DNA of 64,000 nucleotides, taken from positions 7,941,001-8,005,000 of the forward strand of contig NC_092674.1 of NCBI RefSeq assembly GCF_964355755.1. Direction: 5' to 3'. The notes below the pieces were generated by a model. The model worked only from the letters and a program-made list of their open reading frames with translations, searched no databases and had not been told where the DNA came from. This document shows positions 1-64,000 of this stretch, piece by piece (position 1 is the first letter of the stretch; every line of letters begins with the position of its first letter). This DNA is from Antedon mediterranea (Eukaryota > Echinodermata > Crinoidea > Comatulida > Antedonidae). The position numbers were made by a program, and so were the translations under genes.

Positions 1-935
1 GCATTCTAACTTCATTGTTTGTAAAATGCTACCGATTAATATTTAAGGTTATTTTTTATTATTTATTATTTAGTGACATTTCATTAATTCAATCATTAAA
101 GAGTCGTGAAGAAATGCTTGCTAAACAGTTATTAATATAGTAGAAAAGCTGACTAATTTTAACTAGTGATTTGATTATTTAATTAGTACTGACAATGCTA
201 TACTGTTGTAAAACAGTTTAATAGGACTAGGACGACATCATATTTCTGTTATATATTATGAAGATTATAAGAGATAGCCTACAGTGAAATAAGCATTTTT
301 TTATCCTTTTGTTTATACTAATTTAATTTTGTATTTAAGCCTATTCTGCATTCATAGAAATGTTCGTAAATAGTTATTAAATTACGCTGTATATAATACT
401 TCTAGTTAAAGTCATATACAGCTTTCAAAAGAAATGGTTGCTATATCTATATATATATATATATTATAATAATTGTATTTTCGTTTAAATCTTACTGTAG
501 AAAGACTACTTCAAAGTGTCTGTTCTATAAATGATTAATATGGATCTTTCGATTTGCCATGACCAAACTAGGTCATGTCAGTTCATTGTACGGACAAGTT
601 AGGACGCCCTTCTTCGCTCTCCATCTCGACGCTTGGTGGCTTGTAAGTTCAGATGATAATCGACCGTCGATTGACATGACCTAGCTTGGTTCAGATCGTC
701 ATCGCAAATCTGCAGCTTCTCTTATTTTCTATTTTACATATTTTATTTAATGCAGTTTATTGGTTAATCGTTTTGGATAGGAGCACTTAAGAATGGTCGT
801 TTATTTTGCAAACTACCAGTTTTGTTGATAAAATTGTATTATATTTACATTTTGTTGATTGTTTTTAGACTATGCTTAATTATAGCTATAGATTTACTTC
901 TGTACTGTAACTACATTTTTTATTTCTTCAGTACT
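1..935. other. 3' flank of unit A, no gene seen
   Basis: AT-rich sequence without a convincing exon. It includes an imperfect inverted repeat at 551-710. At about 855-895 it resembles the stretch just after the unit C stop codon (about 24045-24090), sharing gcatagtctaaaaacaa on the minus strand. Confidence 0.5.
551..710. repeat. Imperfect inverted repeat, MITE-like
   Basis: The ends gatttgccatgaccaaa and tcgtcatcgcaaatc are imperfect reverse complements and enclose further matching sequence (aggtcatgtca / tgacatgacct). The size of about 160 bp fits a MITE. No target-site duplication was established. Confidence 0.5.
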
Positions 936-1016
936 TAGGCTAGGCTAGGCTAGGCTAGGCTAGGCTAGGCTAGGCTAGGCTAGGCTAGGCTAGGCTAGGT
1001 ACTACTACTACTACTA
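936..1016. repeat. (TAGGC)n array followed by (ACT)n
   Basis: About 13 copies of the pentamer TAGGC run from 936 to about 999, then ACT/TAC triplets to about 1016. It sits just downstream of the unit A stop codon. Confidence 0.95.
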
Positions 1017-1041
1017 ACTCAATAGGTTTATTTTTGATTTC

Positions 1042-1255
1042 TCAATCAACTGTGTTAACATAAACATGTTCCGGTGCAGGCTTGGTGTTTGCATAAACAT
1101 GTTCACCAGATGAGGATTCAACAGCAGGTTTAATTTCTTCATACTCACTTTCTTCATATTTCTTAGATAGACTTTGATAATTTGTATCTATTGTGCATAC
1201 ATTTTGTTGAACATCAAATTTAGCAGCGTGTTTTCCTGAATCTATACGTCTAAAT
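1042..1255 (-). CDS. Unit A exon 13: cytoplasmic tail with ITAM-like motif
   Basis: The last 71 residues. YQSLSKKYEESEYEEI (1179-1132) fits the ITAM spacing YxxL-x8-YxxI. It is followed by VYANT and VYVNT (YxN, the Grb2-SH2 type). YEEI also fits the Src-family SH2 preference. The frame ends with TGA at 1044-1042, so there is no enzymatic domain. If phosphorylated the tail would recruit SH2 proteins; that is known of such motifs, not shown here. Confidence 0.8.
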
Positions 1256-4200
1256 CTAAAAGAGACCAAATGTATTTATATCAATCAATTAATAAAAAAA
1301 AATTAATAAAAAATAAATATTTCATCAATATCAAACAAGGCCAACAGCCATTAAGTCGCGTGCTACAATGCATAGTGATACCGGACCGACAGACAAACAG
1401 ACCGACAGACAGACAGACCGACAGACAGACGGACCGACCGACCGACATAGTGAACTATACTGACCGAAATTACTGAACATGTTTAAAAATGTTGAAATGT
1501 TTAAAAACATTTATATTTTTTTAATTTACACGTGCGTAGCCTGTCACTTTTGACGTGCTCGTATAACGTAATTTCGAGTTGAAAAGTAAGTCAAGAAAAC
1601 AGAAATCGGGCAAGAAGAGTGCGCAATAACATTTAACGTGCAGTGCGCGCGCAAAAATCTGCGCACTCATGGCAATTTTGTAAACGCTTAAAATTGCCTG
1701 AAACGTACTCTTATTTCATCGAAAATAAATTTTGAAAATTTTAAACGCGCTTACGCATGCGTTACATGCGCTACGCACGTAATTGTATTGCCATATGATG
1801 ATTTATGCCCTGAAATTTATGAGTACCAAATTTTATTTAATTGTGATTCATGGTTGTTAAGATATGATTACAAACGTGATTTCGTTAAATCGTGCGTAGA
1901 CCACGTAATTTTTTATTGCGTAATTTTCGATGAAATAAGAGTACGTTTCAGTCAATTTTAAGCGTTTACAAAATTGCCATGAGTGCGCAGATTTTTGCGC
2001 GCGCACTGCGCGTTAATTGTTATTGCGCACTCTTTTTGCCCGATTTCTGTTTTCTTGACTTACTTTTCAACTCGAAATTACGTTATACGAGCTCGTCAAA
2101 AGTGACAGGCTACGCACGTGTAAATTAAAAAATATAACTGTTTTTAAACATTTCAACATTTTTAAACATGTTCAGTCATTTCAGTCAGTTGGTAGGTTGG
2201 TCGGTCGGTCGGTAAACACTAAGCACGCGACTGCAGCCATCTATATGGCCTTGTTCTTTTAAGTTTTAAGTTTTGTGATATGGATAAAATATCAAGCATA
2301 GTAACAGTTTCAGTGTGTGATACTATATGGATGAAATATCAAGCATAGTAACAGTTTCAGTGTGTGATACTATATGGATGAAATATCAAGCATAGTAACA
2401 GTTTCAGTGTGTGATACTATATGGATGAAATATCAAGCATAGTAACAGTTTCAGTGTGTGATACTATATGGATGAAATATCAAGCATAGTAACAGTTTCA
2501 GTGTGTGATACTATATGGATGAAATATCAAGCATAGTAACAGTTTCAGTGTGTGATACTATATGGATGAAATATCAAGCATAGTAACAGTTTCAGTGTGT
2601 GATACTATATGGATGAAATATCAAGCATAGTAACAGTTTCAGTGTGTGATACTATATGGATGAAATATCAAGCATAGTAACAGTTTCAGTGTGTGATACT
2701 ATATGGATGAAATATCAAGCATAGTAACAGTTTCAGTGTGTGATACTATATGGATGAAATATCAAGCATAGTAACAGTTTCAGTGTGTGATACTATACCG
2801 TTTATACATCATCACGATGACAGCAACTGTGATAACTGCCGCGATTAGTGAGCCAATTACAACACCTATGATGTAACCTGGAAAATATAAAAGGACAAAT
2901 TTTCTTGTTTTATTTACATTACTGGTACTGAATCTAATAAGAATTCCAAACAATGAACTATGTATAATACACACCTTGTTTCTTTTGGTCACAATTTGGT
3001 CCAAAAATGAATTTCTTTGTGTCAGATGTCCCACTAACGTGTAAAAATGATGCCAATACTGTGAATGTATATTCTGTACATGACTCAATTCCTTCACCAA
3101 ACAAAACTTGAGTTTCTGTAGTATTTCTTTGCTGAAATATTCCACCACCTGACAGTTCATAATGGTAGGTCACCTGATAGTTTGGAATGTCACATGTAGA
3201 AGCGTTCCATTTCATCAGTATATGTGTTCCATTTGTGAATGGATTGCTTTTTATCGATGGCTCTATTATTGTAACATAGAATATTAAACAGATTTTTAAT
3301 AAATGAATTATACTAGACATTAAGAATTGTTTCAATTGGCCGATAAAATGTTTTACCCATTTTTTTATATATAAACTTTACACTAAATGACCAACTAGGC
3401 CTAAATGTTAGTAAAATACACTCACACATTTAATGATTTAAGCATACCTGATGGTGCTGTTTGTATCAATATGTCCTCTCCCCAATTACCAACAATCTCC
3501 ATATTATTAACAACTCGAGCGTTTACGACATAAGCAGTACAACTTAATAATCCTGGTAGTTGAACTTCTAATTGAGAACTGTTTGTTGTGTTGACTACAT
3601 TTAGTATACTTCCATCGATGTCTGAGTACTGCACTTGATATCGAAGGATATAGTTACACTGGATTCGATCATAATCACTAGAAACAGACTGAAATACAGA
3701 AAAAAGACAAATACCGTTATTTGAATCTGATACTGGTAACCAATTTCTGTTTGATAATATGTTATATTGTAAGGACAAACAATTAGAGAATACTTTACAA
3801 CTTTACTTGCTTGAACTTACTTAGTTCATTTACAAATACCAATAACGTAATGTATACGGTATTTACATTCACTACTTTAATTAGACTTTCTAGTAGGCCT
3901 CCTAGTTCCGTAATAATTAATTTGTTGATTGTGGAACTTACGATAATGAAGAACAAACAAGAACAATAAAAACATATCTAGTGTACCTTTAAATTCACTA
4001 TCATCTGATTATCTCCAATGGTTTTTAACTCCATCTCAGGTTCTTCTAAAGGCTCTATTTCATAATATGTAACACAGCGGATTAGAACAGACATACAAAA
4101 TACAACGTGGTGTGCTATGGTAGATATCATAATAATTTTTCTAACAACAAAGAATAAATAAAGGAATATCTCATATAATCCAACAAAAAGTTAGCATACT

Positions 4201-7200
4201 GTAAAACAAGTAAAAATTAATAATCTGTGAATGATAAAATCCTTAAAACAAATGTTGGCAATCTTTTAATTCTAGATCTATAGATACTAGATTTATAAAA
4301 TCAGTTGACGCGTTGCTGATTACATGGCTTGGCAGTTTGTTAACTGATTATCTGTAATGTTAGATCTTGCCTGAACATATTGTGTTGGTTGATCCAAGTG
4401 TACTTCTTGGTCCATCTACCTCAATACCACCAACCATCCTCGAAAACTGAGAGTAGAATTGAACTTGCGTATTTGGGATAAGTTTGTCAATGACAATACA
4501 TAAATCATTATATGATTCAGTTATTGATATAAATGAATCCATCTCCGATGATTTATACGAAAGTTTCCGTTTTGTAATTGTTCCTGTTCCATAGTCTTCA
4601 CCAAGAATCCAAGTGACGTCAAATGTTATACTTGCTGCTGTCTGATTTACAACAGTTGGTGGTTTAAAGTTGTATGGTAATGCTATTTATGAAAATAGAA
4701 AACACACTGAACTATTAAAACAGAATACATGTAGGCCTATGTGTTGTTCTGCCGTATAAACTTTACTAAATCATCTGCATATCTAATTAGATGGTTTTAC
4801 TCGCTTTATAGTCGGATGTATAGAGACTATAATGACTTCAGAGATATAGATAATATATGGGCAAGGCAATTGAGAATAATTCATAGAGAAACATACGATA
4901 AATGTTCATGTGGAGCAATTTGTCGATAATCAAGTGTAAATATGATTATGACTATCAATCTGTTTGTGTGTGCATCATAATTTTTGTGCAAATTAATTAA
5001 TTATTCTCTTTATGTGTATATAATCAGGTTTTAAATGTTTTTTTTATATTTACATAATTGACTATTTTGTAGTTTTTGTAGGGCTGTGGATACTCGCATG
5101 TTTTTGCGCATTGTTGCTTTCGCAACCTCTATTTTTGACCGATTGTGTTGATAAAATAAATGGAATGAATAAATAAAACTGTAAAACATGGAAACATTTG
5201 ATGATCCTAGTTGCCTATTGTGAATTTTCTAAATGGAAATCAAATTAACTGCATCTTCAGTTATACAATGAGGTACTACAGAGAAAAGGCAAGATGTATG
5301 TATGTGTATGTATTTAATTAATTAACTTTCATGACAAAATATGTAACTAATAATCTAATCTCTCTCTCTTTTCCGATAATTCTTCAGGCTACTTTGAATA
5401 GCTGAAAGTATACGACATATATAGTTTAATGTCGTGTAGTTACCTATGCTGCAGTTTGGTCCAGCCCAAGCTTCATGGCATCCATTATCGCAACCTCCAT
5501 CTCGATTACAATCTGCCGAAGCTTTGCAGTGACACAGGAAATTACACAAAGCACCAAAGAATCCGGATGAACATGACGGAGGCTCTTTAGAAACCAAGAA
5601 TAATATCATTAGCAATTTCAATGTACTGTACAGTATAAATGATTGTGTAAAAGTCAAAGAAAACTTAATTGAGTAGAAACTCAGTTACCAAAGTAAATGC
5701 ATAGAATTGACCAAAAGGTTTAATTTTCCTCCATTGTCCCATTATATTGTTCGGATTGATTTTTTGGTGAATTTGTGAATTTATTCGGGGTGAATCGCCA
5801 TTCAAATGGATCAGTGGTACATTTTAAACCGCCCAGTGATATAAAGAAAAGTATCTATCTTATTTTTAATAATATACTACCTAAACACGTGTCTCCTGTG
5901 TAACCAGACGAACATTTTGAACCGGAAATGCATCCTGTTGTTTTATTACAAACGCCATTGTCACAGTTACATTTTTGACGACAATCTGCTCCATAGTATC
6001 CAGCATCGCACACTGGAAAACATGAAACAATTGTAGTTTAAAATACTTACATCTTATCTAATATTAAAAACTGTAAAAATCAATCTTATACAGAAAATAA
6101 TAAAACAAAACAACTATACGATTAGTAATAATAATAATACTGAGATATGGTACAAATAGTACGAACAGTAATCACGGTGATAGATGTGAAAGCAGTGAAG
6201 CGATATCAATAGTATCAGCCGATTCTGCTACTGTCAAGAGGTATCTATCTGTAAAACTATGTACAGCATTTCTGCAGACAGCAACGTATATAACTTGCTA
6301 TAGTTGTATAGATAGATACCTCTTACAGTAGCAGAATCGGGTCCTAGTATATGAATTAGCCTAAAGGCAAAATTCGACATATCCCTCCAAACACCTATCG
6401 AAAACCAGTATACTAATCAAGTTTAGTTAGAAAAGTATTTAGGTTAAACGTAAATATTGTAAATAATGTGTATTCATAGTTATGTTACGTCATCATTGGA
6501 TGGCGGTCAATAATGTTAAACTTTATAGTAGTGACCTGTAGGGCTTAAGTTTGAGTTTTCGTCTGACATCAATAGTTGAAAAAATAGTTTGGCATAATGG
6601 CAAAGATAATTAAGAAATGCTTTTTTGCATAATTTATCATAATTTTGGAAATTTATTTATTTTATTAAAACATATTACCTCAACAACATATTTTTTGAGT
6701 ATTAATAGCACTAATAACACTAAAATATAATAATCATTATTTTCATCATAGGCACAAAACATATAAAATGTTCTGACCTGTAGTACAGTCTCTTCCTCCA
6801 AAACCTTTCATACATGTACATCCAACTGGATCAGGTGGACAGAAAAAAACCCCAACGCAATTTCCACCAGTAGAACAGTTACTGTTGCATTCATGGCCAA
6901 AGTTGTTAATTCTACATCCTTAAAAAATACATTAAAAGTATCTCATAAAAGAAACATCTTTACTACATCATAAAAGTATTATTATCTTATCCTTTGTATA
7001 GTATTGTATGTTTTTAACTGTTGTTATTTTTATTGTAATTTCAACCTTGGAAGGCAAATTTCATTTACAGTGTATTTGACAATAAATTTGAACTTGAACT
7101 TGAACTTGAACTTGAAGTAATTTGACAAATAATTAAAATAAAAACAAATTGTATCAAAAATAAAATTCGGAATTATTTACGGTCATTAATTTTGTTATAC

Positions 7201-10040
7201 ACTATCCCTTCACTTTGGAAACATATGTAAGCTAAAAAATGAAAGCAATACTGGATATGTAATTTAGACTTTACTTTTGACTGTTCTGACTTTACGAAAA
7301 AGAAAACATTTGATGATGCGCAAAAACACTAACGAAAGTACAAAATACCAAACTATATTATTTTTGTTGGTTTTCGTGGTGTATTAATTATTTTGATAAA
7401 TTTAGATAAAACAAAAAAGTTGACAGAAATCGAATGAAAAACATATTGCTGCGGAAACACGAATTGTTAAGTTTTTATGTTCTATATCAAACCATTTGGA
7501 ATCGTTTTGTTTGTGGGTGTTCATCATCATCTACATTTATTTTTATTTCAATGGTTTTGATATTTTGCATTTTCGTTTGTGTTTGGGAGATTTGATACCT
7601 ATTTGCTACTTTTTTAATTTTAAAACTGTGGTTTAGAAGTAAAGGTCATGTCTGCCTTAACAATAATTCGCATGGGATGAAAAAGCGCACTCTTCGCCCC
7701 GGCTCCTGAAAATCATGTTAAGAATTGTCAAGAAAAAATTCAGAACTATTTACGGCCATGATTTTGTTATACACGGAGTATTCCTTACTTTATAAGTGAA
7801 AGCAATAGTGGATATGGGAACTTTGTGGTGATCTAGGGTGCGCATCAGAGAGTGACAATGTGCATGAGAGAGAGGATGAAGTCTGTCAATCAGTAGGCAG
7901 TGTTGGAATAATAATAAAACTACAGCTGACTGACGGACTTTTATGAATAATGTGTTGAAAATAGATGATGATGTTTAATGTTTATTGCTTAATAACAATA
8001 ATAAATGTTATGTTTTAATAATTTGTTTACCTCCGCCAAGGATGTATATGTAGTCGATCGCTTGTATTTGTATCTGTCTGTTTGTTTGTTTGCAAGATTA
8101 CTCAAAAAGTGCATATTACAAGATTTTTACGAAAATGAAAATACAGATAAATATGTGATCAAGGACCAGGGTCCCAATTCTGGACCACTTTTTAGTATTA
8201 TTTTCAGACCTGCCAGATAGGAGACAATTCTCAAAAGCCGGCGAGCAGTCTTAAAGTAACAAGTAACCTGAACTTGCATTTTCTCGAGAACTACATGTCA
8301 AAAAAAAACTTCATTTTTGTACAGAAGCAAGAGTTATAATTTGTGATTTGTAATTTTAAAACATAATTTGATTTAATGTACAGTTTTATATGATTAGTTT
8401 TAAAAACCCTATTTCTTTTCAAATGTACCCGTTTATTTTTGGCGTTGCTGTTCTATTGTTAATCAACTGAAACTATTGTTAGTTGAAAGGCTGGTTACGT
8501 AACCATTACACCAAATCACACACAGCTCGCATTTCCGGTGAAATCTTATGTAAGAGAATTTTATAGTAGGCGGAGGTATGCACTCTCGGAGTATCGTTCT
8601 AATTTTAAGATTATTTATGTGATTTCCAGTTTTACAAAAATTGCCTTTAAATCCTGCTAATTATATTATAATACAATATAAATTAAGCTATTACCAGTTT
8701 TACAAGAAGCGCCTTTAAATCCTGCTGGACAAATACAGACGCCCGTCTTATCGTCACATACTCCACCATTATAACATATGGGACAGTCCATTTCACAATC
8801 TGGAGGATTACATTTTGGTGATGGACAAGCTATTAAATAAAAATAATAAAAATAATAATAATTTGTCCGAAAATGTAAACAGTCTCTCTGAAAGACAAAT
8901 TATAAGGTCAATGTGTTTTCATTTATTAGAACCAATTAAATAATGTATACTAATTTACTTTTAATTTAAAATATTTACATATTAGTATTATGTTCCAAGT
9001 GTGTATCCTAATCAGATATCAAACTACCTTGTTGGTAAATATTACTAATTGACGATGAAAATGCTTTTACAAAGATTTACCTCTAACAATGAGTCTCATG
9101 ATACCATGGTTACCATCCAGGCTATCACCTGTATAACATTCATATACCCCATCATCTTTCATTCGTATGTTTTTAATCACAGCAGAAGTATTACCTCTCA
9201 GATTGTGTATTTCCTCACCATAATTATGTCTCCAACGTAAATCTTCAAGATCACCACCTTTACTGAGATTGATAGTGACATACTCTCCGATACCGACTGT
9301 TATCGTTCTATACTCCATTTCAATAGTGGCTGTAAAATAATTATATTGGTAAACAGATAATAGTAATAGCTATTAAACAAAATATTAATGTTTTAAAGAG
9401 TATGAATAAAATTAGATATTATTTATTCATTATCGTCGTCCTCAAATTGAGAATAACATCATGACCTTACTCACCAAAAGAGGATGTCAAGACAATTGCT
9501 GAATTTGTGACTACTCCATTTTTCTTTGCTTCAAAAGAAAATACACCAACTCTTTCACTGTGAGGTAAGTCAGAAACACCTAGAAACGTGTGATCATCGT
9601 GCACTCGGTATCTAATTGTGCAACTTGTGGGAAATATTTTATTGCTTGGCATATTTGTTGTTCTTTCATTACCAGTATTGCCATCCGTATACGGCCCAGT
9701 ATCATCCCAAGTCACGTCTTCCCCTTCCATATTCTTGTATAATATTCCTACTGATAAATCTCGAATGTCTTTGTCGTCGTAAAGAGCGTATCCTCGAAAC
9801 CAACTACCATTATTGGCAACCAGTGGTGTTTCAGAATATGTTGTTATATCTAATGGATCTTTAAAAATAAAACATCATTTTTATGAGGAGAAAAAAAATC
9901 GGTAAATCGCTCGTAACTTTTACAATTTATAGTCTTCAATGACCGGCAACTAAGTACATACCTGAGGAGAATCCGGAATAAAACCTTAAAGAGAGAGCTA
10001 TAATCACGTAGAACAAGTTTGGAAAACGTTTAGCCAACAT
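1042..10040 (-). CDS. Unit A: Tie-like ectodomain receptor with ITAM-type tail (13 exons)
   Basis: Predicted single-pass surface receptor of 820 aa. Exons in order: 10040-9962, 9858-9475, 9329-9081, 8829-8695, 6918-6778, 6012-5881, 5584-5444, 4682-4371, 4054-3987, 3688-3448, 3262-2975, 2877-2799, 1255-1042. Their total of 2,463 bases is one uninterrupted frame ending in TGA. Domains: signal peptide 1-26, N-terminal domain 27-154, Ig-like 155-237, four EGF-like 238-420, three FN3 421-723, TM 724-749, tail 750-820. EGF2 has CPPDPVGC and the FN3 set follows the EGFs, as in Tie receptors, but there is no kinase. The tail ends 71 residues after the membrane and carries tyrosine motifs. Junctions are GT-AG except the GC donor after exon 8. 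Ligand and function are unknown; adhesion or immune recognition is inference. Confidence 0.85.
1334..2255. mobile_element. Foldback element FB1 with TCGG/ACCG arrays
   Basis: Long inverted arms (about 1480-1735 and 1925-2175) are near-perfect reverse complements. Outside the arms are ACCG/GACA repeats (1385-1445) and TCGG repeats (about 2198-2212). The outer ends are aacaaggcca...gtcgcgtgct and its complement. It lies in the last intron of unit A. No coding capacity was seen. Related shorter copies lie at 11.3, 17.2, 34.7 and 35.1 kb. Confidence 0.8.
2278..2797. repeat. 47-bp minisatellite, about 11 copies
   Basis: The unit starting atggatgaaatatcaagcat has period 47 and the copies are almost identical. 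The last copy runs into the donor splice site of unit A exon 12. The gatactata part of the unit matches the start of that intron, so the array probably grew from the intron's 5' end. Confidence 0.95.
2799..2877 (-). CDS. Unit A exon 12: transmembrane segment
   Basis: A 79-base exon encoding a hydrophobic helix (YIIGVVIGSLIAAVITVAVI) followed by basic YKR as stop-transfer. It enters in phase 1 and leaves in phase 2. Its donor (CG|gtatag) directly touches the 47-bp minisatellite at 2278-2797. Confidence 0.85.
2975..4682 (-). CDS. Unit A exons 8-11: three FN3 domains
   Basis: Exon 4682-4371 encodes FN3-1. Exons 4054-3987 and 3688-3448 together encode FN3-2 (68+241 bases, split domain). Exon 3262-2975 encodes FN3-3. 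Recognisable FN3 elements are FDVTWILGEDYG, LIPNTQVQFYSQ, YILRYQVQYS, SCTAYVVNARV and CTEYTFTVLAS. The donor after exon 8 is CAG|GCAAGA, a GC type; unit B has GTAAGC at the same place. Confidence 0.85.
4741..5180 (+). other. Insert in unit A intron with 62-codon ORF, unknown
   Basis: The intron between EGF4 and FN3-1 is about 760 bp here against about 230 bp in unit C. The extra sequence holds an ORF (4741-4929) ending CSCGAICR and then an AT-rich tail with AATAAA-like motifs near 5150-5180. It could be a retrocopied 3' end or repeat; I do not recognise the product. Confidence 0.3.
5444..8829 (-). CDS. Unit A exons 4-7: four EGF-like domains
   Basis: Exons 8829-8695, 6918-6778, 6012-5881 and 5584-5444 each encode one cysteine-rich module of 44-47 residues and are all phase 1-1. 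Module 1 has CYNGGVCDDKTGVCICPAGF. Module 2 has the CPPDPVGC motif. Module 3 has GYYGADC. Module 4 has GCHEAWAGPNC. The spacing of the first three follows the Tie EGF block. The introns hold a LINE/SINE-like tail near 7.0 kb, a MITE at 8.03-8.59 kb and a hairpin at 6.2 kb. Confidence 0.85.
6219..6340. repeat. Hairpin MITE in unit A intron
   Basis: Left arm 6219-6250 and right arm 6310-6340 are near-perfect reverse complements (ccgattctgctactgt and acagtagcagaatcgg). They enclose about 60 bp. No ORF. Confidence 0.75.
6990..7116 (+). repeat. LINE/SINE-type 3' tail ending in (TTGAAC)n
   Basis: The sequence tgacaataaatttgaacttg continues as about five AACTTG hexamers. An AATAAA-like element followed by a short tandem hexamer is typical of some non-LTR retroelement 3' ends. 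No coding part was seen. Confidence 0.55.
8029..8592. mobile_element. Degenerate MITE with cctccgcc / ggcggagg ends
   Basis: It begins tacctccgccaaggatgt and ends with the inverted ggcggaggta followed by tgcactctcggagt. The interior has tctgtttgtttgtttgcaag and acgaaaatg-type sequence, which I recognise as a pattern common in invertebrate non-autonomous elements. The family name is not certain. Confidence 0.55.
9081..9329 (-). CDS. Unit A exon 3: Ig-like domain
   Basis: An 83-codon phase-1 exon. It shows the late-strand Ig signature DDGVYECYTG and the earlier tryptophan in LRWRHN, but the first canonical cysteine is absent (VTINLS at that place). The same exon is present in every unit and is the best conserved part of the distal ectodomain. 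Confidence 0.8.
9475..9858 (-). CDS. Unit A exon 2: N-terminal domain with variable loop
   Basis: This 128-codon phase-1 exon encodes a domain I cannot name with certainty. Conserved anchors in all copies are GYAL, DIRDLSVGILYK, a TWDDT-like segment, KIF, GVFSFEAKK and NSAIVLTS. Between TWDDT and KIF the copies differ in length and sequence. By position it matches the membrane-distal Ig region of Tie proteins, but it lacks an obvious Ig cysteine pair, so homology is tentative. Confidence 0.75.
9962..10040 (-). CDS. Unit A exon 1: signal peptide
   Basis: The start ATG is 10040-10038. It encodes a short basic start (MLAKRFPNL) followed by a hydrophobic core (YVIIALSL) and ends in phase 1 before gtatgt. 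The same exon type recurs at 22244, 35555, 37385 and 50799 on the minus strand, which fixes the start. It directs the protein to the secretory pathway. Confidence 0.85.
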
Positions 10041-12418
10041 ATCCACTGAAGTTTTTACTTGTAGTAAAACTTAAGTCGTGAGAGACTAAATGTTTCGTTA
10101 GTATGCCGTTAGCTTATATATTATACTTCACAATTTAAGCAATGAAACAGATTTCTCACCCAATAACAAAGAAATACAGTAATACAAAACTATTTCCTTG
10201 TTTATTCAAGTGTCAAAAGTATTTAAGTTGAATAGGCCTATATGTAAAATGTTTTTATTCAAAATATTTATTTCAGCTTAGAGAAAGAAATTATATGTGG
10301 AGAAAGACTGTAAACGACGAGGATAGATTTGATTTGTTATGCAAACATACTTTGTTTGAAAGCACTGAATATTTCTCATACTTTCTACACTATCAAACGT
10401 TATGTGACAACAAATGTGATGTGCCCATAATAATGGACACGATGATGTCATATCGCTACCATATTTAAGCATATCGCTACCATATTTGGGCATATCAGAC
10501 ATTTTTTGTCAAAATATTTTGATAATAGGCCTAGAAATGATTGTTTCTAAATGTTTTTATTCATTTATTGTATCCAGGTGATTTTTATAATCCCCAAAAC
10601 AAAAAGTATTTTTTATGGCAAGGAATTTAATCATTTAATGATATTTTACTTTTAAAACTAAAGCGTATAAGGAAATAAATAATAATTTTAAAAATAAGTC
10701 ACCAAGGATCGAAATCTTGGTGTTTATTATTATGATGTGTGTTGTAAATTTTGAAAATAAAAATAGACTATCTTGTCAAACTATCACGTAGGCTATTTAA
10801 TCCTGCTGATATCATGTCGCTTGATATCAAGGAACGATATTTTAACCAACAATATGTATAACATTATAATCTTAAATGATAAAATAACATAATCATGCAG
10901 TACCTTTTAGGAGTATATATTCACACATATTTCTAAATCCATTGCTACAGTATTATAAATCGAATATATTGGGCAGCTGATAATATGCTATTGTCAAAAT
11001 TATTAAATTACACAAAACAAAAGTGTATTACGTCTTCACTCCGAACCGCATTAACCTTTAACTAAATAATTAAATAATAAAACTAAAATAAAATTAATGT
11101 TTAGCTCTGTTATACATGCAAGCGTATTTGAGTGAACATCTATGTCTATGTTTTAACTTAAGTTCTGTTCATCTACATAGTTATCTAATTACATAATATA
11201 GAATGCAGTTTGCACAAATGAGAAAACAAGAAAAAGTATATTTTACCTTTGACCTACATACATACATACACAATGCTCATTTTTAAAAATCAATCTAAAC
11301 CTTTGGTATGTTACTTTTTAGTTGCGTGCAAACGCGACTCTACAGCTCACTATGTCGGTCGGTTTGGTCGGTCGGTTAGTTAGTCGGTCGGTCGGTCGGT
11401 CGGTTGGTCGGTCGGTATAAACACTAACTCAAATTAAAGCAGGCTACTGCAGCCTTGTTTATTTGTATTATTCTAAAATAATTATGATTGTTAGTAAAAT
11501 CCCGGACATGTCAATACCTGCAAAACATGACAATCAAATGGGTAATAAATTTATTAGTACGGTTTTTAAATATATATATATATTCAAATCTTAATATGAA
11601 CAAAGTGCAGTGGACTGAATTAAATTAAAATTAATAAAATGCTCTACTTTTACTGAATTTTTAAAATGCCGTCATTAAACCATAATAATTTTGAGTAATA
11701 CAAATATCAAAATCAAATCGTAACCGTTTTTCTTTTTGAAAACGTCCAACAGATCTGTTCTAGTTTCAAGTTCAACAAATCAAAATTAAGTCCATAACAA
11801 TAACCATCTCAAATATCCTGAAATATAAAAGTATTGAAGAAACGTTTGTATAATATATTTTTTTTTCTTTTCTGGTTCACCACCACATTTATTCATTCAA
11901 TGTTTCATTACATATTTTCTAAAAATGTTCTACCATTTTTCGTTATTTTCTGTTTTTCCTCATTGATATCTTAATTTTAACCTTAGTATCATACCATCAA
12001 TACAAAGTATTTACTTCTTAACATTTCTTGTGTTGAATCCTCTATTTAAAATAACCAATTGTATATTAAGTAAAATACTTAACTACATACATCAAATGTT
12101 TACTGCTATTAACCTGCACACACACATAGTGTAGACACATGTAAACATACACATTCATTTATATATATTATATCCTTTCCACAAATGTTTACATTTGCAT
12201 AATATTATACATTAATTATTCGTCAGACTTAGTCCTAAAGGCATACAATACAAACCTTTCAGTTGCTGAACAAAGATGCATAAGTTATGGTGAAGTACAG
12301 TCGCATCTTACAATTATACTAGGCCCAAAAGCTGAAAAAGAAAACACATTACTGAGTAAGATAATACATGATTGGAAGTTTGCGGATTTAATTGTATTTA
12401 AAGCTTACCTTTGATGGT
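10041..12418. other. Spacer between unit A and the relic unit
   Basis: AT-rich. It contains a fragment similar to the GCTCTGTCTACAC MITE family near 10384-10440 (tctacactatcaaacg) and foldback copy FB2 at about 11322-11463. No exon was recognised. The promoter of unit A should lie just right of 10040; no clear core motif was identified. Confidence 0.5.
11322..11463. mobile_element. Foldback-family copy FB2 with TCGG array
   Basis: cgcgactctacagctcacta, then TCGG/TTGG repeats, then aacactaactc and a degraded ctactgcagccttgtt end. It shares both ends with FB4 and FB5. Confidence 0.7.
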
Positions 12419-12713
12419 GTTTGTTGATCCAAGTGCACTACTTGGGCCTTCTACTTCAATACCACCAACCTTCCTCGAAAATTGAGAGTAAAATTGAACT
12501 TGCGTATTTGGGATAAGATTATTAATAATAAATACATCATCATCTGGTTCAGTTACTGAAATAAATGAATGTTAGAGTGGATGCTGTCTGGTAGACGGTT
12601 CAGAACTGTACGGTAATGCTATAATTATGGAAAAAAAAAGTACAGAAGATTATTCCAAAGAAAAGATAGGTTTATATAATTATGTTTTAGTTTGGAAATC
12701 GTTTAGCCGACAT
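12419..12713 (-). pseudogene. Relic receptor unit: truncated exon 1 plus broken FN3-1 exon
   Basis: At 12713-12690 the first eight codons of the signal exon survive (MSAKRFPN) and are followed directly by a stop. About 70 bp further on, 12618-12419 matches exon 8 (NNLIPNTQVQFYSQ, VGGIEVEGPSSALG), including a gtaagc donor. It is 200 bp instead of 312, with an internal deletion and a stop in its 5' part. Exons 2-7 and 9 onward are missing. This is the remains of another tandem copy between A and B. Confidence 0.75.
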
Positions 12714-13194
12714 ATCCATTAAATTTCAGGATAGGTTGTATAATACAATGTATAGCATTAGCAATAACTGCAATAAGTGAAAGACTGACAGTTACAATTA
12801 TTGTCACTATCGTTACCCAATACTATAAAGTATTTTTTTGTAAATTAAGTTGTTGTTCATCAACTTCTGACTGATTTTTGTTTCCTCATACAATTGTACA
12901 GTGCTGCAACTTGAATAGATTCCTCCATGATTCTATACGCTATAGTTTATTTTAGCATAGCGGAGATAAGTAATAGACATTTAAGGTAAATCAGCAAAGA
13001 AAGAGCTGAATAATGAAAATTAATAATATGTTTTTCTATTGTAACAGTATCGTACAATGGGCCGGAGGCTTGTACTCATTGAATAATCAAATGAAATGAA
13101 AATTAATGACAGTGTTTATCGAGAATTAATACTTTGTATTAAAAGCACTGTATATTTCTGACATTTCTTATTATATTAGTTGTTTCTATCTTAG

Positions 13195-13322
13195 GCTCTG
13201 TCTACACTATCAAACTTTATGTGACAAAAACAATTTGATGTGCCCATACATGACCGTATTTGGGTACAAAACACTTTTTTTTGTCAAACTAATTTGATTT
13301 TGATTTTTTGTGTAGACAGAGC
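13195..13322. repeat. 128-bp MITE with GCTCTGTCTACAC termini
   Basis: The 13-bp ends gctctgtctacac and gtgtagacagagc are perfect inverted repeats. The interior has further inverted similarity (tcaaactttatgtgacaaaa and ttttgtcaaactaatttga). Related partial copies are near 10384 and 19243. Confidence 0.8.
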
Positions 13323-15094
13323 TTTACAGTATTATTATACATTTGTTATTTGTCTGATTGCTGCTACCACAAGAAACAATTTTGTTAATGTACGGTATAC
13401 TGTTTCTTTATTTGTTTTGTTTTTAGAGCAAATAATACTAATAACATGTATAATTGCTACACCCGCATTGTATATTCAATATACTTATACTTTTAAAACA
13501 AAAACATGTAATAATATTACGGTAATTGCGTACATCGTATAAGGAAATGAAATAATAATTTTAAAAGTAACTGTACTGCGGATTAGATTCATATTGTTTA
13601 CATTTGTGACGATAATGCTTCGATGCATTTTGATAATAAAAGTATACGTTAAGCCATCATGTAGGCTCTAGTTTGGTTCTCCACTACGTACACAAGTACT
13701 ACCAACTACAAGCGTCTATGTCAATATATTTGCGTCAGTGTGTTATTAAGCTTATTAGTGGAAACACTAATTTAATTTGGTAAATGCCTATGAATTGTAT
13801 TTATCTGTTAACGCAAAACTAAAAATATAGAAACTAAAATATTTAAATCAATTTACAGTTTAATCAATCTAGTGGAGAATTACTATATTTGTAATATTTT
13901 AGGTATGTTAAAGGTTTGTGTTTAAAGTAAGTATATGCAACCAAAAGCTAGATGTCAAAAAATTATACAAAATATGATTACTTTTATAGAGGGCGTATAG
14001 GATCCCAACAATCTCCTGTCTGTCTTCAAACACTGCATCACCCATTTACATTCGTCTTGAACACTTATCAATATTTCAGTAATGTCCTTCAGAAGATCAA
14101 CATTGTTGCAGTATCGTCTTTTTGTACTAAACTATCCACATCTTTCTCATCATCCGATCAAACCTTTTGCCGAAAATATAGTCGGCCGTTCACCAGAGGG
14201 CCGACTTTTGCAAATGTTCCTGTTAAGGTTTGATTTACCTGCGTTAACTGTCAAATCACCAGTTCCATCTGCCAGTTTGATAATATAAGCCCTGTTACCT
14301 CTAGGCCTCGATACGATCTGATTGGTTGGTTGTTTTTTAGTTAATAACCGACACCCAGATGTACTTACCTTTCATTATGCAAGAGCCCTTACTGATGCTA
14401 AAGTATTTTCGGAATATCACGATTAGAAATATTCTCGTTAATGAGTCTTTTTAAGTTCAAGCACACATTAAAGTAAAACATCATTTTTTATTGTGTTTAT
14501 TTTATAGGCATTTATTACATAAATCCATTTTACGATTGTAGCTTTAATGTTTAACGTTCATATAATTTCGTTTCAAGAAATTGGATTTTTATTTTTGTTT
14601 TCATTTTTCATAAATACTGTAGTATATTTTGTATTTGTTTTTCTATTTATATTTGTATACATATGGTATTATTTATATCGCCTTAGTTGACAGGGGCACA
14701 TCACAAGATGACGGTTTCACTAGTTTTGCTTTTCCTCTACACCCTATAACACTCTTGTTTGTGTTATGACTATGACTATGAAGTGACATTTATAATTATA
14801 CAAAAATTTTCAATAGCAAACAAATTACATAATTTGTTACGAAGTGATATATACAATTATTATAATAGAAAAAATAGTGTAGATAAGTAATCTAATAATA
14901 CGGCAAAAGACGACAAAAAAAGTTGAAGGATCCTAACTAGAAAAAAAAATTGTCTCACTACGGAATCCTGACTTAACTAAATATAAGGTAAAAATAGGAA
15001 AATAACAAATAAGAGGCAAAAAAATATAATAATAACGTTTTAAAAGTAGAAGGAACATTTTGAACAGTGAGCAATTATATTTCATATATAGATA

Positions 15095-15265
15095 TAAGAT
15101 TAGAAAATATTGTTTTCAATTTCTCTTAAATAAGTATAGGCTAAATAAATTACTGTATGTACATTTTTAGGGAGTTGATTCCACAGTTTGGGACCAATTG
15201 AAGTAATAAACAATCATGGTTAAAACATAAAAATGGTATTTGCAATGTCTAACCAATCGGTTACA
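15095..15265 (-). mobile_element. LINE reverse-transcriptase ORF C-terminal stub
   Basis: Minus-strand translation gives GPKLWNQLPKNV after a basic RHCKYHFYVLT-like stretch. This pattern (GPKLWNxLP) is typical of the C-terminal end of CR1/Jockey-type LINE polyproteins. The two parts lie in different frames, so it is a decayed fragment. Confidence 0.6.
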
Positions 15266-15693
15266 GGAGTATTATTATTATATTAGTTAAAGTTGATTGT
15301 CTGCCTTTAAATCTCAATGTAATAACTACAGTAGCGAAACAAAAATGTTTTATAGAATTTGACATAATTGTATTTGTTTTATTTATCATGCTAAGGCTGT
15401 TGTTATTCTATTTTGCGTGTTTGTTCAAATGAATTATATTTGTCCATTTCCTTTTAAGGTAATATTATTACTATTTTCTACTACGCATCTTGTTGATGTT
15501 TCATAATAATAAGTTTTATTTCATTATTGGTTAAATATTTTTGAAAAAGGAGTACTTGAGATTTTACACTTCTTTTGGAAACATGTTTGTATTTTTAGTT
15601 TATACCTATTCACGTAAATCATTTCTATGGGACTGTAACTACGATTTTGTAAATTGTTTTCACTACTACGGATAATTAAATGCTTTGTATTCT

Positions 15694-15925
15694 TCATTTT
15701 TCAACTATGTTATCATAAATATGTTCCGATAAAGGCTGTTGAGGGTTAGCGTAAACGTGTTCAGGTGGAGAAGTAGTACCAGCAGTAGGATTAATGTCTT
15801 CATATTGACTTCCTTCATATTTTTTAGACAAACTCTGATAATCTGTATCTATTGTACAAACATTTTGTTGCACAGTAGAAGATGTATTTCCATAATTTCC
15901 TGAATGTATACCGGTACGTCTGTAT
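15694..15925 (-). CDS. Unit B exon 13: cytoplasmic tail with ITAM-like motif
   Basis: 77 residues. YQSLSKKYEGSQYEDI (15840-15793) keeps YxxL-x8-YxxI spacing, as in unit A. Further sites are NYGN (YxN), YANP (YxxP and YxN) and YDNI (YxN and YxxI). Stop TGA at 15696-15694. Confidence 0.82.
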
Positions 15926-18900
15926 CTAAAATTAACAAAGTGTAGTATTGTTGGTAATATTCACTCGTCGATTTAAAGATGGTAAAGCAGTCAGTATGTT
16001 CTTTATAAGTAATATCTAATTTATAAAGATAGTAATAGTCTAACAATGATACTATACCGTTTGAATATCATCACGATGATAGTAACTGTGATAACTACAA
16101 CACTTAGTGAGGCAATTACAACTCCTATGGCGCAACCTGGAAAAATAAAATTACACATTTTTGATAACTTATTTTGAATAAAGCTTTGGTTTACAAGCTC
16201 GATATTTCTCTATATTTCATTGTTAGTTACTAGTACAAATCCCAAAGACAAATCTAAAAACGTGAAAAAAGTATCACTATTAAAAATGAATGCGGTTTCA
16301 TGTGAACTGCGCGTAAAAGGAGTCCGATATGATAAGGGTTTTAAGGAAATACTACTACACACCTTGACCAGAGTCTGCAGGATCACAATCTGTTTCAAAC
16401 ATGAATTTCTTTATGGCAGATGTCCCATTAACATTTGAATATGACGCTAATACTTTGAAGGTATATTCTTTATTTGACTCAATTCCTTCACCAAACAAAA
16501 TGTCATTGTTTGTTGTAGTCCCTTGCTGAAATATTCCACCTGACAGTTCATAATGGTAGGTCACCTGATAGTCTGGTATGTCACACGTAGAAGTTTTCCA
16601 CTTCATCAGCCAGTGTGTTCCATTTGTGAATGGATTACTTTCTATCGATGGCTCTAATAATTGTAATAATTCAATGATTAAAAATACATAATAATAATAA
16701 TAGTTATTATTCTTCACATCATAATTGTCGATAAGTTTTTTATAAGATCATAATATGAATAATAAACCAACCTAATGGCGGTGTTTGTACCGTTATCTCC
16801 TTTCCCCAATTACCAGCAATTTCCCAGTTATTTACAACTCGAGCATTTACGACATAAGCAGTACAACTTGATAATCCTGATAGTTCTACTTCTAATTGAG
16901 AACTGTTTGTTGTGTTGACTACATCTTGTATATTTCCATCTATGTCAGAGTATTGCACTTGATATCGAAGAATATATTCACACTGTATTTTATTATAATT
17001 ACTAGAAACAGGCTGAAATACAAGATTACATAATAATGTCAATTTCATCTGAAATGGTATTGTACTCTTCAACAATGTTTGCATTCATCAAGCTAATTTG
17101 TGAAGAAAAACAATGATGACCTAGCGAGCTCTCTGAGAACGTATAGATTAAAATAATATATTTATGAACAATTCTAACAAGGCCATATACATGGCTGCCG
17201 TCGCGTGCGCAAATTTGAGTTTGTGTTTACTGACCGACCGACCAACCGACCGACATAGTGAGCTATAGAGTCGCGTTCGCACGCGACTAAAAATGTTTAG
17301 AAACATTTATATTTGCCTCCAAGTATTAATATCCAGTGTCAAAATAACGACAAAAACAATTAGGAATATGAGTTAGTGTTTACCGACCGACCAACTAACC
17401 GAAATTGCAGCTGGAAATGTTAACAAATGTTGAAAAATAATAAAAAACATTTATATTTGCCTCCAAGTATTAATATTCACCGTCAAAATAAAAAAATAAA
17501 TGAATATGAGTTAGTGTTTACCGACCAACCGACCGAAATTGCTCAAAATATTTAAAAATGTTGACACATTTTTAAAAACATTTATCTTTCCCTACAAGTA
17601 TTAATATCTACTGTCAAAATAACGAAAAAATATGAATATAAGTTAATGTTTACCGACCGACATAGTGAGCTATATCAAACACATTGTTACAATACCTTTA
17701 AACTCACGATCATCTTCTTATTTTCAGTGGTGTTTACTTCTATCTCAGGTTCGTTCAAAGGTTCTATGTTATAAAATGGATTAGTGCTGAGCAAATCATA
17801 TATTAAACAAATAACACGTTGTCTAATATGGTATACTTTGGTAAATATTTACTTTATGTACTTTGCAAAAAGAAAGAAAATGAATAACAAAAACATTTTG
17901 TGTTATATGAGAATATAAAGTATGCTCATTTGCACAAAAAATAATGTGTACAAACAAATAATAAATGACATTTATTTAAAATTATCATACCAAAGAGATT
18001 ATAATAAAACCAAATAGGAACGATACAAAATAAATTGCTACAGCATACTGCAAAATCGTGTACATACAGTAATACCATGGACCTATAAATTAGGTCTAAT
18101 TTATAGGTCCATGATAATACATAACGTAGTAGGCTAATTTGCTGAATGACCATGCTTACCAGAACATATTGTGTTGGTTGATCCTAGTATACTTCTTGGT
18201 CCATGTACCTCAATACCACCAACCATCCTCGAAAATTGAGAGTAAAATTGATATTGAGTATTTGGAATGAGATTATCAATAAATAAATCATGATGCGGTT
18301 CTTCTATTGACATAAATGAATTCATTTGAGATGATTTATACGAAAGCTTTCGTTGTGAAATTGTTCCAGTTCCATAGTCTTCATCAAAAATCCAAGTGAC
18401 GTCAAGCATTAAGGCGGTTGCAGTCTGGTTTACAACAGCTGGCGGTTTGAGGCGGTATGGTAATGCTGTGTATAAAGAAATGCACTACATTATCTCATAT
18501 CAAAAAGGTGTACTACTAACAGATAAAGAAAGCACCATGATGTAACTACCACGTTGCGACTTGCAAGGAGTATAATATAATAATTATTATGCCTTAAGAT
18601 ATACCTATACTGCATTTTGATCCAGCCCAAGCCTCATGACATCCATTAGAACAACTTCCATCTCTATTACAATCTTCAGAGTCTTTGCAGTGACATTGGT
18701 AGTCACACAAAACACCAGCAAATCCAGAAGAACATGACGTAGGCTCTTTTACAAGAAAAAACTTTAAGTTTATTATATTACCAATTCAAATTATTAAATT
18801 GTATAAAATGATATGGAATGAATAATAGAAAATAATAACGAATTTAATTCAATGCTACCTAGACACTTGTCTCCAGTGAAACCAGGCGAACATGTTGAAC

Positions 18901-21900
18901 CGGAAGCACAACCTGTTACTTGACTGCAATCACTATTGCCACAGTTACATTTTTGCCGACATTCTGCTCCATAGTATCCATCCTCACACACTTAAAAACA
19001 TAAATCCCGTTTGATAGTTCAAGAAACTTTATTTTTTTTATCGTCGAATATACATTAGGTAAATAATGGTATGGTTTAGGATGTACTTAGATAAATCAAG
19101 TAAAAGTATATTGAAAGTTAAATAGTAAGAGTATAAACAATAGATATAATCATGATATTATAAAAGCAATAATTAACCATGAATATGAACATCGTATCAT
19201 TAGCATGGGTTAGCAATTTGAGGGACACCGGTATGGCTTAATCTCTGTCTACACTATCACTATAGGGCCGCATAAAATGTTGTAGTACAGACAGACCTAA
19301 CCGACATTATATTAAAATCATTAAAAAAAATACTCAATGTTAGTCTGCAAACTGTAACAATCATAAAACTGTCTCTTATTGTCAATAGACAATTTATTTC
19401 ATTCATTCATTTTGACAGTAAAAAACACATACAAATAATACTAGTTATTATACTAATATTAGTTATAATACTAACCTGTACGACAATCATTTCCTCCAAA
19501 ACCATTGATGCATGCACAACCAACCGGGTCAGGTGGACATAAAATAGATCCTGTGCAATTCCCGCCAGTAGCACACGCAATAGTGCAGTCACGACCCCAG
19601 TTGTTATTTCCACAACCTATTGAAAAAAATGGTTCTAGATTCATTTTTTTATTAATAAATTAAAATTTAAAAGTCTACATTCTCTGATTGTTATCGTGTT
19701 TTAAACATTATTATTATTTTGCTATTACCTGCTTCGCAAAAAGTGCCTTTAAATCCTGCTGGACAAATACAGACACCCGTCTTATCGTCACACACTCCAC
19801 CATTATAACATACTGGACAGTCCATTTTACAGTCTGGAGGATTCCATTTTGGAGAAGGACAAGCTAATAGAAAATATTGAACTAAATTTAAATACATTTG
19901 CAATTCTTGGAGCCATTTCGTTGGTCTGTTTCATTTTACAATAAAATTGACATTTTAATGAATTTCTAGTATAAATATTTTTTCCTTTTATATTAAGCTT
20001 AAATCAATTTAAAATTGTAAAGGAACCGAGATGCAGAAACAATTCGTCATTTATCAGACACATCATTATCCAAATGTTTAGTCTTGATTTGGTGTATGAT
20101 ACATTTTATTAGTATCTATTTGAAAAGGTAGAAATGATTATTATAAAAGCCTCAAAACCTACATCTAACAATTAGTCTCATGATACCATGGTCACCATCA
20201 GGACTATCACCTGTATAACATTCATATACGCCATCATCTTTTCTTCGTATGTTTTCAATCACAGCAGACGTATTACCCCTCAGATTGTGTATTTCTTCAC
20301 CGTAATTATGTCTCCAACGTAAATCGTCAAGATCACCACCTTCACTGAGATTGATAGTGACAGACTCTCCAATACCGACTGTTATCGTTCTGTACTCCAT
20401 TACAATAATAGCTATGTAAAGTCAACAATAATTGTTATAAATTATAATGTATATGTTTTAGTTAATTAGTGTTACCTTACTTGGCACGTACATTAATATT
20501 ATATGTTTTCATAATGATGATATAATGATGGGCATCATTGGCACTCACCAGCGGCAGATGTCAAGACAATTGCTGAATTTGTGACTATTTCGCCTTTCTT
20601 TGCTTCAAATGAAAATACTCCAACTCTCCCATCGGGTTGTAAGTCAGCAACACCTAGTAACATGTGGCGAGTGTGCACCCGATATTGAACCATGCTTCCT
20701 GTGCTAAATATTTTACCATCTGGCATATCTTTTTGGTTTAATCCTCTATCGGTAACATCATCAGTATCATCCCAGGTCACGTTATCTTTCCCATTGATAT
20801 TCTTGTATAATATTCCAACTGATAAATCTCTGATGTCTTTATCGTCTTGAAGTGCGTATCCTCGAAACCCACTACTACTAGATGACGTCAGTGGTGTGTA
20901 AGAATGTAATGTTATATCCAATGGATCTGCAAATAGATAGATAAAAATAATTCATTTTAAATTTTAAACTTGCAACTTGCGTATCCTCGAAAATCACTAT
21001 TACTACATCCATGCTGACTTAGAGAACAGTGTTGTATCTAATGGATATGTAACAACTAAAAAATGTTATGATCAGCGGTGCAGATTTTACAGAAGTCCCA
21101 CACATTTCAAACTTTAAAATGATTTATATTTATTTTCTGTAACGTTGAATGATGTAACTTTCGGTAATCATATGAAGTGTAAATTTTTCAAATGATAAAA
21201 TAAGGCTACAGTTATTAAAATGAGAAATTCAACCAGGAAATTGTGTAAGCAAGCAATTTGAGAATTAGGTGTAACCAATGCCGTAAAGTAATACACAAAA
21301 GAAAGATGCACCGTCCTTAGTGGATTTCCAACGGTGTAAAAGTGTTACTTTCTAAATTAATCCTTATAGGCCCTACTTAAACTTGGATTGGGGATTGGTG
21401 ACATTTTATATTGTGTCTAACATGGAAAAATGAAATACAATCTTCTAAGCTGTGCAAATATATTTTAATACTATTTAGTACAGTATAACCAAATTAAACC
21501 TTAAAAGTCCCTTAATATGCGTTCTACTGTATTAAGATATGCAGATTTATATGGCAAACAAATATGCCAAATTGAACAATGATTAAAACAGGATACATGG
21601 AATTGAAAAGAATTGAAGCTTGTGTAATACGTAAATTTGTTAAATTAAACACATTTTTTTACAACATGGATCCACTAATTGGTCAGATTTCACTTGTTTG
21701 AAAAAGTTTTTGAAATCGGACAGACAACGAAAATGTGGTAAAATCAGGTAGTGTAGGTTATAAAGTAGTTAAAGTCCCTTGAATACAAAGTACAAATTAA
21801 TGAGTGGAAATTAATGATAACATTGCTGTATACGAATGAAGTAAAACACACATGAAAATCGCCATGCATTGGACAAAGCCAGAGAAACATAAACATATAA

Positions 21901-22244
21901 TTATTATGAAGATCCATTTTTGTACTAAAAACCATCTATATGAATATAATAATTGTTTGTCTTTTTTTTATTAAATCAACCATTTTTTAAGCACACTCAA
22001 AATTGTCCCTTCTTCTTAATAAAAGTGTCCCCTCTCCTTAATAGACGTGTCCCCTGAATATGGGTTGGAATTAGTGGTAAAACATATATTGCCCTCATTT
22101 TTACGATAATACAAGTTTATTCGCAATTCTAATACAAGATGCTGAACCAGGTTTACCTGGCCGCCTACCTGAAGATCCGAATTGGAACACCAAACAGAGA
22201 GCTATAATCAGGCAGAACAAGTTTGGGAAAAATGCTACAGTCAT
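15694..22244 (-). CDS. Unit B: Tie-like ectodomain receptor with ITAM-type tail (13 exons)
   Basis: Second intact-looking receptor, 822 aa. Exons: 22244-22169, 20926-20549, 20411-20163, 19863-19729, 19616-19476, 18990-18859, 18745-18605, 18465-18160, 17763-17696, 17012-16772, 16653-16363, 16136-16058, 15925-15694. The 2,469 bases form one open frame. Domains: signal peptide 1-25, N-terminal domain 26-151, Ig-like 152-234, four EGF 235-417, three FN3 418-719, TM 720-745, tail 746-822. Same intron positions and phases as unit A. EGF2 has CPPDPVGC; FN3-2 has VNARVVNNWEIAGNWG. No kinase or phosphatase exon was found on its 3' side before unit A. With A it is the best candidate for a functional gene here. 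Confidence 0.87.
16058..16136 (-). CDS. Unit B exon 12: transmembrane segment
   Basis: A 79-base exon encoding AIGVVIASLSVVVITVTIIV followed by MIFKR. The donor CG|gtatagtatc is the same as in unit A, but here without the minisatellite. Confidence 0.83.
16363..18465 (-). CDS. Unit B exons 8-11: three FN3 domains
   Basis: Exons 18465-18160, 17763-17696 with 17012-16772, and 16653-16363. The intron between 17696 and 17012 carries foldback copy FB3 and three related repeats. FN3-1 keeps LIPNTQYQFYSQFSRMVGG. Confidence 0.85.
17168..17292. mobile_element. Foldback-family copy FB3
   Basis: aacaaggccatatacatggc at one end, ACCG/ACCA repeats, catagtgagctatagagtcg and the cgcacgcgact end. It is inverted relative to FB2, FB4 and FB5. 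It sits in a unit B intron. Confidence 0.7.
17293..17670. repeat. Three diverged ~120-bp tandem copies next to FB3
   Basis: Each copy has aaacatttatatttgcctcc (or a variant), caagtattaatat, tgtcaaaataa, gagttagtgtttaccgacc and a short ACCG run. They start at about 17300, 17445 and 17575. The pattern looks like repeated partial copies of the foldback end. Confidence 0.65.
18076..18113. repeat. Perfect 18-bp palindrome
   Basis: catggacctataaattag, two bases, then ctaatttataggtccatg. It lies 16 bp left of the unit B intron-8 5' end region and has no obvious role. Confidence 0.9.
18605..19863 (-). CDS. Unit B exons 4-7: four EGF-like domains
   Basis: Exons 19863-19729, 19616-19476, 18990-18859 and 18745-18605 (135, 141, 132, 141 bases), all phase 1-1. 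They have the same lengths and cysteine patterns as unit A, including CYNGGVCDDKTGVCICPAGF and CPPDPVGC. Confidence 0.85.
20163..20411 (-). CDS. Unit B exon 3: Ig-like domain
   Basis: 83 codons with LRWRHNYGEEIHNLRG and DDGVYECYTG. The donor is AGAT|gtaggt, where the other copies have AGAG|gt, so the codon across the junction changes from Ala to Ser; frame is kept. Confidence 0.8.
20549..20926 (-). CDS. Unit B exon 2: N-terminal domain
   Basis: 126 codons. It has GYALQDDKDIRDLSVGILYK, then TWDDT, a variable segment (DDVTDRGLNQ), MPDGKIF and GVFSFEAKK. It is two codons shorter than unit A because of the variable segment. Confidence 0.8.
22169..22244 (-). CDS. Unit B exon 1: signal peptide
   Basis: ATG at 22244-22242, then a hydrophobic FFPNLFCLIIALCLVF core, ending phase 1 before gtaggc. 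The PNLF..IIALCL part aligns with unit A exon 1, which supports this start. Confidence 0.82.
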
Positions 22245-23279
22245 CTCCACTATCGTCACTTACTAGTCCGACACTTATCTCAGACAAATGCCGTTTGATA
22301 TAAAGCAATACAATTACAGATGAAGCAATAAAGTAAACAATATATTACACGTTATCAATTCGTCTGCAATATCAAGTATTTCCTTGTGTGTATAATGTGT
22401 CATTTATTTACATATGATTCAATGTAAAAGGGACTTTTATTCTGATTATTGCATCCTTTTTCACATGCTCAATTGATAATAAGAGAAATTTGAGATTAAT
22501 TATTATCTAATACAAACCAGAGATGACAAAAGTAGGCCTACACTTTATATTGACACTCAATTTCTATTTTTACTCTAACGCCTTAAATTTAGCATTAATG
22601 GCATTATTCTTCATTTATTTATAAATACCATGTAAAGCTGAATGATATTTTTAATCTAATCTTATTTATTATGATACGCCTTCCTCTTCAGATATTCCAA
22701 TCTGTGTTGGTCTAGCCTATTTGGTTTGTATTCAAACTCAATCAATCAATCAATGTTGATACAATAAAATGTTCCAGTACAGGGGTTGCGTATGTCAAAT
22801 GTATGCAAAAGCAACAGCAGATTTATATAAGTTATATTTTTCAAACAAACTATGATAAATTTACTAATTATTATTTAATTTCTCTTTCTTATGTTTATTT
22901 AATTCTTTAATTTCGCACAAACATTAACTTTTGTTTATATTAGGCCTAATAGGAGCTGACTTTTTTTGTTTCTGCTGTAAGACGGCAACTTAGTTAATAA
23001 GAATTTTGTTTATTTCAATTTACAATTCTCTCTGTTTTTGAGGTCTTCAGATTATTATTCTTTACCACAAAACTTCTGGTTCTCACTTCCACCCCTTGGT
23101 GGTTCTACACGGTTTGTGTTTAATATTCGACCAGAAAGTCAAGAATATTTGTGACGTGTAGGCCTAGGCTTGGACTTTGAGATAGTTTATTAAAGATGTA
23201 AATAAAACAATAAGAGTAAGACCTAACTAATTCACACACAATAAATGGACGAAAACCCCGACTTTCAATTCAATTTATT

Positions 23280-23318
<39 letters not shown>

Positions 23319-24091
23319 GTTCTAATATTATATTACTATCAATGTTCCTACATCAAATTTAAGAAGTGATTATAATAATTAGATCAAATAATACATCTTC
23401 ACATTCAGTATGGATTTGCAAGGTGAGATCTATTGGATATTACTATATACATGTTTTTTTTAGTTGTTGTCAAATTATGAGTTTGATACTGGATTACTGG
23501 ATATGGGCATTGCAGTCTGTGTTCAATCTTTGTATTTGTGTACATAAACTTTATTTATATTTTCAGTTGTCCATATAATAGTGTAAATATCTGTCAAAAA
23601 GTTATTAAAGCACAATTACTTACCTCAGTCATAATCTTTACTGAAGTCTGGAATTGTTTTTATTGATTATTCAATATTATTTTAATCACATCAGTCAGTA
23701 ATGGAAGTCTTTTCGATTTTAATAATCATTAATTCTAAATCTTATTTATTTTGTTTCCGCTTGAATCGTATTTGTGTACTCATTGTGTGTTCTACATAAG
23801 TGAGTATTTGTCTATTGTGTTTTCTTGTACACCCACTTGATAACTTTCGTTGCTAATAAATAATAGGAGCTTTCTGCTTGACTACACATATGTCGAGTTA
23901 AAAAATCACTATGAGCATTTGCAGTTTAGTGGAACGTGTACACAAAAGTTCTCTATGACAAAGAAATGTTATCTGCTTAGGGTAATTATTTAAAGAAATT
24001 GTCGATTATAATTAAATACACTTTCCTAACCACTACAAATTACAGTCTTCGTTGTTTTTAGACTATGCCTAGTTATAATTATTGACTTCAT
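22245..24091. other. Spacer between unit B start and unit C stop
   Basis: AT-rich, with a (TTTA)n microsatellite at about 23271-23318. From about 23.3 kb rightwards it has scattered similarity to 38.4-39.3 kb, the matching spacer beside unit D. No exon was recognised. The unit B promoter should be just right of 22244. Confidence 0.5.
23271..23318. repeat. (TTTA)n microsatellite
   Basis: About ten TTTA tetramers in a row. Confidence 0.95.
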
Positions 24092-26686
24092 TTATTTTTC
24101 TTCCGATACTCTGTTGCCATCATCACACCTTCTCAGATAACACAATGCAGCGTCATAGCAAAAGTTGTATTGGATCTAAATTAGTAAAATAATAATAAAA
24201 ATACTGTTAAATACAAAGTAATACGTTCACGTAATGTGCTTATTAGATTAGTTAATCACTCTTCCCTGGTTAGTCCTACGATTGTTACGTATATAATTTT
24301 CTTATAAACTAAATTTCCTCACTATTAAAACTAAATAAAAAAAAAACTTGTCTTCTCACCTCAGAGTCCACCATAGTGGGGCATGCTGACCGCAGTGCTT
24401 TAAGTGTTTGGAATACATCTACTACCTTTTCATCTCGCATTTTCTCGATCATAGAATAAACTAGACAGAACAAGCCTGATCTGGAAACACCGTCTCTAGA
24501 GATTGATATAGATTGTGTTTTTATAGTTTCCATAAAACTTAATTTAAAACTGACCAGCTTACAGGCCCGTCGTGTTTCCACAGCTACAAATTAACTGATA
24601 ATTAGCCGATAACCGGGGTTTAACTGATTCTACTCGAGAAAAATTAACCGATAATTATCTCATTCAAATCGGATAACTATCGGGAAAATGCGATAAAGTT
24701 TTACCTTTGACCTGAAGAAAAATGGTTGTGTTGTGAGTGTGTACCTGGTTGTTTTATAATGAATGATCATGCGCACTTTATTTTTTAATTGATTACCTGA
24801 TTGGTTCACAAATTTTTTTTTTGGATGCGAAAACACATGTCATGTGTCTACGTTGAAAATACAAAATGTTAACATAATTATAAAATTTCAATATTTTTAG
24901 TATTACATAATACGATGACAAACTGCTGTAGAAAGAATACGTTACATTTTCCGTTACTAATAGGCCTATATTAATATTCTAATAACAAAATAGAGAATAT
25001 TTCAATTTATACCCACGTGCAATGAACAGTGATCGGTGTATTGATAGAAGACGTAGCACGTCCTTCCATTATCGTCCTAATGAATTTAACAAATGCATCA
25101 ATTTCAGGAACAGGTTTATTTTCTGGCCATTGGTTAACTTCATACAGAATAATTTGCTGTACATTGTTATCCTATAAACACAAAACAGAGAGTTATTAGT
25201 TTAAATTGTACTTACAAACATCTATTTTATTGTTCTTTGTTCAGATTTCTGTTTTCGCGATGACAATTTCATTTAAACGTGTCATCATGTCTTAGGAATT
25301 ATGTAAACAATTGTTCTATTGCAGATACTCCAGTAACTACATCGCTTACTACAATAAGGATAATCTTAGTTGGTTTCAGTGCAGAGGTGTAGGTATCTAT
25401 TATATTGTAATCTTCAAAAGAATATTGATTATATTTGTTATAAAACTTTAAAAATATAGATACTGCTGTAACTCATGCATTACAATTATTTTGAGATGGT
25501 ACTTCAGTAAAATACAACAAGAAAAAAATTTAGTAGGTCTAACCTTTTTTAGATTTAATTTTCTCTCAGTCATAAATTCGTTCTGAAAGTTTGACTTAGC
25601 AGTCACGGTTAATTCACCAAATGGTTGTTTTTGGTTGATCTTTTTCGGGAGGTACATGGCACTCGTTAGGTCTTCCATCTCATGTAGTTGTACAATGACG
25701 TCAGATTTACAATCAAACACCAAACGCCAAAAATCGATCGTGGTATCCGATAATGGTGTCCGAGTAACAACAAAAGCACGGCGACCCTTGTGACGCTAGG
25801 ATATAAATAAAAGATAACACCGGAAAATATTTGTGTTAAAATAAGTATTTAAAAAAGAGTATTTCTTCTATAATTGTCTTGCAGGTGAATATTACTATCT
25901 TTACAAATTGCTTTTGAGATCTTTTTTCATTTTATTACGTTCTCATATTAATTGAGAAACAACATGTTTTTAGGTTCAGTTTGATTTCACATAGCGCTAG
26001 CTTATGCCCCTCGCTTTCCTTTGAATGAAACGTTCATGTCCTCATACCTCAATGAGCGCAGCATTTACGTAATCTGCACCACTGCCAACATCCAGATTTA
26101 GTTGAAAACATCCTTTAGTCACTGTGATAAATTAAATAATTTTAAGAAGCTTAATATCAGAAATTATAATGTTTTTTACTCAAATATGAATGAAAGAAAT
26201 AAATGTTTATTTGAATTTGAATTGAATTGAATTAATTGATCTACTAATAATCGGGCTTATGACAGTCGAGGTTCTAATCCACATCAAAATCGTGATCATA
26301 TTTAATAATCTTTGATGAACACATGCAATTCAAAATTGCTATAAAAAACCGACTGAAAATTACTACATTACACAATTGAACCGTTCTCAATTGTGACGTT
26401 ATGTTCTTGCTGTTTAATAATAACCACATTATATTTAAAAACTTTCTTTATCAATAATAGTCAACGTATAGTAATAATTGGTCAGTTGTTTGCCCTACTT
26501 TTACGTCATTTGTACATACCGAGAATTCTCGGGTACATTATCATCAACATTGTTAATTACACTGATGTATTAAGTATGTAACTTACGGAACAAAACATTA
26601 TGAAATGTGTCCTGGCAACTGACATCTTGTCGTCTAGTTTGTGACGCAAGATCTTCACCAGGATGTGGAAACAAATTACGCAACGT
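24092..26686 (-). CDS. Unit C exons 14-19: D2-like tyrosine phosphatase domain
   Basis: Six exons (100, 74, 252, 155, 136, 84 bases) give about 266 residues, a normal PTP length. Landmarks: TLRNLFPHPG, ADYVNAALIE (DYINASxI motif), AFVVTRTPL, DFWRLVFD, QWPEN (WPD loop with Glu), VHC|TDGVSRSG (C-x5-R loop across the exon 17/18 junction), IQYNFCYDAALCYL, stop. The KNRY motif is degenerate and the Q-loop glutamine is not evident. WPE and the altered motifs are typical of membrane-distal, low-activity D2 domains of receptor PTPs; the retained Cys and Arg leave some activity or phosphotyrosine binding possible. Confidence 0.85.
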
Positions 26687-29600
26687 CTGCGAATAAATGC
26701 ATTGTTTAATACAAAATGTTTAGGATATCCGAATCGTATATTCGTCATCGATGTCACAACCAACATTGCTACTATTAGTCATAGCCATTTCCTTTTTTTT
26801 TTTCTTTTTATGCGTGTGCTTAAAACGCAGGCGAAAGAAATCCAATTTACTATTTTTGTATTTTCTTCTTTTTTAAAATTTTCATAACATAACGTGTTAG
26901 GCAATGTATTGCTCCCCCTTTTGTATGAAATTCATTAGGTAATTTAAGAATTGGCAGTCAGTTTTTATGTGTGTTAAAAACTCGAGAGAAAGAAACATAT
27001 TATTTCATTGGGAAATATTTTTTTTTTTCTTTTCTATGTATTTTATCATTTTTTTAATAACTTTATGAATTCAATTTTTCGGTTTTTGTTTATGCTTTAT
27101 TAATATAAGACTAATTAGTTAAACAAGACAGTCAGACAGTAATTCTTTGTAATATAGAGAGATTCGTTCTGGTGTTGATTCTGAGAGGATAATGGGTAAT
27201 TAATTTAAAAATTAGAACAAATCATGCTTTACCTCAAATTCTTTCTTTAATTGATGCTTCGTTACATAGCCATGCAGTTCGGATAACTCAATAGGTTTAT
27301 AGTCTTTATTTTCAGATTCTTCATAAACAAGGTCCGGCTCAGGCTCAGGGTCAGCGTATACGGGTTCAGTGGAAGAAGCAACAACTTTTGACTTAATATT
27401 AGTATATTCACTGTTATTTGCAAATTCCGTGACGTCATAAACATGTTCAGGTTCCGGCTCCAAATCAGAATCTGGCTGCGTGTATACGGGCTCAGCACTG
27501 TTGCAATAGGCATGTTCAGGCTCCTTTTCTGGTTTTGTGTATACATACATGGCAGAAGATTTAGTGGCAGCAGTAGACTGAATATTTTCATATCCTCTTT
27601 CTTTTTCAGACACATTTTGATATTCCGTATCTACCGTGCTTAGGCCTAAATTTTGTTGACTAGTTGAAGATTTACCAACGTTGCCTTTGGGAAACAAGTG
27701 TCTAAATCTGAAATGAACAAATCATAATGTTTAAAAGAATGTATGTGTACGTCATCACCATTTTTATATTCTCTGTAATTGTTTTTTTTTTTAATTTTGT
27801 TAATGCAGATAGTTGTAATATTTACAATTTAGTATGATATTATTTTTGTAATACTGTACTTATTATCTGAAATATGTTTGTAATAATATTTCTGTAAAAA
27901 GTATTATAATACTTACCGTTTAAATATTACCAAAATGATTGCTACTGCGGCAACTACGGAAATTAGTGAGCCAATTACAACTCCTATTACGGTACCTAGA
28001 AAATTATTTAATGCTTATTATGTTCATAAAGTAGTCATTTGAGGAGGGGGGGGGGGGGTAGCAAAACAGTACAAAGGAAAATGTAAGAAATTAAGGGAAA
28101 AATAGAAGTAATATGATTAAAGAAATATATATATTTGAAGACAAATATTACTGATTATTTGTAATGTATTTAATTATGATGTGAAGGAATAAAGTGGTGG
28201 TTTACGCCACAAAGGAGAGAAAAAAACGTAGTCATTAGGCATAAGTTATAAAAAAAAAACAATGGCTTTAATAGAAAAAAATATTTATTTTTTTATATTA
28301 AAATGTTGTTTACCTATATAATCCATTCAAAGTTCAATATTTTTCTTCGTAGGACTAAGATTTTCGATTTTTATAGTTACTGAATTCTATTCACAAAGCA
28401 CAAACAGTAAGGAACTAACCTTGCTTCTTTTGATCACAATCTGTACCAAAGATAATGGTCATTACGTCAGATGTCCCTCTTACGTTTAAATAAGACGCTA
28501 AAACTGTGAATGTATATTCTATACACGAATCAATGCCTTCGTCAAAAACAACTTCAGTTTCTGTTGTAGTTCCTTGCTGAAATATTCCACCTGATAGTTC
28601 ATAATGGTAGGTCACCTGATAGTCTGGAATGTCACATGTAGAAGCGTTCCACTTCATCAGTAAATGTGTTCCATTTGAAAATGAATTGCTTTGTATCGAT
28701 GGCTCTATTATTTGAAAAAAGAATAAATAGGCCTATACTATATTAAAAATAATTACTGTGATTATTAGGACTATCCTATGAGTAAATCTTTAGATTTAAT
28801 ACAATATAGTTAATAATAGGAATAAGCATACCTGAGGGCGATGTTTGTACCGTTATGTCCTCTCCCCAATTACCAGCAATCTCTAAGTTATTAACAACTC
28901 GAGCGTTTACGACATAATCTGTACAGCTTGATAATCCTGATAGTTGAACTTCTAATTGAGAACTGCTTGTTGTGTTGACTACATTTAGTATATTTCCATC
29001 TATGTCCGAGTACTTCACTTGATATCGAAGAATATAGTTACACTGAATTCGTTCATAATCACTAGAAACAGGCTGAATTATATAAAATAATCCGTCAGAA
29101 AGAATGAGAATGAGAACTTTTTCAGACATAGGCCAATAGAAATTTAGCTTAAAGGGGGGATTTGGGTTTAAAATGAATAGTAAAAAATGTAAAATATATT
29201 TGTTTGTCTCCTGAACGGTAAAAGTTTCAATTTATATAAGCGCCCAGTGAAGCAGAACGAAGGCTGTGAAATCAGGCCAGATTAAAAGTGCAGCTACGGC
29301 AAAATCACACTGTGGTTACAAAATAGGAAATTCGTGAAATGGTCCATCTTCCGACGACTCGTTATCATTAACCATATCAATTACTTTTGTAAAATTATAC
29401 TTATCTGATGTAATTTTAGTCGGTCTTCCCATTTATAAAGTCAATTTTTTATGAAAATTCATCAAAACAGTGAAAAATTAGATATGTTTGCACTTTACGT
29501 TTGCCGATTTTCACACCGACTTAGGGAAAAATCAAAATCAATGAAGCGTAACGTATACTGTACATTCCTGCTGAGGATCGAGCGAGACGACGATACACGT

Positions 29601-32600
29601 GCTCTCTCTGCTGCCCATGCTTGGCATCGTCACGTTATAAGCAGATACAACAATACCAAACTGGTCGGGTCGAGTATACCCCGTCTATAATCACAACATG
29701 AACGATGTACAGTATTTGATTGAAGGTCGACTCGACCTTCCGGAATGGTATAGATAATATAGCTCGAATGAGAGAGTTGGAATATTTGTGTAGTGCAGCC
29801 TATAGTAAAATGCCTGGTAGTATCAATTCGCATAGGGTCTACTACACTAGCTAGCTCAATTTTTAACTGGGCCGGATCGGCTAGGTCTCCTTCCTACTAC
29901 CTGGTCTACTTGCTTGATGCATGAGTATTCCGCTTTTTTGGAGAATAAACTAGCCTAAGCCTATTTTATTTTAGGCCTACTTAGACGATCGGGACACCAT
30001 ACGTGTGGACGGCGGCGATCGGACCTTGTTTTGCTTCAATATTTACAGCCGATTTTGTAGAACGTTTTAGGTTTAGATTGTTTAGGAGTTTGGTTGATAG
30101 GATGGGTTTTGTTATTTATGGGCCAATCGTCTAGTAGTAGGCTAGCTAGGCCCAGGGACCCCATTGTTTTAACGTAGCCATCGTGGCGTGGAATCCCTAG
30201 TCAGAATGGCTCTCGCCCATTAGGCTAGGCCTAGAGTAGTATTGTACGTGAAGCCGATAATACGATCTGTACTATAGTATAGAGGTATAACAATAGTATA
30301 ATTTATGACTCCGTAATCTGTACTAAATTTTGTATTTCATTAAATGTCAAATAAATATATGCTACTACTGTTATTATTACACTTTAGGCCTAGCTTAGAA
30401 AATCTACAAAAAAATGTATTTCACAATGATCGGGTGGTCGTCGTTTGACAGGGGAGAGAGAGTTTTGAATCCACTGGTGACGTGATTTTGTGAATATCTC
30501 ATGAATATTAATGAGCTTCCCTAAGCTGCAGAAAAACAGACTTTCCATGAATTTACCCTAAAATGTATATGAAATTTAATTTTTTTAATTTCTCGTTATT
30601 ACTTCTTCATTCTGACATGTCTATATTGTTATAATATTTTTTATTTAATAAATAAACGATATTTAAAAGCAATTTTAAACCCAGAATCCCCCTTTAATCC
30701 TGTTAGCGGATAAAACAAGTTTACGAAAATTCCATTTACGTAAGTGAATGATTTGTGGAATTATCCTTGTCTACAGCAGCTCTCCGTAAAAAATGTAGGC
30801 CTATACAACACGTAAGTCAATTATAATTATATACAATTTTCAAACCTACTACTGTAGTTCAGGGGAATGGGTTTGTTTCCCTTTACTGGGATTGGAGTAA
30901 GAAACCGGCATCTATAAACGGAAAAACAGGAAACAAGATTGATATACTATTATTTACACCAAGCAAAACGTGTGAACAAAAAAAAATACTTTAAAACCTC
31001 TAAACACAATTTGACCTGGTTTTCTTCAACAGATTTCAGTTCTATCTCAGGTTCTTCCAAAGGTTCTATAACATAAAGAATGAAATTGCTGAGCAAACAA
31101 AAATCATGACGACATGCTTTATTAAATCGCTTCTGTATAAATATAGTTTAAAATGTATTCTCAAAATGCACATTATAAAAATGTAAAAGTAGTCCAATAT
31201 GTTTCAATTTTATAACTGACCTTCACAGATTGTGTTAGTTGTTCCAAGTGCACTTCTTGGTCCATCTACCTCAATACCACCAACCATCCTCGAAAATTGA
31301 GAGTAAAATTGGTATTGTGTATTTGGGATGAGATTATTTATAACAAATAATACATCGTTATCTGGTTTAGCCATGGATATAAATGAATCCATTTGAGATG
31401 ATTTGTACTCAAGCTTCCGTTTTGTGATTGTGCCTGTTCCATAGTCTTCACCAGGAATCCAAGTGACGTCAAAAGTTAAGGTAGTTGCTGTCTGATTTAT
31501 ATCACGTTGCGATTCAGTGTGGTATGGTAAAGCTATTTAATAAAACACATATTTGTGTATATTTTTAACAAAAACGGTGCTTTTTAATTTAACTTATATT
31601 AATAAAACAATATAAACATGTAAGCATGGAAGGTGATTTTTTTTTCGTTCACCTTTCTTCACCCTCTCCATTTCTCCTTTCTCCCAACTTTAAATTCAGA
31701 AAAGTATCTCAAAGCTTAGGGTCTAATTATTCCTCATAATATAAATAAATGTGTGTCGTTACCTATGCTGCAATTTGGTCCAGCCCAAGCCTCGTGACAT
31801 CCATTAGTACAACTTCCATCTCGATTACACTCTTCAGAGTCTTTGCAGTGACATGGGAAGTTACACAAGACACCGAAGTATCCGGATTGACATGACACAG
31901 GCTCTTTACAAAAAAAAATATGATTATTATGTTTGTCATTAAAACTATTTAACTCCAAAACTAATACAAGCTTCTGCAATTGTCTAAATCTAAAGAACAT
32001 ATGCTATAGGTTCTTTGCTCAATATTATCACATTCGGTACAGCTCATTAGGAAGTATACTCTACAGTTAGAGGGAAAATGGCACTGTGGTCATGTTAACA
32101 ATATAGATTATCTGATCAAATTCCTAGAAAGTAGGAAACATTTTGCCATTTTTTCCTGACTGTTCATGGTTCTCACACAAAAATAAGACTGTACAGTATT
32201 TTCAAGGTTGTTTTTCTTTCTACATGGTAAGTTAACAATATTTACAAAGGAAACATAAAAATGATAATAAAAGAAAATGGTATCGAATTGTCAAATATCA
32301 TTACCTAGACACCTGTCACCGGTGTAGCCAAACAAACATGTTGACCCAGAAGTACATCCTGTATCTTGGGTACAACTGATGATATCACAGTTACATTTTT
32401 GCCTACAACCAGCTCCATGGTAACCATCCTCACAAACTTAAAAACATAAAACAAAGAACTTTTGTAGGAAAACTCATTTCACAAAGGTGACAAGCAGAGC
32501 ACAAATAATGGAAAATATAGGCCTATTAATATACTTGACCAATTATAAAGTATTAATTAGGTATACATTATAAAACATACTATTCAACAAACCATTACCA

Positions 32601-35555
32601 TAAATAACGAAAATTGTTTATTTTTAGCATAATTGTTTTTCTGATCTTTGCTGATACATTTAATGATAATATAGACCTAATTAAAATCTAACCTCTTTCA
32701 CAATCACTTCCTCCAAAACCATTGATGCATGCACAACCAACTGGATCAGGTGGACATAGAAGAGATCCTTGACAATTCCCAACAGAAGAACATACAGCTT
32801 TGCATTCACGACCCCAGTTGTTATTTCCACAGCCTATTAGTAAACAATCATTTCCGTATCAGTATATTCTATTTACACATTGCTATTTTGTAATAATCAA
32901 AACATAATTAACATAAATCACATGCTATGTTTGATATGTTTTTAAACATGAATTTGTCTTTACCAGTTTGACAATAATTGCCTTGAAATCCTGCTGGACA
33001 AATACAGACACCCGTCTTATCGTCACACACTCCGCCATTATAACATACGGGACAGTCCATTTCACAATCTGGAGGATTCCATTTTGGCGAAGGACAAGCT
33101 AATATACAATATAGAAAACAATTTAAATGACTTGTAATAAATTGAGCGAGTTTCCTAAGCCTACCAGAAATGCTACGTGTTGGCCTATAAGGATAAATAT
33201 AATAAAATAAAATTAATAATATTTTATCAGTAAATCATCACACACAATAAATTCTTTTTATTATGTGAAGTTATTTATCAGACCCAATCTAATATAGTGC
33301 AACAATAGTCCTGCATTTTATCAGAATTCGTTGTACACATCTGTATAGCTGAAGAGATAAGTAATGGCTACAAATATACCTAATGATAAGCAAGACAATT
33401 TGGATTTCCTTGAAAAAAGTAGGCATATAACTGTTAAAACCTACCTCTAACAATCAGCCTCATGATACCATGGTTACCATCAGGACTATCACCTGTATAA
33501 CATTCATATACGCCATCATCTTTTCTTCGTATGTTTTCAATCACAACAGACGTATTACCCCTTAGATTGTGTATTTCCTCACCGTAATTATGTCTCCAAC
33601 GTAAATCATTAAGATCATCACCTTTACTGAGATTGACCGTGACAAACTCTCCAATACCGACCGTTATCGTTCTGTACTCAATTACAATATTTGCTGTAAA
33701 ATAATAATTGGATAATGAAAAAATCTATACTTTTATTTACGTAGAATTAGTTTAACGTAGTTCTATGAACAATCCTAAGATAATTTTACAATTAAAGATA
33801 TTGTGGGGAAAGCTTGCCCATACTCACCAGAAGTGGATGTTATTACAATTGCTGAATTTGTGACTATTCCAGTTTTATTAGCTTCAAATGAGAAGACACC
33901 AACTCTTTCAGTTTGACTTTGTAAGTTAGTAACACCCAGTGAAGTGTGGGAGTCGAATACCCGGTATGTAATACTGCTACTTGTGTGAAATATTTTACCG
34001 TCTGGCATATCTATCGTTTGCTCTCTTCTAGCACCACTCTCGTCGGCAGACGTATCAGCCCAAGTCACGTTATCTTTCCCATCGATATTCTTGTATAATA
34101 TTCCAATTGATAAATTTCTAATGTCTTTGTCGTCTTGAAGTGCATATCCACGAAAATAACTATTACCAGATGTCGTCAGTGGTGTGCCAGAAAAACATGT
34201 TAAAATCTAATGGATCTGAAAAGAAAATGGCAATCGGTCAATTTACTGCAATTACCATACTTATTGGTATCCTTGTCACCTGAGGCAACTAATCTACACT
34301 TGACGTTCAATGAAGGGGGCTCTCTAAGTTTTAGATAGAGAGTTAAATATGGTCAATTTCTATTAGGGAGTTAGTGATATTGTAGTATGCGAGAATGTCT
34401 CCAGTTACAGTGTAATTTCAATCTTTTATATATGCATATAGAATTAAGATAGCGAGTTGCCAAGGTAGGCCTTAAACAAAATGACTTTTTACAAACATCT
34501 TGATCATGAATGGGCTTTTGATGAAGTATTCCAAACAATTATTGAGAGTAAATGATTTATTCAATCAAGTTTCAGCTGATAAATAGAAATTTGCCCAGAG
34601 TACAAAAATATCAGGTCACATACGGCAAACATATTTAAAAAGCGTAAATACAATTTTTTTTAAAAAGATACTCAGAACTATTTTTTAGTCATGTGGTGCA
34701 ACGCGACTCTACAGCTCACTATGTCGGTCGGTTGGTCGGTCGGTCGGTTGGTCGGTCGGTCGGTCGGTCGGTTGGTTGGTCGGTCGGTAAACACTAACTT
34801 GAGCACGCGGCTGCAGCCATGTATATGGGCTTGTTAAAAATACGAACATCAATTAAGAGTAGAAGAGTAAGTAACTAAAAGTATTGGTACAATAAATCCG
34901 AGAGGGATGTGTGTCGACACCCGGAAATTATTAGAAGGAACCTTAAAGGGAAGGAACATTTAAAAGTAATCATTGGATGAATACAGGTATAAAAGGCGCA
35001 ATGATTTGACCATTAAGAGAAGAACGCAGGCGGACCGACAAACAACCCAGAATTTTAACCAGACATTTTAAATCTAGAATTTTAAAACAAATACGTATTC
35101 CTAAAATTCACATGTAATTAAATGGTAGATTTATTTTTAGTCGCGAGCGTGCAACACGACTCTACAGCTCACTATGTCGGTCGGTTGGTCGGTCGGTCGG
35201 TCGGTAAACACTAACTTGAGCACGCGACTGCAGCAGCCATGTATATGGCCCTGCTCACTTTAAAACCAATACTTAGTTTTAAAAATCCCATGTAAAAGGT
35301 AGATTATTTAGGTCATTCAGGCCACTAATACTTCCCTAGAATATCATGAAATATATAAATTAATTATTTTACGATAAACTCTCTTTGTTCGGAAGACTTT
35401 CGTATAATTATTTTAAACATTATAGATTAGAACCACTCATTGTAAACTATTAAAAACAGCAATTAATCATAAAGCATACCTGATACTCCTAGTTCACAAG
35501 TCAAACTGAGAGTTATGACTAGATAAAACAAAATTGGAAAGCGTTTGGTCAACAT
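24092..35555 (-). CDS. Unit C: Tie-like ectodomain receptor phosphatase (19 exons, one frameshift)
   Basis: Exons: 35555-35480, 34215-33828, 33693-33445, 33098-32964, 32833-32693, 32436-32305, 31903-31763, 31532-31221, 31065-30998, 29072-28832, 28704-28420, 27995-27917, 27707-27233, 26686-26587, 26121-26048, 25795-25544, 25171-25017, 24495-24360, 24175-24092. They sum to 3,523 bases, one more than a multiple of three: exon 2 has one extra base near 34199-34203 and reads into TAA at 34165-34163. Apart from that base the model is open for about 1,173 codons. Ectodomain as in A and B, then TM (about 723-748), a 159-residue tyrosine-rich tail and a PTP domain (about 908-1173). Either a young pseudogene, a null allele, or a base error in the assembly. 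Confidence 0.78.
27233..27707 (-). CDS. Unit C exon 13: tyrosine-rich juxtamembrane tail
   Basis: 158 codons. SH2-type sites: YQNV and YENI (relaxed ITAM spacing), YTKP, YTQP and YADP (YxxP, Crk type), YCNS (YxN), YTNI, YDVT and YEES. It is acidic and Pro/Glu-rich (SDLEPEPEHVY). It ends KKEFE in phase 0 at a GAG|gtaaag donor, leading into the PTP exons. The first third aligns with the tails of units A and B. Confidence 0.85.
27917..29072 (-). CDS. Unit C exons 10-12: FN3-2, FN3-3 and transmembrane
   Basis: Exons 29072-28832 and 28704-28420 complete FN3-2 and encode FN3-3. Exon 27995-27917 encodes the TM helix (VIGVVIGSLISVVAAVAIIL, then IFKR). The intron before exon 10 contains the TTAA-flanked element at 29153-30693. 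Confidence 0.85.
28043..28060. repeat. Poly-G tract differing between C and D
   Basis: A long G run in the intron between exons 11 and 12. The matching run in unit D (about 43340-43349) is shorter. Confidence 0.9.
29153..30693. mobile_element. TTAA-flanked DNA transposon, non-autonomous, 1,541 bp
   Basis: Both ends abut TTAA (29149-29152 and 30694-30697). Terminal inverted repeats are about 22 bp: agggggg...gggtttaaaat and its imperfect complement. The matching intron of unit D reads agcttaatcctg with a single TTAA, i.e. the empty site. No long ORF, so it is non-autonomous. TTAA duplication is known for piggyBac, Kolobok and some other superfamilies; the family is not assigned. Confidence 0.9.
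30998..33693 (-). CDS. Unit C exons 3-9: Ig, four EGF, FN3-1 and start of FN3-2
   Basis: Ig exon 33693-33445 (DDGVYECYTG). EGF exons 33098-32964, 32833-32693, 32436-32305, 31903-31763. FN3-1 31532-31221. First part of FN3-2 31065-30998, whose donor is a weak GAG|gtttta. All lengths match A and B or differ by whole codons. Confidence 0.82.
33828..34215 (-). CDS. Unit C exon 2: N-terminal domain with 1-base insertion
   Basis: 388 bases against 384, 378 and 384 in the paralogues. The frame set by exon 1 gives DPLD and then reaches TAA at 34165-34163. One base later the normal domain reads through (GNSYFRGYALQDDKDI, MPDGKIF, GVFSFEANK). Confidence 0.8.
34686..34836. mobile_element. Foldback-family copy FB4 with TCGG array
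   Basis: acgcgactctacagctcact, then a TCGG/TTGG array, then aaacactaacttgagcacgc, ggctgcagccatgtatat and gggcttgtt. Confidence 0.75.
35139..35262. mobile_element. Foldback-family copy FB5 with TCGG array
   Basis: cacgactctacagctcacta, a short TCGG array, aaacactaacttgagcacgc, gactgcagcagccatgtata and ggccctgct. It has the same ends as FB4 about 450 bp away. Confidence 0.75.
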
Positions 35556-37309
35556 CTTAACTATGATTAGAAAATGTTGACTTGTAGCTAATACTAAAAT
35601 AACTTGTGAATAATAAGGAAGTAAAGCATATTTAAAAAATCAGTTTTCCAGCAAGTATCCCGGGATGTTTGTAATATAGAACCATTGTTTGCATTGTTAC
35701 AGAGTTTATATGCTTCAATTGATTTTGGCAATAATAACTAGAAAAATCAACGCCCACACCAAACTAATATATGCAGGCCAAACAAATTCTCTCGACTGTG
35801 GCTAATTATTCAATTGTACCTGATTGATGTATTTCGCTTCTTAAATCTTTTACCTCATAAAGGATCGAATCAAAATGATAATAAACCAGCAACAGATTCT
35901 AAAGTAAAATAAAATCAGTTTGTGTTTTATGAGTGAGTATGTGTGTGTATTTTGTGCTTGTAAATATTAAAATACAGATTGTAATGACTAAAAACAATCA
36001 TTAATTTTAAAAGAAAACAATATTAATTATTTCGATTTTTTAAATAGTCACAAGTAACACAAGTCACAAATCAGTTTATTTCATCCATAAAGAAAAAAAA
36101 ATACACAGCAAAAAATATACAAAAGGATCAGGTAGACTTCCATTAAGGCCAAAAGCCGCATGCATGGATACCATCCGAACATTTTAAATAATATATAATT
36201 CTGTAGAAAGTAAAATAGGGCCTACTAGGTTTTGCCTTTTCTAGGATTTCCCTCTGATATTGGTTTCAAATTCGTATGTAGAAAATTTCGGTCAATAAAC
36301 TTCTGACGACAAGTAGGCTTAAAAAAATAACGACAATCATTCGTACTTTATTCACAACACATATCCCCACCAATCTTTCTCCGTTAAGAAAATGTTTAAG
36401 AAATTATTTAATGATTTATAAGGTATATTGCAAGGAAAAATTTAAAAACTCATCTTTTTGCTCAAGCTTATACATATAGGAGTCATAGGCCTAATTCTTT
36501 CCATTTTAAATTCGCATTTTTATTGTGCATTTAATCTGAGGTGATTCCACACTATAAGCATTTAAAAGCGCCTTGAACACCTTTAGTGGTGGTCGTGCGC
36601 TCTAGAAATCTGCATCATTATCATCGTCGTCGTCGTCGTCATCATCGCCGTCGCCGCCATCGCCATCGTCATCATCATCATTATCATTATTACTTCCCTC
36701 TATGGGGATTATTATTCAAAGTGACTTTTTATTGGGGACGTTTATTCAAATAAATACCATCCTAATAATTAATACATTATTTAATTTAAACATCTCTTGA
36801 AACTAACTTCCGCGATAGAGTGGCCCAAGAAGGAAGACGTTTTAGACGGCTTGCAACATGAGCAGACGTATCCCGGTCCTAACGGGACACAGATAGCCCA
36901 CAGTTTTATTCCTGTCAGCTTATTCAATAAAACTCTTTGTCCCGAAGTTTTTCCATTGTGCTCGCCTATGTCAGAATTAACCATAATTTATATATAGATT
37001 ACTTCATGATTCTATAAATCAATCATGCATAATATATATATAACGTTATATCACAGTAGCATTCAAACGTTATATGTGTATGTAAAATATATAATACAAT
37101 GTTCTGCTTTCTGATTACTGTAGCTTAGCAACAATTATTTGCTGACAATATTATAAACAAGTCAATTTCAGAAAACAAAATAAGGAAAGCAAATCAAATC
37201 AAACAATTGTAATCATTTGGACATCCGCGCTATTCCACCATCTCTCCCTATATCCTAATCATTGATTCCAAACTAGTAATTTATGCCTACCTATTCATAG
37301 CATACGTAC
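35556..37309. other. Spacer upstream of unit C
   Basis: The part at about 35640-35800 matches 50.95-51.08 kb upstream of unit D (aatcaacgcccacaccaaac), and 36.28-36.39 kb matches 52.35-52.46 kb. It includes a trinucleotide tract at 36617-36690 and a GC-richer stretch at 36797-36984 with overlapping ORFs on both strands whose products I do not recognise. Confidence 0.5.
36617..36690. repeat. CGT/CAT/CGC trinucleotide tract
   Basis: Imperfect run of cgt, cat, cgc and cca triplets. Confidence 0.9.
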
Positions 37310-37385
37310 CTGATAATCCATATTGGCACGTCAAAAAAAGAGTTATAACCCGGAGGAACAACTTTGGGAAACAATTATTCAACAT
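37310..37385 (-). pseudogene. Orphan signal-peptide exon
   Basis: ATG at 37385-37383, then a hydrophobic LFLRVITLFLTC core, LSG and a gtacgt donor in phase 1. It has the exact length (76) of exon 1 in B, C and D. No exon 2 follows before unit C exon 1 at 35555. It is a relic of a lost unit or an alternative first exon of unit C, since its phase is compatible. Confidence 0.7.
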
Positions 37386-39302
37386 CTCGACTAGCATTGA
37401 CACTCGTGTATTCCAGAATCCAAAAATGGCTTGTATATTTTTAACGTAAGTACACTTTATCTAAAAGTAAAATACCGTATAAGTATTGTTATACTGTGTA
37501 TAACCAGTAGTCTTCACTAAATACAACTGCAGTGTTTCCTTTTGTATTCAAGAGTCACTTATTACCTCGTAAAACAATATAACGAACATAGTTCCTACTC
37601 GTTTATATAATTGTAACGTCAAAAGCATTCATCACATACAAAAAAACGAGATTTATTGTTTCCTTGTGAATTTAGATATCTATAAAAGTATGCTTAATTC
37701 TAAGATAAGCAAGCATAATGCAAATTGTCGTAATAATTAGGTTTTGATGTTAGAAAGTTCTTTCCACTCTTTGAATGTTTGCGTTTGATTATTTCATGTA
37801 TATTTTATTTAAATATACCCAAATTGTTGAATTTATTTATATTCAGGATTATTTATATAAAACAAAAAACTTACCAATTCTTCTGGTGCCGTTTCCACGA
37901 CAGCTATTTTGTTTACGATTGCTTTAAAGTATTGTATCTTGGTTCAACATCTTACCGAAAACATTCAAACCTTTCATTTAATCGTCAGTCAACGTTTTAC
38001 TTGTTTATGTTCATTTTCTTCAAGAAAGTCATGTTTACTCCACAAACACAAACTTTTCATTTACATTATTAAGAGGTGAACTTATTTTGGGCAGATAATT
38101 TGGATCTTTAAAATGTGTTTTTGTTGCAAATCAGCAACATAGTTATTCAGAAATGTTAGTTTTAATTGCTAAAGGATTTATAATTATATCAATCATCGCT
38201 TATATCGATTTCCGAATGAATATCATGAAAAGCTGTCTATTTAACACGAAAATTCTGGCTGGAAGAGTCCCACTCTTCTCTTATGTTTAATATCCTAACA
38301 GAGACCTACGCCTCAGCTTTGACTTTTGAAGTTGATTATGTGTGTAAATATGCCACAAAAACCAAACTATTATTCACACACAATAATTATTATGGTCAGT
38401 GATGAAAATATAGTTTTTAAACAATTATCATTTATTTTAGTAATATTTAATTTATTATTAATTAATATTTATAAAGTGTAAACGTGCCTTAAATTAAATT
38501 ACAAAGAAATACATTAAATATCAAATTAGATAAAATAATACACCTTCACCTAATTCGAGATATTACAACATATTTATATACTGATAAAGTTGTATCATTA
38601 TGAGTTCGATATTTGTAGGATAGGCCTACAGTTTTCTACATTTGTGTGCGTGTGTGTATAATTGGATTGCAGACCGTTTTAGTATGTTCAATATAACTTG
38701 TGTGTACATAAGCTTCAATCATAATATTACTTGTAGTGGTTTTCATTTCGATCCTTCCCGTGTTTAGTTTATTTCATTTAATAAAGTAAATATCTGTCAA
38801 CAAGTGTTCACAAGACACAAAAAAAGTATGATTCATATTCAATATTATCCGCCAGTGATGAAAGTTTGTTTAATTTCAATCTTCCTTAAAGTAGAATACT
38901 ATTTATTTTATTTCTCCTTGAATCTTAATGTTTGTTCAATGTATTTGTCTATTGCGTATTTGTATAGTACTTGTCAACTTTCGTTGCTAATGAACAGAGT
39001 GCTTTCATTTTTACAACAATACACTCGTAGCAGACTACTGTAGCAGACTACTGTAGCAGATGTCGAGTAAAAGAGTACTTCTGCGCATGTTCATATCTTT
39101 TCTTAGTATGCGTAGGTTAGTGGAGCGTGTAAACGAAAGTTTCCTATGAAAAAGAAATGTCTCTTTTCTGCTTAGGGTTATCGAAATAAAGCTGTTAGAA
39201 ATGGGTACTTTTCTAAATAATGGTTTGCTGATAGAATATGTATTTTGCAGTTGCCACTGTTGTTGAAACTCAGTTAATAAATCTATTGACTTCATTTTAT
39301 TT
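37386..39302. other. Spacer between orphan exon and unit D stop
   Basis: AT-rich. From about 38.4 kb on it has patchy similarity to 23.3-24.1 kb beside unit C. Open frames at 37779-38072 and 38804-39043 show no recognisable domain. Confidence 0.5.
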
Positions 39303-39479
39303 TTATTCCGATAATCCGTTGCCATCATCACACGTTCTCAGATAACATAATGCAGCGTCATAGCAAAAGTTGTATTGGACCTAAATTAGTAAAATAATTA
39401 TAAAACTACTGTTAAATACAAAGTACTACGTTCACGTAATGTGCTTGTTAGATTTGAGTTAGTCCAGGGTTCACTCTTT

Positions 39480-39496
39480 CTCCCCCCCCCCCCCCT
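39480..39496. repeat. Poly-C tract
   Basis: Run of C in the intron between exons 18 and 19 of unit D. Unit C has no long C run at the matching place (about 24260). Confidence 0.9.
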
Positions 39497-40123
39497 GGTT
39501 ACGTATATAATTTTCTTATAAAATAAATTTCCTCACTATTAAAACTAAATAAAACAATTACCTCAGAGTCCACCATAGTGGGGCATGCTGACCGCAGTGC
39601 TTTAAGCGTCTGGAATATATCCACCACCTTGTCATCTCGCATTTTCTCGATCATAGAATAAACTAGACAAAACAACCCTGATCTGGAAACACCGTCTCTA
39701 GAGATTGATATAGATTGTGTTTTTTTAGTTTTTATAAATTGAATCTAAAACTGACCAACTTACAGGCCCGCAGTGTTTCCGCAGCTCCAAATTAACTGAT
39801 AATTAGCCGATAACCGGGGTTTACCGATTCTACTCTAAAAATTAACCGATAATTATCTCATTCAAATCGGATAATTATCGGGGAAATGCGATAATGTTTT
39901 AACCTTTGACCAGAAGAAAAATGTTTGTGTTGTGAGTGTGTACCTAGTTGTTTTGTAATGAATGATCATGCGCACTTTATTTTTTAATTGATTACCTGAT
40001 TGGTTGACAAATTTACCGACAATTTTTTTTTTTTGGATGCGGAAACACATGTCATGTGTCTACGTTGAAAACACAAATATTAATTAACATAATTATAAAA
40101 CTGCAATATTTTTAGTATTACAT

Positions 40124-40266
40124 AATAATAATAATAATAATTTAGGTATTTGTATAGCGACAGAATAAACTAAACCGAAGTAAAAATCAAAGATGCGTTT
40201 TAAGTTCTTTTTTAAAAATAGCAATAGAAGTTGATTTAGTAAAATGACGATGGAGAGAATTCCAAA
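40124..40266 (-). mobile_element. LINE 3' stub inserted in unit D
   Basis: Minus-strand reading gives WNSLHRHFTKS, then IFKKELKTHL and a stop (40264-40187). This is the end of a LINE reverse-transcriptase polyprotein, followed by an (ATT)n tail. Unit C lacks the insert at the matching position (about 24910), so it arrived after the C/D split. Confidence 0.75.
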
Positions 40267-42524
40267 GATGACAAACTGCTGTAGAAAGAATACGCTACAT
40301 TTTCCTTTACTAATATATTAATATATTCTAATAACAAGTAGTAGAGAATATTTAAATTTATACCCACGTGCAATGAACAGTGATCGATGTATTGGTAGAA
40401 GACGTAGCACGTCCTTCCATTATCGTCATAATGAATTTAACAAATGCATCAATTTCAGGAACAGGTTTACTTTCTGGCCATTGGTTAACCTCATACAGAA
40501 TAATTTGCTGTACATTGTTATTCTACAAACACAAAACAAGGAATTATTAGTTTGAATTTTACTTACTGTTATTTGTTGTTCTTTGTTCAAATTGCTGTTT
40601 TCGCGATAACCATTTTATTTAAACGTTTTCTGTTTTTTTCCCTCCTGTCTTAGGAATTATGTAAACAATTGTTCTACTGCAATTACTCCATTAATTACAT
40701 CGTTTACTGCAATAGGAATAATCTTAGTTGGTTTCAGTGCAGAGATGTAGGTATCTATTATAATGTAATCTTCAAAAGAATCTTGCTTACATTTGTCTGT
40801 AAAATGTAAAAATATAGATACTGCTGTAACTCATGCATTACAATAATTTTGACATGGTACTTCAACAAAATATAACTAGAAAAAATGTAGTAACCTTTCC
40901 TAGATTTAATTTTCTCTCAGTCATATATTCGTTCTGAAAGTTTGACTTAGCAGTCACGGTTAATTCACCAAATGGTTGTTTTTGGTTGATCTTTTTCGGG
41001 AGGTACATGGCACTCGTTAGGTCTTCCATCTAATGTAGTTGTACAATGACGTCAGATTTAAAATCAAACACCAAACGCCAAAAATCGATCGTGGTATCCG
41101 ATAATGGTGTCCGAGTAACAACAAAAGCACGGCGACCCTTGTGACGCTAGGGTATAAATAAAAGATAACACCGGAAAATATTTGTGTTAAAATAAGTATT
41201 TAAAAAAGAGTATTTCTTCTATAATTGTCTTGCATGTGAATATTACTATCTTTACAAATTGCTTTTGAGATCTTTTTTCATTTATTACGTTCTCATATTA
41301 ATTGAGAAACAACATGTTTTTAGGTTCAGTTTGATTTCAAATAGCGCTAGCTTATGCCCCTCGCTTTCCTTTGAATGAGACGTTCACGTCCTCATACCTC
41401 AATGAGCGCAGCATTTACGTAATCTGCACCACTGCCAACATCCGGATTTAGTTGAAAACATCTTTTAGTCACTGTGATAAATTAAATAATATTAAGAAGC
41501 TTAATTAATTGATCTACTAATAATCGGGCTTATATAGTCGAGGTTCTAATCCTCATAAAAATCGTGATCATATTTAATAATCTTTGATGAACACATGCAA
41601 TTCAAAATGGCCATAAAAAAACCGGCTGAAAATTACTACATTACACCATTGAACCGTTCTTAATTGTGACGTTATGTTCTTGCTGTATAATAATAACCAC
41701 ATTATATTTAAAAACTTTTTTTATCAATAATAGTCAACGTATAGTAATAATTGGTCAGTTGTTTGCCCTACTTTTACGTAATTTGTACATACCGAGAATT
41801 CTCGGGTACATTATCATCAACATTGTTAATTACACTGATGTATTAAGTATGTAACTTACGGAACAAAACATTATGAAATGTGTCCTGGCAACTGATATCT
41901 TGTCGTCTAGTTTGTGACGCAAGATCTTCACCAGGATGTGGAAGCAAATTACGCAACGTCTGCGAATAAATGCATTGTTTAATACAAAATGTTTATCCGA
42001 ATCGTATATTCGTCATCGATGTCACAACCAACATTGCTACTATTAGTCATAGCCATTTCCTTTTTTTTTTTGCTTTTTATTTGTGTGCTTAAAACGCAGG
42101 CGAAAGAAATCCAATTTACTATTTTGTCGTTAAATATGTTCTTCTTTTTTTAAATTTTCATAACATAACGTGTTAGGCAATGTATTGCTCCCCCTTTTGT
42201 ATGAAATTCATTAAATAAGACTCATTAGGTAATTTAAGAATTGGCAGTCAGTTTTATGTGTGTTTAAAACTCGAGAGAAAGAAACGTATTATTTCATTGG
42301 GAAATATTTTATATTTTTTTTTCTTTTCTATGTATTTTATCATTTTTTAATAACTTTATGAATTCAATTTTCCTGTTTTCGTTTATGCTTTATTAAATAA
42401 GACTAATTAGTTAAACAAGACAGTCAGACATTAATTCTTTGTAATATAGAGAGATTCGTTCTGGTGTTGATTCTGAGAGGATAATGGGTAATTAATTTAA
42501 AAATTAGAACAAATCATGCTTTAC

Positions 42525-43005
42525 CTCAAATTCTTTCTTTAATTGATGCTTCGTTACATAGCCATGCAGTTCGGATAACTCAATAGGTTTATAGTCTTCA
42601 TTTTTAGATTCTGTGACATCATAAACAAGGTCCGGCTCAGGTTCAGGGTCAGCGTATACGGGTTCAGTAGAAGAAGCAGCAACTTTTGATTTAATATTAG
42701 TATATTCAATTTTATTTTCAAATTTTGTGACGTCATAAACATGTTCAGGTTCCGGCTCTAAATCAGAATCTGGCTGTGTGTATACGGCCTCAGCACGGTT
42801 CACATAGGCATGTTCAGGCTCTTTCTCGGGTTTTGTGTATACATACATGGCAGAAGATTTAGTGGCAGCAGTAGACTGAATACTTTCATATTCTCTTTCT
42901 TTTTCAGATACATTTTGATATTCCGTATCTACAGTGCTTAGGCCTATATTCTGTTGACTAGTTGAAGATTTACCAACGTTGCCTTTGGAAAACAAGTGTC
43001 TAAAT
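42525..43005 (-). pseudogene. Unit D exon 13: tyrosine-rich tail
   Basis: 160 codons, open, two codons longer than in C (YDVTES against YEES). It keeps YQNV/YESI, YTKP, YTQP, YADP and YVN. The start of the TM exon (43291-43213) has an Arg (VIRVVIGSL) where the paralogues have Gly. Confidence 0.8.
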
Positions 43006-43710
43006 CTGAAATGAACAAATCATAATGTTTAAAAGAATGTATGTGTACGTCATCATCATTTTGATATTCTCTGTAATGGTTTTTTTTTAATTTTGTTAAT
43101 GCAGATATTTGTAATATTTACAATTTAGTATGATATTATTTTTGTAATACTGTATTTATTATCTGAAATATTTTTTTAAGAATATTTCTGTAAAAAGTAT
43201 TATAATACTTACCGTTTAAATATTACCAAAATGATTGCTACTGCGGCAACTATGGAAATTAGTGAGCCAATTACAACTCTTATTACGGTACCTAGAAAAT
43301 TATTTAATGCTTAATATGTTCATAAAGTAGTCATTTGAGGAGGGGGGGGTAGCAAAACAGTACAAAGGAAAATGTAAGAAATTAAGGGAAAAAAGAGAAG
43401 TAATATGATTAAAGAAATATATATATTTGAAGACAAATATTACTGATTATTTGTAATGTATTTAATTATGATGTGAAGGAATAAAGTGGTGGTTTACGCC
43501 ACAAAGGAGAGAAAAAAACGTAGTCATTAGGCATAAGTTATAAAAAAAAACAATGGCTTTAATAGAAAAAAATATTTATTTTTTTATATTAAAATGTTGT
43601 TTACCTATATAATCCATTCAAAGTTCAATATTTTTCTTCGTAGGACTAAGATTTTCGATTTTTATAGTTACTGAATTCTATTCACAAAGCACAAACAGTA
43701 AGGAACTAAC

Positions 43711-46576
43711 CTTGCTTCTTTTGATCACAATCTGTACCAAAGATAATGGTCATTACGTCAGATGTCCCTCTTACGTTTAAATAAGACGCTAAAACTGTGA
43801 ATGTATATTCTATACACGAATCAATGCCTTCGTCAAAAACAACTTCAGTTTCTGTTGTAGTTCCTTGCTGAAATATTCCACCTGATAGTTCATAATGGTA
43901 GGTCACCTGATAGTCTGGAATGTCACATGTAGAAGCGTTCCACTTCATCAGTAAATGTGTTCCATTTGCAAATGAATTGCTTTGTATCGATGGCTCTATT
44001 ATTTGAAAAAAGAATAAATATACTATATTAAAAATAATTACTGTGATTATTAGGACTATCCTATGAGTAAATCTTTAGATTGAATACAATATAGTTAATA
44101 ATAGGAATAAGCATACCTGAGGGCGATGTTTGTACCGTTATGTCCTCTCCCCAATTACCAGCAATCTCTAAGTTATTAACAACTCGAGCGTTTACGACAT
44201 AATCTGTACAGCTTGATAATCCTGATAGTTGAACTTCTAATTGAGAACTGCTTGTTGTGTTGACTACACTTAGTATATTTCCATCTATGTCCGAGTACTT
44301 CACTTGATATCGAAGGATATAGTTACACTGAATTCGTTCATAATCACTAGAAACAGGCTGAATTATATAAAATAATACGTCAGAAAGAATGAGAATGAGA
44401 ATAAATACTTTTTCAGACATAGGCCAATAGAAATTTAGCTTAATCCTGTTAGCGGATAAAACAAGTTTACGAAAATTCCATTTACGTAAGTGAATGATTT
44501 GTGGAATTATCCTTGTCTACAGCAGCTCTCCGTAAAAAATGTAGGCCTATACAACACGTAAGTCAATTATAATTATATACAATTTTCAAACCTACTACTG
44601 TAGTTCAGGGGAATGGGTTTGTTTCCCTTTACTGGGATTGGAGTAAGAAACCGGCATCTATCAACGGAAAAACAGGAAACAGGATTGATATACTATTATT
44701 TACACCAAGCAAAACGTGTGAACAAAAAAAAATACTTTAAAACCTCTAAACACAATTTGACCTGGTTTTCTTCAACAGATTTCAGTTCTATCTCAGGTTC
44801 TTCCAAAGGTTCTATAACATAAAGAATGAAATTGCTGAGCAAACAGAAATCATGACGACATGCTTTATTAAATCGCTTCTGTATAAATATAGTTTAAAAT
44901 GTATTCTCAAAATGCACATTATAAAAATGTAAAAGTAGTCCAATATGTTTCAATTTTATAACTGACCTTCACAGATTGTGTTAGTTGTTCCAAGTGCACT
45001 TCTTGGTCCATCTACCTCAATACCACCAACCATCCTCGAAAATTGAGAGTAAAATTGGTATTGTGTATTTGGGATGAGATTATTGATAACAAATAATACA
45101 TCGTTATCTGGTTTAGCCATGGATATAAATGAATCCATTTGAGATGATTTGTACTCAAGCTTCCGTTTTGTGATTGTGCCTGTTCCATAGTCTTCACCAG
45201 GAATCCAAGTGACGTCAAAAGTTAAGGTAGTTGCTGTCTGATTTATATCACGTTGCGATTCAGTGTGGTATGGTAAAGCTATTTAATAAAACACATATCT
45301 GTGTATATTTTAAACAAAAACGGTGCTTTTTAATTTAACTTATATTAATAAAACAATATAAACATGTAAGCATGGAAGGTGATTTTTTTTTTCGTTCACC
45401 TTTCTTCACCCTCTCCATTTCTCCTTTCTCCCAACTTTAAATTCAGAAAAGTATCTCAAAGCTTAGGGTCTAATTATTCCTCATAATATAAATAAATGTG
45501 TGTCGTTACCTATGCTGCAATTTGGTTCAGCCCAAGCCTCGTGACATCCATTAGTACAACTTCCATCTCGATTACACTCTTCAGAGTCTTTGCAGTGACA
45601 TGGGAAGTTACACAAGACACCGAAGTATCCGGATTGACATGACACAGGCTCTTTACAAAAAAAAATATGATTATTATGTTTGTCATTAAAACTATTTAAC
45701 TCCAAAACTAATACAAGCTTCTGCAATTGTCTAAATCTAAAGAACATATGCTATAGGTTCTTTGCTCAATCTTATCACATTCGGTACAGCTCATTAGGAA
45801 GTATACTCTACAGTTAGAGGGAAAATGGCACTGTGGTCATGTTAACAATATAGATTATCTGATCAAATTCCTAGAAAGTAGGAAACATTTTGCCATTTTT
45901 TCCTGACTGTTCATGGTTCTCACACAAAAATAAGACTGTACAGTATTTTCAAGGTTGTTTTTCTTTCTACATGGTAAGTTAACAATATTTACAAAGGAAA
46001 CATAAAAATGATAATAAAAGAAAATGGTATCAAATTGTCAAATATCATTACCTAGACACCTGTCACCGGTGTAGCCAAACAAACATGTTGACCCAGAAGT
46101 ACATCCTGTATCTTGGGTACAACTGATGATATCACAGTTACATTTTTCCCGACAACCAGCTCCATAGTACCCATCCTCACAAACTTAAAAACATAAAATG
46201 AAGAACTTGTGTGCGATAACTCATGTCATGTCTCATGTTTCACATAGAAAATATAGGCCTATTAGTAACAATATACACGACCAATTATTAAATAAATATT
46301 AATTAGGCCTACATTATAAAACATACTATTCAACAAACCATTACCATAACTAACGAAAATTGTTAAAGGATTTTAGTATAATTGCTTTTCTGATCTTTGC
46401 TGATACATATGATATAGACCTAATTAAAATCTAACCTGTATCACAATCACTTCCTCCAAAACCATTGATGCATGCACAACCAACTGGATCAGGTGGACAT
46501 AAGAGAAATCCTCTGCAATTTCCAGTAGAAGAACATACAACTTTGCATTCACGACCCCAGTTGTTATTTCCACAGC
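43711..46576 (-). pseudogene. Unit D exons 5-11: EGF2-4 and FN3 domains
   Basis: Exons 46576-46436, 46183-46052, 45650-45510, 45278-44967, 44811-44744, 44357-44117, 43995-43711. From exon 6 on they are almost identical to unit C in exons and introns alike. EGF2 (exon 5) is more diverged. Confidence 0.82.
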
Positions 46577-46637
46577 CTCTTAGTAAACATCATATTATAT
46601 TAAGTGTATATTATGTGTTTTTACAAATTTAAAAGGC

Positions 46638-46686
46638 AACATATTGTTTTACCATTATTTTGATAATGGTAAAACAATATTATGTT
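46638..46686. repeat. Hairpin in unit D insertion
   Basis: acatattgttttaccattat and ataatggtaaaacaatatta form a near-perfect inverted repeat with a short loop. Confidence 0.8.
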
Positions 46687-47729
46687 TTAAAAAAACATGA
46701 AAAAATCAATTTAAAAAAATAATAATAAAACATACCGCCGGTTTTCTATATATAAATTTACGTAGGGGCAAAATTCGGTAAATCGCGCGTTATTTCTAGA
46801 ATGTTTACTCGATGGTATATAAAGTTGGTTCGTACTTTCGGTACTGATTTTAACCGCCTGATGTAAACCTGTTTACTAATTAAATTGAGTTCAATAATTA
46901 GTTATTGACGATTAAAACGAATTTAGGTTCAATGATTTTCCCCAAATAGGGGTGTTTTTCGATCGCGGTATTGAATTGAAAAATACCCGCAGACGATAAT
47001 ACGAGGATGCTTCGCATTTTCCTATCTCCTCCTACGATAATTGTTTTTAATGGCTGAAAACCGGTTGAACAGCTCGAGTACAGCATCATAATGTTGAAGA
47101 CAGGCCGATTTTCTTTAAAAAATACTATTTTGATAGATTTAATATACGTTTATACAAATGTATTGATTTGCGATGAATGGAACATTCCAATCTCTGTTCC
47201 ACAATTGTCTATTCCCTCAGGCGTCGTAAAGGCCAGTACTGTATACTCATAACAGAAATTCGATCAATTTTTTTTTTTCAATCTGTGCTGCAGAGGTTGG
47301 ATATAATTTTTTTTTAAACGGATAAAGAGCTAGCGTTTTCACTCGCCGTATATTATGTATAAATCTTTATTATTGCAGTTAAACCACCCACATCATCACC
47401 CTTCCCTCACTGGCATGAGTAGCGTTGTAAAACCAGTAGAGGATAGGCCTACGGTACATCACATGCCCTCTTAATAAGTATGAAACAATTGAAAACCATT
47501 AGGCCTACTAATTAAGTTGAGTTAGATAATTTAATATTTATTGACGATTAAATCGAATTTATGATTTTCCCCGAATAGAGGTGGTTTTCACAAATTGTTT
47601 TACATTATATAAAAATATACACGTCGTAGTGATGTATCGTTACATGTACTGTACTATTTCAATCGACTTGGACGGTGATAGTTTCAACAAATTATTACAT
47701 CGCAATGTTTTACTGTGTTTAGTGGTATA

Positions 47730-48122
47730 TTATTTGTAAAACATGAAAACAATAATAATAATAACTGGTACTTGACAATTTAGAAATTTCCAAATTAAAA
47801 AGTGGGTTTTGAGGAGAGATTTGAAGACACTGGTGGAAGTAGCCTGACGGATTTCAATAGGCAACGCATTCCATAGAGAAACGGATGCCGAAGAAAACTT
47901 AGTGGAAAGATGAAATATATGGGCAAGAAGAGACTCAGATCTAGATCTCAGAGACCGCTTAGGAACATAAGGTTGAATAAGTTCAATTAATATTTCGTTA
48001 CTAAATGGATAAAGAATATATTTAAAAATGGTTCCTCTTTGCACCCATCCTCTTCCCCATCCCTCAACCCTAATGTTACATACAAAACACAAATTAAGTT
48101 TGTTTAAATTTGACTTAAACAA
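47730..48122 (-). mobile_element. LINE reverse-transcriptase ORF C-terminal fragment
   Basis: 130-codon open frame. It contains RSLRSRSESLLAHIFHLSTK, SLWNALPIEIRQATS and FKSLLKTHF, the usual end of a CR1/L2/Jockey-type LINE polyprotein. It is followed on the minus strand by an AT-rich ATT tail. 5'-truncated, hence dead. Confidence 0.8.
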
Positions 48123-48600
48123 TTGGTCTCATTTTGTGACAAGTTTCTCTTTCGGAAGTAATTCCCATGGTGCTAATTTTAGTTGAGTACATAAATCACA
48201 GTGTCTATTTATTCGTTCCTGTAGGCTGTAAACGACATGTATTATTGTCCTACGGTACGTACATTTGAAATCGCCAGTTTTTTAACGCTGAAATTATTAT
48301 GTATTCAAGAACCATCTGTGGGCACGACCTAGATGGTACGCTCGCTTCGCTCGCGTACCATCTAGTAATCACAAATTTAAGCAAGCATTTTTTATTTATT
48401 TTATATGTTTTGATATTAACTCGTTTTGCTTTCTTATTATGAAATAATCGGTACTTTTCTTCAATCATTTTCGTATCAGTATATTACTTACACATTCTTA
48501 TTTTTTTAATAATCAAAATTATTCCGCTTGCGTTCGAAACTTCTCCAGTCGACTAATTAACATAAATAACATGCTATGTTTGATATTAATTTGTCTTTAC

Positions 48601-50799
48601 CATTTTGACAAGAATTGCCTTGAAATCCTGCTGGACAAATACAGATACCCGCCTTATCGTCACATACTCCGGAATTAAAACATACGGGACAGTCCATTTC
48701 ACAATCTGGAGGATTCCATTTTGCCGAAGGACAAGCTATTAAGATACAATATTGAAAACAATTTAAACAACTTGTAATAAATTGAGCGAGTTTCCTAAGC
48801 CTACCAGAAATACCACGTGTTGGCCTATAAGGATAAACAGAGGCGCCTCATAAGGTGGAACCACCTAAGCTTCAAGACGTCTCATCGTTGTACATAATAA
48901 AACAATAAAGAAAGTCACATAATATTCTATAATCATCGCACGCAATGAATTCTTTTTATTTATGTGAAATTATTTATGAGACCCAATCAAATATGATGCA
49001 ACATTTATAGTCCTGCATTTTTTTCCTGCTGTACACAGCTATTATTTCAACTAAATGCTATAATAGTTCTTATGGTTGACCAGATAAACAATGGTTAAAA
49101 AAGTACCTCTAAATAAGTAGACCTATAACTGTTAAAACCTACCTCTAACAATAAGTCTCATAATACCATGGTTACCATCAGGGCTATCACCTGTATAACA
49201 TTAATATACCCCATCATCTTTTATTCGTATGTTTTCAATCACAGCAGACGTATTACCCCTCAGATTGTGTATTTCTTCACCGTAATTATGTCTCCAACGT
49301 AAATCGTCAATATCACCACCTTTACTGAGATTGATAGTGACAGACTCTCCAATACCGACCGTTATTGTTTTGTACTCCATTACAATATTTGCTGTAAAAT
49401 AATAATTGGATAATGAAAAAAATCTATACTTTTATTTACGTAGAATTAGTTTAACGTAGTTCTATGAACAATCCTACAACAAAATACCAAAGATAATTTT
49501 ACAATTAAAGATATTGTGAGGAAATCTTGCCCATACTCACCAGAAGTGGATGTCAATACAATTGCTGAATTTGTTACTACTCCAGTCTTATTTGCTTCAA
49601 ATGAAAATACACCAACTCTATCAGCGTGAGTTTGAACGTTCGTAACACCTAGAAATGTGTGGTCTGAATATATCCGATATGTAATACTGCTACTTGTGTG
49701 AAATATTTTACCGTCTGGCATATCTATCGTCTGAGCTCTAGTGATAGCCCCACTGGCACCAGTATCATCCTAAGTCACGTTAGTTTCCCCGTCGATATTC
49801 TTGTATAATATTCCAACTGATAAATTTCTAATATCTTTGTCGTCTTGAAGGGCGTATCCTCGAAACCAACTATCACTAGCTGTCGGCCGTGGTGTGTTGG
49901 ACAAAAGTGTAATGTCTAATGGACCTTAAAATAATAATAGCAATCAGTCATTTTGCTGCAATTAAATTAGCTTTATAACATACCTTTGTATCTACATTTG
50001 ACTCAAGCTACAGTCACTACAGTGGAAATTCAATGGAGAGATGTAAGTATGGCCATTTTTTAGGCTGGCAGGGATTTAGACAAGTGGTATTGTAGTCTCC
50101 AGATACAATGTAATTTCAATCTGTATACAGGATAGAGGCGTAAATGTTAAAGCCATTAAGCCTACTGTAGGCCTATGTAGTTGTAGTTATTTGTGCCGAA
50201 ATAGGCATAAAACTAAATGACTTTTTTACAAACATCTTGATCAGGAATAGGTTTGATGAATTACTTCAAATAAGTAGGCTACAGTAGAGTACAAATAATG
50301 TAATCTAGCTTTCAGTCGATAAATGTAAATTTTTCTTGAGTATGAACGTATCATATTCGGTGCATGAATAAATATATTGATCAATAATAAAGATTCGGCA
50401 AGATTTTACTTCACATATATACATACGGACTGACAAGCAAAACTAGAAATATACTAGGACTTTACTATTCATTTTTTCCACTATACTTAATTCTAACATT
50501 CTCATGTAAATGGTAGGTTATTTAGGTCAGTAATTGGAAAGTTAGAAACATCATGGAGAAAACTAATAATCCTCTATTAGGTAAACTCTCGCACATTACA
50601 TTTGGTATTAACAGGGAGTTAAGTCAGAAATTCGTTTGTAAGAGTACAATTTTAAACATTATATTAGAGCCACTTATTGCAACTAATTTAAAAAGTAAGC
50701 AGATTAATCTTAAAGCAGCATACCTGATAAAACAAATCCACACGTCAAACTGAGAGTTATAACCAGACGAAACAAAGTTGGAAAGCGTTTGTCCAACAT
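48601..50799 (-). pseudogene. Unit D exons 1-4: signal, N-terminal, Ig, EGF1
   Basis: Signal exon 50799-50724 (MLDKRFPTLF...VITLSLTC). Exon 2 49924-49541 with TAG at 49772-49770. Ig exon 49391-49143 with TAA at 49203-49201. EGF1 exon 48735-48601. These exons are clearly more diverged from unit C than the membrane-proximal part. Confidence 0.82.
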
Positions 50800-52969
50800 C
50801 TTCAGTAAGGTTGAAACATATTCACTTGTACAGACCTAACCAATGCTAAAATAACTATACCTGTATACAGTATGGTATTCTATTATTTGCGTAACAATTG
50901 GATAACCCAACCACGTAGAATGTATAAGGAAATAAAACATATTCCAAAATACATGTTTCCCGGGATGTATATAAAATAGATCCATTGTCAACGTTGTTAC
51001 AGGGTTCGTATATATGCTTCAATTGATTTCGACAACAATTACTAGAAAAATCAACGCCCACACCAAACTAATATATGCAGCCCAAACAAATTCTTTCGGC
51101 TGCGGCTAAATATTCCATTGTAACTAATTGATGTATGTCGCTTCATAAATCTTTTACATCATAAAGGAATCGAATTGATAACAAACCAACAACTCGTAAC
51201 ACAAATATTTTACACTACACAAAATCAGTGTGTTTTGTGCTTGTAAATACAGATTGCAGTAGAATAAAAATAATAATTAATAGTTCAATGACAATTTTGT
51301 TTTTAAGTACAGCATTTTGAATTACTTATTTTACTCTTGACATCCGGAGGTTGCTGGGACACCATTTGTCTGGGTGGTTGAGGGAATTGCCCTGGTTCTT
51401 GCTCTGCCTTCAATGTGTGGTGGCTCACACATTCCTGAGGCAAGTTATTTTTTAAGTCACTTTTGAAATCCTTTTGCTCTGTTTTTTCTTGTTTTTTTTC
51501 CTTGAAATATTTTTCACGCTGCTGCTCTAGCCCGCTACGTCACAAGAGATGACTCATGTATAAGCAGAAAGCAAGCAGCATTTATAGTACTAGAGACTGA
51601 AGTTTTTGGCTAAAATGCATACTCGACTATAATTTATAGGTCCCAGCTGCTGGACCCAAAAAACGTCTGGGAAAAGAGTTTACGAGGGCTCACGGTTGAA
51701 CGATTTTGGATTCTTGCCCTTTGATTGGTTGACGCGAATCAACAGATTGTAGAAGAATTTCCACTTGTACCAACTTGAAGTCACGTTGTCTCTAGAGGGT
51801 ATTCAGTTGCATGCCTACAGTTTAGGTTGAGGTCACAGACAAACAGGCTACAGCACATTAAATTTAAAAATTGACCATTTTTAAATGCCATTTTTTAATT
51901 AGTAGATTAATATTTGTTGGCAAATAATACATTTTTGGAAAGGTACACATATCTTCTTTCAAATGCTGTGTATACAATTAACTAGTGAAAAAATGGGCAT
52001 GTGATTCATAATTAAAGAACTATTTGTGATTTGTATGCGATTAAAGGACATCTTTTTAATAATTAATCATAAATTAATCAAAAGAACAATGATTAATTTT
52101 AAAATGTCGAGCGGCGTTTTTTTGTAAGAAATATTTCTTGTTTATGTACGCTTTTTATATATTTTTTATAATATGAAAAATTGTAAATAAGTACCCTAAT
52201 TCAACTTTTTTCATTTTATTTTTTATATTGTACTTATGATGTTTTTATTGAAATAAAGATACCGATATATATATATTTAATTATTTTCTATGAATTGGGT
52301 TTCAACTTAACCTTGTATGTACAAATCAATACCTCGACGTGTAGTAGTAGAATGTCGGTCCATAAACTTCTGACAAGTAAGCGTACACAATAACGACAAT
52401 CAGCTAAATGCATTCGTACTTTATTTACAACACATATCCCTACCAATTTTTCTCCGTCTTTATGCTATTTATACATTACTTCATTCTAGTGATCAATACC
52501 AATAACTGGCGCCATAAATAATAGTGTAAATAGCGCCGCCACATACCATTCAAAACGTCGTATGAGCATGTAAGATAATACAATACAATGTTCTGATTTC
52601 TGATTAGCTTAGCAACAATTATTTGCACGATACCACTGACAATAATATATAAACAATTTCAGCAAAAAAAATAAAGGAAAGCAAATAAAAAAGTTATAAT
52701 TATTCAGACATCTGCGCTATTTCAACATCTTTGTATACGTTGCTTGAGTGTCCATCCAGATTTATTTGCAATACATTTTCTGTATGTTTTCACAATGCTG
52801 CTATATTTGTTAAGTGCCAGATCACAATGTCTTATAGTCCTACAATGTAACCATTGTCAGACACAGCGACACAAGGTAAATAACGGTTATTTATAGTGAT
52901 AGTAGTCATCATAAAGAACTTATAATGGTAGTGCTTTCTGGGTTATATTCTACTTTCTCATTCAAAATC
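50800..52969. other. Divergent spacer between unit D and unit E1
   Basis: The units diverge from here. Matches to the flank upstream of unit C occur at 50.95-51.08 and 52.35-52.70 kb. The intervening 51.3-52.3 kb, with a GC-richer piece at about 51340-51445 and an unusual block at about 51640-51850, has no match near unit C and holds no exon I can support. Confidence 0.5.
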
Positions 52970-53685
52970 ATGTTTTCCGTAAACTATTTGTCAAATATTC
53001 TTTATCTGGTTTTAGCAATTCTCAGTTTAGGTTGTCCAACAGAGTCTTCAGGTATGTTAAACGATTAAAATACGATACAGAGTTGGAGTAAACTATAGCT
53101 TGCGAATTTGTTTAGCCAGTTTTATCAGACACAAAGAGTGACAATGGAAATAAAGTGAACTAACAATGTAGCCTACTTTCAGAATGGCAATTTTAATCAA
53201 ATGCATTTCTTGTTCCTCTCTTTTCAGTTTTAAGTCTCTTTTAGGTTTAACTAAAGTTTTTTGAAAGTTCATAATTGAAAGTGAATCACTTCCAATCCAT
53301 TTGCAGATCCATTAGATATAACATTATTTTCTACGACACCACTAACGACGCCTAGTGGTAGTTGGTTTGCTGGATACATACTCCGAGGCGACAAAGACAT
53401 TCGAGATTTATCAGTTGGAATAATGTACAAGAAAATCGAAGAGAAAGGTAACGTGACTTGGAATGATACTGGGCATACGGGTGGTTATACTATTTATACA
53501 GATTTTAAAAATAAGCCTATGCCAAACAATAAAATATTTACTCCCACCAAGTGAAATTATATACAGGGTACATTATAGTCTAACAGCACTCTGAGTTACA
53601 AAATTACAGCCTCGAATTTAAAGAGTTGGCGTTTTTTTATTTGAAACAAAGAAAAATGGAGTAGTCATGTGCACAAATTCAGCAA
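52970..53685 (+). pseudogene. Unit E1: two broken 5' receptor exons
   Basis: Exon 1, 52970-53051, encodes a clean signal peptide (MFSVNYLSN, LVLAILSLGCP) with a gtatgt donor. Exon 2 begins at 53307 after ttgcag (DPLDITLFSTTPLTTPSGSW) and keeps DIRDLSVGIMYK. It then reaches TGA at 53552-53554, just where a frameshift begins; degraded homology runs on to about 53685. No Ig exon follows before E2. Plus strand, opposite to A-D. Confidence 0.75.
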
Positions 53686-53689
53686 TTGT

Positions 53690-54581
53690 CAAAAAAAATA
53701 AAATTAATAGTTTTTCACTTTGATCGAAAAAAAAATTATTTGCCTGATAGAAAAACGTAATTTAAAGCAAGAAATACTTAAATGTCTGTCAGACAATGGT
53801 TTTTGGTTAAAATTAACCGTTTCTTTTGTCTTTTTATAAATAAAATAATTTTGTTTTCGTTTATTTTTTTTACAGAAGTGAACAGCTTTATTAAAACTGC
53901 AAAGGGCCTATTTAAAGTCTGATTTATATTTTTCATTATTTTGGGACAATAGGCTACATCTTTAAAACTATACTTTAAAACACGGATCGACACTTTGGTT
54001 TTTATATTATTCTCAACACGCAAACTAGACTATTTATTTATTTGCTGATCCCGCTTGTAAACAATAATATGTATTAGGAATTGTTTAATTTAGTCAAGCC
54101 GCTATGTCATTACCGCTTTCAAATAAAAATTACGACTTACGCTACCAGGTATTGCTAACAATTAAAATTAGTTTAAATATAGGTAAAGGTATTGAAACAA
54201 TGCTTTGTTTGGCCTTATTTGCAACCGTACTCTACGGTTTCCTTTGCTTACTAGTCATTTAAGTTTACAATTACGTTATTATAGTTCAATTATGTATAAA
54301 TAATTGTCACTACTACACAGATGTTTATAAATAAATATGTACATTTCCATGCGATACCATGTTTTAGTTTCATTGACTCATAAGACAAAAAGGAACGTTT
54401 ATTGTCGAAACGTGTTCTTTTAACCGTTAATTTTTCTTTCAGTTTCATTTGAGTAATAATTCCTTGTAAAATAATATAAAAGTTAGATTGATTATACAAG
54501 AAATCAGTTATATAAAGTCTAGGACTGCTACACTATACTGGTTTTTTTAGTCATAAGTGAACATAGAAGGTGAACATTGAA
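53690..54581. other. Spacer between E1 and E2
   Basis: AT-rich, no recognisable exon on either strand. Confidence 0.5.
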
Positions 54582-55893
54582 ATGTTTTTCGTTAAATATA
54601 TGTCAAATGTGTGTCATCTGGTTATAGCAATTATCTCTTTTGGTTGTCCATTAGAATCTACAGGTAAGCTAAACGGTTAAAATAATATCACAAGGCTTAG
54701 ATAGCCTATTATAGTGTTTCATTACTTATTTTATCATTGATTTATACAAAGATATATGCCAGTAGTGTTTACAGAAAAAAGATTGTTAATATTCTTTAAT
54801 GTCACAAATTAACTTAAAAGCCTAAAAGAACTACGTGATGCTCTTAATAATATAGCAGAAGGAAGTAGACATTCAAACCAAATCATAGATTATGCTCTTT
54901 CAGTACCGTGGACGATAATCATAAGCCGACTCAGAATAGGCCTAAATTATTAATCATATATAATCTCAAATAAATATTTCCTAAAATTTAAGATCCATTG
55001 GATGTAACATTATTTTCGGGTAGCCCATTGTCGCAAAGGAGCGCCTGGTTTCGAGGATACGCACTTCAAAACGACAGTGACATCAGAGATCTATCAGTTG
55101 GAATATTATACAAGATTATTCCTGGTAGAAATAACCTGACTTGGAAAGATACCGAGTATTCGGGTAATCATACTGGTAATATGAAAGTTAAAGATATGCC
55201 AGACGGAAATGTGTTCTACACAAGCAGCAAAATTATATACCGATTACACGCCAATTTGACTTTTCTTGGTGTTTATAATAACGTCGAACGACCTCAGATG
55301 ATTGGTGTATTTTCATTTCAAGCAAAGAAGGATGCAATAGTCGCCAACTCGGCAATTGTCTTGACATCCGCTTCTGGTGAGTAACTAATTATCAGCTATT
55401 TATAATAATAATAATATATCTATTTACTCCAAAATAAATCTATACAAATAATTCAAATGTATTTATTTGTCATCGCATACGTACACAGTGATATTTCGAA
55501 ACAATTTCAAGCGTTTTATTAGTTTAACGATTAGTTTACACTTGCTTTAATGAGAATAGACTACATGATATTTTGAAACATTTTCACAGATATCAGCACT
55601 CAATTGCAATTTTTAGTATTTAGGCTATTATTGGTATTTCACAGCCAATATTATAATAGAGTACAGAACGACAACGGTCGGTATTGGAGAGTCTGTCACT
55701 ATCAATCTCAGTAAAGGTGGTGATCTTAACAACTTACGTTGGCGACATAATTACGGTGAGGAAATACACAATCTGAGGGGTAATACGTCTGCTGTGATTG
55801 AAAACATACGAAGAAAAGATGATGGCGTATATGAATGTTATACAGGTGGTAGTCCAGATGATCACCATGGTATCATTAGACTTATTGTAAGAG
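54582..55893 (+). CDS. Unit E2: signal, N-terminal and Ig exons of a receptor (partial)
   Basis: Exons 54582-54663, 54993-55376 and 55645-55893 (82, 384, 249 bases) are open and in phase. Signal peptide (MFFVKYMSN, LVIAIISFGCP), then the N-terminal domain (SAWFRGYALQNDSDIRDLSV, MPDGNVF, GVFSFQAKK) and the Ig-like domain (LRWRHNYGEEI, DDGVYECYTGG) ending at AGAG|gtaggg in phase 1. No EGF, FN3 or TM exon was found in the remaining 8.1 kb. It is either a truncated duplicate, a gene with a very long intron, or a secreted form using another 3' end (see exons at 58.7-59.4 kb). Confidence 0.75.
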
Positions 55894-56458
55894 GTAGGGT
55901 TTAACAGTTATTGCTCATAAATTGTTTTTAATGTTACAAGATCATTATGATCGCATACATAAATAGAATAAAGATTGTAAATATAATTGAAAAAAAAAAT
56001 GGCGAGAACACATGATGAACAAACCTAAATAGTCGAATTTAGAAAACACCTGGTCTGATCTACACTGTTTTTCTCTCGTTTTCTGAAAAAGAATTCTTTC
56101 ATTTTACGATAATTCTGTTATTGAAGTGATTCAGTCGTCAAACCATATGAGATAGTATACAGAAGATGAATGTTTATGAGTTGATAAATTGAATGCTCTA
56201 TTTTTAACGAAGCCATCATAATCATTGAGGAATGTTAGGCTGGGAAGCTAGGCCATTAAAAAAAGGTTCCAACTTTAGACGCGGTATAGAATAGACGGCG
56301 CGAACGAGATCACTCAAAAAAGTCGCGTGACAAAAATTCTAAAAATAATTTACAGAAAGATGAACGTGCATTAGAGCCGTTCATTATCACCATTATATAT
56401 CACCTTTTCATTAGGGTTAATTCCAAAATCAAATTGCAAGAATACAATGAGTTGTTTT

Positions 56459-56507
56459 AGGCCTATATATATATATATATAGGCCTATATATAGGCCTAT
56501 ATATAGG

Positions 56508-56561
<54 letters not shown>
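56459..56561. repeat. (AT)n with interspersed AGGCCT
   Basis: aggcctatatat-type units followed by a long pure AT run; self-complementary throughout. Confidence 0.95.
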
Positions 56562-56564
<3 letters not shown>

Positions 56565-58009
56565 CTCAACGGCCTTTGCTACGATGGATATATAGTGCTA
56601 TTTCTCAAATGGCCTTTGCTACTTTGCATTTTGACTTGTGACGTATATGTTTTATGTTTATATGTATATGCTCATCGATAGGAGCAAACGGCCAAAAGCG
56701 TCTTGAGAATTTAAATTTTTAAATTACGATAACTTTTGTAAAAATGATCGAAATTTGATCGGATAACCACATTTATAAAGACAATTTAATAGAGTTTACC
56801 CTATCATCAGCTTATATTTTCTTATCACGCACTTTTTGAAATATTGGTTTCTGAATCATGCCTACTTATCGGGTAGTAGTTTTGATAGGCCTGATTTGAC
56901 AACAACCAACCTAAACCGTCTTGAACTTCTAATTTTTTTGTTACTTATCCGATTTGAAATTTCTTTGTTGTATACGATAGAAGATCATATAAAGAACGTG
57001 TATACGAAATTTCATCGATTTATCTTAATTTTAAGTTACTTTAAAAAAATAATTCTATATTGAATTTTTTCGCGAAAAATTGGGATGTCATTTTGCTACG
57101 TACCAAAACTCAAATAGTCATTGCGTTTAACGTATTTACTCAATAAATGTAATTTTTGTACAATGTGTTCATATATATTGTTGGATTATGTGTGCCAAAT
57201 TTGGATTTATAAAACTAAAAAAATTCGGAGATATTAAAAAAACATTGCTCATTTTGGCCGTTTGCTACGTATTTTCTTAATTTTTAAAATGCTTTTACAA
57301 CGTGGTTACTTTACGAAAACAAACTATTTTTAGGTATGTTAGTCTATGTTTAACATACTATCGATCTGCTATTTTGATTTTTTGAATTTAAGCGTGTTTA
57401 TATTTTTAATAAAAACCGACTTTTTTTAGATTTTGTGGTCGCTAGAACTCAAATATAATTGTCTCGTTCACTCAAAGTTTATTATAAATGTAAAATGACT
57501 TATTAAAATATCTTTATTATCATTAAATTGCAATTTACATACTGAAAAGCTTTATTTTCATTATTAGTCATCATTTAGTTAGCAAATGATTATTTTAAAA
57601 GTATATATTACAATTTTTCGGAATTTTGTTATCATTTTAAAATTGGAAAACGTTTCAAATTTAAGGACTTGTGGCAGGTCTTGTATTAAATTACGATTTA
57701 TTTTGTTTAACATTTTAGAAACAAAAATTCCTTTAATATGTGTAATCATTAAAACATTCTGCATCCACTAGACGTTGATTTTATTGATTTATATAGTTTT
57801 AAAACAATTAAATTGGCGATTAAATGTCACGAAATTTAAAAATCCTAAGCATTTGTACTGGAACCACAGCATCCTAGGCCCAACAGCATCGACAGCCTAC
57901 AGCAAACTATAGATAAACCAGGTATACCGTAAGTTTTTATTTATTTTTGTTGTAATATAGATTTTTAAATAGTTATAGTTCAATGTTATATATTTAATGT
58001 TGTTATCTG

Positions 58010-58570
58010 ACTCTCTGGCGGTAATCTATGAGAGGTAAATTAGGGGCCTAGGCCTTAGGTCTATGATGCACATAAAATGCCAAACCTTGTGTGCAGCCCG
58101 GGGGGCTGCTGCGCCCGGCCCAGGCGGCCTAATTAGGCTTACCGCTTAGGCCTCGGTTTACATTAGGCCTAGGCCCTAGTGTCTGTTTAAAGGTTTGTAA
58201 GTCCATAAACAGAGTAGGCCTAGACCTAACTTTTCTGGAATCTAGGCATAGGATAGGCACTGACTAGGCCTATGTCTAGAAATAAGCATGGCCTATTATT
58301 TACAGCTTTAGCCTGGAAGCCTAAGCCTACTAGGCCTAGGCCTAGCCTCTAGGCCTAGTAGGCCTAGCCTACTCCTACCTAGCCTGTCTTAGGCTAGGCT
58401 AGGCCTAGAGGTAGTACTCAGTGCTAGAAGCCTGCCTAGGCCTAGATGTAGCCTACATCCTAAAACTAGACTAGGCCTAGGCTAGAACCTCTAGTAAAGG
58501 CTTTGACAGTTTTCTAGGCCCTACCTACATTATGTATGTTAGGGCCTATCTGACTTCTAGCATAGGCCTA
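58010..58570. repeat. AGGCCTA-dense block
   Basis: Many overlapping taggcctag, aggctaggc and gcctaggcc words, in contrast to the AT-rich surroundings. The motif is palindromic and is scattered more thinly through the whole window. Confidence 0.8.
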
Positions 58571-58738
58571 GCCCATTTACAGAAGGTGTACTGTAGGTTT
58601 CCCTTCTACATCATTAACAGCTAGCTTAGAACAATCCCTGCATTAAATCAAGCATCCATCCCAAATATTTTTAACATTCACGAATTAAACATACTAGGCC
58701 TATTATGATTTACAAAGCAAATTAATTTTTAGTTTTAG

Positions 58739-59437
58739 TGTCCGGTTTGGAGTATTCAATCAACTACTCAATTTCTGATGACTCAATAATCAACTTAACT
58801 TCAGGTATTTTAAGTCCCAAGCTTATTCAACTTATGTTTAATGTGACTAACAACATATGAAAATAACAATTACTCCTTAAAACTATAAATAAACATTAAT
58901 TCAATCCAAATAATGGTAGCAAAAGAGATGTTATGAAATAGTAACTATTAAATACTGTTGGTGTTGACTGTATTCAGTTTTTTTTTCAGTGAAACACATT
59001 ATGGTACAAATGGAGAAAAATATATCTAGAAGAGAGGAAAATAACAAGATGAAGGAGCAGGAAAAATATGGTATACTTATCTGTATGGGGATTTTCATAC
59101 ACATTAATTCATGTTAAAACAAAATGACCATTAAACTATTTTAAGCCTAATTAAATACAACAAAGCACCCAAGTCAATGCCATGAAATGTAATTTAACAG
59201 GTGTCTTAAATTAATTCTAAAGCCAATACAAAGCAAATTCATTTACAATTAAAATGAAGTGAGAAAAGTGTAATGTAACAGTCAGAATTGTTAGAAATGT
59301 AATATAAATAAAATACAAAATTAAAACTTTTATTTTAGACAACTTCTAATGTTTATTAAAATGTGCTTTTTCATTTTTCAGTTACTGCTGTGGTTTCAAA
59401 CATCCTTCACTTCACATACAAGTTAATGGCTTATTAA
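58739..59437 (+). CDS. Candidate three small phase-1 exons (a, b, c), unknown product
   Basis: Segments 58739-58804, 58990-59070 and 59382-59437 are each bounded by a 3' splice-like tract plus AG and (a, b) a GT donor. All enter in phase 1; a and b also leave in phase 1, so a-b-c join into one frame ending TAA. Products: SGLEYSINYSIS..., a charged MVQMEKNISRREENNKMKEQ and VTAVVSNILHFTYKLMAY. No domain recognised. E2 exon 3 also ends in phase 1, and E2 plus a-b-c totals 918 bases, an exact open frame of 305 codons. Whether they are joined is inference. Confidence 0.35.
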
Positions 59438-59569
59438 TAATTAAGGTAATCAGTAAACTCATTATAAATGTTTTGCTTTAATTTACTAACAATGTTTCAT
59501 TTATCTACTAACCATACATAAACACACTCACACACCAACATACACAAAACACCTTTTAGAATAGCTTGT

Positions 59570-60420
59570 ATTTAATGTAGGACAAAATTAAACATAACAA
59601 TGTAGTTGTAGGACAAAATTAAACACAACAAAAGTTTGATCTAGGCTTATTAGTTGTAGGAAAAAATTCAACATCAATAAAGCTTAGTTAGTTGCTTAAA
59701 ATTAAACGGAGGAATACAGTTCAGTTTAGTTTATATTTACTGTATATAAAAATTAAACGGAGCAATGTAGTTTAGTAGTTGGTTGTAGAACTAATTTAAA
59801 CAGGAGAATGCAGTTCAGTTGAGTTTAGTTATTTACTGTATAGGGAAAAAAAAATAACAGAAGAATGAAGTTTAGTTTTAGTTGGTTGTTGGACAAAAAT
59901 GAACAGTTTGGTTAATTGTTGTATTACAAATGCAGACACAGCAATACAGTTCAGTTTAGTTATTTACTGTAGGAAAAAATAAACACATAAACATTGCAGT
60001 TTATTTAGTTAATTGTAGGAAAAAATTGGTTTAGAAATCATTTATTGACACAACATTAAACTAGTTAGACATGTGTAGGGTTACAGTTATTATAGAACAC
60101 AATTAAGAGTACATATTTAGACAATCTGAAAGTATAATTGGTTGAGAAATCATCTATTAAACAAACCAATAATACAGGACATTCAAGTAGTTTTGACATG
60201 TGTAGTGGTACAGTTATTATAGAACACAATTAAGAGTACATATTTAGACAATCTGAAAGTATAATTGGTTGAGAAATCATCTATTAAACAAACCAATAAT
60301 ACAGGACATTCAAGTAGTTAGACATGTGTAGGGGTACAGTTATTATAGGACATAATTAGGAGTTTGTTGTAGGACACAATTAAACACAGCAGTTTAGTTT
60401 AGTTAGAACAAGCCCCGCAT
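59570..60420. repeat. Interspersed short-unit repeats, first block
   Basis: Degenerate copies of a ~45-bp unit (cagttcagtttagtt, tagttgtaggacaaaatta) and of a ~120-bp unit (ttggttgagaaatcatctat, acagttattatagaacacaa). Two ~120-bp copies at about 60060-60320 are nearly identical. Confidence 0.85.
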
Positions 60421-60538
60421 TAAATCAGTAATCAAGCATCCATCGTAAATATTTTAAACATAATTTTGTAATACTATTTTCATGAATTAAAAATACTATA
60501 TGACTTATATTATAATGCAAATAAATTTTTAGTTTTAG

Positions 60539-62068
60539 TGTCCGGTTTGGAGTATTCAATCAACTAGCCTATTCAATTTCTGATGACTCAAAACTCAACT
60601 TAACTTCAGGTATTTTAAGTCCCACGCTTAATCAACGTTTTAATGTTACTAACAACATATGAAAATACAATTATTTTTAGGTCATAAAAATAACAATTAC
60701 TCCTTAAAATTATAAATAAAGTAATAAATAATAATAATTCAATGCAAATAATGGTAGTAGGCCTAGTGGTAACAAAAGAGATTTCTTAAAATAGTAACTA
60801 TTGAATGCTGTTGGTGTTGACTGTATTCAGTTTTTTTTTCAGTGAAAAACATGATGGTACAAATGGAAAAAAGGTCTAGAAGAGAGGAAAATAACAAGAT
60901 GAAGGAGCAGAAAATATATGGTTGAATATATGACTAAAATCATACCTTACATTAAAACAATCAATTAAATTAATATTTTATATTACAATAAAGGATGAAA
61001 TCAATGGTAGGAAATGTAATGAGGCCAGTCAAACTAATAACATATAGTATTGAAATAGAGTAAATGTAAAATAAAGAGGTAATTTAGGTGGAAAAATGAT
61101 AATTAAAAAAAATGCTAGTACTACAAGTAAAAATGTTTATTCACATATTTTTTTTATTAATTATATTTTCAGCCTCTGCTATGATTAGTACCAAGTATTG
61201 TTGCTTTCAACAAGTCTTACTTCACAATTTGATGTCTTTTAAAGGTAATTTGTCATCTCAATATTGCTTTACGCTTTAAACCAAAAGATAATAGTAATAA
61301 TTGTAGCAGTACAATTAGAAATTAAATTTACATTACATTTATCAAACAAAATGTCTAATGTGATTAGTTGACAACACGATTACAAAAGACAGTAAAAAAG
61401 TAGTTAATTTGAAATGCCCAAATTCAATTTAGCTTTCCCTTCTCCATCAGCTGTTCTTGTTTGGGTACATTGTTTAAAATCACAATATATGATACACAAA
61501 AATACAGTCTGTTTAGGTCATAAAAATGAATAATGCACTAAAAATGTTATTAGTTTTATTAGTACTGTATACTAATGACTGAATATAATGGTTTTTTTTT
61601 AAACAGTGATAATGGATAAGAAAGAGGATAATCTAGAAGTGGAAGTGGAAACAAGATGAATAATACATTTAGGAAGAAAAAAAAAGGAGATGGTTGAATA
61701 TAACTAATAGTCTTATTTTCATACACATTAATTCATGTTAAAACAAGATGACCATTAAACAATTTTAAGCCCAATTAAATACAACAAAGCACCCAAGTCA
61801 ATGACTAGAAATGTAATTTAACAGGTTTCTTAAATTAATTCTAAAGCCAATACAAAGCAAATACATTTACAATTAAAAATGAAGCGAGAAAAGTGTAATG
61901 TAACACATCTGAGAATTGTTAGTAAAGTATTACATTTCAAACCCAAAATTAAAACTTTTTTTTAGACAACTTCTAATGTTATTAAAATGTGCTTTTTCAA
62001 TTTTTTTTTCAGTTACTGCTGTGGTTTTAGACATCCTCCACTTCACATACAAGTTAATGGCTTATTAA
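60539..62068 (+). other. Second and third copies of the small exon-like blocks
   Basis: Exon a copy 60539-60609 (in-frame TAG, length not a multiple of three). Exon b copy 60843-60920 (open, MVQMEKRSRREENNKMKEQ). A further phase-1 segment 61173-61244 (open, 72 bases). Then 61607-61659 (ends TGA). Exon c copy 62013-62068 (VTAVVLDILHFTYKLMAY). The blocks between them (for example 59093-59330 and 61722-61960) are duplicated too. Confidence 0.4.
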
Positions 62069-62199
62069 TAATTAAGGTAATCAGTAAACTCATTATAAAT
62101 GTTTTGCTTTAATTTACTAACAATGTTTCATTTATCTACTAACCATACATAAACACACTAACACACCAACATACACAAAACACCTTTTAGAATAGCTTG

Positions 62200-64000
62200 T
62201 ATTTAATGTAGAACAAATTAAATCTTCTTGTACTAGACTAAAGTTAAACACAGAAATGCAGTCAGTTTAGTTAATTACTGTAGGGAAAAATTAAAAACAG
62301 CAATACAGTTCAGTTAGTTGTTGTAGGACAAAATTAAACTAAGGAATACAGTTTAGTTTAGTTATTTACTGTAGGGAAAAATTAGAAGCAGCAATGTAGT
62401 TTAGTTGGTTGTAGAACATATTTAAACAGGGGAATACAGTTCAGTTTAGTTATTTTCTGTATAGGAAAACAATTAAAAACATCAATTCAGTTTAGTATAG
62501 TTTAGTTAATTGTACTGTAGGACAAATTTAAACACAGCAATGGAATTTAGTTGGTTGTGAAACAAAAGTGAACATAGTTTAGTTTGGTTAATTGTTGTAG
62601 GACAAATGTAGACACAACAATTCAGTTTAGTTTAGTTGGTTGTAGAACAAAATTAAACACAGCAATTCAATTTATCTATTGAACAACCCAATAATACAGG
62701 ACATTCAAGTAGTTAGACATGTGTAGGGGTACAGTTATTATATAACCTATTTAGGAGTACATATATTTGACAACTCTAAAATTATAATTGGTTGAGAAAT
62801 CATCTATTGAACAACCCAATAGCCATTCAAGTAGTTAGACATGTTTAAGAGTACAGTTATTATAGAACACAATTAAGAGTAATTATTTTAAAAAAATCTG
62901 AAAGTATAATTGGTTGAGAAATCATCTATTGAAGAACTCAATAATACAGAACATTCAAGTAGTTAGACATGTGTAGGGGTACAGTTATTATAGAGCACAA
63001 TTAAGAGTACATATTTTAGACAAATCTAACAGTACTATTTGTTGAAAAATCATCTATTGAACAACCCAATAATACAGGACATTCAAGTAGTTAGACATGT
63101 GTAGGGGTACAGTTATTATAGAACACAATTAAGAGTAAATTGTAGTTTTTATCAATTGGTTGTAGAAGAAATTTAAACACAGCAATGCAGTTCAGGTTAG
63201 TTAGTTGTAGGTGAAATTTAAACACAGCAATGCAGTTCAGGTTAGTTAGTTGTAGGTGAAATTTAAACACAGCAATACAGTTCAGTTTAGTTAGTTGTTT
63301 AGGGCAAAATAAACAGCAAATCTAACAGTGTAATTGGTTGAGAAATCATCTATTGAACAACTCAATAATACAGAACATTCAGGTAGTTAGACATGTCTGG
63401 GGGGACAATTATTATAGAACACAATTAAGAGTAAATTGTAGTTTTTATCAATTGGTTGTAGAAGAAATTTAAACACAGCAATGCAGTTCAGGTTAGTTAG
63501 TTGTTTAGGGCAAAATTAAACACAGGATTGCAGTTCAGTTTAGTTAGTTGTAGAAGAAATATAAACACAGCAATGCAGTTCAGTTTAGTTAGTTGTTTAG
63601 GGCAAAATTAAACACAGGATTGCAGTTCAGTTTAGTTGGAATTGTAGGTGGAATATAAACACAGCAATACAGTTCAGTTTAGTTAGTTGTTTAAGGCAAA
63701 ATAAAACAACAAATCTAACAGTGTAATTGGTTGAGAAATCATCTATTGAACAACTCAATAATACAGAACATTCAAGTAGTTAGACATGTGTAGGGGTACA
63801 GTTATTTTAGAACACAATTAAGAGTACATTGTAGTTTGATCTATTGGTTGTAGGATAAATTTAAACACAGCAATGCAGTTCAGTTTAGTTAGTTGTTTAG
63901 GCAAAATAAAACAACAAATCTAACAGTGTAATTGGTTGAGAAATCATCTATTGAACAACTCAATAATACAGGACATTCAAGTAGTTAGACATGTCTGGGG
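62200..64000. repeat. Interspersed short-unit repeats, second block, runs off window
   Basis: The same two units as at 59.6-60.4 kb, with the ~120-bp unit near 62690, 62790, 62912, 63037, 63337, 63729 and 63935, and the ~45-bp unit between them. No coding sequence. The array continues beyond 64000. Confidence 0.85.

Follow-up and report, generated by a model that had tools for sequence, protein, structure and literature searches.

In vertebrates, receptor families such as KIR, LILR and the teleost LITR/NITR are encoded in duplicated clusters in which a common ectodomain is joined to variant cytoplasmic ends, one of them generated by truncation. Vertebrate paired receptors carry ITIMs on their long tails, and their short tails use adaptors. 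Clustered invertebrate receptors of the Ig family with ITIM- or ITAM-type tails have been described in Botryllus (the fester co-receptors, FcoR) and in Hydractinia (Alr) (PMC12065747).

Here, we describe a tandem array of about 400 kb of duplicated cell-surface receptors in Antedon mediterranea, part of which is contained in the window, the 64,000-nucleotide stretch analysed here. Four minus-strand units, A to D, run from 50799 (the ATG of D) to 1042 (the stop codon of A). Signal peptide, N-terminal, Ig, four EGF, three FN3 and transmembrane (TM) exons are common to all four, and the 60-100% identity between units across 13 collinear exons excludes a chance likeness. Introns lie in phase 1 everywhere except within FN3-2 (phase 0) and after the TM exon (phase 2), and every splice junction is GT-AG apart from a single GC-AG in A. 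These splice models and matching phases bear out an earlier note on this DNA, which had read four long units with shared ectodomain and TM exons. The tandem array is real, and the number of four units is an artefact of the window, since the genome contains about 31 close copies and a further unit, F, begins on the plus strand at about 52.9-55.9 kb. An Rfam search of the window returned no match. A search of the literature on expanded Tie-like phosphatase families returned nothing on point, which is weak evidence as subscription literature is poorly covered.

Units A and B, and Z, a short-tailed neighbour just beyond the window, are each intact over 13 exons and encode about 820-827 amino acids, laid out as signal peptide, N-domain, Ig, four EGF, three FN3, TM and short tail. 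The first exon of Z lies about 3.3 kb below the stop of A.

1042..10040, minus: unit A, an intact gene of 13 exons encoding 820 aa and ending in a short ITAM tail; stop-free spliced model, GT-AG (one GC-AG)
9962..10040, minus: A exon 1, signal peptide
9475..9858, minus: A exon 2, N-domain, Ig-like in the predicted model
9081..9329, minus: A exon 3, Ig domain, aligns with Tie2 Ig2
8695..8829, minus: A exon 4, EGF1
6778..6918, minus: A exon 5, EGF2 with CPPDPVGC
5881..6012, minus: A exon 6, EGF3
5444..5584, minus: A exon 7, EGF4, at the place of Tie2 Ig3
4371..4682, minus: A exon 8, FN3-1, GC donor
3987..4054, minus: A exon 9, FN3-2 first part
3448..3688, minus: A exon 10, FN3-2 second part
2975..3262, minus: A exon 11, FN3-3
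2799..2877, minus: A exon 12, transmembrane
1042..1255, minus: A exon 13, short tail YQSLSKKYEESEYEEI followed by YAN and YVN, stop TGA
12401..12571, minus: relic FN3-1 exon between A and B
15694..22244, minus: unit B, an intact gene of 13 exons encoding 822 aa and ending in a short ITAM tail
22169..22244, minus: B exon 1, signal peptide
20549..20926, minus: B exon 2, N-domain
20163..20411, minus: B exon 3, Ig
19729..19863, minus: B exon 4, EGF1
19476..19616, minus: B exon 5, EGF2
18859..18990, minus: B exon 6, EGF3
18605..18745, minus: B exon 7, EGF4
18160..18465, minus: B exon 8, FN3-1
17696..17763, minus: B exon 9, FN3-2 first part
16772..17012, minus: B exon 10, FN3-2 second part
16363..16653, minus: B exon 11, FN3-3
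16058..16136, minus: B exon 12, transmembrane
15694..15925, minus: B exon 13, short tail YQSLSKKYEGSQYEDI followed by YAN and YDN, stop TGA at the common frameshift

Downstream of the stop in A, B and Z, the first exon of the next unit is reached without a PTP exon in between, and neither A nor B has a D2-type PTP. A phosphatase for A just outside the window is ruled out, the next unit there being Z, and so is one hidden between B and A, where the relic FN3 exon is the only feature.

The ectodomain is of the Tie class, as had been proposed. In phmmer searches human Tie2 (TEK) is the best solved-structure match to A (E 1e-35) and B (7e-36), the match is collinear over Ig2-EGF1-EGF2-EGF3, and the CPPDPVGC EGF motif is present in 4/4 units A-D. 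Three FN3 domains precede the TM segment, as indicated by Pfam fn3 matches above the family cut-off and by the exon models; FN3-1 aligns weakly to FN3-1 of TEK. In all units an EGF exon, not Ig3, lies between EGF3 and FN3-1. The N-domain has no Pfam match and no detectable sequence similarity to Tie2 Ig1; its AF2 model, of moderate confidence (pLDDT 70), resembles Ig V-type folds with Z up to 8.9, and a Foldseek search with that model gave no match below 0.001. From the model, the N-domain is probably Ig-like. The absence of a kinase, also claimed previously, agrees with our reading through of the cytoplasmic ends and with the lack of PF07714 among the matches listed for C5:7.65-8.08 Mb.

Units C and D do end in a long tail rich in tyrosine, followed by a PTP domain, as the earlier note had stated, but this PTP is only of the membrane-distal D2 type, with a WPE loop. 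The D2 of C (PF00102, E 8e-39) best matches that of PTPRS/LAR. None of A, B, C and D has the catalytic D1 PTP (WPD, HC-x5-R). Three in-frame stops interrupt D, one in the N-domain exon, one in the Ig exon and one in a PTP exon; as assembled, it is a pseudogene that is not coding-competent. Exon 2 of C has one extra base close to a run of T at about 34190 (388 nt vs 378-384), a frameshift that could be real or an assembly error.

24360..35555, minus: unit C, complete ectodomain, then TM, long tail and a PTP of D2 type; exon 2 frameshifted by one base
35480..35555, minus: C exon 1, signal peptide
33828..34215, minus: C exon 2, N-domain, frameshifted
33445..33693, minus: C exon 3, Ig
32964..33098, minus: C exon 4, EGF1
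32693..32833, minus: C exon 5, EGF2
32305..32436, minus: C exon 6, EGF3
31763..31903, minus: C exon 7, EGF4
31221..31532, minus: C exon 8, FN3-1
30998..31065, minus: C exon 9, FN3-2 first part
28832..29072, minus: C exon 10, FN3-2 second part
28420..28704, minus: C exon 11, FN3-3
27917..27995, minus: C exon 12, transmembrane
27233..27707, minus: C exon 13, long tail rich in tyrosine, continuing into the juxtamembrane segment of the PTP, KPIELSELHGYV
26045..26116, minus: C PTP D2, first part (ADYVNAALIE)
25544..25777, minus: C PTP D2, central part
25019..25159, minus: C PTP D2, WPE loop and VHC
24360..24497, minus: C PTP D2, DGVSRSG
39562..50799, minus: unit D, layout as C, stops in N-domain, Ig and PTP exons
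50724..50799, minus: D exon 1, signal peptide
49541..49924, minus: D exon 2, N-domain, in-frame stop (W to stop)
49143..49391, minus: D exon 3, Ig, in-frame stop (E to stop)
48601..48735, minus: D exon 4, EGF1
46436..46576, minus: D exon 5, EGF2
46052..46183, minus: D exon 6, EGF3
45510..45650, minus: D exon 7, EGF4
44967..45278, minus: D exon 8, FN3-1
44744..44811, minus: D exon 9, FN3-2 first part
44117..44357, minus: D exon 10, FN3-2 second part
43711..43995, minus: D exon 11, FN3-3
43213..43291, minus: D exon 12, transmembrane
42525..43005, minus: D exon 13, long tail
41395..41466, minus: D PTP D2, first part
40895..41128, minus: D PTP D2, central part, in-frame TAG
40370..40510, minus: D PTP D2, WPE loop and VHC
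39562..39699, minus: D PTP D2, DGVSRSG

Given the missing D1 and the pseudogene state of D, an active inhibitory arm draws little support from C and D. Units with both D1 and D2 elsewhere in the array are better candidates; a D1 with WPD and HC-x5-R is present, for example, at C5:8052934. Unit F, on the other strand, extends past the window.

53285..53720, plus: broken N-domain exon of a head-to-head unit
54992..55381, plus: unit F exon 2, N-domain
55617..55901, plus: unit F exon 3, Ig
Beyond the window: rest of F, with EGF2 near C5:8016228, tail at 8020582, D1 at 8022973 and D2 at 8024919

Genome-wide, the cytoplasmic ends fall into three classes: a short ITAM tail (n=10), D1+D2 (n=10) and D2 only (seven counted). 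Short units 7848k, 7876k, 7886k and the unit on C7 are free of stops, as are A, B and Z; seven short units are intact over the recovered exons. Broken members of the array are C, D, 7803k and 25284k.

The short tail is the proximal part of exon 13 and is homologous to the proximal long tail of C and D. All short tails examined share one 2-bp deletion in exon 13 that brings a stop into frame just before the PTP segment, and past the stop the DNA of A still reads KPIEL, with which the PTP begins; short-tail units have lost their PTP exons. A separate, unrelated exon as the source of the short tail is ruled out by this homology and the common deletion. The two ends are therefore not independent, interchangeable modules, as the phrase "two alternative kinds" had implied, since the short one derives from the long one, cut off by a frameshift. 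This form is found at three places (C5:7.80-7.96, C5:25.24-25.28 Mb and C7:9.52 Mb), and identity is 78% before the stop vs 52% after it, the same direction being seen in 28/28 pairs.

The ITAM-like tails noted in A and B extend to the entire short class. With YxxL/I-x6-8-YxxL/I in the cytoplasmic tail as the criterion tested, a strict ITAM (YxxL-x8-YxxI) is present in 10/10 short tails vs 2/16 PTP-type tails (Fisher P ~1e-5, for paralogues that are not independent), with P 0.001-0.011 per tail in shuffles. Both ITAM tyrosines are invariant in the short tails, a tyrosine in the spacer is missing in 3/10, and every short tail except one keeps two YxN sites. The tails of C and D have no strict ITAM; the two PTP-type tails with one are D1+D2 tails. 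The long class had the same ITAM-like motif ancestrally, so that activating and inhibitory forms do not separate cleanly. Moreover, the sequences around the second ITAM tyrosine, SEYEGI and SQYEDI, match an ITIM as well, and the motif is thus compatible with a signal of either sign. The SH2 and kinase genes of the genome include Grb2-like, Src-like and SHP-like (two SH2 plus PTP) loci; no Syk was identified among them, and a candidate Syk locus on C11 was rejected because it reads as Src-family.

Mean pairwise dN/dS is <1 in every exon class, with no sign of diversifying selection by this measure. Exon mosaics involve A and 7886k and also C and D, and trees of the two halves conflict. These patterns show that exons pass between neighbouring units by conversion or unequal crossing-over.

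We consider it probable that the locus is an array derived from a receptor tyrosine phosphatase with a Tie-class ectodomain, now bearing three cytoplasmic ends and working like a paired-receptor recognition cluster. The ancestor would have had a tail, D1 and D2, and loss of D1 would have given the D2-only form. The short ITAM tail came from the 2-bp deletion with loss of the PTP exons, and this truncated form then spread to about ten genes at the three places named above. Receptors that share ectodomains may have related ligands. Once Src-type kinases have phosphorylated them, short forms would signal positively by recruiting Syk-type tandem-SH2 and Grb2-type proteins; D1+D2 forms would remove phosphate from tyrosines, and forms with D2 alone may compete or regulate without catalysis. 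Recognition at the immune-cell surface, of self and non-self or of microbes, would be the likeliest setting, and the array may thereby have an immune or allorecognition role. Of the activating/inhibitory pairing suggested in the earlier note, the related ectodomains and three kinds of end are seen; C and D, which lack D1, are weak candidates for inhibitory partners, and the ITAM-like motif is not private to the short class. We counted against the favoured explanation the dN/dS below 1 throughout, the broken members, the ITIM-compatible second tyrosine, the ITAM-like motif of the ancestral PTP tails and the lack of a Syk among the SH2 and kinase genes seen.

A more specific proposal, which we hold only tentatively, is that a class of ITAM receptors for recognition was born by one frameshift that removed the phosphatase from a Tie-ectodomain receptor phosphatase, so that a receptor which erased signals became one which gives them, and was kept beside its phosphatase and pseudophosphatase siblings as an invertebrate paired system. 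If true, an activating immune-type receptor can arise from a receptor phosphatase in one step, with the mutation still legible; the Tie ectodomain of blood-vessel biology would be tied to a large recognition-type array; and D1+D2, D2-only and ITAM ends on one ectodomain would form a testable series for the origins of paired receptors.

An unlikely alternative is a lineage-specific expansion of Tie-ectodomain phosphatases for adhesion or for vessel or tissue patterning, outside immunity. Both Tie2 and the LAR-type RPTPs act in development, adhesion receptors typically have FN3/Ig/EGF ectodomains, and strong diversifying selection is not seen; against this, extensive tandem duplication with mosaic exons, pseudogenes and both short and long tails is a pattern more usual in recognition families, and the short tail fits an ITAM, not the adaptor motifs of Tie or LAR. 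It is improbable that the short units are decoys or dying truncations, disabled phosphatase receptors spread by tandem duplication without new function. Their origin in a 2-bp deletion, the decayed PTP exons and the several broken array members would fit such decay, but the ITAM persists in all of about ten copies at three places, with two YxN in nearly all, the DNA before the stop is far better conserved than that after it, the ectodomains are under purifying selection and seven short units are intact over the recovered exons. Splicing of all units to common downstream PTP exons, with the short tail as an alternative 3' end, is very improbable despite the single phase of the tail exons throughout and the D2 exons at intervals along the array, as no PTP exon follows A, B or Z before the next exon 1, exon 13 of A and B with its in-frame stop would need skipping, and the DNA past the stop is now non-coding.

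The phosphatase-derived recognition array that we favour resembles several known systems in part. Like FcoR and Alr, it places tail variants on related ectodomains; it differs in its Ig-EGF-FN3 ectodomain, theirs being V-Ig/sushi/C2-Ig or Ig, and in an ITAM tail made by truncating a PTP receptor, no PTP-bearing siblings being described in passages of that source on these receptors (PMC12065747). In its long units a D1 with WPD and HC-x5-R is followed by a D2 at the end, as in LAR-type (R2A) and other D1-D2 RPTPs, and the D2 of C is closest to those of PTPRS and LAR. Unlike LAR-type RPTPs, however, the array has a Tie-class rather than an Ig/FN3 ectodomain and a massive tandem copy number, and it lacks D1 in C, D and others and any PTP in the short units. 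With the Tie kinases (TEK/Tie2, Tie1) it shares Ig2-EGF1-EGF2-EGF3 with CxPDPxGC, followed by three FN3 and one TM, but EGF4 stands at the place of Ig3, the N-domain has no detectable Ig1 sequence similarity, and a tyrosine tail with or without PTP replaces the kinase. Finally, in contrast to vertebrate paired receptors, the long tails of the array bear a phosphatase domain and the short tails carry an ITAM of their own.

The four long units with shared exons that the earlier note described lie on the minus strand of the window (contig C5:7941001-8005000 of the 354-Mb genome); designated A to D, they have 13 collinear exons in common. Spliced exon models, built on conserved GT-AG sites with a single GC-AG in A, read without interruption from the signal peptide to the stop codon in both A (820 aa) and B (822 aa), as does the model of Z, the adjoining unit below the window, which has the same form. 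In C and D, exon 13 is long and tyrosine-rich, runs into a PTP juxtamembrane segment (KPIELSELHGYVTKHQLKKEFE), and is followed by D2-type (membrane-distal) PTP exons. D bears stops in its N-domain, Ig, and PTP exons, and the N-domain exon of C has one extra base; thus A and B are intact, and the two PTP units of the window are doubtful as genes. Repeats accompany these units: eleven near-identical (99%) copies of a 47-bp unit lie in the intron directly after the A transmembrane (TM) exon (window 2278-2797), and a block with periods of 127-128, 85-92, 45-47, and 296-393 bp (window 60053-63913) adjoins F, a plus-strand unit extending beyond the window. A 132-aa ORF inside a D intron (window 47733-48128, minus strand) resembles the C terminus of a reverse transcriptase of LINE type; a Pfam search with it gave nothing below 0.01.

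The assignment of the ectodomain to the Tie class was borne out. In a search of all solved structures, A and B matched human TEK/Tie2 (E 1e-35 and 7e-36) collinearly over Ig2-EGF1-EGF2-EGF3, all other matches being far weaker, and Pfam recovered fn3, EGF_2, and a weak Ig. Two departures from the Tie2 layout are well established: the place of the third Ig is taken by an EGF, and no kinase is among the matches listed across the array (C5:7.65-8.08 Mb). The N-domain had no Pfam match. The structure predicted for it (pLDDT 70, against ~56 for the other four models) is similar to Ig V-type folds (Z-score up to 8.9), and a Foldseek search gave no match below 0.001, so that the N-domain is only likely to be Ig1.

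The array receptors fall into three cytoplasmic classes: short tails, in which exon 13 ends at an early stop (n=10), D1+D2, D1 being the membrane-proximal catalytic domain (n=10), and D2-only. Copies are named by contig position in kb.

D2-only units: C and D (window, minus strand); C5:7687k, 7709k, and 7732k; C1:4887k; a unit on C17

The one fully read D1+D2 unit, C5:8043k, has WPD and HC-SGAGR-SG in D1 and WPK in D2. In C and D, the D2 reads WPE and retains HC-x5-R, that of C being nearest to the PTPRS/LAR D2. An RPTP D2 that lacks the WPD aspartate is weakly active or inactive. The D1 domains of loci L022 and L027 keep KNRY where 8043k reads KNQN, a difference in the substrate loop.

The earlier note had described two kinds of cytoplasmic end; the division holds, short in A and B and PTP-bearing in C and D, but in alignment the short tail corresponds to the proximal portion of the long one. 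Alignment around the stop shows a 2-bp deletion (GGTAAC--AC), relative to D1+D2 tails (GGTAACACAC), that is common to the short tails of A, B, Z, 7848k, 7803k, 25284k, 25238k, the C7 copy, and a 7862k remnant. The frame shift causes a TGA to be read, in most short tails, from AATGAAGAATAC, the stretch that codes for NEEY ahead of KPIEL in PTP units. KPIEL is still readable after the stop in the DNA of A and 7886k and is kept out of frame in 7803k, and no D1 or D2 exons lie downstream of any short unit examined. The simplest reading of these alignments would be a single ancestral truncation of a PTP receptor, followed by loss of the PTP exons and amplification to three places.

The short tails are probably not junk. 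YxxL-x8-YxxI is kept in 10/10 and both YxN sites in 9/10, with the ITAM spacer tyrosine replaced by F or C in three of the ten. The strict motif occurs in only 2 of 16 PTP-type tails (C5:8020k and 25204k); C and D have YQNV-x6-YENI/YESI, and other PTP-type tails lack the second tyrosine. The Fisher P of ~1e-5 for this comparison overstates certainty because paralogues are not independent. Mean identity among short tails is 78% before the stop versus 52% after it (higher before in 28/28 pairs), and pairwise dN/dS is below 1 for all exon classes.

Genome-wide, ~31 N-domain exons are closely identical, most at C5:7.67-8.07 Mb; C5:25.2-25.3 Mb has another cluster, and C1, C7, and C17 have lone copies. 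Remoter relatives occur on C4, exon order kept, and at C5:12.0-12.1 and elsewhere; an EGF2-EGF3 query gave at least 143 matches.

C4:1.774-1.8085 Mb (L032-L034): at least three Tie-like units, ectodomain exon order as in the array
C5:8061168-8064352 (L004): ectodomain exons 2-8 only
C6:26.0-26.4, C6:30.4-30.5, C3:13.1-13.2, C3:27.6, C8:10.7, and C8:15.8 Mb: further Tie-like EGF2 exon clusters

Because no tail or PTP exon matched near the C4 units, these may be ectodomain-only or have another kind of end. No tail exon was found for L004 up to the next unit, suggesting either a truncated or a secreted form. Several of the further EGF2 clusters adjoin PTP exons, with no nearby kinase among the matches listed, and the clusters point to a genome-wide expansion. 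Three D2-only units (C5:7687634, 7709693, 7732217 and 7700213, 7717309, 7739837) have identical N-domain, EGF, and PTP exon scores, indicating either that they triplicated very recently or that the assembly has duplicated them.

Exon identities are mosaic. Between A and 7886k, identity is 97-100% in FN3-1, FN3-3, TM, and tail and 72-91% over the exons from N-domain through EGF4; between C and D, it is 97-100% for EGF3 through TM and 81-93% upstream. Trees of the 5' and 3' halves conflict, the sister of A being 7848k in the former (83/90) and 7886k in the latter (100/100). Such a pattern is what conversion or unequal crossing-over gives in clusters of recognition receptors.

The related ectodomains would have related ligands. 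Once phosphorylated, the ITAM and YxN tyrosines of short forms would serve as docking sites for tandem-SH2 and Grb2-type proteins; phosphate would be taken off by the D1+D2 forms, and D2-only forms would act as competitors or regulators. Src-like, Grb2-like, and SHP-like genes are present; Syk was not identified among the genome's kinase/SH2 genes. The receptors may instead have a developmental role. In partial coverage of the literature, no publication describing such receptors was found. They are neither Tie, lacking the kinase and with Ig3 replaced, nor standard RPTPs, D1 being absent or the PTP lost. The closest working analogies are vertebrate paired receptors and Botryllus FcoR/fester and Hydractinia Alr (PMC12065747).
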